Positions 1 through 64,000 of a stretch of DNA of 64,000 bases are shown piece by piece. Where the stretch lies: contig NC_035795.1 in the NCBI RefSeq assembly GCF_001653235.2, positions 3,045,001 to 3,109,000 on the forward strand, in the 5' to 3' direction. Source of the stretch: Pochonia chlamydosporia 170. Its lineage: Eukaryota; Ascomycota; Sordariomycetes; Hypocreales; Clavicipitaceae. The position numbers were made by a program, and so were the translations under genes. How positions within the stretch are numbered: the stretch's first letter is position 1; each line of letters begins with the position of its first letter. Under the pieces are notes generated by a model. The model ran no database searches. It saw nothing but the letters and a program-made list of their open reading frames with translations, and was not told the origin of the DNA.

Positions 1-50
1 CCGTGTCTAACCAAAGCCAGGGCCTACCTTGCAAACACCGTCTTTAGAGC

Positions 51-920
51 TCAAACGAGCTGACCCCAGACAACAATTTCTTCAATCCTCGCACCCTCAT
101 TCTCAAGCTCCGCCTTCACCCGTCCCGGCAAGGCATCAAGCTGCTCAGCACTAAAGGAAGTTGCCACGCTTCTCGCAACGGCTGTCAGTGGTGCCACGGG
201 TCCTATAATGCCATTGGCACTGCGAGCACGCATCTCCGGTTTCGCCAGCTTCCCAATATCACACAGGATTCGTCTTTCCTGCACGTTCTTCAAGCCCGCC
301 TCTTGAAGCATCTGCTTCATCTCATTCGCGAAGTTACCCACGCCAATGGCTGTCCAAACTTCCGAGGTCATCTTAGCGAAGTCAGTCATCGCGGGTCCTA
401 GAGTGCCCTTTGGCGGCTGGAAGGCATTCATTTCCATGAGCTGAACCCAGCCGCCGGGTTTTACCATGGAAATGATGTTTTTCACAACCTCAATGGGTTT
501 GCCCGGAGCAGAGCCGGCGAGACTACCTCGTATGTGCACGAGGTCCAGCGAGTTCAAGAGATGCTCTGGCCATGGGTCCTTGAAAGAATGCTTGAAGTAT
601 GTGATGCCGTCTGGCGTCTCTGGGAAGAGCTCAGGCTCGATGTCACTGCCAAAGTACTCGTGTTGTACTGAGAGCGGACTGCGCACATCGCGGAGCCAGA
701 TGCCTTTTGACCATATTAGCGTGGTCTCGAAGGATGTCAAGGGTTACAAACCATCGGCGGTGCCGGAATCTAGTATTCTCTTTCCCGGCTCCTGGAGGTT
801 AATGGGAGCTAAGACGAGCTTGCCATCCATGGCATCCAGGAAAACAGCGTGGAGATCAGCAAGGCGCTGCAGCTCGGCCGTGTGGCCGGCTTTCTTGGTC
901 ATATTCATAAAGTTGTCCAT
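51..920 (-). CDS. SAM-dependent methyltransferase 1 (UMTA/LaeA-like, PsoC-type)
   Basis: Two exons, 920-752 and 703-51, around a 48-bp GT..AG intron (751-704), giving 273 residues. Seen: the SAM-binding motif ILDSGTADG (residues 49-57) is completed across the splice, followed by VKPGGWVQLMEM (about 137-148) and the family-typical C-terminus VVWGQ. This fungal class I methyltransferase family includes LaeA-like regulators and natural-product O-methyltransferases. The start is the first ATG, just upstream of the conserved region; a tail of about 45 residues before motif I is normal. It is divergent from the P450 at 1482 and shares the 921-1481 promoter with it. A second member of the same family lies at 17325-18293. 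In a pseurotin-like cluster this type of enzyme is PsoC. The family is clear; the substrate is inferred from context. Confidence 0.85.
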
Positions 921-1481
921 TTTAGTATAATATTGTGGTTTCGCTAGTATTTGACTCGCCTATCAACAAATGCGAAACTAAGAGAGGGTTTGCCGTGTAC
1001 ACATACTTATGTAAACTACACGACATGTCTCTGCACAGTAACAAATCTCGACAATACATCGTAACCCAGTCTGACTTCAAACGGAACTGGCTAGGTCTTG
1101 GCTTGGCAGACTGTTGAGTGCAATGTGCCGAAAGAGTGGCGCTCAAGGCTACCGAGGGCGGTCCGCTTACCAAAAATGGTGCGCATCGCCGAAGTGGACC
1201 GCGTGCCGAATTTACTCGCTGGCTGAATGTTTGATGCAGAGGCTATAACATACTTGGTTCTTCGGATCCTTGTGGGTTTATATGTAGTATTCTCCGAATT
1301 ATGTATTGCAATATGTGTGGAATTATCTTAACGTATGTATGTATTTACACGATACTGGTATTCAACCCGAGTTCTAGGTACGTTCCTCCATGTCCATACT
1401 AGAACCTGTAGCACGTAAATGCAGTGAAAGCGAAAAAATTGAACAATTAAACGAATTAGGTAGTATAATTTTCACACAATC
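921..1481. promoter_or_regulatory. Shared intergenic promoter of methyltransferase 1 and P450
   Basis: This 561-bp divergent intergenic region holds no credible gene; the short open frames here have no family features. It carries three copies of GCCGAA (1127-1132, 1188-1193, 1205-1210) and a CGG-T-CCG palindrome (1159-1165), which could be half-sites for a Zn2Cys6 regulator. Bases 1058-1105 also translate to a stretch resembling the end of the MetAP1 zinc finger (see findings). Confidence 0.4.
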
Positions 1482-3254
1482 ATGGCCGTGTTATCGCAAG
1501 TATGCTGGTTAGCATTTCTGGGAGTCCTACTTCATTACATCTCTGATGTTTTCCTGAAGCACCGGCGGATGAAAAGTGCCAAGATTCCACCAGGACCTAG
1601 AGGTACACACGTATTCATATTTTCAATGCTCTAATTACTGAATTATAGCTGATAACCTACTGATAGGTTGGCCTTTTTTTGGAAACGCCTTGGAACTGGC
1701 TTCATCCAATAGCAACACCATCACTGATATCTTTCGCAATTGGGCTCAGCAGCATGGTTCTGTGACGCAATTTAGCGTCATGGGGGCGAAACAAGTGGTT
1801 CTATCTGATGAGAAGATTGTGAAAGAGCTATTTGTCAAGAGGGGAAATAGGTATTCTGATCGAGGAGCCCCTCATGCAGTGGAATATATATCAATGAATC
1901 AAAACCCAGGTTTCAGACCCAAGGACGGTGAGTAATTTTGGCTGTTGGAAGGGGTTTTGTGGTTTTGTATGATCTATACTGATAATCGATAGAGGGCTGG
2001 CGTCGTCAGAGAAACTTGATGCACAGCGCGGTCTCCATCACCTCCATTAATAAATACCAAAAATTAATGGATAATGAAGCAATCATCACTGTTCATGCGT
2101 TGCATCAATCGCCGCTGTCATTTGACAAAGAGTTTCTACGGTACTCTTACTCCGTCCTCACCAGTTCGCTGCTTGGATTCTCAGTGCGCTCCGCCTCTGA
2201 CACCTATATTCAACAAAACGAAGAGTTCACTGCCGAAATCATGAAGTCTTTCCGTCCAGATTGCTTTCCCAGTAACGTGTTCTCATTTCTGAGAAAAATG
2301 CCCTTCTGGCTGGTCCCAAGTTTGAGAACAATGGAGAGACTTCGAAAAGAGTACGTTGCGCAAATGTGGTTGTTCAGGAGCAAGATCGAGAAAAGTGTCA
2401 GAGACGGTTCAGCAACGGAGTCTATCTATAAGCACTTCCTTTTGAACCGGGGTGATTACGCCGTTACGGACGAGGAATCTGTTCATACATTCCAAGGTAT
2501 GATAGACGGTGGGACGCGCTCTCCTCACAACAACTTGCTCACATTCCTATTCTTGATGATGGAGTATCCTGACTGGCAGAGGAGGCTTCAGGAGGAAGTA
2601 GACCAGGTCGTTGGAAAAGATAGGATGCCATGCCACGAGGATATTCCCAACCTACCTACAGTGAGAGCCATAGTGAAAGAGGGAGTCCGATACAGGAGCA
2701 TAGTGGCAGAAATGGGCATAACCCATTGCCTTAGTGAGGATGATGTTTATGAGGGCTACTTTTTTGAAAAAGGAACAGTGTTCCATGCGCCATTCGAGTG
2801 AGTCTTGGTTTTCAAAAATTGCCTCATTCCCATGTTCAATCCCGCTAATTCTGCTAGATCTATCCTCATGGATAAGGAAACATATCCGGACGGACTCCTG
2901 TTCAACCCTGCACGTTGGCTTGAACCCAGCTATCCAACCTTCAAGGAACCTTTAACTACTTACCCAAATTGCCACAATTTTCCAGCTTTTGGGTATGGTA
3001 GACGAGCTTGCCCAGGAGTTGAGTTTGCGGAACGCACCTTGGTCATCATAATTGCCAAATTGGGATGGGCAGTAAACATCCGGTGGCCTCGGGACGAATT
3101 TGGTAAAGAGCTTCGGGAGAAGCTTCGGTATGAGCCGGTGCCTGCCCCGAGACCTATGAATTTTGGCTGCAGCATCGAGGCTCGGGGCCCGGACCGGGTC
3201 AAGGTTGTTCAGAGGGCAGCTGAGAAATTGAATGAGGAATACCATTTGGCGTAA
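1482..3254 (+). CDS. Cytochrome P450 monooxygenase (microsomal, natural-product type)
   Basis: Four exons, 1482-1602, 1667-1927, 1993-2797 and 2858-3254, with introns of 64, 65 and 60 bp; 527 residues. Seen: an N-terminal membrane anchor (about residues 6-26), the proline hinge PPGPRG, the C-helix DEGWRRQRN, a degenerate I-helix (GMIDGGTRS), the K-helix ExxR as EGVR, the PERF-region ARW, and the heme loop FGYGRRACPG with the axial cysteine near residue 447. It has the normal length of a fungal class II P450 and resembles OrdA-like enzymes. All key residues are present, so it should be active. In the Aspergillus fumigatus supercluster the P450s are PsoD and FmaG; I cannot say which this matches. 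It is convergent with the hydrolase at 3827-5176. Confidence 0.92.
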
Positions 3255-3826
3255 ACTGGCGAAAATGAGTACACAGGGCACGGGTAAGATTGTCCCTTGC
3301 GGAGAGCCAGCTATGGCAAGGTTTCATCGGCTTGCTTGGGTGTATGCAGGTTTGGATGATGAGAGCTCTTTTTTTTAGCAAGTTTAGAACGCTATGAATC
3401 ATTAAGCAATCAGGCTTAACGTTGTCATCATCGCAACTGAGCTATGTGCTGGTGATATCGGATCCAGGACTATGGCATTATGAGTATCTCTCCACTTTAC
3501 GTGTCCCAGATTTCCACCTTGGTCGTACTTCTTCTCGATTTGGGTCTACAAGCCGATTAGTCTTTCTGGGGGCAACTCACCACTAGTGTCGCAACTGCCC
3601 CCAGCCCGACATACCTCTGAGGAATTTGTCGCGGTTACGAAGCTATTTCGTATGTGCGTACGCCATTTTTTAGTTGTACAACATGGTGATTGTCCCAAAC
3701 CGTTCTGATGTCCATGAACTTGGAGGTAACAATATGCTACCGGCAGTAGGAAGACGGTGACGACTATTTGCTTGCAAGTTTAAAGAATCGCCGGTACTAG
3801 TGACCAAATTTTAGATAATCATGGAT
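3255..3826. other. Intergenic spacer between convergent genes
   Basis: This 572-bp stretch lies between the 3' ends of the P450 and the hydrolase. It probably holds both 3' UTRs and polyadenylation signals. I see no gene. Confidence 0.5.
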
Positions 3827-5176
3827 CTAATGTTTTCTATCCCAAGATTCTATTGCAATTGATGCCACATCTCTACCACGCGACACGGCAATCTCATGCC
3901 CCCCCTTCAAAACTCTCACGTCAACAGACTCTCTACAGAGAAGCGCTTCAGCATCTTCTACCAACTCGTCCTTTACAACAATAGCATCACTCTCCGCAGT
4001 AATGAGGCAAATACGCCCACCCGGTAGACCCGGTGGTGCATTCGTTGTTCGTCGCCGCCGTAGTTCATCCGCAAGCACTCTCCAGGTTCTATCATGGCGT
4101 CTATAGACGAGAGAGCTACGCAGGGAGCTCAAGTACGAAGAGACAAATCCATCATTGTTCCTCAACTGCCATCGAACCACATCGCCGATTCTCACGCCCT
4201 GTCGATCAGCTGCGATAGGCACGTCGTCAAAGTCGACTTCAGCGTCCTTGACCTGTTCGGGGACGTCTGCACTCGGAGCGCCATTTCTCGGCTCCAAGCT
4301 GCTATGGAGGATCCTTAGGCGTAACCAGTCTGGTATTACGCCTGAGGAGTAGAGAAATTGGCTTCGGGGGCTTATGTGCGATGTACGGATTAGGCCTCCC
4401 GGGCAGATGAGGGTCACAGACCGAAGCATACTCGCGTGGTAGGCAGCGAATGCTACAGCCACTGATCCGCCGAGAGAAAATCCGACAATATGGAAGGCAG
4501 ACGATCCAGTCCAGGACAGCGACGAAGATGAGAGAACAAGCAGGATCTGAGTAGTGTAGAGCCGAGCGTCATGTTTTAAGTCATCTGGCGTATCTGAGTA
4601 GCCTCTGCCAAAGAAATCTGTCATAAAAATTGTAAGCAAAGATCATCCCATTCATAGAGTACTATATGAATTTGTGTCTTTCGGAATAGAACTTGGAATG
4701 ATGATTGTCATCCAACTGTGCTACCGGGGGATAATGCAAGACGCACCAAAAATCATGACTCTGTAGCCCTTTTTGACAAATTCTTTCGCCATATCGCCCA
4801 ATGCTATACACGGAGTGCTGAGACCGTGCATCATCAAGACTTTCTCCCCATTTTCAGGGCCCCATTCAAACACTTGAATCGTTCCATATATAGTGTTGAA
4901 CTGTCTTCCTCCAGGAAAGGCATCCATCGGGTACGGTAGCTCATCCTCCGTGGCCTTCGCATCCGCTGATCGTTGGCCTTTGCCTGCTTCCACACGAGTC
5001 CTAGCCCGCGTAATCGTCTGCTCTTCAGGAAGATGTTGCACATCGCTAAGAGTTGGTCGAATCTGTAAATATAGAGCGAGGGAGGCCGCTGCAGCGGTAA
5101 CTCCTAGCAGAGGCGCTTGCCTGATGGCCTGCCGAATTGCTAACAGTGGGTTTAGATCAAACATTCTGGAGAACAT
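3827..5176 (-). CDS. Alpha/beta hydrolase with N-terminal membrane segment
   Basis: Two exons, 5176-4747 and 4617-3827, with a 129-bp intron (4746-4618); 406 residues. The splice joins GYRVMIF to DFFGRGYSD, a typical strand and turn of the fold. Seen: a hydrophobic helix at about residues 22-40, an oxyanion-region HGLSTP, the nucleophile elbow GFSLGGS (Ser about 192) and a late GGHE (His about 384). An acid residue should lie between them; the D in TAESDAIV is a candidate. The normal Ser-His-Asp fold suggests a hydrolase or acyltransferase. The pseurotin and fumagillin clusters each carry genes of this superfamily (PsoB; FmaC), so a role in product release or transfer is plausible but inferred. 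It shares strand with the MetAP2 gene upstream. Confidence 0.85.
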
Positions 5177-5671
5177 GGCATTTACTTCCCGAGACGACTC
5201 CCGGATAGCTGTCTAGATAGATATCTGCGGCCCATACCGCCTCAACTCATCGATATTTGTCTGGCATCACCTCGGAGAAGGATAAGCATGATGCAAGGCT
5301 GATTATCTCCCCCGGGGTCGGTGGTCCCGCTTCGGCATATCATACGTGGCGGCGTCCCGAAAACCCAGTTTACGGCCCAAATAGGTAGTTTCCGAAAACA
5401 ACCGAAAGATCGGGATTCCAACTGCCCGCTTCAATCATGTAGGAGCCAAATCAGCGCCAGCCACCCTCAAAATACTATCGGTAACAAACTGGGATCTCAT
5501 ATCACGCCCACTAACAGGCAAAAGTACGATGAGATGTAGACTCGAGTTCAAAGGACTAATCCTAGCCTCAACTAGCAAAGAAAGGAGTGACGCGATGTCT
5601 GCCATTAACGGGGCGACAATCAACCCAGAACGTTCCCTTGGATTACCATTTCGTCGGGAGGGTGACTTTTC
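5177..5671. promoter_or_regulatory. Probable promoter of the hydrolase, plus MetAP2 3' flank
   Basis: This 495-bp gap has no credible gene. It contains CGG-N6-CCG (5228-5239), CGG-N5-CCG (about 5319-5329) and TTCGGC (5331-5336), all possible Zn2Cys6 sites by shape only. Confidence 0.3.
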
Positions 5672-7210
5672 TCAGTAATCTTCTCCACGACTAATAACCT
5701 CTTTCACCGTAGGCCTGAGCAGAATTGTCTGATGTACTTCTATTAATCGGGGATCTTCTGAGTCAATTAGGATTGTGACTTACATGCTCAAATTGGGCTG
5801 TGTATGACCCTTTCTGGTCAACCAGAGGGGGATAATCCTCGACAATGCCGGATTTGACTAGATGGTTTAGCTGCATAACTGTCAGCCACGAGAAAAAAAA
5901 CAACTCGAAGGTTACAGGAACACCATACACCGAGTAGATATTTCTCGTGCCCGATTCTATCCAAATATCGTCGGCAGAAGGGAAGAGTACTAAAATTCTT
6001 CTTAATGCTATACAGCAACGACTTTGCTGAAGAGAGATGCAAGTCCGCTTTAGGCGCATCACTGCGTAGAGCATAATGTGAGACTTCACCCTGATCGTAG
6101 ACCTTGCCTTTTCCAGTACTACCAAAGGGCTCAATGGCGAAGACATCACCTTCTTCCATCTTAGTGGTATCGTTCGTCTTCACAGAGGGAACGCTCTTTG
6201 AGCCGTGGATGCTGTAGTGCAAGATGCTATGCCCGGTTATATTCCTAATCGGCTTGATTGGGTAGGTCGTCCCATTGATTTCGCATTCGTAGCTTTCCAT
6301 GGCTTCCTGAATGTATCCACCAAGCTCGCCAAGTCGAACGTCAATTCCGGCTTCACGGACGCCAGTATTTGTCGCGTCCTTAACGGCTGCAAGGAGATTG
6401 TCGTACATCGGATCAAACGCCATTGTGAAGGCGCTATCAACGATGCGGCCATTTACATGCACGCCAATGTCAATCTTCATCACATTATTATGCTGAAGGA
6501 CAGTCTTGTTGCCGCTATTTGGGCTGAAGTGGGCAGCAATCTCATCAATGTTTAGGCCAGTTGGGAAAGCCATTCCAGCATGAATTGCATCGCCTTCGGA
6601 TAGGCCATCGTGTCCGACTAAACGACGAACGCTGTCCTCAATGCCATTAGCGATCTCGGTGAGCATCTGACCCGGCTTGATATTTTTCTGCGCCCACTGG
6701 CGGACCTGACGATGCGTCTCGGCTGCTTGACGATAATCAGAAAGAAAATCACTATTGAGCATATCTAGATGACGCTTCTCCTCGTTGGTAGTACGATATC
6801 GGTTCTCATTGGAGTATTCGACTTCTTCGCCTTTAGGGTATGTGTCGTTCGGAAACAATTGGGACACGAGAACTGACGGAGGTTCGGTCTGGGCAGTCGG
6901 AGCCTTCTTCATCTTCTTCTTCTTCTTGTTCTTCTTCTTATTCTTCTTTTTCGTGGCACCAGATTCACCAGCGGCAGCGGTAGATTCAGTGATGTTTTCG
7001 TCCGCGTCGTCCTCGGATTCTGCCCCAGAGTCTGCTGCATTAGCACCCCCGGATGTGGTCCTGTTGCCGCCAGCGGAACCATGGGCACTGTCAGATTCTT
7101 TGGCTGCCCATGCTCCTGTTAGCTAGTGTTCCTACTATCAAAAATGCGGAAGAGACGTATTACATACCGCTGAGCGCCTTGGGATTATTATCGGGGGCTC
7201 TGGCAGCCAT
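5672..7210 (-). CDS. Methionine aminopeptidase type 2
   Basis: Four exons, 7210-7168, 7115-5931, 5878-5784 and 5728-5672, with introns of 52, 52 and 55 bp; 459 residues. It removes the initiator methionine from nascent proteins in the cytosol. Seen: an acidic then lysine-rich N-terminal tail (about residues 45-85) as in eukaryotic MetAP2, then the pita-bread domain with metal ligands Asp230, Asp241, His310, Glu343 and Glu440. The pocket context AAHFSPNSG keeps the histidine (about 210) that matches the residue fumagillin alkylates in human MetAP2. Ala341 in FAIEPFG is also kept, the position where threonine gives ovalicin resistance in the human enzyme. It is divergent from a MetAP1 gene 383 bp away, inside a biosynthetic cluster. 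A self-resistance copy is likely but inferred. Confidence 0.93.
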
Positions 7211-7593
7211 CGTGTTTGCCTAGACCTTGCAATTTGGGATGATGGTGTGGACAAGAACGACGGGTGGCTGAGACCCCGCTCGCCGCTAAAATCTAGGATA
7301 GCTGCTGCCAACCTCAAAAAGGGAAGGTGCCCGAAGTGCTAATTCCGGCTAGCGGGGGTCTAGTAGCGATGCACCTATCGGGGCACCTCCATCAAATGGG
7401 GACATCGATTAACTGATAACATTGAACTTAAGCCATCGAGCCTTCATCCCACCAAGCTCCACCGTTCATCACTTGACTCGTTTTGCGGCGAGGTGAAGCT
7501 GCTTTTGAGCGTCGCGAGACCTGCTGACAATCTCTGGCCCTGACCACATTTGGAGTGTTCCACTGCAGCCGTCTTAGAACAGCGAAAGCCACC
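7211..7593. promoter_or_regulatory. Bidirectional promoter of the MetAP2/MetAP1 pair
   Basis: This 383-bp region separates the two start codons and must hold both promoters. It is rich in CGG/CCG triplets but has no clear TATA box. The layout suggests co-expression of the two aminopeptidases. Confidence 0.5.
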
Positions 7594-8996
7594 ATGGTCG
7601 AGTCATCCAAGATGAAGTGCCTCGGAGCAGACTGCGAAAATGATGCTGGAGCGTTGCAGTGCCCAACTTGCCTGAAGGTGGGCTTGAAAGACAGCTATTT
7701 TTGCACTCAAGATTGCTTCAAGAGAAATTGGGTCGGTCTAGGTGTCCTCTCCCCACCAGAGCTTAGCTGAACAATCTTATCCTGTAGAACCAACATAAGG
7801 CGGTACACAAGATAGCACAAGGCAAGACACAAAATGGTACCGTCCACAACATCATTCCCCCCTCCCCAAAGGTTGTCTCTAAATGCAATGCAGTGGCTGG
7901 ATTTTACAATCCTTTCCCATCTTATGCCTTCACTGGCTCCGTCCGACCTGTCTATCCGCTTTCTCCGATGCGAACCGTGCCCAAGTCCATACCGCACCCG
8001 GACTGGTCTGTGACTGGGATCCCCAAGGCTGAACGGCGCTTGAATAGGTCAAAAATCGACTTGCTAGACGCCAAAGGGCAGGAAGCAATGCGCAAGGTTT
8101 GTAGATTAGCCCGAGAAGTACTTGACATAGTCGCCGCAGAGCTCAAGCCAGGCATTACCACGGATTATCTCGACAAGGTCTGCCACAACGCCTGTGTAGA
8201 ACGGAAAGTAAGCGCGACTCCCTCCAAGATGAATCTGACTACATCTAACCTTGATAGTCGTATCCTTCTCCCTTGAATTACAATCACTTCCCTAAATCAT
8301 TGTGTACTTCTCCGAATGAAGTTGTTTGTCACGGAATACCCGATCAGCGAATCCTTCTGGATGGTGATATCCTGAATCTCGACATCTCACTATACCACGA
8401 GGGCTATCACGCCGATCTAAACGAAACGTATTATGTAGGGGATCGAGCCAAGGCGGACCCGGACTCGGTCAGAGTAGTGGAGACGACGCGGGAATGCTTA
8501 GACATGGCAATTGCGCTCGTCAAGCCCGGGACACCGATACGAGATTTTGGTGCCGTCATCGAGAAGCATGCCAAATCCAGAAACTGCACTGTAGTCGCGA
8601 CCTGGGGTGGCCATGGCATCAACACCGAGTTCCACCCCCCGCCGTGGATACCTCACTATGCTAAGAATAAGGCAGTTGGGGTGTGCAAACCCGGAATGAC
8701 CTTCACCATTGAGCCCATACTCGCGCTGGGCAAATCTCGGGAAGTGTACTGGCCAGATAACTGGACAAACGTCACTGTGGATGGTAAACGGACTGCTCAA
8801 TTTGGTGTGTACAGGTGGTCATTTTGCCAGGCGCCTATTCCCGAACACTAACAAATGTCTAGAGCACACCATGTTGGTCACTGAAACAGGCGTCGAGGTC
8901 TTGACGGCAAGAAAAGAAAATTCTCCAGGCGGCCCAATACCAATGCCGGCGACTCCAAGTGACACAGCAAAGACCAATGGCGCTACCCACGCATAG
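7594..8996 (+). CDS. Methionine aminopeptidase type 1 with N-terminal zinc finger
   Basis: Four exons, 7594-7731, 7788-8207, 8258-8804 and 8863-8996, with introns of 56, 50 and 58 bp; 412 residues. The start sits in ACCATGG. Seen: a MYND-like finger (cysteines at about residues 9-41, ending CFKRNWNQHK across intron 1), then the catalytic domain with Asp228, Asp239, His305 ([10 protein letters not shown]), Glu338 (TFTIEP) and Glu369 (AQFEHT). Intron 1 uses a weak donor (GTCGGT), chosen because it restores the finger sequence. The C-terminus runs about 30 residues past the catalytic fold and is Pro/Thr-rich. MetAP1 is naturally insensitive to fumagillin-type inhibitors, with Thr336 at the discriminating position. 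Next to MetAP2 in this cluster it looks like a bypass resistance gene, as in the A. fumigatus supercluster. Confidence 0.93.
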
Positions 8997-9947
8997 TGTT
9001 CGGCCCTGCGATGCGTTACCCGGTTAAATAACATCAGATGGCTTGTGTGGAGCTTTATTTGGGCAGGCAGGCGGATAGTTGCAAGTGAGAGGTTGTCAAA
9101 CATTTGGAGGTATGCACAGCCAGATGGCCAGTTAAATCGGCAGCCTTGCTGTAGTTACCAACAAATGTACACTGGTGACCGAAGAGTTCAAGAGTACCGA
9201 GACCAGACCGACGGCGTAGTAACACAGAGCTCATCTGAAAACAGACCCAAGTGCAACATGGTCAGACGACACCCGACGTGAATGTGAACATTGAAGCTTC
9301 TGTGCAGCAAAGTTCGAACATGGCCGGCACCTCATGTCATGCTAAGCTTGCGCTTCCAGATGGGACCATGTACCGGCTACCTAGGTAGTTCAAATATGGT
9401 CAACTTAAGGTGCTTAAACCCTGCCGGAGACTGCGAGATGCCAATGAATCGGCGCCATGAATGGGACCAGACTCGGTTCAGGCACTGCCTTTAACATGGG
9501 GTTAACCCAAGCGGTAGCATCCATTGATCAAAATTGATGGCACCAACATTTGAAGTCCCCACGCCGAACCGCCGAACTGGCCGAATGGGCCGAAATGCTC
9601 TATATTTTGTCAGGGTGCGCCTGGTGCCTGCATGTCAATGGGTCTGGTGCGTTAGCGTAGGCCTGGCAGTTTTTCACCAGACGTAGATGGTGTCCTTCGA
9701 TTATTAGAGACAGCACCCTTTAAAATACAGAGTAAAATGTTTTAGCGTACAGGTTGAAACATTACACTTAGTACCTATTACGTTTATCATTCATATGATT
9801 GTGTTCTGAAATACAGCACTTGCTGCAACCACCACGAGCGGCCGCTGTCTGAGCCTCGTATACATTCAGTAAGACAAGGAAACCATTGTACTTTTCACGA
9901 CCCAAGGCAGCTTATCAGTTGACTTCCTTGTTTCGTTTCATTCCAGA
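8997..9947. promoter_or_regulatory. Upstream region of the acyl-CoA synthetase with GCCGAA array
   Basis: This 951-bp intergenic region shows no gene. Four direct copies of GCCGAA start at 9563, 9571, 9580 and 9589, spaced 8, 9 and 9 bp apart, about 355-385 bp before the synthetase ATG. Regular same-strand spacing near one helical turn suggests cooperative binding of a regulator (inference). Confidence 0.4.
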
Positions 9948-12253
9948 ATGGACCCGCCATTGCCCGTACGGTCGCATCTCCAAGATGAAATGCTACTAGA
10001 GAGCTTGAACAACCCAGAGGACTTCTGGGCTCGCCAAGCCGAGCACCTTTACTGGCACAAGAAGCCCGAAGCCACATTGCGAATGTCACAGAGAAAGCTG
10101 CAAACAGGCGAGTTTCATCCGACTTGGGAGTGGTTCTCTGGCGGCGAGATATCAACGTGCTATAACTGCCTTGACAGACATGTAGCTGCAGGCAACGGAG
10201 ACCGGGTAGCTATTTACTACGACAGTCCGGCTACAGACACCAAAGAGACCTATAGCTATAATAATCTCCTCAGCGAAGTTGAAACCCTAGCTGGGGCACT
10301 GAGGCAACAAAATGTCAGAAAGGGTGATGTGGTGATGCTGTATAGTACGTACACACTTGGGCCTTGAGACTAGTCGCCGCATCTGACTTGACTTACTCAA
10401 AATTTAGTGCCCATGATCCCAGCGGCTCTAATCGGAATGCTGGCAGTTAACCGTCTCGGGGCCATCCACGCCGTCGTATTTGGCGGCTTTGCAGCAAGTG
10501 CCCTGGCTCAACGCATCGACTCCTGCAAACCAGTGATTCTGCTGACTGCCTCGTGTGGCATCGTCGGGAACAGACCTCCCATTGCGTATCGACCTCTGGT
10601 GGAGGAGGCAATTAGCCTGTCGTCTCATAAACCGGGGCGTGTTGTGGTTTGGGAGCGAGAGCAATTACCATGGCGTACGAAATCCGTTGCATGTGGTGGC
10701 ACTCTATCTCGATGGCTGCAAAGACTTGGCCGTTTTGCAAGGTTGACCAGCGACAACTACATCTCATGGCAAGGCATGGTGAAGAGGGCAAAGGCGCGCG
10801 GTGTCAAGGCGGACTGTGTAGCAGTAAACAGCAATGATCCCATCTACATCATCCACACTTCTGGAACGACTGGAACTCCCAAGGGAGTACCGCGCGATGC
10901 GGGTGGCCACGCGGTGGGATTGCATTTGTCCATCAGCTACATCTTCAACATCCACCAAGGAGATGTCGCCTTTACAGCTTCAGATATTGGATGGGTGGTG
11001 GGACATTCCTACATCCTGTACGCACCGTTGCTTGCGGGAGCTTCCACCGTCTTATATGAAGGCAAGCCAGTTGGAACGCCTGATGCATCCGCCTTTTGGC
11101 GCGTGGTGGCAGAATACAAAGTCAACACAATGTTTACTGCGCCGACTGCACTTCGAGCCATTAAACGCGACGATCCTGACAACCATTTCCTCTCTAAAAT
11201 TGGCGAGGCCGGGGGCCTACGATCACTCAAAGCGCTCTTCCTTGCCGGCGAGCGTTCAGAGCCCAGTTTGATATCCATGTACCAAGGGCTCCTCGATAAA
11301 TATGGCGCACCCTCTTCCTCTCACGTCATCGACAACTGGTGGTCAACAGAAGCAGGATCACCTATAACGAGCAGAGTTCTCAACCCGCACGCCGCCCTAG
11401 ATCGTGACTCTAGCGTACGGAACTACAACCCTCTACGTATTAAACCTGGGAGTGCTGGCAAGCCAATGCCGGGATTCAACATTCGTGTCGTGGATGAGCA
11501 GGGTGATGAAGTACAAAGAGGCACAATGGGTAATATTGTCTTAGGGCTACCTCTGGCGCCGACGGCATTCCGTACACTTTGGGTAGACGAGGAGAGATTC
11601 TATCACAGCTACTTGAAACGATTTGGTGGCAAATTCATGGATACTGGAGACGCAGGGTGGATTGATGATGAGGGCTATGTTTATGTGATGAGTCGAAACG
11701 ATGATGTGCTAAACGTCAGCGCGTATCGACTATCAACTGGTATGCATTTGTTAAACATCTGGAACGAACAATTCCCTGCCTGCTACTAACTAACATCACA
11801 GGGTCCATCGAACAAGCCATCTCATCGCACCCACTTGTCGCAGAATGCTGTGTGGTCGGTGTTCCTGATGAACTCAAGGGCCAGCTCCCATTCGCATTCA
11901 TTACCCTTTCCACGGCGAGCCATCCCGAGTCCGCACTACCAGATGCCAGGATTTCACTTGAGATCCAGTCGCTTGTGCGTAAGCAAGTCGGTGCATTTGC
12001 GTCGCTAGGGGGCATCATCCAAGGGAAGGGCATGATTCCCAAGACACGATCTGGGAAGACGTTGCGACGAGTACTCCGAGAACTGGTTGAGAATGCTGTT
12101 TACGGAGAATTCGCCAAGGTGGTTATAGTGCCTAGTACAGTGGAGGACGCGGTCGCGGTGGACGTAGCCCGAGTCAAGATCAAGGAGTATTTCGAGAAGA
12201 GCGGCAGCAAGCACAGGCCGATCGAGTCAAGGGAAACGAGAAGGACGTCGTAA
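9948..12253 (+). CDS. Short-chain acyl-CoA synthetase (PrpE/ACSS3 type)
   Basis: Three exons, 9948-10344, 10408-11739 and 11802-12253, with introns of 63 and 62 bp; 726 residues, the usual size of acetyl/propionyl-CoA synthetases. It activates a short carboxylic acid to its CoA thioester through an acyl-AMP. Seen: the AMP-binding loop TSGTTGTPKGV, then GGHAVGLH, SDIGWVVGHSYI and VLYEGKPVGTPDA, which favour the propionyl/ACSS3 branch; MDTGDAGW and the C-terminal lysine motif IPKTRSGKTLRR. The A5 motif reads DNWWSTEAGSP instead of the usual WWQTETG, and the hinge reads RNDDVLNVSAYRL. An acetate-CoA ligase gene also sits in the A. fumigatus supercluster, so this may supply starter or extender units, or may be a passenger. 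Confidence 0.9.
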
Positions 12254-12934
12254 GATTCCAAAGGCTTCTGGGATTGCTGAGCTATTGCGGCTTAGCGACA
12301 ATAAAATATATTCGGGGTGAGTCTACAGAAAGGTTCATTCAGCTGGGGGACATTGGCAAGAATAGATGTGACGTTCTTGGAAAAGTGCCATTGTATGCAA
12401 ACAGGCGAGAAGTCTCTGCTGGCAATCTCGGCTGAACGATCTTTAGCCGCGTCCATCTTATCATCTCGCTAGCTAATGGGGTGCAATTCCTCGCTTTGTT
12501 TGGCTGTCTTCTCTGCCTGTAGATATCTATCTGTTGTGGTTTCTTGGTCTGTCAGCACTATGCGGTCAACATAATAATACTTTGACTGGAAATTTTCCAA
12601 GGGCTTAGGTTAGATCGACCTCCAGGCAGTCTGAACTGGCAGCCATGGTGGTCATTATTCAGATGAAAAAAACGTCTCCCAATGCCGGGCACCGATTCCC
12701 ACGGACGAAATAAATACAGTCAATTTGAAGGGTCATAGCAACCATCTTTCCAAGGGATTGGTTCATATGGACATCATGATGCACAACTCCCCTATTGTTC
12801 ATGTTCAGGGCTTACATCACGAGCGGTTTTACAACAACTTTCAACAGAAGCAAGCTATATTTTGCGATGATGTTCAACAGTACATCCAATATCTAGATCC
12901 TGAACTCATGAAAGACAAGATAGTCTGTAGAGTG
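12254..12934. other. Intergenic spacer between convergent genes
   Basis: This 681-bp stretch lies between the 3' ends of the acyl-CoA synthetase and the monooxygenase/methyltransferase. I see no gene here. Confidence 0.5.
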
Positions 12935-15750
12935 CTAGTACCCATTAGTCGCCGCATCCACCGCGAGGGCAGTCGATACCAATAAGGCACTATGGCTTTC
13001 AGGTTCCGGGAGATCACAGGCCGCAAGATCAACGCCAGAGAACCCAGCACTTTTGAGATGTTGACTCCATTGCTCAGGAGACTGCAACGGACTTTCCGTT
13101 CTGCCGTCACCGACACCAGCCCACCAGCCCGAAAGCGAGCCAAAAGCCATGTTGAAGTAAGGAGTCAACCGAGTTAGCTCTACAAGGCCGAGCTTACCAC
13201 CAGGTTTCAGCAGCTTGTGAATGGTTCCCAGTGAACGGGTCAGAGACTTCGTGGCATGGACAACATTCGCGGCAATGATCAAATCGTAGGCATGCTCCTC
13301 AAATCCCTGTTTCGCTGCATCGTTTTCGACATTGAGAGTTTGGAACTTGAGCACACGCTCCCACTTCTTCAAAGTGGTTTGGCTGGTCTTGAAGAAACCG
13401 GGAGAGATGTCGGTGTACATGTACTCGGCGCAGAAGGATTCCCCGTTGGGGCTGCATGCTTGGAGCACTTTGAGCGTTGTGCCTCCCGTGCCAGCGCCAA
13501 TCTCCAAGATTCTCAGGTCCTTTTTCTTGCCGCATAGAAATTTTGCATAATCCGCCATGTATTGGTTGGGTCGCGCCCCTTCATCGGAATGGTACATTCG
13601 GAACAGCAGGTCGTCTCTCAGGATATGGGCCAGCGGATGAGTCTGGCCGGTCAGCATTCGAACAAGCTCCGGCCCAATCCGGTTGATGGCTTCCCCTTCG
13701 ATACCAAGTCTGGACGTCAGCTGGTCCATGTCAGTCTTGGTGCTTGGCCCCTGTTGAATGAGAACCTGTCCCGATTCTGACTTTACAAAATCTTGTAGGA
13801 CTTGCCACCAGTAGGCTCGGTGATCTTGCTTCACAGCCAGTCCACGATCGTGGATCTCTTTAACAGCCCAGTCGATGTAGCGAGCGCAGGCAGCAGAGCC
13901 AAGGTTGAACTTTTCTGCTGCAGTCATGCCAACTTGGTCGGATTGTAGTGGCATAACGGCCGATTCGAGCATCTCAGCCGTAATAGATGACGTGATTGAC
14001 GAGCAAGTCTTACCTGGGGCATCTTGGTCCGTCTTGTTGGTGACTGAGAGAGGAGTGAACTCCATGCTCTCCCATTTCGTGTCGAGTTCCTTGTTGAGCC
14101 ACAAAAGCCAATTCTGGACGCCACCAAAATAGAACATAATGTTGGCAGGCTTCCCAGGTATATTTGTGCCAACGAACCAGGAGCGGTTTTCCTTGGCGGG
14201 TTGCGATATAAACACCGAGTTCCAAAGTCCTTCATGATGGTCAGACCATGCATGCATAGCATTCTCCTTCACGTTTATCACGGCCAAGTTGTTTTCCTCC
14301 ATGTGACGAATAGTTTTGCCAATCCAGTTTACTGATAGCTCTAGTGGAACTGGCAAGTTGCCCGCAGGCATGTGAGGGCCGCAAACTATGAACATATTGG
14401 GGAACCCAGAGACAAGGACTCCAGCAAATGTTCCAAGTCTCTCAGTGTTCCAATATTCCTTCAATACTTTTCCTTGGCTGCCTTTGATGTCAATCTGGTT
14501 CATGGCGCCAGTACCGGCATCGAATCCAAGAGCGAAAATGATCATGTCGAACTCGTGTTCGGCTCCGGAATGAGTACGGACTCCATTCTCGAAGAGATCA
14601 ATCTCGTCACGGCTTATATCAACCAGGTTAACGTTGGGCCGGTTGAATGCCTCGTAATAAAAGTGCCCTGAGGGCGGGCGCCTGGCCCCAAAGGGGTATT
14701 TCGGACACAGGAGTTCCGCCTTGTCTGGATCTTGGACAATGGCTCGAATCTTTTGACGGATGAATTCCGAGACTTGCTCATTAGATTCCGGGTCCATGAA
14801 TGCATCATCAAAGGTTTCGAGCTGAAAGTTGAAACAGCCACGTTCCCAACCATGGTCAAGGATTTGTCTGACCTTGTCAGCGTCACCTACACTCTTGACA
14901 GTTCTCCCTGATGCCTTGCATGCCGCACCAGCAATGTTCATTGTTGCAAGCTCCCAAGTGGCTTCATGGTTCCTCTTAATGTCGACAACCTGATACTCAT
15001 CTATGGAATGATTTCGCCCTGGAAGCACGTAATTTGGCGTGCGTTGAAATACTGTCACGTCTTTGGCAATGGGGGCAAGTTTGGGGAGGAGGTGGATTCC
15101 CGTGGAACCTGTGCCAATTATGGCGATACGCTTACCATTGAAATCAACCTCGTGTGCTGGCCAGTTGGAAGCCTGATACCACTCGCCAGTGTAAGAGCTC
15201 AGCCCAGGGAATGGCGGGTTCTTTGGAATTGACAGAATCCCGGTAGCTGGTAGGAAGTAGCGACAAGTCGTGGACAGTCCATTCTCAGTCGTGATGGTCC
15301 AGATATTCTCGGCGTCGCTGTAACTTGCGGCCGCGATTCGGGTACCGAATTCGATGTACTTGCGTAGGTTGTAGCGGTCTTTTTTTATATATATTAGTAA
15401 ATGAAAAACGGCCTTGTCTAGTTTGAAAGCATGGAGGATGACCAGTGAGCGGAGGAAGACTGACCAGCGATACGACCCAAGTACCGTTGAATCTCTTCCT
15501 GAGTCGGGTAACGTTCATGGTACTCCCATTCCTCCAACAGCTCCGGTGCAAAATTTAATATGTATACCCATGCTTCGCCATCGGTGCGTGACCCGGGATA
15601 GCGATTCCAGTACCACGTACCCCCAACATCGGATGCAGCATCAAAGCACTTCACCGTCAGGCCAAGCTGATCAAGTTCCCAGAGAGACCGAATACCACTG
15701 AAGCCTGCACCGATGACGACAGCGTCGTAATCCGCAACTCTCCTCGACAT
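12935..15750 (-). CDS. Fused flavin monooxygenase/C-methyltransferase (PsoF-like)
   Basis: Two exons, 15750-15465 and 15378-12935, with an 86-bp intron (15464-15379); 909 residues. Residues 1 to about 540 are a Baeyer-Villiger-type flavoprotein: FAD motif GAGFSG (14-19), [15 protein letters not shown], and NADPH motif GTGSTG (184-189). Residues from about 560 are a class I methyltransferase like the CMeT domain of PKSs, with EIGAGTGG near 721 and VVHATKS and [12 protein letters not shown] further on. The Baeyer-Villiger fingerprint FxGxxxHxxxWP reads Y158-x-G-xxx-Q164-xxx-WP, losing Phe and His. This two-domain fusion is diagnostic of PsoF, which in pseurotin biosynthesis acts as trans C-methyltransferase on the PKS-NRPS intermediate and as an epoxidase. 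By analogy it needs a PKS-NRPS partner, which is not in the window. Confidence 0.9.
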
Positions 15751-16680
15751 TATCTAGACAATCCAGGAAGGCAGACGATGAGATAACTTGGTGTTGCAGA
15801 ATAGACAGAGAAGGACATAGGCGGTACGATTTGGTTGGAATTCTTGGTGTTAAGTTGGTCTGATTCGAGACTCCGAAATCGACGTATACAATGGTACTAA
15901 GTGTTTAGTTCTAGCCGACGGTTCATTGCCGAGCATGATAAGTTGTCTGCCGTATCTGCGAATTGGCCGCGTCGGTGTCGGCAGGTTCCAATCGCCGAGA
16001 TACACAAGGCTGTTGATTGCCACGAATCTCCTGTGATGAGGCTGTGATGAGCCTGGTGTATTAAACTGACTAAATGTGCAGGCAAAAGAGACCCTTATTT
16101 AATTTCTACCATAAACATATTCTAATGAAGATTTGGCTACATAGCGGCACTAAACCAGTAGGCATTCCGGAATGCCCAGGAACATGGGAATTGAGCACCA
16201 CCTCAGACGAATACACCCAGCCGTCTCTCATCTGCAGATTCGGATGAATACACCCAGACTCGCCGCCGTCTCTTGTCCGCAGATTCGGTGTTGAGTTCGG
16301 AAGGGTGGATACACTGACCTGGCCGAATCAGGAAATGTCCACCGAGTTGAATCCGCCGAGGGGAGACCCAAGACCATTTCTCCCTTCGGGACCACTTGGA
16401 GTTTAATAAGAGCTTGAGCCAATGTGACAACCCGAATTACTCGTAATATCCTTGGACCGAATCCCACTGGGCTGATCAAACAGACCAGACCCCTGCCAAA
16501 AACCGGGACCATCGTTTAAGTGCAGACTCCCATATTCTAAAGGCAAGACTAGCTAGTATTAAATTTCGCCCGTCAATAGCTGGAGAAGAGTCTGGTATTA
16601 GTATTTGATTCTATTTACTCCGTAGCTCAAAGCCAGTTCACCCACGTAACGCAAAGCAGCCACCGGAAACAAACTGAACA
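15751..16680. promoter_or_regulatory. Divergent promoter region with an imperfect tandem repeat
   Basis: This 930-bp region lies between the PsoF-like gene and the membrane-protein gene and shows no gene. It carries a two-copy imperfect repeat (16206-16288), one GCCGAA (16322-16327) and one TACTCCGTA (16616-16624). Confidence 0.4.
16206..16288. repeat. Two-copy imperfect tandem repeat
   Basis: Copy 1 (16206-16243) and copy 2 (16243-16288) share GAATACACCCAG at the left and CCGTCTCT followed by GCAGATTCGG at the right. Copy 2 has 8 extra bases between the blocks (16258-16265). Confidence 0.7.
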
Positions 16681-17208
16681 ATGTCATCCGTGCTCAACCA
16701 AGACAACACCCCAGACCTAGGAAGAGCCATACTTCGCCTATCTCCGCTCGTTCTCTCCTCGGCGTCCCTGATGTTCAGCTGGTCTCAGGACATTTCCTTC
16801 AGAGCCTTCCTGCACCACTCGCTGCGCAACGATCCCGCCCATCCAAGTGGCAACATATTGCCGCGATATCTGCCCGCATTCATGAAGCCTGGGCTCTGGG
16901 GAATTGGCTTGACCTACCTCCCAGCCACCGCTCTCTGCATCGTCAATGGTTTAAGTAACCAGACCAGTGAGGTTCGCGGCTTCTACCTTGCTGGAGCCGT
17001 CTTCAGTATCGCTCATTTCTGTTGGGGCCCTTCCATGTTTGCTATTCTTCGCCGTATTGGGGACCCCCAAACCGCCGGGGTACCCAACGAGGATGCGCTC
17101 GAGACTTGGCTGCCCAGACATCATAGTCGAACTCTCTTGGTTAATGTCCCGGCGTTCTTATGCATTTTCGCTGCCACGTTGGCTACCATCACTGAGGGCC
17201 TTAAGTAG
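16681..17208 (+). CDS. Small integral membrane protein, about four helices
   Basis: A single exon of 175 residues that I do not recognise as a named enzyme. Hydrophobic stretches lie at about residues 20-35, 63-82, 95-118 and 150-170, fitting a four-helix membrane protein. The charged stretch of about residues 120-148 (RRIGDPQ to PRHHSRT) would be a loop. It is too short for a UbiA-type terpene cyclase such as FmaA and lacks a DDxxD-like motif. It is divergent from the PsoF-like gene and convergent with methyltransferase 2, within the cluster. It could be an accessory or cyclase-like membrane protein, but nothing seen proves this. The clean ATG context and uninterrupted reading make the gene itself likely. 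Confidence 0.75.
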   Translation: MSSVLNQDNTPDLGRAILRLSPLVLSSASLMFSWSQDISFRAFLHHSLRNDPAHPSGNILPRYLPAFMKPGLWGIGLTYLPATALCIVNGLSNQTSEVRGFYLAGAVFSIAHFCWGPSMFAILRRIGDPQTAGVPNEDALETWLPRHHSRTLLVNVPAFLCIFAATLATITEGLK

Positions 17209-17324
17209 GCGAGAAGTGACCAAAAAAGAATATAGAGTTTAGCTACTAGAGTCATTTCAGACCGTCAAACATGTTGTAATGAGAGCATGTAGACGTCTTT
17301 TAATAAGACAACTATACAAGACAT

Positions 17325-18293
17325 TTATTTCGCAGGCTTCTGGCCCCAAACTACAGAAATGGGCCAGCTTCCTCCGTATTCTATCAGCTCTATCTCCAGA
17401 CGTTCCAAGAAAGTGCTTGCTTCATCGTCAGACATAGACTGCAAACCACCGGGGAGTCCTGCAAATGATCTTTAGTATCGGACAATAGCCAGTAGATGAA
17501 TGAAAAAATCCATACCCATGTTTGCCCCAAGCAGACTAGCGGCTGAGTCCAAGGTGGACTTAATTGCTGTTGCCCGGATATTCGGATCAGGCACTTTGGC
17601 GCCCAGAGTTCCCGGAGCCTGCATCGTTCCCACGCGTTGGAAGCCAGCGGCCATAATATGCCCTTCCAAGACTGCCGCGTCTGCCAAGTTCCGGGGAGCT
17701 CCAATCTTTATGTGCAGCTCGTTTATCAGCTCGACGAACTGGTGCACAGCAGGACCATCGTCTTCGCCAACCGTGCTCTGCATCTCGACGAGTTGAATCC
17801 ATCCGCCAGGCTTGACCAGATTACAGAGTCCTAATACCGCTTCGCGTCCTTTAGTCGCCGTAGCGGCCAAGACAAAACGCTGATGCACCACATCGAATGT
17901 GTCAAGCCATGAATCTGGGAATGGCCCCATAACGTCTTGTACTCGAAGCGCTATCCCCTTGGGCGGCGGATCCGGAAATCGTTCGTCGGTGATGTCGAAC
18001 CCATTCATCGTGCAGGTCTCAGGTCGTGTAAGTGTCTTTCGAAACTCAGTAAGCCAGTAGCCTGTAATTTGTATCAGAGGAAGCTAGATATGTTTAGTCT
18101 GCGCTGTAGTGGGCTGACCATCAGAAGTGCCTGAATCAAGTATCTTGAGGTTGGGCCGAGTAACATCGAAAGGTGCTAGCAAGAGACTCCCCCCCATAGC
18201 CAACTTGACCACATGATGGTTTATCTGAAGGCGCTCATTCTCACCCTCTGAGGCGGCAGGTTGAGGAGTGTTTTCGTTATCTGCTACGGCCAT
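17325..18293 (-). CDS. SAM-dependent methyltransferase 2 (UMTA/LaeA-like, PsoC-type)
   Basis: Three exons, 18293-18119, 18061-17516 and 17458-17325, with two 57-bp introns; 284 residues. Seen: motif [10 protein letters not shown] (51-59) completed across intron 1, [12 protein letters not shown] (about 158), and a C-terminus ending VVWGQKPAK, the family norm. It is a paralogue of the gene at 51-920, sharing motif I, the KPGGW block and the tail, with an extra 3' intron. The fungal family methylates oxygen or nitrogen of natural products. In pseurotin-like clusters PsoC does a late O-methylation, and one of the two copies here may be its counterpart. It is convergent with the membrane-protein gene and downstream of the GST-like gene on the same strand. 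Confidence 0.87.
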
Positions 18294-19030
18294 TTGGGTG
18301 TCTGAAAATACTGAGTGTTTCTCGCTTCAACTACCTGACTCCGAACTGTGGCGAGCCCTGCAGATATAAGTGCCAACACCCCTCATTTTAATGCTGATAG
18401 GTGGATATCCTTCTAAAAGCACTTATACGTAGAAATGTCGCCAGTAGAGCCACCGACTTCGGATATGTTGCTGCCCCCATGCCGACATTAAACGATGCAC
18501 CGATAGGACGGAATAGCAACTATTTAGCAAGTCACAACAAAAGTTTGCCAATGGGAGAGTTCCCTTTTTAGACCAAGCACTTGTCACACCTTCTTTCTGC
18601 CGGGACCCTCAGATTCAATGATATAAATTGTGCCCATTTCAAGTCACCACAGTAGGACTGCCTTGTTTGGTTAAATGTGCGATACATTCGGTGCCCATTG
18701 AGTAGCAGTCGATTAGATTATCCAGCGAAACGATTAAAGGAATCAGTACTGCATCCACAACTTTTGTGTATCAGAACAAGAACCCCCTAGAAACACACAT
18801 CGGGCCATGCCAAATACCATCATACACAGCAATGCCAACTAGTCCATCTAATACAAATACCAACAACCAAGAATGCAAGCGAATATCTTGTATTCGCAAT
18901 CGTTTACTAGCTCGCAGAATTCATCCATCACAGCCAGCTGTTCGCATCAGCCAATAACCAGTGCTTTGTCTCTCCCACAGCCATACTCTATTATATTTCT
19001 TTTATCGGAAGTGCCTTTCTACAGCCACAT
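18294..19030. other. Intergenic region upstream of methyltransferase 2
   Basis: This 737-bp region should hold the methyltransferase 2 promoter and the 3' flank of the GST-like gene. I see no gene. Confidence 0.4.
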
Positions 19031-20033
19031 CTATGATTTAGGTTCTTGAACATGATCATCCTGGGTAGCAGAGGTAGCAGAAACAGCGGCATCGCCTGGG
19101 CCAGGATCGAGTGGCGCTGTCTTCTCCGGGGCAGTATTGGTCAGTTTAGGCTCCTCAAGGAACTCAAACTTGTCAGTCACGGCTGCATAGATGGGTTGAT
19201 GGATAATGGTCTTGTACCAACGAGACACATTGGGGTTCGCTTCTCGCCAGGCCTTCCCGTAGAAGAACTGGAAGCCGAGGGCAATAATCCCAGCACAGAA
19301 AATGTCGGCAAGAGTAACAGATTCGCCAACGAGAAATGAGTTGGTTTGTAGGTGCTCCTCAACAACATCAATGGCCGCCTGGGCCATCATCTCATATTTC
19401 TCAACGGACTCCTTGTTATAAGGGATGATGCCTATAAGAGCAAGATACTCTTCGACGATAGGCATAATAATCTCAGAGTTAAAGAAGGACATCCATTTGA
19501 CTATGTCAGCGTACTCCTTCTTAGAATTTCCGAGCAGAGTGGTCTCTTCGTTCTGAGAGGTGACTAAAATGACATTAGCCTTGGTCTAATGGACTAATAT
19601 ATCAACAATGACCCAAGAGCCAGGCGGAGCGTTGGGAGGCAGGGCACATCTATAGATGATACATATATTTATATCGGGCCATCCGCATAACCTGAGATAT
19701 TGCAGACATCTTGCTAAAGGGGGATTCAAGGACAATGACTACTGAGGGGGTTGGACGCACTGTATATGGCAATAGCAATGCACTCAAAGAGCTTGAAGCC
19801 GTCTTCTCCAATGAAAGCAGGAACTTTGCCTAGCTTGCTAACCTTGAGGTGCTCAGGAGTCCGAGGTTCTTCGCAAATTTTGAGTTCGAGATTATTCGCT
19901 TTTGCGACCGCCTTGATCGCGATGGTACGGGGATGGTCACCCTGAAGTGGAATTATTACACCAGTGAAGTCAAAGGAGTGGAGGGATTTAATAGCGTACA
20001 TACAGGAAAAGTGTATAGAGTGCCAAAAGCCAT
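19031..20033 (-). CDS. Glutathione S-transferase, EF1B-gamma-like (PsoE-type)
   Basis: Three exons, 20033-20004, 19941-19761 and 19563-19031, with introns of 62 and 197 bp; 247 residues. The first exon codes only ten residues (MAFGTLYTFP) and joins GDHPRTIAIKAVAKAN, the typical start of EF1B-gamma-type GSTs; this fixes the start. The thioredoxin-like N-domain contains GKVPAFIGEDGFKLFECIAI, the glutathione-binding region, and the C-domain contains the conserved VGESVTLADIF. A Pro/Ala/Asp-rich tail of about 30 residues follows and is not part of the fold. There is no EF1G C-terminal domain, so this is not a translation factor subunit. PsoE in pseurotin biosynthesis is a GST that isomerises an olefin, so an analogous role is plausible here. 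Confidence 0.87.
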
Positions 20034-20572
20034 TTTGACTGATTCTCAGCTGATCACTGAAGCGGCTTTGATGGGCCGTGTAGGGTGTGATGGATCGCCT
20101 GCAAAAGGTTATCGCCAAGAGAGCCTGTATTTGGCACAACGTCGCAATGCGATAGCCCACGGCTAAAAAGAAAATCTATTCGACTATAAAAGACATGGAG
20201 TCCATTGAGACCCTCGTTATCCCTAGGCCAGCTGCCTCTTGCCGGGCATCTTGTGTTCGGAACAAAGTTCAATTCGGAGACTTCAACCAAATTAGGCTAG
20301 CTCGCTGGAGAACTACTGGCTTCCGAGAACCGAATAGGGTAACAGGTACCGGCAGGGGCCGATGGCAATCAATTGGTCGCCATGCCGAGAGCGAGACTCC
20401 TACAGTTCGGACTCTGGACTCTGGTAATGAGAATGAAGCCGCGAACAATCCATAGTCAGGCCCTCCGTAGTATGATTTAACATATTTGAATGAGCGATAC
20501 ATATGTAAATTTACAACCCCGAGTCACGCCTAAACTGGTTTACAGAGATCCCTAGTTATTCCATCGTGCAGA
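20034..20572. promoter_or_regulatory. Bidirectional promoter of the GST-like and O-methyltransferase genes
   Basis: This 539-bp divergent spacer shows no gene and no obvious repeat. It must contain both promoters. Confidence 0.4.
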
Positions 20573-21952
20573 ATGGGTAGCTATACAGCAAATCTAGTCG
20601 AAACCCTCGACGCAGTCGATGCATCGACTTTGGATGGAGATGATGCCTCGCGGCTACAATTGGCCATGGCGGCCCGCAAACTTTTTCATAAACTAGAGAC
20701 GAAGGAAGAGAAGACTATACGTCTTGCCATCGAAGAACCTGTTGTGTTCTCTGCTATCCAGGCTCTCATTGACGTTGGTCTCTGGGAAGACTGGACTGGT
20801 GCTGGTGGAGGCGAGAAGACTATCGAGGACCTTGCCACAATAACCAAGAAGGATATTGATCCGGAATTACTGCGTAGGTGTTCTACTGTACAGCAAGTAT
20901 ATTCACTGACACAACTCTCAGGCCACCTCCTACGACTCCTAGCTACGAACCACGTTGTCCTGGAAGCCGGGGAAGATCGCTACGCGCCGACCGCATTTTC
21001 GCTCTCCATGGGTGACAAGAGTACCCTCGTTGCGCCAGCTCTTCGCATACGGTACGCATGTCATCCTTTCTAAATTATTTAAAGCCGAGTGAAGTGAATT
21101 GACCATCACGCTGCAGAACCGACCACATCGCCCAGTGTGCCCATCACTTCCCCGAGTTCTTGGCTAATACCAACTACCGCAAGCCTCTAGACGACAATGC
21201 CAGTTGCTACATTGATACGTTCCCTGAGAAGAAAAACTTTTGGGAAAGATGCAAGGCAAACCCCATGCATCAAGAGAGCTTCTCTTCATTCATGCTGTTA
21301 TGGGGCAAGCATAAAAGACCGTGGCCACAGTTCTACGACACCAAAGCGCTGCTCGAGGGCGCTGACTTGAGCGATGGCAGCGCATTCATCGTAGATATCG
21401 GCGGACACCACGGTGTTGACCTCTTACGTGTGCTCGATAAGCATCCCGACGTGCCTGCAGGGTCCCTGGTGCTCGAGGACTTGCCGGAGGTTATCACTTC
21501 CGTGAGTCTTGCCACGGACAAGATCAAGGTTATAAAGCACAGCTTCTTTGAGCCGCAGCCGGTTAAAGGTTAGTTTCTCGCCTTCAGCGCCCATGTTGAG
21601 GCTTTATTTTCACCGACCTGACAAATTGAGGGAATGTGAAGGCAGCCGCGCCTATTACCTGCATGCCGTCCTACACGACTGGTCCGACAAGGTGTCAATC
21701 GACATCCTGAAGAACGTTGCGGCGGCCATGAAGCCCGGCTACTCTAAGGTGCTGATTCATGATATCGTCCTGCCAGCAACAGGAACTACCTGCTACCAAG
21801 CTGCGTTGGATTGCCTGGTGATGCAGGCCTCGGCCAACGAAAGAACCGAGGCTGTGTGGAATAAGGTGCTCGCGGAGGCGGGCCTTAAGCTCCTCAAGTT
21901 ATGGCCAGATGGCCGAGGGTATGAGAGCCTTATTGAAGCAGAGCTGGCATAG
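20573..21952 (+). CDS. O-methyltransferase, plant-COMT-like (FmaD-type)
   Basis: Four exons, 20573-20873, 20922-21051, 21117-21568 and 21642-21952, with introns of 48, 65 and 73 bp; 397 residues. An N-terminal winged-helix dimerisation region (about residues 40-140) precedes the Rossmann domain. Seen: [10 protein letters not shown] (about 236-245; the third Gly of the usual DIGGG is His), the general base His near 306 in HAVLHDWSD, and [15 protein letters not shown]. This is the normal size and order of fungal O-methyltransferases such as FmaD, which methylates an oxygen in fumagillin biosynthesis. Intron 1 is 48 bp with no in-frame stop, so an unspliced form would simply carry 16 extra residues. 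It is divergent from the GST-like gene. Confidence 0.9.
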
Positions 21953-23066
21953 ACTGAAGTCGTGGGAATCCCGTAGAAAAAGTAAAAGGTGCAGCTCAAC
22001 TGTAAACAGATGGACTTGGTCGCGCTTGTTACACTTGTTTCTGTTCATCAGGCTATTTCAGTTTCTGGACAGCACACCCACGCAATTGCGCATGCAAAGG
22101 GAACTTCCTGGCGCCAGAATGCAAAGTTGAACTGTATGGGATCATGTGCACTCCCATATTAGGATAGACAAACAGACAAGGTCGAAAATGGATTGAACTG
22201 GTTCCAGATACTTTTATCTGCGGTGATCGAAAGCTGAGATGTATTGTCTAAGTTGTTGTTATTGCTGTGAATGTGTAACTACTGAGTTGCCCGTTGTGCG
22301 GAAGTTGCCTGCGCTGAAGCTATACAAAGACATAACCAGTGATTCAGTAGCCACGAGGCTGCGTTTGCCCATTCCTTCTTGCAAGGTAACAGCCATTTTT
22401 CTTGTTTCATGTTAAGCCCAGTTATGTTGTAGGCGTTGCAGAGCTACGTTGACAACTGAGCTACCTCACTTTAACAGCTCGGAATTGGCCAACAAATAGC
22501 CTGTTCCGGCCGGTACTTCGTGAACAAATAGTGAGGAATTACTCACATTTTCCCAGACAAGGACAAAGTACAACATGGGGCTATTGAGAGTCTTTCTTCT
22601 TCTAAAACCATCCGTACAGCCCTTGGCGATTTCCCAACGTTCCTAATAGGGAGGGTTGTGCTGACTTGCCACAATCTGCTGTCTCAGCAAGAGTGGCAAA
22701 GACGGTCAGATGGCGACCATTCCATCATAACCTCCCAAGTCGACAGATTTTGCGAGACAGCGGCAGCAGCCCATCATTCTATCAGAGAAAGTGGACGATG
22801 AATATGCTTTTGAAGGCGAATACTGACTGTGAATCAACCTACTCAAGTATCTTATCATAGCTCTTGGATCACAAAACACTTCAGACCAAGCTGGCACCGG
22901 GACGAAGACATTGGATATTATGCAAATTTGGCTACCTTCATTGTCGGGAAAGCCTCATCGAACATTTGTGGGATATGTATTGCAACCAGGGTCATTGTTG
23001 GGTGCCAGCAAAACTTCACACTGCGTATCGAGACGCTCTTCATGTTTAGAACGTCAGCTCCTCATA
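21953..23066. other. Intergenic region, no credible gene
   Basis: This 1114-bp region lies between the 3' ends of the O-methyltransferase and the reductase. A short open frame at 22864-23049 gives a Cys/Trp/His-rich peptide that might be a relic, but it has no flanking exons I can join. Confidence 0.4.
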
Positions 23067-24056
23067 TTAATTATCTTTGCCAAGGACATAGCGAATCGTC
23101 TCCCTGATAGTATCCTCCTCTGTAATCCCACTCGCACGCCAACCCAGCGCTCGCAACCGATCAGCTCTAGATCGAGAACTTGAACCCCAGAACTTTGGTC
23201 CCCATTCCCAAATCTTCGCAACAGCGCCCTCATCAAGACTGTCAACATCAGTATCAGAAACATACCCCTGCAAGTGAAGCTCCTGACCAACAATCTTGGC
23301 AAATTTTGTGAACGAATCCTCTCCCGCTTCAACAAAGTAATATCCATCCCGACCCCAATCCACCCTACTTTCCGTGCTTAACGCCTCCTCCACTAACAGG
23401 AGCAACGCAGACGATGCGTCGCTGACGTGGCAATAACTCGATACGTTTCTCCCGGCACCTACTACAAATACTTTCCCCTGGGACCGTGCCCCCCGTAGAT
23501 ACGGCTCAATGATCTTTGACTGCGGAGTGATGTGTCCTCTACCTTTTCCGTACATGCGAGGCAGCGACACAATAGCGACTTTGGTGTGTGAATGCTCCGC
23601 TTTCGCTATGATATCTTGTTCTATCGCTGCGTGAAGCCGATCGCGTGGCAGACTCAGTAGCTCGTCCTTTTGAGCAGCGTCACTAAAGACCTTTGGATCG
23701 AGGTCCCCAGCAGGGATGGATGGATCAATGAGAGATGCTATGCCAGAAACGTGCACGTACGTAGCGCCTGGATGCTGGGCGACGCCGTCAAGTAACGCGA
23801 ACGACATGGCTTCGTCATCTGTATTGGCGATTTGGACAACCACATCCGCTTCTTTTCCTTCAGAAATCAGAAGTTCGCGCAGGCTGCCCGTGGTGAAAAC
23901 ACACTTGACATTTGGAAACTGAGAGTTGAGCAGCGCAGCCTGTTGCTCAGAGCGAACAAGAGCCCGGACTTGATGCTCGGGATGCTGTTGCTGCAAGTGC
24001 GCAAGAAAATCGCCACCAACATATCCCGCCGCTCCTGTAATAAATATGGTTGGCAT
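23067..24056 (-). CDS. NAD(P)-dependent epimerase/reductase (atypical SDR)
   Basis: A single exon of 329 residues. Seen: the N-terminal nucleotide-binding motif TGAAGYVGGDF (GxxGxxG), ALVRSE after beta-2, a diagnostic VHVSGIA segment, and PRMYGKGRG, where the Tyr and Lys lie close together as in YGxGRG-type extended SDRs. The C-terminal half contains the substrate region with VEAGED. The fold is clear; the reaction (epimerase, ketoreductase or imine reductase) is not. It is divergent from the enoyl-reductase-like gene with a 308-bp shared promoter, so the two are probably co-regulated and may act together. Whether the pair belongs to the cluster or marks its edge is open. Confidence 0.85.
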   Translation of the reverse strand: MPTIFITGAAGYVGGDFLAHLQQQHPEHQVRALVRSEQQAALLNSQFPNVKCVFTTGSLRELLISEGKEADVVVQIANTDDEAMSFALLDGVAQHPGATYVHVSGIASLIDPSIPAGDLDPKVFSDAAQKDELLSLPRDRLHAAIEQDIIAKAEHSHTKVAIVSLPRMYGKGRGHITPQSKIIEPYLRGARSQGKVFVVGAGRNVSSYCHVSDASSALLLLVEEALSTESRVDWGRDGYYFVEAGEDSFTKFAKIVGQELHLQGYVSDTDVDSLDEGAVAKIWEWGPKFWGSSSRSRADRLRALGWRASGITEEDTIRETIRYVLGKDN

Positions 24057-24364
24057 TTTGAGACAGCTTGTGATGTTTCTCTCAGTGGCAAGTCGGGGTG
24101 TAAAAAGTCAAGTACCGGCCATCCTGCCTTTATCCTTTGCAATTTTGTGGCTGAAATATATCATTCAGCCGGTGGGATATATACCTCAATATTGGCCTAA
24201 ACACCAATAGGAAAGATAACGCGAGAAGCATGTGCAAACGAAATACGTCTGCCGTCTCATCCGTCTCATCGCGGGGTCATAACGCATAAGAAATATTGAC
24301 ACAAATTCTTCCGTGTCCCGTTCCTCAACACTTCAACCGTCATTTATCAGGCTTCGTTTACGAA
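24057..24364. promoter_or_regulatory. Bidirectional promoter of the reductase pair
   Basis: This 308-bp divergent spacer contains ATATATACC (about 24177-24185), a possible TATA element, and a perfect 9-bp tandem duplication of CCGTCTCAT (24252-24269) about 100 bp before the dehydrogenase ATG. Confidence 0.4.
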
Positions 24365-25485
24365 ATGAAAGCAATTCGCATCAAGGCCGCTGGAACGGCT
24401 GAAGTCCAAACGGGCGTTCCGGTCCCCAAACTCCGCGACGACTACATCCTGATCAAAACGGAGGCGGTTGCGCTCAATCCCACGGACTGGAAGCACATTG
24501 ACTTTCTTGCTGGTCCTGGGGCGAGAGTCGGCTGCGATTACAGCGGTATAGTGGAGGAAGTTGGTTCCAAAGTGCAGAATGGGATTAAGGTTGGGGATAG
24601 GGTGGCGGGAATGATTCATGGGAGTGAGTTTTCACACACTATATAGGACGATGTGCTGATGTGGTTGAAGGTAATCCTTCGAATCATGAGGACGGGTCGT
24701 TTGCAGAATACGTCGTTGCCAAAGGAGCGCTGCAGATGCGAATCCCGGATACTTTATCCTTTGAAGATGCTGCGACCCTTGGAGCCGGCATCATAACAAT
24801 GGGACAAAGTTTATATCAATCTCTGGGCCTTCCACTCCCGAACAATCCTTCAAAAGAGAACATTCCCGTTCTGATCTACGGAGGAAGTACCGCGACCGGC
24901 ACGCTGGCTATCCAATTCGCAAAGTTGTAAGTCAATTCCTTCTGCGAGCCTCTTCACCACTAACTGAGCAGGTCTGGTCTCCAAGTCATCGTCACATGCT
25001 CCCCTCGCAACGAGAAACTCGTCCGCGATCTAGGCGCAGATTTTGTATTCGACTACAAGTCCCCAACATGCGCAGCGGACATTCGCTCCGCAACCAACAA
25101 TCGTCTCGCTCACGCGTTCGACACGATTGCATCGAACGACTCTGCGCAGATATGTTGCAGTGCTATTGGTCCCCAAGGCGGCAGGTATACGTCTCTTGAA
25201 CCCATTGAGAAGCTTCCCCGTGATGATGTCACCAAGCTTAATACCATGGCTTTCACTGCCGTGGGCGAGGCTTTCGAGATTGCGGGCTTCCAGGTCCCAG
25301 CGAAGGAGGAGGATTATACGTTTGCTGTCATCTTTACGAGATTGGCGCAGGATTTACTCGCGCAACAGAAATTTAAGCCTCATCCGGTGAGTGTGCAGGA
25401 GGGGGGGTTGGATAGTGTGCTTGATGGTTTGCAGAGGATGCGGGAGGGGAGGGTGTCTGGTGTGAAGTTGGTGTATCCTATTTAG
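24365..25485 (+). CDS. Zinc-independent alcohol dehydrogenase/trans-acting enoyl reductase-like protein
   Basis: Three exons, 24365-24623, 24671-24926 and 24972-25485, with introns of 47 and 45 bp; 342 residues. The start at MKAIRIKAAG is chosen because the family begins there; an in-frame frame extends 23 codons further upstream. Seen: the GroES-like N-domain with NPTDWKHIDF, GARVGCDYSGIVEEVG and KVGDRVAGM, then the nucleotide-binding domain with YGGSTATGTLAIQFAKL. No structural or catalytic zinc cysteines are present. This is the ToxD/LovC-like family, whose members include trans enoyl reductases that serve polyketide synthases lacking an ER domain. No PKS is in the window, so that role is inferred. 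It is divergent from the SDR gene. Confidence 0.87.
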
Positions 25486-26388
25486 TGTGGACTTTCAGCG
25501 TGTGAAGTATTCCTGGTAGTTTTTGTAAAGTGGATTTTAAGGAGAGTTTGCAAAGTTAGATATCCTTGTAGCAGGGAAGCATGAATGTTGCTTCTTGAAC
25601 GCATATCAGTTGCAAGCACAGGGCAATGGTGTAAATCCAACCGGGCTATGTTAGTCAATTCACATCCATGAGGTGGATGCCTGGTTTGTGTACTTCTCAA
25701 GCAACACCATGGTGCGTCTACTGCGCCATGAGCCATTTGAAGCAACTTTGATTCAGCCTGTTCTCTTCCACCAGCATATCACCGTATGCGAGATTAGGCT
25801 AAGCACTTGTATGATGATGCCGACATGGTGGTTCTCAATCTATTAGAGAAAGCGAAGTGATACCTAACGGACTGAGACACGGTATGTGATATTGCGACCA
25901 AATAAGAAATGTACCTTATGATGGGTTGGATACAGACTGCAGGAGAATGAACTATCATGGCGCAGCTTAGTCGAATGCAACGCATCATATATGATTCATC
26001 CCGCAAAGGTCAAACATCTTACTGTCCAAAAAGACGGAAACGGATGAAACACATGCAGGATGTGCAAGCGAATACCATCATATCAAGTACGAAATGCTCA
26101 AATACGAATAAATTCAGGCACCTCAATCGATAAGCGCGTTTTTGTTCAGACATGTCTTATCCAACAGACCACTCCTTGCTCCGCTCACTTGCCGCCAGCC
26201 AATTCACAATAAAACCCAACATATTGTCCGCGAAACAATACAGCGCAATTTAACGACATCCGAATATACCGCAGTCAACATCATTATATCACCCGCGGTG
26301 AAAACATTCCAGACACATAAAAGAAGCGCTCATCCCAGATTCACCACAACAAATCACCCATCAAACCAATTCCACAACACTTCTCATC
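25486..26388. other. Intergenic region, probable right edge of the biosynthetic cluster
   Basis: This 903-bp region shows no credible gene. Genes to its right belong to unrelated families, so I place the likely cluster boundary here. Confidence 0.35.
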
Positions 26389-26622
26389 ATGAAATTTCCC
26401 ATTACGCTCCTTTTTGCCACCGCCATAGGTGGCGTGGCCGGTCTCCCCGTCGCGGTCGAGAATAGCGTCGCTCCACGAGGGCCTGGGGGAAGTGCGGACA
26501 ATATGGCGCTTCTGGGTCGTAACTATCAGGAGGATGCCATGGAGAAGAGAGGCGACGAAAAGGCAAAGCAGAGGTTTAAAGAGGGTGCAAGGGTCGGACC
26601 TCAACGTCCGTCAGGGTGGTGA
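26389..26622 (+). CDS. Small secreted protein with a Kex2-like site
   Basis: A single exon of 77 residues, unrecognised. Seen: a signal peptide of about 18-20 residues (MKFPITLLFATAIGGVAG), a Gly/Asn-rich middle part, a dibasic KR at about residues 53-54 and a basic 23-residue tail ending RPSGW. There are no cysteines. Signal peptide, pro-part and a peptide released after KR is the layout of small secreted effectors and of some fungal peptide precursors, but there is only one processing site and no repeat of the peptide. The 3' flank (26641-26682) is a purine-rich GATGGAGA repeat. The short length makes the call moderate. Confidence 0.6.
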   Translation: MKFPITLLFATAIGGVAGLPVAVENSVAPRGPGGSADNMALLGRNYQEDAMEKRGDEKAKQRFKEGARVGPQRPSGW

Positions 26623-27845
26623 GGGAAGATGTGAGGTGTGAGAAGGAGAGAAGGAGATGGAGAGATGGAGAGATGGAGAGGAATGGGTGGGTGTCTGCCA
26701 GGGTATATTAATTCACTTCTTCGGTGTATTTTTAAACAGCAAAGTAACATGGTGGTTTTATCGGCGCAGACAATAAAAGCAGTCTTTGCTTATACATGTT
26801 GTATCAGTTTTGTGAGTTTTATAATAAATAAGGGCATTTGTGATAGAATTAAGCTTTTGTGCTCCGTAGTTCGTGATTGAGGCTTTCGTTGGATCAAGCA
26901 GCAAGGCAAGACAATGCTCGAGGCACCATCTGATCCGTGGGCAAAGACATCAGCCACCGTTGCGGGCCGTATTATCGTGTTTTAGCCATTGTTACAAACA
27001 TTGAAGGCCATTATGTCGGGTGCCCTTGGCTATCATTGAAGCTTGTTTGCGAGGCTTGGTATTGAGCTTGACTCCATCTGTAACGGTGTCCCCTGTAGCA
27101 GGGATGAGATTCAGCCACTGTCACGTTGACTGCCGGAGACTGGGCGAGAAATAAAGGAAAAGTTGCAGTCTGTAGTGAATGAGAAATACAGTTTGAAGCA
27201 ACTACAGTTTTTTGTCTCTCTTTCTTTTTTGTTTCTTTTTATTTTTATTTTTAAATTTTTTTTTTTTTTTTTTCAGATCTTGCGTAGTGAATTGTAGTCA
27301 TACGTGCGACTATGTGACCGAAATGACAATAACAACTTGACGTCAATTTCGCAGATTCAGAGCCACATACTCGAGTACAATTCTAGCTTGAACTTTAATG
27401 TTCAATGTTACATGCACAGACTAAACATGCCGTGTCTGAAAACGACAGCGCTCGAGCATCCCGTCCCATTGAGGCAAGGATACACCACCAGAAACACATA
27501 CTCCGTACTTTACCTGACATGTATGGACATCAATGATGGCACATGTTTCATCCCATAGCCCCAATGGCTCCACCAGTCAGCCACGAGTCGACATGGAACA
27601 TTAACATTAAACGTCAAGTCCAACATGCAGCCAGAACAATTGATGTCAGGTGCATGTAGACTATCGGTAGTTTAGAGCTGAAACGAACCCGCGACAAGGC
27701 AGCCGGAGACAGAACCGGCCGATCAGTTCTAGTCGCTGTCCATATAACGTGACGGCCTGCTCAATTGAAGCATTACCCGAACGTAAATTTCTCTCTAATC
27801 TTACATCTTCATCTTCATCTTCATCTTCACCGTATCACAAACACA
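26623..27845. other. Intergenic region with a long pyrimidine/T tract
   Basis: This 1223-bp region shows no gene. It includes a GATGGAGA-type purine repeat (about 26641-26682), a T-rich tract ending in a long T run (about 27208-27276), one TACTCCGTA (27499-27507), and four tandem ATCTTC hexamers (27805-27828) in the probable 5' UTR of the next gene. Confidence 0.6.
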
Positions 27846-29108
27846 ATGGGCGTGCTGGCCACCCAACTCCTGCTCCTCGCAGCATCCATCTCACAAGCCC
27901 AAGTCGTAAAAGAACTCAACCACTTCCCTCAATCACCACTCCAGCCCGTCCTCTTCAACCATGCCGCACCCACAATCTCCTCAGACCACGTCCTCGGAAA
28001 CACCACCGACACCGACACCGACTTCCACGTCTTCTCATCCAAATCCTTCGCCCGCGGCAGAGGCATCTCCATCATCACCACGCACGATCAAATGGCTCAC
28101 TTCAACAAGCTGGAGCCGCTGGCCGCCGACGTCAACGACATGTCCTCCCCGCCGTTCACGGAGCACGAAATCCCAGGCAAAGGCCGCGGCCTGGTTGCCA
28201 GCAAGTTCATACACCGCGGGGACAGGATATTCGCAGAGACGCCCATCCTAATCATAAGTTCCGAGCTGTACGAAAAGCACGAAGACGACCCGCACGTGAT
28301 TCCTGCGAAGCTGCGGCTGGCGGTTGAGAAGCTTCCCCCGGCGGCGCAGGGCAAGTTTTGGGACTTACACGGGCAGACGGTGCACAATGCGTATAGTGGG
28401 AGGATAGATCCTAATGCGTTTGATATAACCATCCAAGACCAACAATACTGTGCTGTTACTCCGGATACGGCAGTGAGTTGCTCCCCTTGATGGTCTTGAG
28501 TGTTGACGTTATTGCTAACTTTATCGCAGCGCATCAACCACGATTGTCGCCCCAACGCCGGCTACTATTTCGACCAGCACACCCTCACACACTACGTCCA
28601 CGCCCTCACGGATATTACGCCCGGGACAGAAATCTCAATCACGTACATCAGCGCGGAAATGCCGCGGCACCGCCGCAAGAACAGGCTCCTCAGCACATGG
28701 GGCTTCAACTGCACCTGCAGCTCGTGCTCCCTGTCCAAGCACGCGTCAAGGGTATCAGACGAGCGGCTGGCGCAGATATTCAAATTCCAAGAAATGTTTG
28801 AGGGCGAGGGGTGGACGACGCAGTCGTCGGGGACGGTGGAGGCGTTCCTCAGCCTGATTGACCAGGAGAAGATGTACAATCCGCATGGGGCTGCGCTTGA
28901 GGCGGCGGCGCTGGTGTACTGCGCTGAGGGCAGGTACTGGGACACGATTAAGTATGCGTATCTGGCGGAGGAGATGCTGATGCTGGAGGGGGAAGATGCG
29001 AGGGTCGAGGTGATGAGGCTGTTGACGGCGGATCCGACGGTGCAGAAGTGTTGGAGGATGAGGGCTGCGATGAAGTCTGGGAAGGTGGTTTGGGATCAGA
29101 TTGATTAG
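27846..29108 (+). CDS. SET-domain protein with a signal-peptide-like N-terminus
   Basis: Two exons, 27846-28472 and 28530-29108, with a 57-bp intron; 401 residues. Seen: a hydrophobic N-terminus (MGVLATQLLLLAASISQAQ) that looks like a secretory signal, then a SET domain: IPGKGRGLVASKFIHRGD (about 116-133), the pseudoknot motif ARINHDCRPN (209-218) formed across the splice, GTEISITYI, and a post-SET-like CTCSSC. SET domains transfer methyl groups from SAM to lysines; all core elements of the fold are present. A secreted or ER-targeted SET protein is unusual because SAM is cytosolic, yet fungi carry several of unknown role. An alternative upstream in-frame ATG at 27765 would hide the signal; the one at 27846 is preferred. 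Confidence 0.87.
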
Positions 29109-29690
29109 TGTGTCGATGGGGATGAGCCACCGGGGGGGGTGAATCATGATGGGGCTGGGGTTGGAGGCGTTTCATTTTTCTTGTTTCATGTTTCAAGTTG
29201 GGGTCAAAATACAGTTGGATTAAACAGCAATGGGATTAGTGTGGTGGACGGCGTGTTACAACTGAGCTGCTTGCGGCTTGGTTTATTCCATCTTTAAATT
29301 AGCATGACGGCCATGCATTCAGTTGCCATCAAGATATTGCTCATCAAACCACGCTGCAACGTGAACTCTGTTGATATCGACGTAACTTGCATGATTGAAT
29401 GGTCGACATTTACAGACTCACAAGGGTGAAGGTGCATGTGGGCTTCCACGTACGTTCAGTAACGAAACTGGGAAATGTAGACGGCCCAAATATGAAGGCA
29501 GTTTGACATTTGCATACATACCTATCAGTATCTGGCAATTCGTCTTGACGAAGCATTTCCATTTTCCCAGGCAGATCTCCCTGACGGCTATTGAAGGGTC
29601 GTGCAGCTCTGTCGACAGCTTAATGACCGTGGTCGAGTCAGGTTCGCAAAGAGGCGCAAACACATTCTTGAATACATAATGTGCTCTCTT
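29109..29690. other. Intergenic region, no gene seen
   Basis: This 582-bp region lies between convergent coding regions and shows no gene or repeat I can support. Confidence 0.4.
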
Positions 29691-30475
29691 TCATCCCGTA
29701 TCTACACATACGCCGCACAAGCTGTAGACTGGAGGTTCACTTCCAATAGGCCGCTCTTCAGCTTCACAGACGCGGACGGAAAAGGGTGTGTCGTTGTAGG
29801 CATCTAGGGCCTGATATTGGCACCACGTTCCAGAAGTCGTTCCTCCGCCTATTGGATGGCTAGTAGAGTCCGGACGCTTGCATTTCACCTTTAACATTGG
29901 AGTTCGCTTCGGTACATATCCAATCGTGTTGTCAGACAAATAGCTGTGCATCCAATACGCGATCGTAAGCCATTCACTGCGCTTCTTAGGACCTCGGAGG
30001 TTGATTCACGTAGCTGGTTTGCCGAAAGCCTGGTGCTGCATACTCCCGTTAAAGTCGTATTGCAAAACATCACCACTCTCGTCCTCGGGCAGGCTCACAG
30101 CATCTCCACGCGGAATATCATTGCTTGGGCTGGCGCAACGCCAATGCCGACCATCAGACCAAATTGCAATGCTGGGAAAAGTGTTGCACAGCTCCTCGGC
30201 CATGGTAGTCGCAGAAGATTTTCGTCACGACACGTAACAGCATGAACCATGTTGCGTCGACCGAATTTACCCAGCACGTCGCCGCCTTGGTCGCGACGAG
30301 TCAGTCGGCTGTTGGTGGGTTTCGTCAAGAGCCTGGGCAGCAACATATTCTGCGATCTGGGCACAGATCCGGCATATGGCATAGTCTTGATTTGCGTATT
30401 CCTGTATGGCCTCGACAGGCAGGCTCAATCCTTCATCAGAGGTGTCCTCGTCTGTCGGATTCTCCAGGTCGTCAA
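29691..30475 (-). pseudogene. Unresolved gene or pseudogene with an internal stop
   Basis: On the minus strand one reading phase is coding-like throughout. Segment 1 (about 30475-30271) reads acidic then VEAIQEYANQDYAICRICAQ and ends in RRRR. A plausible intron (GTAAAT at 30270 to TTTTCCCAG at 30172, 99 bp) joins it in phase to segment 2 (30171-29691) with IAIWSDGRHWRCASPSNDIP. That phase is then broken by TGA at 30008-30006 and continues in the same phase as NLRGPKKRSEWLTIAYWMHS to a stop at 29691, including WCQYQALDAYNDTPF and two later cysteines. I cannot find a clean start exon, or an intron that removes the TGA. It may be a decayed gene (CGA to TGA would explain it) or one with an unseen splice. 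The family is unknown. Confidence 0.45.
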
Positions 30476-31453
30476 CTGAGGCATCGTCGCAGCATCAGTC
30501 GATTGGACAATGAACGAATATTAGGACGAACACGAATTTGTAATCGATGACGATGGCTTTGTTAGCAGTCCCGGAGCCAGTCGAGCTATGAGGATCCACG
30601 ATTGACTTGGAGCGAGGGGATACGGAGGTGATTCGGAGCTCTCACCTACTCCGTAAGTAGCTGGAAGTGAGAAGACAACAATTTCCAGAAGGCTGAGGCG
30701 AACAAAGCCATGTTGTCAGGGGCTTACTGGTGTTGATTTCGCCCCTGGACAATGTGCAGCATTCAGGTCAAATTTGTTCTTGCAGTTGGATGCAGTAAGC
30801 AAAGGACGGCTGGGGTGGGCGGTTGGGGGCCATGTCGAAAAAGAAGACCAGCACTGAAGACCAGATGGACCAGACTGGAGCAAGACATCTGGTCTGGTGG
30901 GCTGAAAAGCTGGAGACGGATCTACCCGCCTGGCAGGAACAGCATAAGCTGACAACTCCGATGTCTCCAGTAAAATTATCGCCCATTACCATGAGTCTGG
31001 TGACAGTTTGTGACGAGGATTAAAATATTGTCACTTCATTCGCCGACCAAACTGCATGTCTAAAACCCCTGAGTCTCATGAATTGACGGTGAAATCAACG
31101 TACAGCTTCACCTCACCTCCCAACCTGGTTCTTGCAGAAAGTTACCCCGCACCAGGGACCGGACGATTCAGCCGGCGTAGTTTAATTCCCCCATCCACCT
31201 CAGCTCTCTTTGGCCTTGGCCTTGATTGTCAAGCATTTGACAGTCAAGTCCCCAGTGCCTGCCTCGGTAAAAGATTTGGACCCTTAAGTTGGGGACACAA
31301 ATGCATCACCATCGGCATCTGCATCTCCATTCCCCTCCGTCTACCCCTTAACTCAAACCATGTCTTTTCCATGACAACGTTTCAATCGCAATCTGCGATT
31401 CTATCCCCAAGAAACAGCACCCTGACGACTTTTGTACCGAGTCAACAGCAGCT
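30476..31453. other. Intergenic region upstream of the hydrolase
   Basis: This 978-bp region might hold a missing first exon of the 29691-30475 locus and the promoter of the hydrolase at 31454. It contains TACTCCGTA (30647-30655) inside a larger palindrome-like CTACTCCGTAAGTAG. I see no complete gene. Confidence 0.35.
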
Positions 31454-32703
31454 ATGGCTTCAACCACGCTCTACCCCAAACCCTCCCTGGGCCAGAAGCT
31501 CGACCTACTCCCAGCTCTCGGATCGCTCGTCTTCGCAACCTTCGCCGCCCTGGCCACCAGTTTCCGACGAGGTCCCAATGATGAGCCCTCGTTGTATTTA
31601 CACGTCGTCTACGCGGCGGTGCGGAAACTTGTAGTTCGTCTATCCGCGCCGCAATTACAGTAGGACCCTGACATAACCCTCAGCCGTATCAACAGAAGCT
31701 AACTTGATGTCACAGATGGGTGTTCGCACACACACCCACCGTGTACAAACAACAAGCAAAGTCCTACAAAATGGACCAGCGCACAATCGAGCTCAACCAC
31801 GGCGGCAAAGGCCACTGGATTGGAAACCCAGATGCCGAACACGTCCTCATCTGGTATCACGGTCAGCCACACCTCAACCTCACACTCACCAACAACTAAC
31901 TCCTCCAGGTGGCGGCTTCACTCTTCCCGCCCTAGAAGGCCACCTCAAATACTTTCTCAAACTCGTCAAGTCGCGCCCCAGTAAAGACCTCGCTGTTTTC
32001 TTCCTCTCCTACACGCTCGCCCCGACGGGCAAATACCCCACGCAGCTGACTCAAGCCGTCGAAGCCCTGCGGTACATTGTTACGCAAACGCAGCGCAAGC
32101 CCTCGCAGGTCATTATCGGTGGTGACTCTGCGGGCGGGAATCTCGTGTCTGGTGTTTTGGCACATCTTACGCATCGACACCACGCGATTGAGGAGTTGAC
32201 GCTGAGTGAGCCCCTTAGAGCGGCTGTCCTTATGGCTCCGTGGACGGCGCTGGACAAGAATGAAGTCAAGTTGAGTTCGTATGATGGCGCGGACATCATT
32301 ACGGGAACGGCGTTGAACACCTGGGCGGCGAATTATATGGGCGGCCAGAAACCGGATTACTATACGGATGCGTCGAGCGCGCCGGCAGATTGGTTCAAGG
32401 GTCTGCCGGTGAGTAAGATATTAGTGCTGGCGGGGCAGAATGAGACGCTGCTGCCGAGTATTAATGAATTTGTCAAGAATCTCGAGGTGAGTTTCACTTT
32501 GGTCTGGGGAAGGATGTCCGTGCTAATGTATGTAGGCGGGTTATGGGCCCGTGGAGTTTTATGTGGCGGAGAGGGAGGCGCATATTGCGCCGTTTGTGAA
32601 TCTGGTGTTTTATTATGGTGCGCCGACGGGGCAGGGGAATAAGTTGAGGGTGTGGTTGGAGGATGTGGTTGCGGCGAGGGATGAGGACTATGATCATGTG
32701 TAG
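31454..32703 (+). CDS. Alpha/beta hydrolase fold-3 (HSL-like) esterase
   Basis: Four exons, 31454-31659, 31716-31861, 31909-32486 and 32536-32703, with introns of 56, 47 and 49 bp; 365 residues. Seen: an N-terminal hydrophobic helix (about 16-34), the oxyanion motif HGGGF (117-121) formed across intron 2, the nucleophile elbow GGDSAGGN (Ser about 191), an acid candidate in the LAGQNETLLPS segment and the late His (about 326) in AEREAHIAPF. This is the hormone-sensitive-lipase-like family; fungal members deacetylate sterols or hydrolyse small esters. The catalytic set looks complete, so it should be active. The last exon is strongly G-ending in codon use, unlike its neighbours. The N-terminal helix suggests ER attachment. 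The substrate is unknown. Confidence 0.87.
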
Positions 32704-34191
32704 GGTGTTGCTTGCCTTGATGGATACTTGCATGGATGGAGGAGGATTAATGTGGTTGGGGTGAGGTTGATGAATGATCATGGTGGAATGGGCTTGGTGT
32801 CTGCGGGTGTTGATGTCCGCATCAAATGGTTGATGAACCATCGTGATATACCGGCTTACATTGTAGCTTGACATGGATTGAATGTAAGGGTATTGATATT
32901 GATGGGTTTAGAGGGAAAATGTGGTGCTTTGCTTGGTCAAATGTCGGTATTTAGCCAAAATGCCTCTCCTAGGGGTCAAGTGATTGATCAGCCTCTTCAC
33001 CACGCATAAAGTATGGTAGTTCCATATTCCACAAGCATTCCACAAGCATTCCACAAGCATCAAACCGCCCGCCGCCCTGTCGGCGGAGAAATATGATGAA
33101 ACTATCACAGACTCGTCTTCTACGAATCGTTACCGCAAGTAAGCAAGACGTCCCAGAATTCCTCAGTATTATCGTCAACGAACCAAACTGCAAATACTAC
33201 TAATTTCATTTCTACGCGGGAATGGTCAGACTTGGAGGCCGATGGTTGTTTGGAAGTACTGGGCAATGAGCACAATATGTGTCGCAGGACACAGCTCTTC
33301 TCCCATTTTTGCAAGTTTCCAAGGTGGTCAAATCCCGTGCAATGAGCTGTCACAACAAATCAGACACAGGGACCAATTCATACAGGATGACTACCCCACT
33401 TGCAACCCTCTGAGGACGAAATTACCATCCATGATGAATCACTGACAACAGCCACTTTACTATTTTGCAAAACATCACCCTGCCATTCATCTAGGGTAGC
33501 CATTGTTGACCCAAACAAAGCAACCATCCACTGAGACTCCACGTTCTGTGGATTAAATATGGGCCTTCTGGATCCAAAAGGGGAGGCGGGTCCATCCCCC
33601 AACCAGCATGATTGGCTTATTGGGCTGATCTGTCCCTGGCCGTTACACCACCGTCACCACAGCAACCAAATCATTTCCCATCTCGCAGCTCTGACAACAT
33701 GGCACCAGTTGGCCAGGGTTGAACAACAAACGAACAGACGTCACCGAGTGGATGCAGACGCATTTTGTCCCAATTTATGCAATTCATGCACCTGGCTTGT
33801 TTCTCGTTCACGACCCATGAATTTCAACTGCACTCCGACACATTCGCGCTCTTGCTTTTTGCACTCGACATCACTTCCCCCATCTCTCTCCTTACCTGTA
33901 CATGTTTTGCCTGTTTGAACATTTTTCAAGTCATTAGATTTTTGTTTTTGGACGACCGCCAACTATATACCACTCGGATCGATCTTCTCTTGTTGCTTTA
34001 CTTGGCCCCTTGATTCCGAAACCGATGTATTGATCCACCATTCACGCATTCACGACCTGCATCAACGGCTTTGGACAACACGCCCCTTTCGTATTGCGTT
34101 CATTCAGGGCTTCGAGTACTTCATCGTCAACGAAGGCAAGATTAGATAAACGATTTGAAAGCCACAGACGAGTGTCTCTGAGCTGTGCAAA
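32704..34191. other. Intergenic region with a small tandem repeat
   Basis: This 1488-bp region shows no credible gene. It includes three perfect copies of the 11-mer ATTCCACAAGC (33026-33058) and the kinesin promoter and 5' UTR. Confidence 0.45.
33026..33058. repeat. 11-bp tandem repeat, three copies
   Basis: ATTCCACAAGC is repeated three times without change at 33026-33036, 33037-33047 and 33048-33058. Confidence 0.85.
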
Positions 34192-37100
34192 ATGGCGGCT
34201 GCGGGACAATCATCCATCACTGTTGCCGGTATGATGCTGTCTGCGATTCACGCAATGACATGGAATGCTGATGCTTTATAGTTCGCGTGCGACCGTTTAC
34301 CATTAGAGAAGCTGCCCAGCTGTACGTACGACCCCATAGCAAAATGTTCGGACCGAAATATTAATCGAGCATAGACAAAAATCAGATGACAGCCCCGTCT
34401 TTCTCGGAGATGGCTCCCTCGCTGGCCCAGCCCCAAAACTACACCAGCGTGGGCTAAGGAGTGTAATCAAGGTCGTAGATGACCGATGTCTGTATGTACC
34501 GTCATTCACTTTGCTTGTCATCCCTTTCTGATACTGACGTGATTAGCGTTTTTGACCCCCCAGAAGACAACCCCGTCCAACGGTTCTCCAGATCTGTCGT
34601 CCCTACGTCCAAAAAAGTCAAGGACCAGGTCTTTGCTTTCGATCGCGTTTTCGACGACAACACCACACAGTCTGACGTCTACGAAGGCACAACCAAAAAC
34701 TTACTAGATAGCGTCCTCGACGGTTACAATGCCACCGTATTTGCCTACGGAGCTACCGGTTGCGGAAAGACACACACCATTACCGGTACCGCTCAACATC
34801 CAGGCATCATTTTCCTGACCATGCAGGAACTCTTCGAGAAGATTGATGAACGGAGTCAGGATAAATCGACAGAGCTTAGTTTGAGCTACCTTGAGATCTA
34901 TAACGAGACCATTCGAGATCTTTTGGTACCTGGCGGTAGCACGACGGGCTTGATGCTCAGAGAGGACAGCAATCAAGCTGTGACAGTATTCGGGTTGACG
35001 AGTCACCACCCCAAAAACGTCCAAGAAGTCATGGATATGATTATCCAAGGCAATGAATATCGAACGGTATCCCCGACAGAAGCGAACGCCACGTCATCTC
35101 GATCACATGCGGTATTGCAAATAAACATCTCCCAAAAAGACAGAAACGCAGACGTCAATGAGCCGCACACCATGGCTACGCTTAGCATCATTGATTTGGC
35201 TGGGTCGGAGCGTGCCTCAGTTACCAAGAACCGCGGCGTTCGTCTAACCGAAGGTGCAAACATCAACAAATCGCTGCTCGCCTTGGGTAGCTGCATCAAC
35301 GCACTCTGCGACAAACGTCAGCGCGCACACGTTCCCTACCGCAACAGCAAACTCACCAGACTTCTCAAGTTTTCGCTCGGCGGCAACTGCAAGACGGTCA
35401 TGATTGTGTGCGTGTCGCCTTCTAGTGCCCACTTTGATGAGACGCAGAATACGCTGCGCTATGCAAACAGGGCCAAGAATATCCAAACCAAGGTCACCCG
35501 CAACGTCTTCAACGTCAATCGACATGTCAAGGACTTCTTGGTCAAGATTGACGAGCAGATGGCCCTTATCAATGAGCTCAAGGCGCAACAAAAGGACGCA
35601 GAACAGATATTCTTTGCCAAGTTCCGAAAGCAATGCGAGAAGCGGGACAGTGTGGCCCATGAAGGTGTTTTGCGACTTCGAGCGGCGTACGATAATTCTG
35701 CAGCAGAGCGTCAGGAACGAATCAACACAATGAAGAAGCTCAAGGCTTTTGAGAGGCGAATTGCCATGTTGACGGGATGGATTACGGCATTCGATACTGT
35801 GTGTGAGCAGAGAGCAGACAACGACGCCATGCCTCAGAATCTGACCGCCATTCGAAAGACTGCCCAAGGGATTCTCGTCGAACTTGAGAATAGCCGTCAA
35901 CATATCCATCAGAAATTGGAAAAAGCTGCCTGGGAGCGAGCTCTCGATACTGCACTGTCCCATAGCCTGCAGCAACTCGAGGGTCTGGAAGGTGCTGACA
36001 CAGGTGAACACGCTGCCTTGACACGAGAGGCAGAGCTCCTCAAGACCAACTTTGGCCGTGAGGCGTACCGTGAAGTCCTCGAGCAGGAAAAGCTTGGAGA
36101 CGCAGCCATGATGCAAATGCTGCTTACGGCGCAGTTTGAGATGCTGGCGTCGCTCTCTGATACTCTGGCCATGGATGAGGAGAGCGCTGTTGCGCAGGCT
36201 AAGCAGATTATTCACAAGCTTCTTGAGACGGGATACACGGCTGCCGGGCAGGTTGTCAAACCTGACGGCTCCCTTCCCGTTATTGAGATATTCCCTCCAA
36301 CCCGCAAAGGCACACCAAAGAGGAAGAAGAGCTTGACAGGCTACGTCAAACCCATTGCGCCTCCGGCGCTGGCCGCCGTACAAAACGAGCATGCCTATGC
36401 TAGCCCCATGAAGTCGTCGCCAAGAAGACGTAAGGTGTTTGGTGCGGCGAGGAAGGGCGTTAGTTTCACCCCAGTCAAAAAATCCAAGCCCAGAGGTGTG
36501 CGATGGCGAGACGACGAAAGCGAGGACGGGACCCTGGCCGACTTTGCCAACACACCACAACAAATGGACACTTCTCCAGATCAGTCATCAGCAGAGAAGA
36601 CTCCTGTACCGCCTGCGCAGCCATCGTATCTAGTCGAGGATGAGACGAGCATCGAAACGTCGAGTCCAAAGATCGAGACACCAGACGATGAGCAGGCAGC
36701 TGCTCCCACTGCCCGGCCGGGTGGTCGATTCCAAGCAGGATTTCTCTCCAAGGGCCGGATGTCGATGCAGCCGCAAGGATCGCCCTCACTGCAAGCCCCA
36801 ACCTTTAGCAGAAGCGTATCATCCAGCTCGCCAGACCCTGCTGGAAGGACGTCACCGCTGCGGGCATTGGATGTCGCCAAAACTGGCAACATGTCACCAC
36901 CACCTCTGCCAACGCCGTATCGAAGCAGGCTAAGCCCGCCACAGCCAGCGTCCCTCAAGGCTATTATGGACGAGAACAACCCTCCAGCTCAAGGGACTCC
37001 AAGCTCTGGGTCTGGGTCGGGGTCTGGGTCAGACTCGGAATCCAGCATAATTGACGCCCGCAAGCTGCGCAGTGCGATGCAGTCAGCCAAGGCTCGTCGA

Positions 37101-37484
37101 CCGAGTGCACTGGGAGGTCCAGCCGCCGGCAATGGACGACGAGTTTCCTCGATCACAGCGATCCCCGAAAGATCAATGCCGCGGCCCAGCATGCCAGCAG
37201 CATTGGCCAGCAGCACAAACGGGATATCAAGAGCCCGTCGAGGCAGCCTAGAGCGGCGAAAGAGTCCTCCTCTTGTGTGCTCACCCGAGTTTAAAGGGGA
37301 CCGAAGTTTGACGGCGGGTCAAGCCAGGCGGATGAACCTGGGTGGGAGCGTGCGAGTTGAGAATGCGGCTAGCAGCCCCCGAGATGGCCTGAAGGATGCT
37401 CCTCGACGCGTTACTATTAGTGTCGGGTCGACGCCCGCATCGCATCGACGCCAGGAGAGTCGGGGGGCCACGGCATGGCGGTGA
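34192..37484 (+). CDS. Kinesin-8-type motor protein (Kip3/KipB-like)
   Basis: Four exons, 34192-34228, 34282-34321, 34375-34491 and 34547-37484, with introns of 53, 53 and 55 bp clustered at the 5' end; 1043 residues. Seen: an N-terminal motor (about 8-375) opening ITVAVRVRPF, P-loop GATGCGKT (133-140), switch I NATSSRSH, switch II DLAGSE, and YRNSKLTRLLKFSLGG. Coiled-coil-like segments with many charged residues follow (about 385-620). The C-terminal third is a low-complexity Ser/Pro/Arg tail that includes a (GS)n run coded by a TCTGGG-type repeat near 37008-37032. N-terminal motor, medium length and the NPVQRFSRS insertion fit kinesin-8, plus-end-directed motors that shorten microtubules and position nuclei and spindles. 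Confidence 0.9.
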
Positions 37485-38456
37485 TTGTGATTGATGAGAA
37501 TATTTCTATCCATGTACATTTTTGTCTTGTCCACCGTCTTATGCAAGGCTGGTGGAGGATGCCGGTTACGATTTCATAATTTATTTGGCAAGGTCTGGCG
37601 TTTGGAAGTGCGCATCATATCTATCGCACGATGAATGAGTTTTGTACTTGAATAGCAGAATGTAGAGTTTCACTCATCACATATTATTTGAAGTGTCGCT
37701 GTTCAATATGCATGACGGTATGCGTGCGTGTACGTGGGTAAAGAGGCGAGGTAGCCCTGCCTTCCCTTTCACTGAGATGTCATGATTCAAGTAGATTGGT
37801 CGTGTCATCTACTGTTGTTGTCTACTTTGATGCACATTGCGCTTTGAGTTATACTTTGTCGTTTTGTATGTACTATGTCATTGAGCGTTTTGTCGGGCTT
37901 TGCGTATTCACTATTGGTCCTGGTTGCACATATATGATTGTATGCACTAATTAGTCATGCTTCGACTTCTTTTGCGGTTTGTATGCTCTAAAGGCTGGAT
38001 GGCTTTAATTGTTGCAGTTGACTTGTGTGTACTATAGCTGCGATGTAATGAATGATATTACAAAGTGTGTGGTCCGTCCGCTGGTTCATTCACTTTGTGG
38101 CGCCCTCTTGTACTGGTTTGTATGTCTATCAAGTGTGCATGTCCACTATACGACGCTGGATGTGGCTCGCTGTTCATGATTTAAATACATATTGTTCGCG
38201 TTGCACATTCATTCTGTAAGCATGTCTTTCCCATGTTGCAGTTGGTTTGCATGCCCCTTATAAAGCTGATGCTCTTCTCATCGTGCCGTCGGTTCGTATG
38301 TCACTCAAGTTTCCCACGTCTCTATTCTTTTACAGTTGTTTAAGACGTCTTGGGGTGGTCGCGACTACCCGCAACAGACTGTGCTTTCCTGCGAAGCGCT
38401 CGTTTGTTGTCCCCTAACCATCATTAGTCCACGTGGTGCGAGAGCCATCAGATCAC
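37485..38456. other. Intergenic region between convergent genes
   Basis: This 972-bp TG-rich stretch lies between the 3' ends of the kinesin and copper transporter genes. No gene is seen. Confidence 0.4.
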
Positions 38457-39149
38457 CTACCCGAGGGGGAGAGTCTCCCACTGGAAAATGAATGCGCCGA
38501 AGAATGAGCCGAGAAAGATACATAGGAGGAGGTAGCCGTTGTAGTACATTGCGAGCTAAGGCCAGTTTGTTAACTCATGGTTGAATCAGAGTGGCAGTGG
38601 GCCCAGGGAGAACTGACCAGCATGAGAATATAGGCAACGAAAAAAGCCAACAGGTGCAAGAATGCCCGAATACCCTGCTGCCAAACGTTGGGTCGAAACG
38701 GAGGAATCACGGCACAAGCCGCCCCAGTAGCTACCGCGGCGCCGTCCTTGCTGCTAACAGAATCGGAGGCGCCAGCGACAGCAGGGCTGGAAGAGGTTTG
38801 GAACTTGGACACGTGTTGACGGACGAGGAATCTGTCATACTCCTTGATGGAGCGGCGGAGGAACTCGAGAGCCATGCCGAGGAGAAAGACGCCGATGCAG
38901 GAACCGGCAAACATGCCGGTTGATGTGATTTTCCATTGCGAGGAGAGGAAACACGAGTCGATGGTGTTGAGGTTGAAGAGCATCTGCATTACTGTTAGCC
39001 CTTGCCTAGATGGACCGGGGGAAAGGCTATCGCACGGAAATCTTGCATCCGTTGCCCATGCCGCCCATTCCGCCTCCGCTGGCGGTAGGTTTTGGCATAT
39101 TCATCGTTGGGGTGGCCGTCATGTCCATGGTCATGGTGGAGTGGTCCAT
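38457..39149 (-). CDS. Ctr-family copper transporter
   Basis: Three exons, 39149-39036, 38983-38618 and 38555-38457, all phase 0, with introns of 52 and 62 bp; 192 residues. Seen: a methionine-rich N-terminus (repeated MxM/MxxM within residues 1-39), CKISMLFNLNTIDSCF before the first membrane helix, a long loop with a Ser/Ala-rich insert, the MxxxM motif (MLLAM) of helix 2 created across intron 2, and GxxxG (GSFFG) in helix 3. These are the hallmarks of Ctr trimers that import Cu(I) across the plasma or vacuolar membrane. The start is the ATG opening the Met-rich region; the frame is open further upstream but has no ATG. The Ctr3-like form is the closest guess. Confidence 0.9.
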
Positions 39150-40365
39150 GTTGAATGAGATGCTACCGATGCTATCGATGCTTGGAAAGTCAGCAGAGGA
39201 TGCTTTTGTAGACGCGTAGAGAAGTGAGACACTGACAACACAATGTGAGACTTGCGTCGAGTACTTCGTACTTGGTACCGAGACAAGGCAGACTGTGTCT
39301 TACCGTCAAGTGGACTGAACTTTAGAAGTAGAAGGAAAGAGTACTGCGAGACGTGCCACGAAAGCCGTATTTAAAGCTTCGTGCGGCCTGGACTACGGAA
39401 GTTTATCGAATCGTCGATTTAAATTGAGCTGGTGAAACCTTGCCTTGTGTGGTGTCTAAACTAGCGCATTAATTTGCGCTTCCCTAAGGATGGCATGTGC
39501 TTTGTTTTCTGTCAGCCTCGTGATGCTGGGATTGAGGTACCGAGTACGCGACCAGGTGTTGTGAATGACCATGTTGGACGGTCATCAGCTGGTGATGAGG
39601 CGACGAGAGCATTTGAGCAAGTTTTTTTTATTTGTGAGGCGATGGATGTGGATGTGGATGCTGTCAGTGTCAAGTTACTGGGTCCAATCTCGTCTGGTCT
39701 GATCCGATCGAAAGATAAAGTGCCAAGACGCTATTGACAGCTGGCGCAGGTGCTGGCTGCATTGGGGAGGAACGAAGGACAAGCGGCAGATGTTATTGGC
39801 TATCTTTTGGGCTAGCGCCGGGAGTCGGCTGCTGCTTGAAGTTTAATTTGTGACAATGTTGGTTGAGCAAATACTCGGCACATGTGCTCATGGAGATCGA
39901 GTTTGGTTGACGGGGAAATGGTGGATTTCTGGCTTCAATGTTGTCGGTTTCTTATCAGCTGGGTTGGAGATGATTTAATAGTAGTGCACAGGTACGGCTC
40001 ACCTTTAATTAGGAGGGGACCGTCGTCAGCAGGGCCATTGCTCGCACAAGAAATTCACCGACTCATGTAGGCACCCGTGTCGTACTCTGTGCAACGTGAA
40101 CGTCGCCATCAAGAGTCAACACGTATTTGAGGCAGCAAGAAGCCATTGAGTACAAGACGCTACTTTGAGTTGCTGTACCTAATTTACGTACATGCAACCA
40201 TTGGCTCAATTTGCCAGACATATCCCAAAAAGGATCGCATTTCCCAACCAGAGTTATGCCGTTGCATGACGCTGCCACATGCGGCATCCAAAATACGCCA
40301 CTGATATCCCAAAAACAAAGCACCGTGTCCGTTGATATACCCGTACTCCCTACTCCGTAAATCGA
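39150..40365. other. Intergenic region upstream of the copper transporter
   Basis: This 1216-bp region holds the transporter promoter, with a TATTTAAA-like element at about 39369-39376. TACTCCGTA occurs at 40351-40359. No gene is seen. Confidence 0.35.
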
Positions 40366-40676
40366 TCAACCAGCGCGTCCAATTGTGCTGGCAGCGACGA
40401 GAGCTATCCCTGGTCTTCCCTGTGCGATAGTGGAAGCTGCCGTGGGGGTCTTTGAAGGACGCACCCTACAACCTCTGTTAGGTGCCTTTCTATTATTTCC
40501 AGTCACAACACGTATACTCACTCCGTAGGTGAGTCCATTGGTTGGAATCCATCTCTAGGAATACGCGTGGGAAACCTGCGGTGCTGCAGCCTCTCATCCG
40601 TGGCGGTCCGGCGATCGCGTGCATCTCGTGTGCCTTCTGAGGCGGCATCATCGATTGAGGAACAGCAGTTGCCCAT
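40366..40676 (-). CDS. Small predicted N-acylated protein (MGNCC start)
   Basis: Two exons, 40676-40522 and 40474-40366, with a 47-bp intron (GTGAGT donor, CTAAC branch, CAG acceptor); 87 residues. Seen: the N-terminus MGNCCSS is a strong fit to N-myristoylation at Gly2 and palmitoylation at Cys4/Cys5, which would tether it to a membrane. The rest is polar and arginine-rich, with no known domain. Without splicing the frame would stop after 52 residues; the intron is preferred because its signals are good and it extends the frame. A TATATAA element lies on this strand about 65 bp upstream of the ATG. Short MGNCC proteins are found across fungi with unknown function. Existence moderate, function unknown. 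Confidence 0.55.
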
Positions 40677-40740
40677 TTTGGCGGCCTGTGGTGGCTTCTG
40701 ACGAGTGTTCTGGAAGAGAAGGGAAAGTAAGAGAGATGGC

Positions 40741-40750
40741 TTATATACGT
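40741..40750 (-). promoter_or_regulatory. TATA-like element for the MGNCC gene
   Basis: The minus strand reads GTATATAAGC here, about 65-75 bp upstream of the ATG at 40676, a plausible TATA box position. Confidence 0.45.
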
Positions 40751-41779
40751 GTACTTGTGGTGACTGTGAAGTAAGTATAGGATGGCTGTGCTGTGAACGC
40801 ATTGAAAGATGAAACGAAAGGAAACGTGCTGCTGTAGAAAAGAAAAAATAGAGCCCTTGTTACACAAAGATGTTAATCACGAATGACGACGAGCTTGGTG
40901 CTTCCATTTTGGAACAACGAGCTGTGTGCCGTGTGGTTTGTGGTCTTTGTTTGCTTGTGAACAGTGTCTTTGTGGTGATTCCGAGTGTCGCCAAATCTTC
41001 AGCGCGCTTTATAGTCATTGGCTTGGATGTATATTTATTAGAATGATTGGGGGCCAAGAACATGTCAAACGTGCGTGGGAATTGGGAGAACTTGAATCCA
41101 GATGGCATTTCGGCGAGGAGAGGCTCAACCTGCGGGTGCATTTGTACCTTTCGCGTAATATTGTTGGCATCTTCAAAATGAGCAACTTGTCTTAATTCTG
41201 TGCGAAAACATTGTTGCGGTTACTAATCTCATCCACGGCCCTGTAATAAAAACACACATCACAGCCTCGATGGTAATTGTCACCAAAGATCACTGAACTT
41301 GTGGAACAGTTCATCGACTTTCATCGAACTTCATGTCTCTGTGAACCCGCAAGACGCTCAAATAGCAACAGCGCTGAATGACAAAGAAACAGCTGACGTG
41401 GCGCACTCTTTACTTTCCAGAACAGTTGAAACACAGTGAAAGAGTTCAATGAGGCACAGGCGAAGACGTTCGTTTCACCTTGGAAGCTAACAAAGCCCAG
41501 CACAAATGCAGCATGTACGTCTCACACCTCTGTCAAGTCCGCCAGGAATAGCGACTAAATTGCGTGCATCGCCAAACATGAACGTGTATCATGAGTGTAC
41601 GTGTCTCATGCCAAGTTAATTATAGCCTTCATGAGGCTGGCACACATGAACCTGTTGATGCTCGAAGTATTTAAATCCCACAATTCGTCTTTGTTTTTCC
41701 AAATAATGCACGCATTTCTTTACCTCTACCACATTCACAGAAAACGTCTGCCAGCATTTTCAGCTCTTAAACAAACACC
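40751..41779. other. Intergenic divergent region
   Basis: This stretch between the MGNCC gene and the gene at 41780 shows no credible gene. GTATTTAAATCC at about 41667-41678 is a possible TATA element for the downstream gene. Confidence 0.35.
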
Positions 41780-42334
41780 ATGGCGAACGACGCAAACGCC
41801 ACCGGCAGCTCCCAAGAGGGGATTCAAGCGGCAACTACGAATTCAGAGTACGACAATATCACTGTAAAAGCTTCGACGATAGAGGATAGAATATTGTTTC
41901 GAAACATACTGAAACAGAGCAAAAGAAAGCACGGAAACTCGTACAACATCGTCGAAAGAACCCCCGAAGGTTATCGCTTGGAACTTGCTCCTGGTGCAAC
42001 GGTCGATAACGGCGTTCCACTGGCATATGAGGACATTTCGAGATGGGAAGACAGTCAGAAGCGAAAAGACTACCCTTGCATAAAGGTTCTCCGACCCTTC
42101 AAAGAGGACCGCGCTCCTCGTGCTCCTCCCGAATACCCAAATGATGTGATCAAAGACTCCCGAGGCGTTCTCGTTAGTCGTCACTACTCTGGAGTATATG
42201 AAGACCTGAAAGGGGATCTATGGATTGATGGAGGCTCCGAAATTCAGTACCGTGACGAGAGTAAGGATTGCGTTGCGAAAGCAGCAAAGGAAAATCCGGA
42301 GGCGAAGATAAAAGATTGCATTTCTGGGTTGTGA
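41780..42334 (+). CDS. Hypothetical protein
   Basis: A single exon of 184 residues, unrecognised. It has no signal peptide or membrane helix. The N-terminal 30 residues are Ala/Ser/Thr-rich; the rest is highly charged, mixing lysine and acidic residues (for example RWEDSQKRKDYP and DESKDCVAKAAKEN). Two cysteines sit near the C-terminus. A TATA-like element lies about 105 bp upstream and the ATG context (AACACCATGG) is good, so it is probably a real cytosolic or nuclear protein. No function can be proposed. Confidence 0.6.
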   Translation: MANDANATGSSQEGIQAATTNSEYDNITVKASTIEDRILFRNILKQSKRKHGNSYNIVERTPEGYRLELAPGATVDNGVPLAYEDISRWEDSQKRKDYPCIKVLRPFKEDRAPRAPPEYPNDVIKDSRGVLVSRHYSGVYEDLKGDLWIDGGSEIQYRDESKDCVAKAAKENPEAKIKDCISGL

Positions 42335-43522
42335 GGGATACATGATCCTCTTTTAGCGGAATCTGTGCTTCTCGGCATTGGGTGCGGATGGTAGATGCTA
42401 TGGATCTGGAAGTGAGGCTAGGGAGATAGGTGTTCAATTGACCGATACGTTAAGTTTCATGTCTCCGTGCCTCGTTTTGGGCCTGTATTTGAACATGGAG
42501 GATGACTTGCCAGTTCTGAACCACCTCCCCGAGTGTCCCCGACATACACTCGGGCTTCCACACGACTGCGCGGCAGCGGATACATTGCTAAGATACCATC
42601 AACGTAATCCATTGTACTCAAGTGTTTATGTTACTCTCGCGCATCCAGATACGTATCTCAAGTGCCTACCACTAGCTCAAATCTGTCCTCTTCATCTGAG
42701 CAGCATCCCTCCCACAATACCAAGAGAACAAAACATTGCACATCAAAGTCTATCCCTGTGAAATTTCTGACCATCTCGCAAACTGTAAACTCGAAATCGA
42801 ACGCAAGCTTACTAAATGAAAAAATTGTAAAATTGGTTTCTCTAGCGCCAAATAGGCATTTAGCCATGGTTAGAATTATGTCAAATAAGCTGCCGCATTT
42901 GCACGCAGAAAGAGTCACCAAATCAGGCCGCGTAGCTAATGTGCCTTACTGAGTTTGAAGTCGAACTCTCAAGTTGACTTTGAGTCTCTAAGCGCGTGAC
43001 TGATAAACCTACAAGCAGCCATGGACAAGCCTTTTGCCCTCCAACTTCGTAGTTGCATCACGCGGATGGTATGCTCACTGCTTCATCTGCCTGAATGAAC
43101 GAATATTCGGTATTACTTTCGAAAATGATACAAAAGCTCAACCATTGCAATTGCGCAGTTAGGATTTGGAACCACAACCTTCGCCGAAGCTTGGTGGTCA
43201 TGCTGAAAAGTTTGTTCTTTGGCAGTGGTTGTGCGTCGTGTATAACTTAAATAACAAGGTTAGGCGCAATCACAAAGTTACTTCCTTGCGAAAAACTTAC
43301 TTGAGGAGTGGAAGAGATGCCGTGCTATATAAAGTCGGCTCTTGCTAACCATTCGTATCTCTTTGACAATCGGTAAAGACAACGAAACATTTGAGAACCA
43401 ACATTCCAGCACTTATCTGAACAGTTTCAAATACCACCCAGCAAAGTCCACCAGCTGTATAGAGCCTGACACCCTAAGCAAACATCTTCCTGTTTCACTT
43501 CTTCTCACAGACATCTCTCATC
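42335..43522. other. Intergenic region
   Basis: This 1188-bp region shows no credible gene. A good TATA box, CTATATAAA (43325-43333), lies about 190 bp before the aspartyl-protease-like ATG. Confidence 0.4.
43325..43333 (+). promoter_or_regulatory. TATA box of the aspartyl-protease-like gene
   Basis: CTATATAAA, followed by pyrimidine-rich sequence and an ATG at 43523. Confidence 0.5.
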
Positions 43523-44746
43523 ATGAAGCCCAGGTGTGCGGTTTTCGGCCTTTTGGCCATCCTGCCATCTGTTCATGCAGGCTTTCTTTTCGGAGAAAAG
43601 AAGACGGAAGACGATTTAGTCATCCCCGAGGGCACAGTTCTCGTCCCTCTCCGAATGGTGAACAACATGACCGCATACGCCATCGACCTACAAATTGGGA
43701 CACCTCCTCAGAACGTGACCGCGCTCCTAAGCACGATGGACGACATTGAGTATTCGGTTCAGTCGCCTTCCAATCCCGCCTGCAAAGAAGGCTTCTGTAG
43801 CCAGTTTGGCAGCTACAACCACACATTGTCCTCCACAGCAAATTACTCCGGGCCAGGGTTCAACGGTTCCGGCGGCACGGGCAGCTTCGTCACCGACCAG
43901 CTCTGCCTCGGGGGCCTCGGGGGCAAATGTCTAAAAGAAGCCCGGTTCGGCGTCATTGAAAAGCCCTCTTCTAATCGCCCGATTACACGCCAGCAAGCAG
44001 GCACTATCGGGTTAGGAACCCATTGCGAGACGGCCAATTGTACCTCAATCTCCACCATAGTCGACCAGCTCTACAAGGAGAAGCTCATCAAGACGCGATC
44101 ATACAGCATGTTCCTCGGCGAAGGCAAAGAAAACAACACAGCTCCCTGGTACGAAAAAGGCCACATCCTCTTTGGCGGCATAGACATAGCCAAGAGATAC
44201 CACCCCACCGTTGTACGATCATTGCAAAATTCCACGCGCCATGTCGACAGCCCCCAGCGCTTCCACGTCAAGAGTCTCCAAATCAAGACCATCTGGTTCC
44301 GCCCCTGGCCGCTGCACATGTTCCCCCTCGGCGGCGTCGAATTCACCATTGACCCTACCTCGACGCGCTGGACCCTGCCCAAGGTATTGAAGGACAGTCT
44401 TTACAAGCGGTGGAACGCGAAGGAGCCGGATGAGAATGGCAGAGTTGAGGTGAACTGCGGCCCGAGATTCAAAGACGGCGGGAGGTACGTGAAAATCAAC
44501 TTTGGTGTCGGCGTGGGCGGCAAGGATGAAGAGATGATTGTCATTCCGAACAAGGCTATTCTCAAGGACAGCAATAAGAAGTGCTGGGCTGATTTGGATG
44601 TTGGTGAGGAGGGCGGCGTTTGGGGCCAGCCGTTTTTGCGGTCGGTCTATCTGACCATCAACTATGACAACATGACGATGGAGATGTCGAGGATTCACAC
44701 CGCTAGGCTATTTCCTCCGTTTCCGGATTTGATTACCATTGAATAA
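43523..44746 (+). CDS. Secreted aspartyl-protease homologue, probably inactive
   Basis: A single exon of 407 residues. Seen: a signal peptide (about 1-19), then pepsin-fold landmarks: YAIDLQIGTPPQNVTALL before the first catalytic site, GTIGLG, KGHILFGGID, and VWGQPFLRSVYLTINYD near the end. The first catalytic motif, normally DTGS, reads STMD after LL, so the catalytic Asp is gone. The second reads DPTS, keeping Asp but losing DTG geometry. Many NxT/S sites suggest glycosylation. The fold and secretion are clear; protease activity is unlikely. The reading frame is intact with no stop over 1.2 kb, so it is a retained non-peptidase homologue rather than a recent pseudogene. It has a good TATA box. 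Confidence 0.85.
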   Translation: MKPRCAVFGLLAILPSVHAGFLFGEKKTEDDLVIPEGTVLVPLRMVNNMTAYAIDLQIGTPPQNVTALLSTMDDIEYSVQSPSNPACKEGFCSQFGSYNHTLSSTANYSGPGFNGSGGTGSFVTDQLCLGGLGGKCLKEARFGVIEKPSSNRPITRQQAGTIGLGTHCETANCTSISTIVDQLYKEKLIKTRSYSMFLGEGKENNTAPWYEKGHILFGGIDIAKRYHPTVVRSLQNSTRHVDSPQRFHVKSLQIKTIWFRPWPLHMFPLGGVEFTIDPTSTRWTLPKVLKDSLYKRWNAKEPDENGRVEVNCGPRFKDGGRYVKINFGVGVGGKDEEMIVIPNKAILKDSNKKCWADLDVGEEGGVWGQPFLRSVYLTINYDNMTMEMSRIHTARLFPPFPDLITIE

Positions 44747-45134
44747 GAGAAAATGGCGAATGCGACACATGCAAGGCATGGCTGGTATATGAGCTTGGCA
44801 CTTTCACTCGCTCATTACACAGCTACGTTGGGTGTGTGATTCTCGATACAGTGCTGGTTGCATCTGGGAATTGGAGATGTGTACGTTTTTTCGTTTTAGA
44901 TTTGTTATTATTGCGATTATACCATGGGGTTGTTGGGTTACGAAACTCGGCATGAGCCGACTGTCCCAAAGAGGAAATGGAAATGCGGAGAAAAGTCGAG
45001 CAAATGTCAAAATCACTTCAGCCATCCAACTTCAACCTTTCACTTCACTCGAGCGCGCGGCGTCGGATGCAGCACCAGTCGACGACACCATTACATCCAC
45101 CCTGATAAAAAGCCATGTCAGTACAAAAACTGCG
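44747..45134. other. Intergenic region and 5' UTR of the F-box/ankyrin gene
   Basis: This 388-bp region is open in the ankyrin frame back to 44832, but the extra 101 codons have no domain-like content. I treat it as leader sequence. Confidence 0.45.
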
Positions 45135-46490
45135 ATGGAGCTGGCCAGCCTGCCGACAGAGCTGCTGATGCACATCACCAAGGCGCTGGACCGGGACTGC
45201 GACATCAACGCCTTCTGCCGCGTCAGCCGTGGGTTTTACAACCTCATCGTGGACTATCTCTACCGACACAATGCCACGGCTCAGCATGGAGAGGCCAGTG
45301 CGATACTATGGGCCGCCAAGCATGGCCAACGTTCGACGGCTGAGATGGCCCTGCAGGCTGGCGTGGACATCAACACACCGCAGGACAACGCTGGCACGCT
45401 GCCCCTTGTTGAGGCGACTCGTGTGGGCAACGCCGCGCTCGTGAGATTGTTCTTGGAGAGGGGAGCGCATTCTAATGTACTGCATGGAAGGGCGGGCACT
45501 ATCCTTCACACGGCGGCAGCTCGATGGGATATGAAGACGGCGACGGCGTTGCTCGAGTATAGCGCAAATGTACAGGTACAGCGGCTCGACAATGGGGAGA
45601 CGCCACTACACACGGCTATTAATTCGGGGGCCATTATGACCGGCGGACCTACCGAGATGATCAAGTTACTCTTGGATCACGGTGCAGACGTCGCAGGGAC
45701 AGACTTTGTCGGCGCAACGCCACTACATTGTGCGGCGGCATGCGGCAACATCGCAGCGATTCACACCCTTCTCGACTATGGAGCCGGCTCTCTTCTGTCA
45801 ACTCGGGGTTCTCATATTGAAACGCCGCTACATTCTGCTGTTCGAGCCAGGAATGAAGAAGCAGCCAAGGTTCTCATAGAAAGCGGTGCTGACATTGAAG
45901 CCACAGACCGTCGGGGGCTGACCGTTATCTGGCACGCCATCAAGTTTAAATGTACTGGCACTCTGGAAATTCTGCTGCACAAGGGCGCCAATACCAACTG
46001 TCGAGATTCAGTCGGCAATGCTCCTCTCATATCGGCCATCACAGGTGGCAACTTGGCTGCTGTCAAGGCCCTTCTCACCTATGACGCCGGCCTAAAGACC
46101 GATCCAGCCCTGGGAGCTAGAGCCATACTCCTAGCAACGATGGAGGGGCGTGCCGACATGATACAGATGCTGGTTGATGCAGGAGTCGACATTCACGGCG
46201 GGCCAACACCAGCTCTCCATGGCGCAGTTCTGGCGGGACATGATGAAGTTATCCACGTTCTACTACGCAACGGTGCAGATGTGAATGGTACAGATGAAGA
46301 GAACCACACGGCGCTGCATTGGGCTGCTCTTCATGGTTGCTCTTCGGCTGCAGAGATACTGTTTGCGAATGGGGCGGATCCAATGATTCGGGCGGATGAT
46401 GGGGGGACACCTGTTGATTTTGCGGAACGAGGAGGAGACATGTGCTATGATGTGTATCGTCTTATCATACGGTACCTTCAAGGTAATTGA
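45135..46490 (+). CDS. F-box/ankyrin-repeat protein
   Basis: A single exon of 451 residues from the ATG at 45135. The start is chosen because the F-box follows at once: LASLPTELLMHITKALD and FCRVSRGFYNLI (residues 3-40). About ten ankyrin repeats follow to the C-terminus, with motifs such as TPLHTAINSG, TPLHCAAACGNIAAI, LLLDHGADV and TALHWAALHGCSSA. F-box plus ankyrin proteins are common in filamentous fungi and probably select substrates for SCF ubiquitin ligases, the ankyrin stack binding the target. The target is unknown. It is convergent with the peroxidase gene, 195 bp apart. Confidence 0.87.
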   Translation: MELASLPTELLMHITKALDRDCDINAFCRVSRGFYNLIVDYLYRHNATAQHGEASAILWAAKHGQRSTAEMALQAGVDINTPQDNAGTLPLVEATRVGNAALVRLFLERGAHSNVLHGRAGTILHTAAARWDMKTATALLEYSANVQVQRLDNGETPLHTAINSGAIMTGGPTEMIKLLLDHGADVAGTDFVGATPLHCAAACGNIAAIHTLLDYGAGSLLSTRGSHIETPLHSAVRARNEEAAKVLIESGADIEATDRRGLTVIWHAIKFKCTGTLEILLHKGANTNCRDSVGNAPLISAITGGNLAAVKALLTYDAGLKTDPALGARAILLATMEGRADMIQMLVDAGVDIHGGPTPALHGAVLAGHDEVIHVLLRNGADVNGTDEENHTALHWAALHGCSSAAEILFANGADPMIRADDGGTPVDFAERGGDMCYDVYRLIIRYLQGN

Positions 46491-46685
46491 GCGACATCTT
46501 TTGGTTACTCTGGAGTGGCAGCCGGTGCTAGTTAGGGGGTTTCTCACGACAGCCAGATCTACTTCAGTAATGGCCATGGCACATGAAGTTTGTCAGGTGA
46601 GGTGATTAAAAGATTCGGGATCATGTGTGTGGAGTTATTTATAGATACTCTAGCGAGCTCATTACACAATTTACCCTCCATACCA

Positions 46686-48531
46686 TTAATCCCTGTGACA
46701 GGCTTTAATCTCAGTAACATCATTAAACACCCTCTTCTCCGTGTGTGTCCCATTCGACGCAATAAGATCATACGTGAATGTGTATGTTCCCACAGGCAGC
46801 CTCTGTCTTACATTAAACAGCGTGTAGTTCGCGCCAGGCACACCTCCCACCCTCTTCAAATCAACCATCATGTCCGTGATTCTCGGTACTAATGCATCAA
46901 GCGGCCGCGGCAGCTGAATCCTCGCCTTCACGGAACCGAGTTTCGCATCATCTCGAACCTACATCATTAGCATGCCTACCTAACATAGACACCGTTACTC
47001 ACCGCAACAGTCAGGTTGAACAGCCCATCGTCTTTCTGCCCATTACACGTCAAGCCAGGCTGCGTGACAACAGCATCATTAAATGGAAACCCCTTCCCAC
47101 CGTTTGTGTGCATCGTGCTCGTCGTGCTACCGTCCGTCGTATCAATTACCTCGACGTCGAATCCTGAAACGCCCCGCGAGATAGGAATTTCTTGTGCGAA
47201 TTGGTATTTCTTGAAGTACGGGAATCCACCTTGGTGGTACAAGCTGCGTGACCACGAAAACTCGCCGGCTTCCACGACGAGATACTTTGATTTGGAGCAG
47301 GATCCGGACCGTGGACGAAAATGGATCTTGACTTTGCGACTGGGATCTGCGTCCCATGAATTTTTGCGAGAAATGAGCTATTTCGTTAGATTCTGTCTTT
47401 CATGGTACGGGGAAATGGCGTACCCGAACAAACCCAGTGACATTCATCTTTCCCGTGTGCGGTACAATCGTGGCATATAAACTAGATGGTTTGACGGGAA
47501 TAATACCAATTGGTTTTCCTAACCTCACAGTCCTGGGCACAGTGTTAGTCATCCTTTCGAGAAGGTCCCTACACGTATCGAGGAAGAAGTCATTCGACGC
47601 AGCCATCTTCGTAATCAGTGCACCTCCATCAGCGTTGAAGATACGCCCATCAGATCGTGTTGTCGCGTTGTGACCAAACGCCAAGGGATTTTGCGTATTA
47701 TTCGACACAAATTCAGTCGCCCTAAAAGGTCAGTTCCGTTCCATTTACGGCTTGACAAACTTACACTTTATTATCGAATGCAGTCTCCCCTTCGATAGTC
47801 GTGTCAAACATTTGCGTATTATCATCTTCACTCTACACCGGTTAGACATGCCTCATCGCCCTTGAATGCAACTTACAGTATTGTTCACGACGTCAACAAT
47901 CTCCGGAAAGTCAACGCCATGAACACCACCCAGCGTATGCCCACACGCAACCAGCCCAATCATCTCGTCCTTCGTAAACCCCTGCCTCTCAAACGCAGCA
48001 ACATGACTATCCAGGCTCTCCTCCGGCTTAGGAACGCCCCTTGCCCCCGGTCCAGTCGCGTCGATTCTACCGCCTCGAAACGGAATCACCACTTTTCCCC
48101 CCGAGCAGCCGCCGACTGCGAACAGTGCCCCCATGGCGATCAAATCGGCCATGCTGGTGCGCGCGGTCATAAAGTCCCGTAGATTGAAGAGCGTCGTTGA
48201 AGCCCTTACCTGGATTCTCGTCCCGGTCGAGTTCGAACCCGATGGAGGCGTCGATGCCTCCCTTTCCGGAGGGCACGTCTGCATTCGCCATGTCGTGGTA
48301 GGCTGTTCGGAGCCATTCGGCTGGGCCGCTGCGTCCTTTGCCGAAGGGGACGTTTCCGCAGGGGACGACGAAGGAAGCCGGTGAGTTTACGTGGTAGCCG
48401 CTGTGTTCGTAGAGCATGTGTTCGAGGAGGTCTGTTTCGTCGTTGGGCCAGATGTATGTGTTGTCGACGAATTGGGCGGTAATTGATAAGCCAAAGATGG
48501 CTGTTGCCAGTACTAGGCGTTTGGGAACCAT
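46686..48531 (-). pseudogene. Secreted heme peroxidase with an apparent frameshift
   Basis: Exons: 48531 to about 48189, 48188-47877, 47832-47765, 47721-47424, 47377-47003 and 46958-46686; introns of 43-46 bp with good signals. Seen: a signal peptide, distal residues Arg75 and His79 in WLRTAYHDM, ARTSMADLIAMG, and proximal VACGHTLGGVHG; a C-terminal region of about 300 residues ends IKACHRD. This is the plant/fungal peroxidase superfamily with an extra C-terminal domain. At about 48186-48192 the frame changes: GKGFNDA lies in one frame and FNLRDFMTARTSM in another, with no usable intron between. The site is a CTCTTC run, so a 2-bp loss (or 1-bp gain) there fits. It may be a real null allele or a base-calling error; everything else looks intact. 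Confidence 0.75.
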
Positions 48532-49484
48532 TTTGGACTCAGATGATAGGCCGGCTGTAAATTGTGGTTGTAAGCGTAGTGGAAGTCTGATCATCAAGGA
48601 TCGCCATTCTTGGGCATAGCTTATTTGTAACTGTTTCCATGGCCTGATTCCTCTCCTTTAAAACAGTCACAAGTGTAAGTTGAAGGATTACTATTATGTA
48701 TACTACGTAGCATGAATCCTATAAGCTTCTAAACGCCGAATATGTCAGCGCTAACGAGGCGTGCTACTATACGGCAAGACTAATGCGGCGACCCTGCATA
48801 AGTATCGGCCGTTATAGTACGTAGTCTACTTTTGTTGTTTTCTACCGTTGGAATAAATTGGCCGAGGGATTGCACCGTGGCATGATCGGTTCCTCAACGC
48901 CGTGGCAACGGTACTGTGTCATATCAGCGACAAGTCAGATGGGTGGTTACCAATGTTAGTAGCTCATGGTACCAATCATTCCATTTCACTACATTACATC
49001 TTCTAGCCTCAGATATAGCAAGACACTCGTCTAATAGCCAAAGACTCTCAACGCAATTGCCCTGAGGATTTGTTCTGCAAACTGCGCGCAACAACGCAGT
49101 TGAAACGAGCGTAATTAAGAGCGAGTTGCGTTGCAGTCTTGCATACCGCAAGAGACGCTAGTGGTCCATGACCAGTCTCTATTTAGAATAAGTGATACTC
49201 CGGCGTCCAGTTGGAGTTGTTCATAGGAACACAGAACACAGCCCGCAAACTTCCCTCACATGCCTCGTCTTAAAAGAACCCGAACAAACATCAACTCCCA
49301 TTCCTTCATACAAAAGACTCAATACCATAGAATGCAATCTTTAACAGTGCCACTACGTCCAGCCAATTTGTATACCAATCCAGTTCCGGCTGGACACTTT
49401 TATTACCACAAATCATTCTTGCTAACCAGCACCGCCTCTAAGAAAACCCGCCCAATCCTTAGAATAAAACGCAAACCAATAGCA
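48532..49484. other. Intergenic region
   Basis: This 953-bp region lies upstream of the peroxidase and downstream of the MGC gene. No gene is seen. Confidence 0.4.
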
Positions 49485-49873
49485 CTAAGATCCTTCTGCA
49501 GGCTCCTGATGCTCTTCAGGCTCTTTCTCCCGTTCCTCCGATGCTGACTCCTAATTAGATAACACATCAGCATCCCCTTATTCTCGCACAACAGCACACT
49601 CACCTCAGCTACCATTTTCGGCACACCTTCCACACCCACCTTCGGCTTAAGAACTTCATATTTCCAATCCTTCACACGATGTGAACTTATCACCCTGCCA
49701 TCCTGCTGCGTGACCTGTGTCGTGATATGCATTACATGGCGACTAATAACAGGTTCATGCTTCAGGACCCTTTGCAAATGCTGACGTCGTTTAGTGGCTT
49801 GGCTTCGTCTATGATACTTGTGTTTGCGACGCCTTTTTGATGTGTCCCGATCGACGGAGAGGGCGCAGCCCAT
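49485..49873 (-). CDS. Small predicted N-acylated basic protein (MGC start)
   Basis: Two exons, 49873-49604 and 49550-49485, with a 53-bp intron (GTGAGT..TTAG), phase 0; 111 residues. Seen: the N-terminus MGCALS fits myristoylation at Gly2 and palmitoylation at Cys3. It is followed by a strongly basic stretch (about 12-33: RRRKHKYHRR and more) that would bind acidic lipids, a middle part with KDWKYEVLKPKV, and an acidic Glu-rich tail coded by exon 2 (EEREKEPEEHQEPAEGS). No known domain. The layout suggests a peripheral membrane protein. It is the second such small acylated candidate in the window; the two share only the N-terminal logic. Existence probable, function unknown. Confidence 0.7.
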
Positions 49874-50218
49874 TTTGGGACTGGAGGATCAGACTTAGGT
49901 TGTAGGGGTTGGGTTTGATGGAGAAGAATGTGTTTGGGGGATGAGGGGCATTTACGGACGAGGGAGAGTTTGCTAGACAGAAGAAACTTAGTGGCTCTGA
50001 TGATTTCTAGGTGATTGACTTCTTCACTGTACAGATTAATGTAGGCTATAACTTGTGGGCCTGCGTGAAGGAAGGATGACATCTCCTAGTCACAGAACAA
50101 ACCAGCGCCCTCGACAGTAGTGAAGGTGAATCTATTTCAATTCAATGACTATGACCAGCACTTCTTGCCATTACATCAACTCTCGAAATGACCTACAAGA
50201 TTGGTCACACCCTGTTCC
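49874..50218. other. Intergenic region
   Basis: This 345-bp region is the promoter of the MGC gene and the 3' flank of the transporter. No gene is seen. Confidence 0.4.
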
Positions 50219-51853
50219 CTACGCCGCCACTTTGACTCCCTTCTCCTGATTCCCAGACACAACCTCCTCGTCAACATCCTCAGCCAACGCCTTCAAATCA
50301 GCCTCACCCATCTCGCCATTCCACCCATTCGCCAACAAATACGCTCTAAACTCCTCATCCCGCTTGGACAGATCTTCGCCCGTCAACTTAGGCACAAAGA
50401 AATACGTGACCAAGACGCCCACCACGCCACAAATAGCTGCAACGATGAACGTCCACCTCTTGCCGAACCGTTCTTGAATAGGCGTAAATGCCTGTGTTCC
50501 CACGGCGGCGCCCGTCTTTCCGATCGCCGCGCTCACGCCGTAGCATGTTCCACGCACACTGGTGGCGTAGCTCTCCGAGGAAATCAAGCCAAGCATATCA
50601 CCTGGCCCCAGGTTTCCGGAACTCTGCATCAGACCGTAGAAGATGACGAACAGGGGAATGATGCCGGTGATTTTGTCGTACGCACAACCGATGATGAGCC
50701 CGAAGACTAGATATCCCGAGAAACCAAGCATCATGACGTTCTTGCGCCCGACTCTGTCGCAGAGGAATGCTCCGACAAGAACACCGGGCAGGGCAATGGC
50801 ACCGAGGAGGAGCTGCCACTCGGCCGTGCTGCGGAGGGTGTTCCCGCTCTTGGATACAACACTCGAGATGATTGTGCCTGAGAAGACGCCGTTGGGGAAG
50901 GTGACGAAGTCGTAGAGGAACCAGGCGCCGCAGGTACCGATCAATGTCTTCCAGTAATAGCGGATGACCAAGCCGTATGGGACTTGCTTCTTGATAGCTC
51001 CGCGGCGGTAGAGTTTAGAGTTGAGCATTTTGAGACGGAAGTAGAAGACGGTCAGGGGTAGGAGAACGCCGATACCGAAGCAGACACGCCATACCGTCGA
51101 AAGGTTACTCTCGCCTGCTGCAGATAAGACGATGAGGAAGACTGACACGGCGAATGGGCCACCAAACGAGAGGGGCAGGTTGGTAACGAGAATGAAGATA
51201 GGACCGCGGTTCTTGGGGGTGTGTTCGTTGGCGGCTTCGGATGCGGATGTGCTGGCAGCGGGATATTCACCACCTGCAGAGTATTTGTCAATTGATCGAG
51301 TTGTCACAGCCAAGATAGAGTTTAGCAGATGTATAAGACGTACCCGCTCCAAATCCAACGATACCTCTCGACACGGTCAACATCCAAAACATGCCATCTA
51401 TGGTAACACCATGCGAAGCCGTCGCCATAATACCGCCAAGCACGATAAGGAGCGTAGTCAGGATGATGGCTGTCTTTCGACCCAGGTAGTCGCAAGTTAG
51501 ACCAACAACGACCTGGCCGAGAATCTCACCAACGAGAAGGGCATTCGACACTCGAGTGCTGACTGAGGCGGTATACTCTTTGGGGTATTCCTTCTTGAAG
51601 AGAACATTGGACATGGTCATGAGGTTGTTTTGGTAGCCATCGGAGATGAGAGCAAAGCCCGAGCAAAACTACATTATTAGCAAACTTGCTTGCCACCGCT
51701 CAGAGGGGAACTCACAATAGTGAATATATCAGATAATTTCTGTCGTCTGCTGGTAACCTGTTCGGATGGAGAGACTTGCGCCTCAGCATCTCCCTTGGTA
51801 GGCGAGTCATGATTCTCCTGCGGTATAACCGCAACTGCCTTGTCGTCGTCCAT
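50219..51853 (-). CDS. MFS transporter, glycerophosphodiester/phosphate type (Git1-like)
   Basis: Three exons, 51853-51716, 51668-51344 and 51273-50219, with introns of 47 and 70 bp; 505 residues. Seen: about 45 polar residues, then twelve likely membrane helices; GLTCDYLGRKTAI after helix 2, SRGIVGFGAGGEYPAASTSASE (the GGEYP signature of the phosphate:H+ symporter and Git1 group, made across intron 2), and GAFLCDRVGRKNVMML in the second half. The cytosolic tail is acidic and lysine-rich. The family takes up glycerophosphoinositol, glycerophosphocholine or phosphate at the plasma membrane. The exact substrate is not readable from the sequence. Confidence 0.87.
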
Positions 51854-54111
51854 GTTGGGTTACAGCCAAGCAGGAAGAAACTGAAAACAAACGACTTCGA
51901 GAGTCGATACTCTGAGGCAACGGTGGGATGTTAAATATACCAATGGTGCATTGTACCAACCGAGGGTGGAACGCGGCACGGAAGCGCGACAAGGGTCCAA
52001 TTGTACAACCCGGCTTCAAGATGAAGAACGACCACGAGGTTCGGTCAACAGTCGCAAATGGACTCTTCTGACACGAACAAGGGACAATTCACTCCACTGA
52101 TAAGTAAAATAAAGTCCAACCCCGCAAAACAAGGTCCATTATATCCAGATGCTAAATTTTTCCAACCATTCGTCCTGTGCACGTGTCGGGGGAAAAGATC
52201 AGCGTCTTACAGAGCTAGTCGTGCCGAGTTCCGGATGAAGTGACTTGGCGGATTCGTGATACAGAGGACAGAACAGTCAGGCTGGCGGCGCGGCTTGAAT
52301 ATGGAGACTATTTTCTTCGTGATTGTCGTCAGGATTGGGCATGGACTGTGACTTTGGTGCTGAATGAACGGTTGCTCGCTTTGGCTATGTTCGCCGAACA
52401 TGTCTCAAGCGAGCAAGACTTGACCAAAGGTCAATCAATGGGAGCCGGATCCTTCCCGACATGCAGATAACCATCTCCACGTTGATTAAGCTGGGTCAGC
52501 TCTGTTACTTGCTGACTGGTTGACCCCGACTGCATGTCTTCGTGCCTGTGGGAATCACCCACATTGTCACCCACATGACGGGGTTCAATCTTGTGCCACG
52601 TCGGAGCTGTCCGAGACAATTGGGGTTGGAAAAGGGGAGCATCACAATATTCGGTTCCAATTGAGTTCTGACACCAAATGTTGACACCAAAAGGTTGAGA
52701 CGTACCTTAACTGCTCTAAAGTCACGCGACTCAAATCGCCAAGTCTTCATCGCATATCCCCCACGCCAAGTCGGTTACTTATTCCCAGCGATGCCCTATT
52801 TCCGTGACGCAGCTGAAATTGTGACTAACAAGGCACGCCACAATTCAGGCTGCCTTCCTCAACGGGGTTGTCTGATCTGATGCAGGCATGTCGCGGTGCC
52901 TCGTCGGTATTTCAACACCGAAATACCCCACGAACCACGCCTAGCCGAGACGCCACCATAACTCCAAACATTCTGATTTCTCCAACCCAGGATATCAGTT
53001 GCCTGTCAACCTGTGTCAAGCAGCTATCACATACGAACACTGTGCGATGCATCCGCAAATCGTCTTGATACGCCACCGCAGAGCGCGCCTCGTTTGCCGC
53101 GCTTCGTGTCACCGGCCGCAGTATCGACGGAGCTACTACTCCTGATTGAACCTTGGATAAGTGTCAAATCCATGTCTTCCCCAGGTCTCATCCCCACCTC
53201 GATCGAGTCTTGTTCCCATGTTCGATGCGGGGATTCGTTCCCAAGTTGACGGTTCGAACGGATGTTGCATCTGTGTCAATCATGAAAGTGCTGACCGTGG
53301 CATAAGGACAACCCCGAGCTCAATGTTCGAATCATCACCCCTTCTCAATTATTGTGTCAATGTGAGTTGATGCTGTGTACTCCGTACAGCTGACACTCGC
53401 GAACGTGCTGAAGGGGGGTTTGAGGAACACAGAATCTCCACCCTTGTTGAAAGCTAAAATAAGCAAACCCAAGCGATCCTTAGCATGATGCACAAGTGTC
53501 GGGGGAGACTGTATAGGTTTCGAGGAAGACTTGGACACTGGACTTACTCGCAATGCTCACCATAGCCTTAGTAGTAGATTTGGGCACCCAGATTGAGTTG
53601 CCAACAGCTGAGATGTGCATGTAGGTCTGTATCGATTTGTGGCCCAGTGTAGGGTGGGCGATTAGGACACATCGCTGCATTTCACAAGCAATATGTAAGC
53701 TGTTGAAATCCAAACCAAGTAAATCAAGCCAATTTAATTGAATGGTGGTGTTTTTTCTTAACCGTAGATACTCTCGCCTAACAAGGATGTTAAGATTATG
53801 TTGCGGCTCTAGCGCTCAACAACTATTGTTGGGTGTCTTGGAATAAAGACTTGAATAGCGGTTACCAGTACCTCGCTGTCATCTTCCACAAGCAACATGT
53901 CAACTGTTCTATTCGACGAGTTCTGTTCGCCATAAGCGGTGAATGCCACAAGTGGTACGTTCCGGTCACTCACAGTTGAACGCAACATATATCTTCAGTC
54001 TTTCGCTCCCACCAACCCGGTCGTAAATGGTCCATCTTCCACGTCCATCAAGAACATTATATATTCTCCAATCTTCCAAACGTATATATTGAAAGCACAT
54101 TGAAAAGAAAA
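51854..54111. other. Long intergenic region
   Basis: This 2258-bp region shows no credible gene, only short unconnected open frames. It contains TACTCCGTA (53378-53386, within GTACTCCGTAC) and a TATATA element (about 54083-54088) just upstream of the cysteine-rich gene. Confidence 0.4.
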
Positions 54112-54285
54112 ATGTTCCTTAAATCGTTCATCACTCTCACAGCGCTCTGCCTCCTTGCTGCAGCCGCTCCCACCGAACAGACGGACTACACTCGATGCGA
54201 CTCTTCGGCCGACTGTCCTGCTGGAATGGTTTGCCGTATCGCTCCTTGCGGATCGATAAGCGGATGCGATGGGTGGTGCCGGTAG
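54112..54285 (+). CDS. Small secreted cysteine-rich protein
   Basis: A single exon of 57 residues. Seen: a clear signal peptide (MFLKSFITLTALCLLAAAA), a short acidic spacer, then about 30 residues with six cysteines spaced C-x5-C-x5-C-x4-C-x5-C-x3-C, ending WCR. Six closely spaced cysteines imply three disulfides, as in fungal effectors, antimicrobial peptides and inhibitor-cystine-knot-like folds. The TATATA element sits about 25-30 bp upstream. The start is the ATG directly before the signal peptide. No family is recognised; the role in host interaction or competition is inference. Confidence 0.72.
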   Translation: MFLKSFITLTALCLLAAAAPTEQTDYTRCDSSADCPAGMVCRIAPCGSISGCDGWCR

Positions 54286-55439
54286 ATGGGATAGCCAAAC
54301 TGCTCTGACTTGGAGGTGTTGAGGGAACGAAGCCAAGTCTCCAGTTGAAGGAAGAGAGACAACTAGTGTGTCATGTCGTTGCTTGGCGTATGGCATCTGC
54401 ACATCTCCACACGACTTCAAATAATGTACGGAGTAGTCTGCATGGTACTCAGCAATAAGACTTGATATTTTACGCCTCACAACAGCTACTTTCATCAGGC
54501 AGGACACAGCCAGTCGTATGGTGGTCGCACATGATAATAGGATCAGGCAAGCGATAATGGCTGGTAGAATGCTGTTGTCTCTCCATGTCTGACATGATTT
54601 GAGGCGCTTGATTGGCTTGGAATTGAAGGGATTTGTGCCGAAAATTGTTGCTGTTGATGGTGGTGATTCATGACAACAGCGAATTCAGGCAAAAAGCACA
54701 TGGAGGTGGAATGAGGCTTTTGGATGTGGACTGTCTTTATCCGGTAGGCGCAGATGTGTTCTTGCCAAACAGTCATGCGCCACGATTGAGTCTGGTGCGA
54801 ATTGCAAGAGCTGCCATCCATTCAAGCCCATCAAACCCATCCGCACTTTCCGCATCTATAAAGTGCAGTTGCTGCATGTACCTGCTCCATGACGCGTTCC
54901 GTCCAGCTAATCAGCGTCAGCGTTGCGTATTCGGTTTCCTGTGAGCCTCTCAAATGATGGTGCAGAAGCAAAAGCCACCTCAGCCAAGATTTGGCTTCCA
55001 TTTCTATCTGGCGCATGTTCATGTTCTGTAGAAAATTGCGTACAAGCCACAGCCGCCCCAGCCAAAGTGGAGTCTGTCAATTTCAACAGTCCCTTCAACT
55101 GCAAAAAAAAGCCTCCTCAGCCACTTTTACCACCTTCCCAAACTTTCCCAATTTCTCTTAACTCGCAACTTTCTCCTCTCACCCCACATTCTTCATTCAA
55201 CATCTTCTCTTTCTGCTGTGCGGCCGATTATCTTGTTTGCCCAAGAGTTGTTCAAATCTCCCATCGAACGGCCATATAACTGTAAACAGCTTTGCAACTG
55301 AGCACGAAACCGCTTCTTCGTCTAGTCCTGCGCTTCACTGCGTCTGGATAGCTCTGCGCCACACCATCCATCCCCTATTCCCATCTTTTCCACCTCTTCA
55401 CACATTTTCTCTGCGCCATTGAGCAGCCTGCTTGGCAAA
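54286..55439. other. Intergenic region upstream of squalene synthase
   Basis: This 1154-bp region shows no gene. TACGGAGTA (54427-54435) is present; the stretch 55090-55440 is pyrimidine-rich, as expected of an ERG9 promoter or leader. Confidence 0.4.
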
Positions 55440-57081
55440 ATGGGAGCTCTATACTATCTTTTGCATCCTAACCAGTTGCGTTCAATTATCCAATGGTATG
55501 TTTGCCTGCTGACCGAGCTTGGTGCCACTTTCCTGCATCCTGCCTCGCTTTATGCAGTTGAATAGTCACGCCGCATCGAGCATCACCCCTACCGTTTGGG
55601 CCATAACTAACACTCCTTTTCCCACAGGAAGCTCTGGCATAACCCCGTTCACAAGCGCGATCCCTCTACCGAGACAGAAACCTTGAGGGAGTGTTTCCGT
55701 TTTCTCAACCTGACGAGTCGCAGTTTCGCCGCCGTCATCCAAGAACTCAACCATGAGCTCCTTGTTCCTATCAGTCTCTTCTATCTCGTCTTGCGGGGCC
55801 TCGATACCATCGAAGACGACATGACGATACCTTTGGACAAAAAGGTGCCGTTGCTTCGTAATTTCCACAAGACCATGGAGATTGATGGTTGGCAATACCA
55901 CGAGAGTCAGGAAAAAGACAAGGAGCTGCTGGAAAAATTCGATGTCGTCATTACCGAGCTCAAGAAAATAAAGCCAAACTACTACAAAATCATCAAGGAA
56001 ATAACCATCAAGATGGGCAACGGAATGGCTGACTACGCCCAAAACGACGAGATGATCAAGAATGGTGTAGACACCATCGATGATTACGAGTTGTACTGCC
56101 ACTATGTTGCTGGGTTGGTTGGAGAAGGCCTGACCAATCTCTTTGTTGCCTCAGAACTGGGCAACCCCAAGCTCGCAGAGAGACCATCCCTCACAGAGTC
56201 TATGGGTCAGTTCCTTCAAAAGACCAACATCATCCGTGACATCCGCGAGGATTGGGAAGACGGCCGCAGGTGGTATCCCAAGGAGATCTGGAGCAAGCAC
56301 GTGGACAACTGGGACGACTTGTTTGATCCAAAGAACGAAGCAAAAGCTTTGAACTGCATCTCCGACATGGTACTCGACGCCCTGAAACACTGTGAGGAGT
56401 GCCTCTTCTACATGGCCGGTATGCGCGAACAGAGCGTTTTCAACTTTGTCGCCATCCCACAAGGCATGGCCATTGCCACTTTGGAGCTCGTTTTCCGCAA
56501 CCCCGACGTCCTCAAGCGCAATGTCAAGATTACCAAAGGAGATGCCTGTCAGCTCATGACGGAGTGCACACAAAACCTGTATACCGTATGCGAGGTGTTC
56601 CGCCGATACGCCCGCCGAATCCAGAAGAAGAACGATCCTAACGACCCCAACTACCTCAACATCAGCGTGAGATGCGCCAAGGTATGCAAAACTGACGTAT
56701 CATGATACGAATATGACTGGTTGACCGTTTCCTTTCAGATCGAACAATTCATTGAGACACTGTATCCCCGCCAAGACCCCAAGCAGCTTACGGCCGAAAA
56801 CAAGCAAAAACAAAACAAAGAGCCAACCATGGACCCTGGCGAGACTCTGGTCATGTTTGGCGTTGTGGCTCTTTGTCTTATTTTTATTTCTGGCATCATG
56901 GTAATGCCCAGCTCCCCCACTGCCTTTCGTCTTTAAAATGATGGTTCTAACAGGTTCGCAGATCGGCACGGCATGGCTACTAGGCGCTCAATTCCCAAAC
57001 ATCTTCAAAGAAGCTGGTATTGTGATACAAAAGCTCAGTAATCCTGAGGCATCCGGCACGGCCATCCGAGACGAACTATAA
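55440..57081 (+). CDS. ERG9: Squalene synthase
   Basis: Four exons, 55440-55495, 55628-56681, 56739-56900 and 56962-57081, with introns of 132, 57 and 61 bp; 463 residues. It joins two farnesyl diphosphates to squalene, the first committed step to ergosterol, on the ER membrane. Seen: the first Asp-rich motif LDTIEDDM, the second [26 protein letters not shown], and a C-terminal membrane anchor (about 390-430) split by the last intron. The acceptor at 56961 is chosen over the nearer TAACAG (56953) because the latter leads to an early stop. All catalytic motifs are intact. It is a housekeeping gene and most likely unrelated to the cluster 30 kb away. Confidence 0.95.
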
Positions 57082-57998
57082 ATGTACCTTACCCTCGAGC
57101 CGACTTTCGATTTGCTGGCACCGATAATTTATTCTTACTTCCATGTACCTTTTTGCTGTACTAACGAACATTTGATGGGCGATTGGCAATTCTTGGGTTC
57201 CATATAACCTTGTAATACGAATCTTATGCTTGGTTTATGCTCATGTGTAGTCGTGTCATGCAACTTGTAAATGGGGCCCTGCCCAGCACGGATGTCAAAT
57301 TGCAATCTGGTCCTCTCATGACCACGGTTGTGCCGAAGAAGTGCTAAAAGTAACTACCATGCTCCAGGCTTCTCCAGTGGAATGGCCCAATTTAGTCTTG
57401 TCATGATTTCAGGTGATGAGACTCTATTGGCGAGCAACATCTGACACATGGATTTACTTGTGCTCAATGTACATGTAACGCGGGGTGTTGCGTGAACAGC
57501 ACGGATCCCCTATTAAGTCTCCGAGCTGAGCGTAACGATGGCCACTACCGCAGCTTGGGAGATCTGCGTTGTAGATCATTCGAGTAAGTTTAACCTTGCA
57601 TGTACCCACCACAGCTGGCTTCTAGATCATAACAAGCGTTGGGTTGGATGCCTTACAGCGCGGTTAGTTTCTTTCGTTTGGCCCATCTGCGTTGTAGATG
57701 AATGAAAGGCTGTAACGAGCAATTTATGTCGATGGTGATTCTCTACACAGCTTCGTAAGTAGATCAGGGGTTATCTTGAAAAGCTTAACGCTACAATTGC
57801 AATTGGCATCATATTCATTTTCACGTGTCTGGGACGCTTCGCGTCTTTTGTCTAAGATGGTATATTTTGAGTCTTAGTTCTATACAAGAATGCATGAGTT
57901 TCAACGTCCAACTATCAAAGCATGTGAAGTGAAGCACACAATGCACCCAACGGGATGTACATTGATTCGTTTTAATTTAGCCCGACTCCGTCCGATGC
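57082..57998. other. Intergenic region with a repeated hairpin-like 15-mer
   Basis: This 917-bp region lies between the 3' ends of ERG9 and the protease. No gene is seen. It carries two identical copies of ATCTGCGTTGTAGAT (57562-57576 and 57685-57699). Confidence 0.6.
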
Positions 57999-59454
<1,456 letters not shown>

Positions 59455-62400
59455 GGTGCACTAAGGTTGTAAGTCTAGGAAGGAAGGTCGAGTGCCACCA
59501 GGTGAGACTGTATTGAAAGTGGCAGTGATATCCGATCCGGCGGGTCACTTCGAAACTATAGACAAGGAGAAATCAAGATGAGAGAAAGTAATTAGGATCA
59601 AAGAGATTCCTAGGGAAAAGTTATGTTGAACAAGAGGGTGAGTCGGACGAGTACAAGAGAAGAATACCAGTTCCAACACTCCTCAATGAGAAAACGAGAC
59701 AATAGTGAAAAGAAGTGACAATGAACGACAACTGAAGGATTAGCCCAACCTAATGGATCTACCACACCGGGGGGATGAAAAAGAAAAGAAGAACAAGAAG
59801 GGATGAAAACGAAGTCGGGCATCAAAGGGAAGAAAAACAAAACGAAGAAGATAAAAGACGGTTGAAAATAGAGGCAACAGGAGAGAGATGCCATGGGGGC
59901 CCTCGGAGGAGGGCGTGAGATCAACAAAGCCACATCGTGCCTAATCCTCCTTGACCCTGACTGAGACTTGCCCTGAGGAAGAGCTGCTAGTAGAATTTCC
60001 CACACCGGGCCAAACTTGCGGATACTAAGACTGAGATCCTCAAGGGTTTCCTCAACGTTAGAGCGCCTCTTTGATGTTGCATTGTTTGCAAGAAGACGAA
60101 GCCAGTTCTGTCCAATCAGAATGGCGGATATGGTCTGGCCAGCGGAGCTTCGGGGGGGTGAGGCTCAGATTAGACAGGGTATCTTTCGCCAGGAGTTTCG
60201 GTAATAATACATACAGTATGACATGGCACGGGGAGAAAGCGCCATTAAGACCATTGCTGCATGAGGCAAGCAAGATAATAGTGGCCTCAGGGGAATTGGG
60301 AGGCACGAGGCGTCGTTTGAGTTTCGAAAGCGGTTTGGGGTGGGAGGCAGAATGCTTCATCAACGAGGTATTTGATTGGCGGAGACGGGCAAAGTTGAAC
60401 GCCTCAAACGCTGGGACACCTGTGATGGACACGGGTCCCGCTTGCCAGGGACAGTTCCATCAGGGGCATCAAATGATCGTGCTGCACCTTGTCAAAGACA
60501 GGGTATTGGCGCTGGTGAGTCGTGGCGTGGGCGGATAATCCTGGGACCTCGTTGGGGCTGCGAGGCTATTCAGCATGATTGGCTGTGCATTTCGGCTGCG
60601 CAGAATAACAGACATTGCACATGCTGTTCTCTGCCAGTCCAATCGAGGTGTCTGTGTCAAGGTGTTGTGCAGGTGCAATTTCCGGAGATCTGAGATGACG
60701 ATGTCTAAAATTAAAGATGGAACACAAATGTGCTGCACAATATCTATCGGTGCAATCTTGGTTCAAATGTTGGGTTCAATGTTGGTTTGGCTGACTCCAT
60801 CGAAGGAAGGACATGGAAGCATCAGTAGTTGATCTCGCTGTCACTTGACTTGACTTGACTTGACATGATTCGATGGCATTTTGCCGGCACTGGGAAGGAG
60901 CGAAGGCTCCGAATCATCCACTACTGCTGCTTCCATGCCATTCCTTCCTCTTTCCATCACTGGCACCCTGTCGCCAGCTGTTCGCCAGCCGCTCAAACAA
61001 TTTGGCCGCTGACATGGAGGGTTCAAACGTTGTCACATTCAATGTTGCTCCACCAGAATTCAACCTTTCAATGCATCTTCACCTTCTTCTCGGTCCGTGG
61101 GTTCCAACCACCACAGCCCTAATGGCATTCGGCGGAAAGTCTATTCGGGTTCAAACGTAGAACAACTTTCCGCCAGACATTCATGAGCTCCCTCCAATGC
61201 CAAGTCCAACCCCGAAGATGTAACGCCAGCCCTCAAACAATAATGGCCTCCGCCAAAGGTCGAGTCGCCCTTGGAGACGAGCTTGGTTTTGTGTGGATGA
61301 GGCTCGCTTCCCAATAGCTGATGAAGTGGTTCAAATCTCGCAACTACACGGCTCGATTTGCTATGTCTAGCCGTATGCTTGAAACTGTGGCTGTCGTTGT
61401 TGATCTTGGGTCCCCGCAGCCAAAACAAAGTTGTAAGACTCCTGACAGCTTCCTCTTTTGTCCACCTGCTCCATATCTTACGCAATTCTGGTTTCGCTTT
61501 TATGACGTGTTGTCGCATAAGAAACACACACCTCACTAAAAGTCAATGAATAGTTCGTTCGGGCCGTTAATTGCGCAATCAGAGCCCTTATGCGAACCCA
61601 TACCTTCACAGCCCATCCCCTTGAGCATGCGAAGGCTCCTCAGATGTATCTTTCAAGCATTAGAGCCAATAGGCACACTTTGCAGACCGATACAACTATC
61701 GCCACCTAAATTCTGCCGCAACAGGCGTATCCAAAATTCGATAACAGGGATTGCGCCGGGGTTTTCCAGGGCCTTGTGGGTAGGGATACCTCTGAGGAGT
61801 CTTCGCACGCTCAAGGGGATATGCTTATATTAGCTTTGAAGGTACCTTGGGAACCGGCTTTGACAGACTGCCGCCAGTAATGAGGACCCCTCCGCCCGAA
61901 AAAGCCAGCCCCTTCCACCCTTTCTCATCTTGTTTTTGGGTCTAATCGAGTGATTGGGGTGCGTCGGGCCAAGGGTGAATGATGTTCTTTATGGAGATGC
62001 GCCCACTTATTAGAAACATGGCGCGCTTCGGTCCCTGGCGGATTCTGCCGAAATCGAGCAACAATTGGTAGGCAGCGGTCCATATCCATTCTTGAAACGT
62101 CAACCAAAAACAGCTGTAACCTCGCTCGCTCTGGTTCAAGCTCGCTGACTGCCAGCCCGATATTCCGATATTATGCCGCGTCCCTTTGCTTACCATACGT
62201 TCTACCACAGTTTTCATGATTCGCACTGTACATCAATAACCGCACGGGTCGGTGTTTGGTTACCTGCCTGCGTTGAAAGTGCTTTGTGGAACACAACTGT
62301 GGACAGCTGGTAAGGTCTCATATCAGGATGGACTGTACGGCTATGACTTGGACCTCAGATCGAGATGTTTAACGAGACGGTCAACACACGAACTTGTGGC

Positions 62401-64000
62401 GCTGCTTCAAAGTTTCGATCAACGGCCTTCGATCTGCCACAAATTGTTTCCAAACATTATGTTGAAGACGCCTTCTAACCAGTGTCGAGTCAACTTGGTC
62501 TCATTCCTAATGGTCAATGGGCAGGGGCAGGGCAACTGGCATGGTAGCGATGCTTCTCACTCATGTCGCTAACGTCAGCCGGTACTCTTCCAGTCTGCAA
62601 AATTCCACCTGTCCGGATGCTTTGTTGATTGACGTTCATCCGTGACGCCGATCAAACCAAAAGATAACGGAGCTTGATAGAGGTGAATCACGGACCAGCT
62701 ACCAACTCTGGATTAAATGCATGCATATATCGTGTCCGCTTAAGCCCCCACATCAAGGGTGCAAAGGCTGCCCCATGCTTGAAACCATCGGCTGGAGGTG
62801 GCCTTTGTTTATTAGTCGCAGTATTTTGATGAAGCACCGAATCCGCCTTACGCCTCTGGCCTGTGCATCAAGGGACATGGGTAAGATATCCCGGTGCTCA
62901 TTTCTTCCATCCAATGTTGTGGGCTTGTGTCTGTGCAACTCATTTATTACCCCACAGGCGGCTCCTTGAATGATATGACATTTCCTCTTTTGAATTAAAA
63001 GCTTTCTCAGCTTTCAAATAGGAAGGTGATTCTTTGTCCCCATGGAGGAAGTTTAACACAGGGGATGGACAGGAGTGGCTATGACACTCGTTATGGAGAT
63101 CATTTCGTATTGGAGGATCACCATGGCACATCTGTGACAACCCGTTGCCGTATTCTACGACTATCTTGTCGTTGGGTCCGAGATAATCAATGCACATCGC
63201 CAAAGGTCCATTCGCAGGAGGGTGCACGAACGAGAGTTGTTGCGTTATAGGAGTCTTGTGTTGGCAAATGCTGCTCCCCTGTCCAATAACGTGTCCGGTC
63301 TAACTACGGCACCGCCAAGGATTGAATCGTCGAGTCGCCGAGTTCAAGGACTATGAGGTCTGATGGAGTCCAATCAAACCCGAAGCCAATGCGGCCTCAA
63401 CGGAGAAGGCGCAAATATGCTAAATTGAGATTTCACAGCTTTATTTAGCTACCAGGACCTGCGACGTTGCCTATCTCGCTATGTCGCTGGTGAAGTATTG
63501 ACTCTGGAATTGCGACACCATGGGCCGGAGATCTTCTCATGACTGATACATTCAGCGTGCAGCATCTCCTCGAATCATCATGCCCGTAACAGTGTGCGGG
63601 GAGTTTGCAATCATGTCAATTCTTGCGGACCTTTGAAGATGGTACGTTTTGCTTCACCAGAGACTCGTCTTCCATTCCTCACAAGTAGGCACAATGTCAA
63701 TAGCAGATCAGACATGATGGATTTGAGCGTGAAACTCGTCAGTGGGATATGGACATATGACCGGCGAGAAGCCACCTGTTTGTACCAAATTCTATACGTT
63801 TTACCTACGATACTCCACTGACGAAGAAAGTTCAAGAGATCTCTACGTATTCAGCTTCTGCTCACCACAATCCAGCCAGCGTTTCTAGAGGAGTAGCACA
63901 GGCCAACGAGAAACACCACATCTTAGACTGTGAGTAATCAGAACGATGAACTCCGTCAAGGTGACGGTTGAACCATCTCATCTTGTCGTGGTGGCGCGCA
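59455..64000. other. Gene-poor 4.5-kb stretch to the window end
   Basis: I find no credible gene in this stretch. The open frames are short, lack family motifs and cannot be joined by good splice sites. It begins with the protease promoter. A simple repeat of four ACTTG units lies at 60843-60862. No transposase, reverse transcriptase or terminal repeat was recognised. Confidence 0.4.
60843..60862. repeat. ACTTG simple repeat, four copies
   Basis: Four perfect tandem copies of the 5-mer ACTTG. Confidence 0.85.

What the first reader, a model, noticed from the sequence alone, without database searches (positions are those of the whole stretch)
51..25485. Fumagillin/pseurotin-supercluster-like tailoring and resistance genes
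Seen: within 25 kb lie a PsoF-type flavin monooxygenase/methyltransferase fusion, two PsoC-type methyltransferases, a PsoE-type GST, a FmaD-type O-methyltransferase, a P450, an alpha/beta hydrolase, an acyl-CoA ligase, and both types of methionine aminopeptidase. Known: this combination is the signature of the intertwined fumagillin/pseurotin supercluster of Aspergillus fumigatus, and I recall related loci being reported in Metarhizium. Inference: this is a related cluster, with a different gene order and extra genes (second methyltransferase, SDR, trans enoyl reductase, four-helix membrane protein) that could make a different product. The PKS, PKS-NRPS, terpene cyclase and Zn2Cys6 regulator are not here and should lie to the left of base 1.
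Basis: partly seen in the sequence, partly recalled or inferred. Interest (0 to 1): 0.85.

Follow-up and report, generated by a model that had tools for sequence, protein, structure and literature searches.

The report
Pochonia pseurotin and ovalicin gene cluster
This stretch is the right half of a fungal gene cluster of a known type, already worked out in a related insect fungus, that very probably makes pseurotin and an ovalicin-like compound; the new points are that it sits in the nematode-egg fungus Pochonia chlamydosporia and that one of its genes probably supplies the unusual starter molecule for pseurotin.

Summary
The genome matches a published assembly exactly in size and scaffold number: Pochonia chlamydosporia strain 170. 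Bases 51-21952 are the right half of a ~52 kb cluster. To the left lie a PsoA-type PKS-NRPS ending about 870 bases before base 1, a Zn2Cys6 gene and a UbiA-type cyclase about 30 kb away. No FmaB-type PKS is near, so pseurotin plus an ovalicin-type compound is expected, not fumagillin. Genes match 19 of 21 rows of the M. anisopliae table in order; work on M. robertsii tied these to pseurotin A and mer-f3. So the order is not new. Differences: no ustilaginoidin cluster next door, an extra hydrolase, an SDR and a trans-ER-like gene at the edge. The 'acetate-CoA ligase' looks more like propionate-CoA ligases and groups with nine homologues found on contigs of the same length as PsoF-bearing ones; I infer that it supplies pseurotin's propionyl starter. 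New member of a known kind. Side lead: an NRPS locus beside a third MetAP2.

The parts
51..920 (-). SAM methyltransferase, PsoC-like by position (2 exons)
   Evidence: PF13489 23.4 bits, below cut-off; next to the PKS-NRPS as in M. anisopliae; start
1700..3254 (+). Cytochrome P450 (PsoD-like by position); 5' end not resolved
   Evidence: PF00067 114.6 bits; reading frames
3827..5176 (-). alpha/beta hydrolase 2, an extra gene against the M. anisopliae table
   Evidence: PF00561 36 bits; absent from the table seen; coordinates
5760..7050 (-). Type II methionine aminopeptidase (candidate self-resistance target copy)
   Evidence: TIGR00501 285 bits, over cut-off; His231 and Ala362 kept (human numbering, alignment); terminal exon with AQFEH present; 73% identical to the C7 paralogue
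7594..8996 (+). Type I methionine aminopeptidase (candidate self-resistance copy)
   Evidence: TIGR00500 201 bits, over cut-off; 137 of 182 residues identical to the own paralogue on C1, with differences at the YCGHGI motif
9948..12253 (+). Propionate-CoA-ligase-like AMP-forming acyl-CoA ligase
   Evidence: PrpE models 376/336 bits against acetate-CoA ligase 309/307; best PDB chain 5gxd, 385 bits, against acetyl-CoA synthetases 226; tree
12935..15750 (-). PsoF-type FMO/C-methyltransferase fusion
   Evidence: PDB 6kjg PsoF 521 bits; 95.1% identical to M. anisopliae P0001 over 814 aa
16681..17208 (+). small protein of 175 aa, at the position of hypothetical MANI_018962
   Evidence: no Pfam match; position
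17472..18293 (-). second methyltransferase (weak match)
   Evidence: PF13489 E=0.011; position of MANI_018945 methyltransferase
19031..20001 (-). PsoE-type glutathione S-transferase
   Evidence: PDB 5f8b 235 bits; PF00043; start
20573..21952 (+). O-methyltransferase, FmaD-like by position and family
   Evidence: PF00891 44 bits; position of MANI_018919
23067..24056 (-). extended SDR (epimerase type), membership of the cluster uncertain
   Evidence: PF01370 48 bits
24365..25485 (+). trans-enoyl-reductase-like dehydrogenase, membership uncertain
   Evidence: PF08240 43 bits and PF13602 32 bits on separate exons

Best explanation
Bases 51-21952, with about 31 kb to their left, are the Pochonia chlamydosporia counterpart of the intertwined pseurotin/ovalicin-type cluster of Metarhizium. 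Shown: the gene set, its order and the lack of a fumagillin-type PKS nearby. Inferred from work on the corresponding M. robertsii cluster: the PsoA-type PKS-NRPS with PsoF, PsoC-, PsoD- and PsoE-like enzymes makes pseurotin; the UbiA-type cyclase, P450, two PhyH dioxygenases and the O-methyltransferase make an ovalicin-type MetAP2 inhibitor; and the Zn2Cys6 gene switches both on. Inferred from a suggestion made for A. fumigatus: the MetAP1 and MetAP2 copies protect the producer. Inferred here: the AMP-forming ligase is a duplicated propionyl-CoA synthetase that supplies pseurotin's propionyl starter unit.
For: Two large exons match A. fumigatus PsoA (369-2162 with 2305 bits; 2432-4003 with 2138 bits), with KS, AT, DH, KR, condensation, AMP-binding, carrier and reductase domains. 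UbiA hits on two exons at C6:3014763-3015481. P450 and two PhyH. Zn2Cys6 motif at -18733..-18644. EthD-like gene, just below cut-off, as in A. fumigatus Afu8g00430 (PMC7020470). No other KS near and no ABM match on the contig. Same order as the M. anisopliae table. M. robertsii: deleting mPsoA abolished pseurotins; mFmaA sub-cluster tied to mer-f3 (PMC9600275 abstract and passages). Pseurotin isolated from P. chlamydosporia var. catenulata (PMC4824826 passage). Ligase: PrpE models score best; 75% identical to the genome's own PrpE-like gene against 41% (best exon) to the AcsA-like one; 9 contig lengths are shared by PsoF-type and ligase hits (tables), twice with locus tags three apart; all 9 fall with the window ligase in one 22-row branch (SH-aLRT 100) apart from the own C7 gene. 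Propionate as pseurotin starter: PMC3252867 and PMC10401856 passages.
Against: No product was measured in strain 170, and I found no paper linking ovalicin to Pochonia. PsoC, PsoD, FmaD, FmaG and UpmR identities rest on family and position; I had no reference sequences for them. The terpene cyclase match is modest (51.5 bits, and 27.7 bits below cut-off, by exon). The methyltransferase domain of the PKS-NRPS is below cut-off. The ligase's NCBIfam scores are far below the curated cut-offs (one exon was scored), and the own C7 gene separates PrpE from AcsA by only about 50 bits. Equal contig lengths are a proxy for linkage; 3 of the 9 contigs exceed 5 Mb, and one PsoF row (P0053) is a fragment. 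A ligase annotated the same way sits inside the fma part of A. fumigatus (Afu8g00500), which would also fit a terpene role.
Confidence: 0.88

Rival explanations
1. It is a complete fumagillin/pseurotin supercluster as in A. fumigatus and makes fumagillin.
For: Shared TC, P450, PhyH, O-methyltransferase, PsoF, two MetAPs and a Zn2Cys6 gene.
Against: No second ketosynthase match on C6 between about 2.06 Mb and the contig end and no ABM-family match on C6, so the pentaene chain and its FmaE-type step are missing, as reported for M. robertsii. FmaC was not tested apart from the two alpha/beta hydrolases.
Confidence: 0.03
2. Only pseurotin is made; the ovalicin half is silent or broken in this species.
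For: Pseurotin, but no ovalicin, turned up for Pochonia in the passages I saw; a search for Pochonia with fumagillin or ovalicin showed no linking paper among the 15 listed of 69 hits.
Against: Terpenoid-side gene families of the M. anisopliae order are present with open exons; full gene models were not built. A P. chlamydosporia extract was among potent anti-Giardia extracts (84% inhibition), and fumagillin acts there at nanomolar level, though the active compound of that extract was not named in the passages.
Confidence: 0.12
3. The SDR and trans-ER-like genes at 23067-25485 belong to the cluster and change the product, for example to a more reduced pseurotin analogue.
For: They directly follow the O-methyltransferase and are of types common in polyketide clusters; the PKS-NRPS exons scanned show no enoyl-reductase match of their own.
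Against: Not in the published 21-row M. anisopliae table. Pseurotin keeps its double bonds, so no trans-ER is needed (recalled). No co-regulation data.
Confidence: 0.15
4. The ligase makes acetyl-CoA for farnesyl pyrophosphate, as suggested (unproven) in the review PMC7020470.
For: It is annotated acetate-CoA ligase and sits in the fma part in A. fumigatus.
Against: PrpE-type scores and a PrpE-type paralogue; its presence on contigs of PsoF length; a propionyl starter needs exactly this activity.
Confidence: 0.25

Closest known systems
Metarhizium anisopliae MaNRPS-PKS2 cluster / M. robertsii mPsoA-mFmaA sub-clusters with UpmR
   Same: Same gene types in the same order from terpene cyclase to O-methyltransferase (19 table rows matched, 3 of them hypothetical and by position only). 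No FmaB-type PKS and no ABM gene near. PsoF 95.1% (to M. anisopliae), MetAP2 98.1% and ligase 94.2% (to M. brunneum) identical.
   Different: No ustilaginoidin-type PKS beside it; one extra alpha/beta hydrolase; SDR and trans-ER-like gene at the right edge; host is Pochonia.
Aspergillus fumigatus fumagillin/pseurotin supercluster (fma/pso)
   Same: PsoA, PsoF and PsoE types by sequence; UbiA-type cyclase, PhyH, EthD-like, ligase, MetAP1 and MetAP2, Zn2Cys6 gene by family.
   Different: Lacks the HR-PKS FmaB and an ABM-family FmaE; other gene order than in the table; PsoF about 61% identical.
Tolypocladium ophioglossoides pseurotin-related cluster
   Same: PsoF 81.6% and ligase 83.7% identical, both on contigs of 364,733 bases.
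   Different: Neighbouring clusters differ according to PMC5088523 (passage).

Membership tests
Pseurotin (pso) cluster | PsoA-type PKS-NRPS with terminal reductase | tested here: met
Pseurotin (pso) cluster | PsoF FMO/C-methyltransferase fusion | tested here: met
Pseurotin (pso) cluster | PsoE-type GST, PsoC methyltransferase, PsoD P450 nearby | tested here: inconclusive
   GST met; MT and P450 by family and position only
Pseurotin (pso) cluster | Makes pseurotin | not testable with these tools
   reported for P. chlamydosporia var. catenulata, not for strain 170
Fumagillin (fma) cluster, A. fumigatus type | HR-PKS FmaB for the pentaene chain | tested here: not met
   one KS locus in the region, that of the PKS-NRPS
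Fumagillin (fma) cluster, A. fumigatus type | ABM monooxygenase FmaE | tested here: not met
   3 ABM matches in the genome, none on contig C6
Fumagillin (fma) cluster, A. fumigatus type | Acyltransferase FmaC and keto-reductase af490 | not tested
   no reference sequences at hand; listed
Ovalicin-type (Metarhizium) cluster | UbiA-type terpene cyclase, P450, PhyH, O-methyltransferase without FmaB | tested here: met
Ovalicin-type (Metarhizium) cluster | FapR/UpmR-type Zn2Cys6 regulator | tested here: inconclusive
   Zn2Cys6 motif at the expected place; no UpmR sequence to compare with
Metarhizium three-part supercluster | Ustilaginoidin NR-PKS cluster adjacent | tested here: not met
   no other KS and no SAT match within about 970 kb left or to the contig end; other NR-PKS loci elsewhere in the genome were not identified
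MetAP-based self-resistance | Target-enzyme copies in the cluster beside copies elsewhere | tested here: met
MetAP-based self-resistance | Copies insensitive to ovalicin | not testable with these tools
   Ala362 is kept; the recalled A362T route does not apply

The most novel reading that the evidence does not exclude
The gene called acetate-CoA ligase is a dedicated propionyl-CoA synthetase that arose by duplication of the fungal PrpE-like gene. It travels with PsoF through Hypocreales, Xylariales, Eurotiomycetes and Leotiomycetes (class names recalled) as a hidden core gene of pseurotin clusters and sets their rare propionyl starter unit.
Probability: 0.6. Interest if true: 0.45.

Novelty: new member of a known kind. 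Interest (0 to 1): 0.35.

Why it matters
It places an apparently complete pseurotin/ovalicin-type cluster in a fungus used against plant-parasitic nematodes, without the ustilaginoidin part. The divergence from Metarhizium in the cluster ligase (94.2%) about equals that of the housekeeping ligase (93.8%), so the cluster may well predate the Pochonia-Metarhizium split and have been lost in the Metarhizium species that lack it, rather than being gained recently by generalists. It also turns an unassigned cluster gene into a testable starter-unit enzyme.

Tried and rejected
Fumagillin itself: rejected, as no FmaB-type PKS or ABM match is near. Metarhizium as the host: my first assumption, dropped after housekeeping-ligase identity of only 93.8%, a halogenase between an NR-PKS and a further PKS on C6 (the pattern of radicicol-type clusters, recalled), and the exact assembly match to P. 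chlamydosporia 170. MetAP2 resistance by A362T (recalled; a search gave no paper on it): not met, Ala is kept. Pocket changes as a mark of cluster MetAP2s: weak. Pro at position 365 occurs in 11 of 120 listed homologues (1 unreadable), scattered over a tree of 42 rows, and Phe at 232 in 46 of 120 (7 unreadable). The cluster MetAP2 is in fact closer to other fungi's MetAP2 (median 84%) than the C7 copy is (median 76%, homologues chosen by likeness to the window copy), so which copy is the ancestral one is open. A tandem repeat suspected near 16.1-16.4 kb: the scan of 15500-17000 gave only a 26-base array at 16030. Ligase tree: 40 of 120 listed homologues, picked by me, plus three own genes; quick method; the AcsA-like outgroup branch is absurdly long.
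Full report
What the window is. G000 has 44,215,803 bases in 49 contigs and the window is C6:3045001-3109000. Table 1 of PMC5773674 (passages seen) gives for the final assembly of Pochonia chlamydosporia strain 170 exactly 49 scaffolds and 44,215,803 bp. In support, the genome's one Trp-halogenase match (C6:2043456) lies between an NR-PKS (SAT at C6:2040478; KS at C6:2039341) and another KS at C6:2056515, as in radicicol-type clusters (recalled), and strain PC-170 has a resorcylic-lactone cluster with an nrPKS and an hrPKS (PMC11024724 passages). In this report, negative numbers are bases left of base 1 of the window.

Gene content, left part (outside the window, loci L014-L017, L034). UbiA-type cyclase at -30237..-29519(-): 51.5 bits and, below cut-off, 27.7 bits on two exons; the other two UbiA matches in the genome are strong single ones elsewhere. 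P450 at -28291..-26586(+) and two PhyH dioxygenases at -23606..-22791 and -21667..-20972(+). A 382-aa frame at -26396..-25251(-) with a Zn2Cys6 match below cut-off, whose first half lies in the preceding exon (my reading): possibly a second regulator. A clear Zn2Cys6 motif at -18733..-18644(+) close before an open frame at -18500..-17172. An EthD-like frame at -16681..-16343(-), just below cut-off. An alpha/beta hydrolase at -15760..-14375(-). The PKS-NRPS from -13258 to -871(+): KS, AT, DH, part of KR, and a methyltransferase match below cut-off; condensation, AMP-binding, carrier and terminal reductase domains; no enoyl-reductase match in these exons. It aligns with PsoA 369-2162 (2305 bits) and 2432-4003 (2138 bits).

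Gene content, window part. See the parts list. The order is methyltransferase, P450, alpha/beta hydrolase, MetAP2, MetAP1, ligase, PsoF, 175-aa protein, methyltransferase, GST, O-methyltransferase, then SDR and trans-ER-like gene. From 26.3 kb on, the frames I scanned look unrelated: SET domain, alpha/beta hydrolase (PF07859), kinesin, aspartyl protease, ankyrin, sugar transporter, squalene/phytoene synthase (1 of the 3 frames scanned there and 5 of 10 had no match).

Comparison with the published Metarhizium cluster. The 21-row table of PMC5088523 (passages) reads, from its third row: integral membrane protein, P450, hypothetical, two phytanoyl-CoA dioxygenases, C6 factor, hypothetical, alpha/beta hydrolase, PKS-NRPS, methyltransferase, P450, two methionine aminopeptidases, acetate-CoA ligase, steroid monooxygenase, hypothetical, methyltransferase, GST, O-methyltransferase. 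All 19 of these rows have a counterpart here in the same order (taking row order as gene order); three hypothetical rows are matched by position alone, and the two further hypothetical rows at the start were not compared. One gene here, the alpha/beta hydrolase at 3827-5176, has no row. In M. robertsii (PMC9600275, abstract and passages) deleting mPsoA abolished pseurotins, the mFmaA part was tied to mer-f3 (12-hydroxy-ovalicin), FmaB, FmaC and FmaE are lacking, and a ustilaginoidin cluster in the same supercluster is co-regulated. Here the nearest other ketosynthase match on C6 is about 970 kb to the left, with none to the contig end on the right, and no SAT match is nearer, so the ustilaginoidin part is absent from this neighbourhood. 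Whether one of the NR-PKS loci elsewhere in the genome is its counterpart was not tested.

Age of the cluster. Identity to Metarhizium is 94.2% for the cluster ligase, 95.1% for PsoF and 98.1% for the cluster MetAP2; the housekeeping ligase is 93.8% identical to M. guizhouense (the compared proteins are cluster representatives). Similar divergence of cluster and housekeeping genes speaks for descent from the common ancestor (or a transfer no later than the split), and loss in those basal specialist Metarhizium that PMC9600275 reports as lacking the supercluster. This rests on one housekeeping gene.

The ligase. NCBIfam scores are 376 and 336 bits for propionate-CoA ligase models and 309 and 307 for acetate-CoA ligase models (one exon, all below curated cut-offs). 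The best PDB match is 5gxd (385 bits; recalled as a PrpE) against 226 bits for acetyl-CoA synthetases. The genome's own closest relative (C7:1681431, 75%) also leans to PrpE (371 against 320 bits) while the AcsA-like gene (C1, 41% for its best exon) leans clearly the other way (606 against 365). Reading the tables side by side, nine longest-contig lengths occur both among PsoF-type rows (P0001-P0053) and among the 120 listed ligases; in Venustampulla (BP5553_09828 and _09831) and Monosporascus (DL770_006497 and _006494) the locus tags are three apart. Three of the nine contigs exceed 5 Mb, where shared length says little. In a tree of 43 rows all nine fall with the window's ligase in a 22-row branch (SH-aLRT 100) that excludes the own C7 gene; that branch also holds rows whose linkage I could not see, and has two main parts, one with Metarhizium, Tolypocladium and some Aspergillus, one with an A. 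fumigatus protein and Penicillium. PMC9600275 reports two Aspergillus lineages for the regulator too. I did not check that the A. fumigatus row is Afu8g00500. Since propionate is the recorded starter of pseurotin A (PMC3252867 and PMC10401856, passages), a propionyl-CoA supply is the simplest role. PMC7020470 instead proposes, as unproven, a supply for farnesyl pyrophosphate (section 9 read). A search for pseurotin with propionyl-CoA and PKS-NRPS found one paper, whose passages do not make this link; of four papers with pseurotin, propionate and starter I opened passages of three, and none of those passages names the ligase.

Self-resistance. Both MetAP copies align with solved MetAPs over the catalytic region and their last exons are present. 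PMC7020470 suggests such copies may protect A. fumigatus. The cluster MetAP2 keeps His231 and Ala362; it carries Pro at 365, seen in 11 of 120 listed homologues. The cluster MetAP1 differs from its paralogue in 45 of 182 residues, 16 of them among the 41 positions around the GHGI motif, where an even spread would give about 10. Whether this gives resistance is not shown. In M. anisopliae the two MetAP genes differ in induction: one rises about fourfold, the other shows no difference.

Literature on Pochonia. PMC4824826 (passage) lists pseurotin among compounds of P. chlamydosporia var. catenulata. Searches for Pochonia with pseurotin (8 papers) and Pochonia with fumagillin or ovalicin (69 papers with two of three terms, 15 listed) showed me no paper that reports this cluster or an ovalicin-type compound in Pochonia. 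Of these I opened four at the word Pochonia (PMC5088523, PMC4824826, PMC10269678, PMC8307166) and PMC10401856 for other terms; four of the eight papers were not opened. Subscription papers are not held.

Verdict. The locus is real and its core is known chemistry. It is a new member of a known kind, of modest interest, with one useful inference (the starter-unit ligase) and one side lead (third MetAP2 beside an NRPS).

Noticed in passing
G000:C2:6165652-6196377 (loci L032, L033, L036, L037): A third MetAP2-like gene (57% identical to the window copy over 310 aa) stands between an aconitase-family gene, a Zn2Cys6 regulator, an alpha/beta hydrolase, a multi-domain NRPS, ABC-transporter frames and a beta-lactamase-family gene: a candidate cluster for an NRPS-made MetAP2 inhibitor, or a chance neighbour.
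   Followed up: partly
-26396..-25251 (L015:3604-4749, minus strand): A possible second Zn2Cys6 regulator gene within the cluster, at the place of hypothetical MANI_018955; the match is below cut-off and the cysteine motif seems split by an intron.
   Followed up: partly
G000:C6:2039341-2057273: NR-PKS, flavin halogenase and another PKS close together: looks like the radicicol/monocillin cluster of this species.
   Followed up: no
window 55611-56702: A squalene/phytoene synthase frame (PF00494, 152 bits) about 30 kb right of the cluster; not checked whether it is the housekeeping gene.
   Followed up: no
window 5821-6909: The cluster MetAP2 is closer to other fungi's MetAP2 than the genome's own C7 copy is (median 84% against 76% over 120 homologues); which copy is ancestral is unexplained.
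   Followed up: partly
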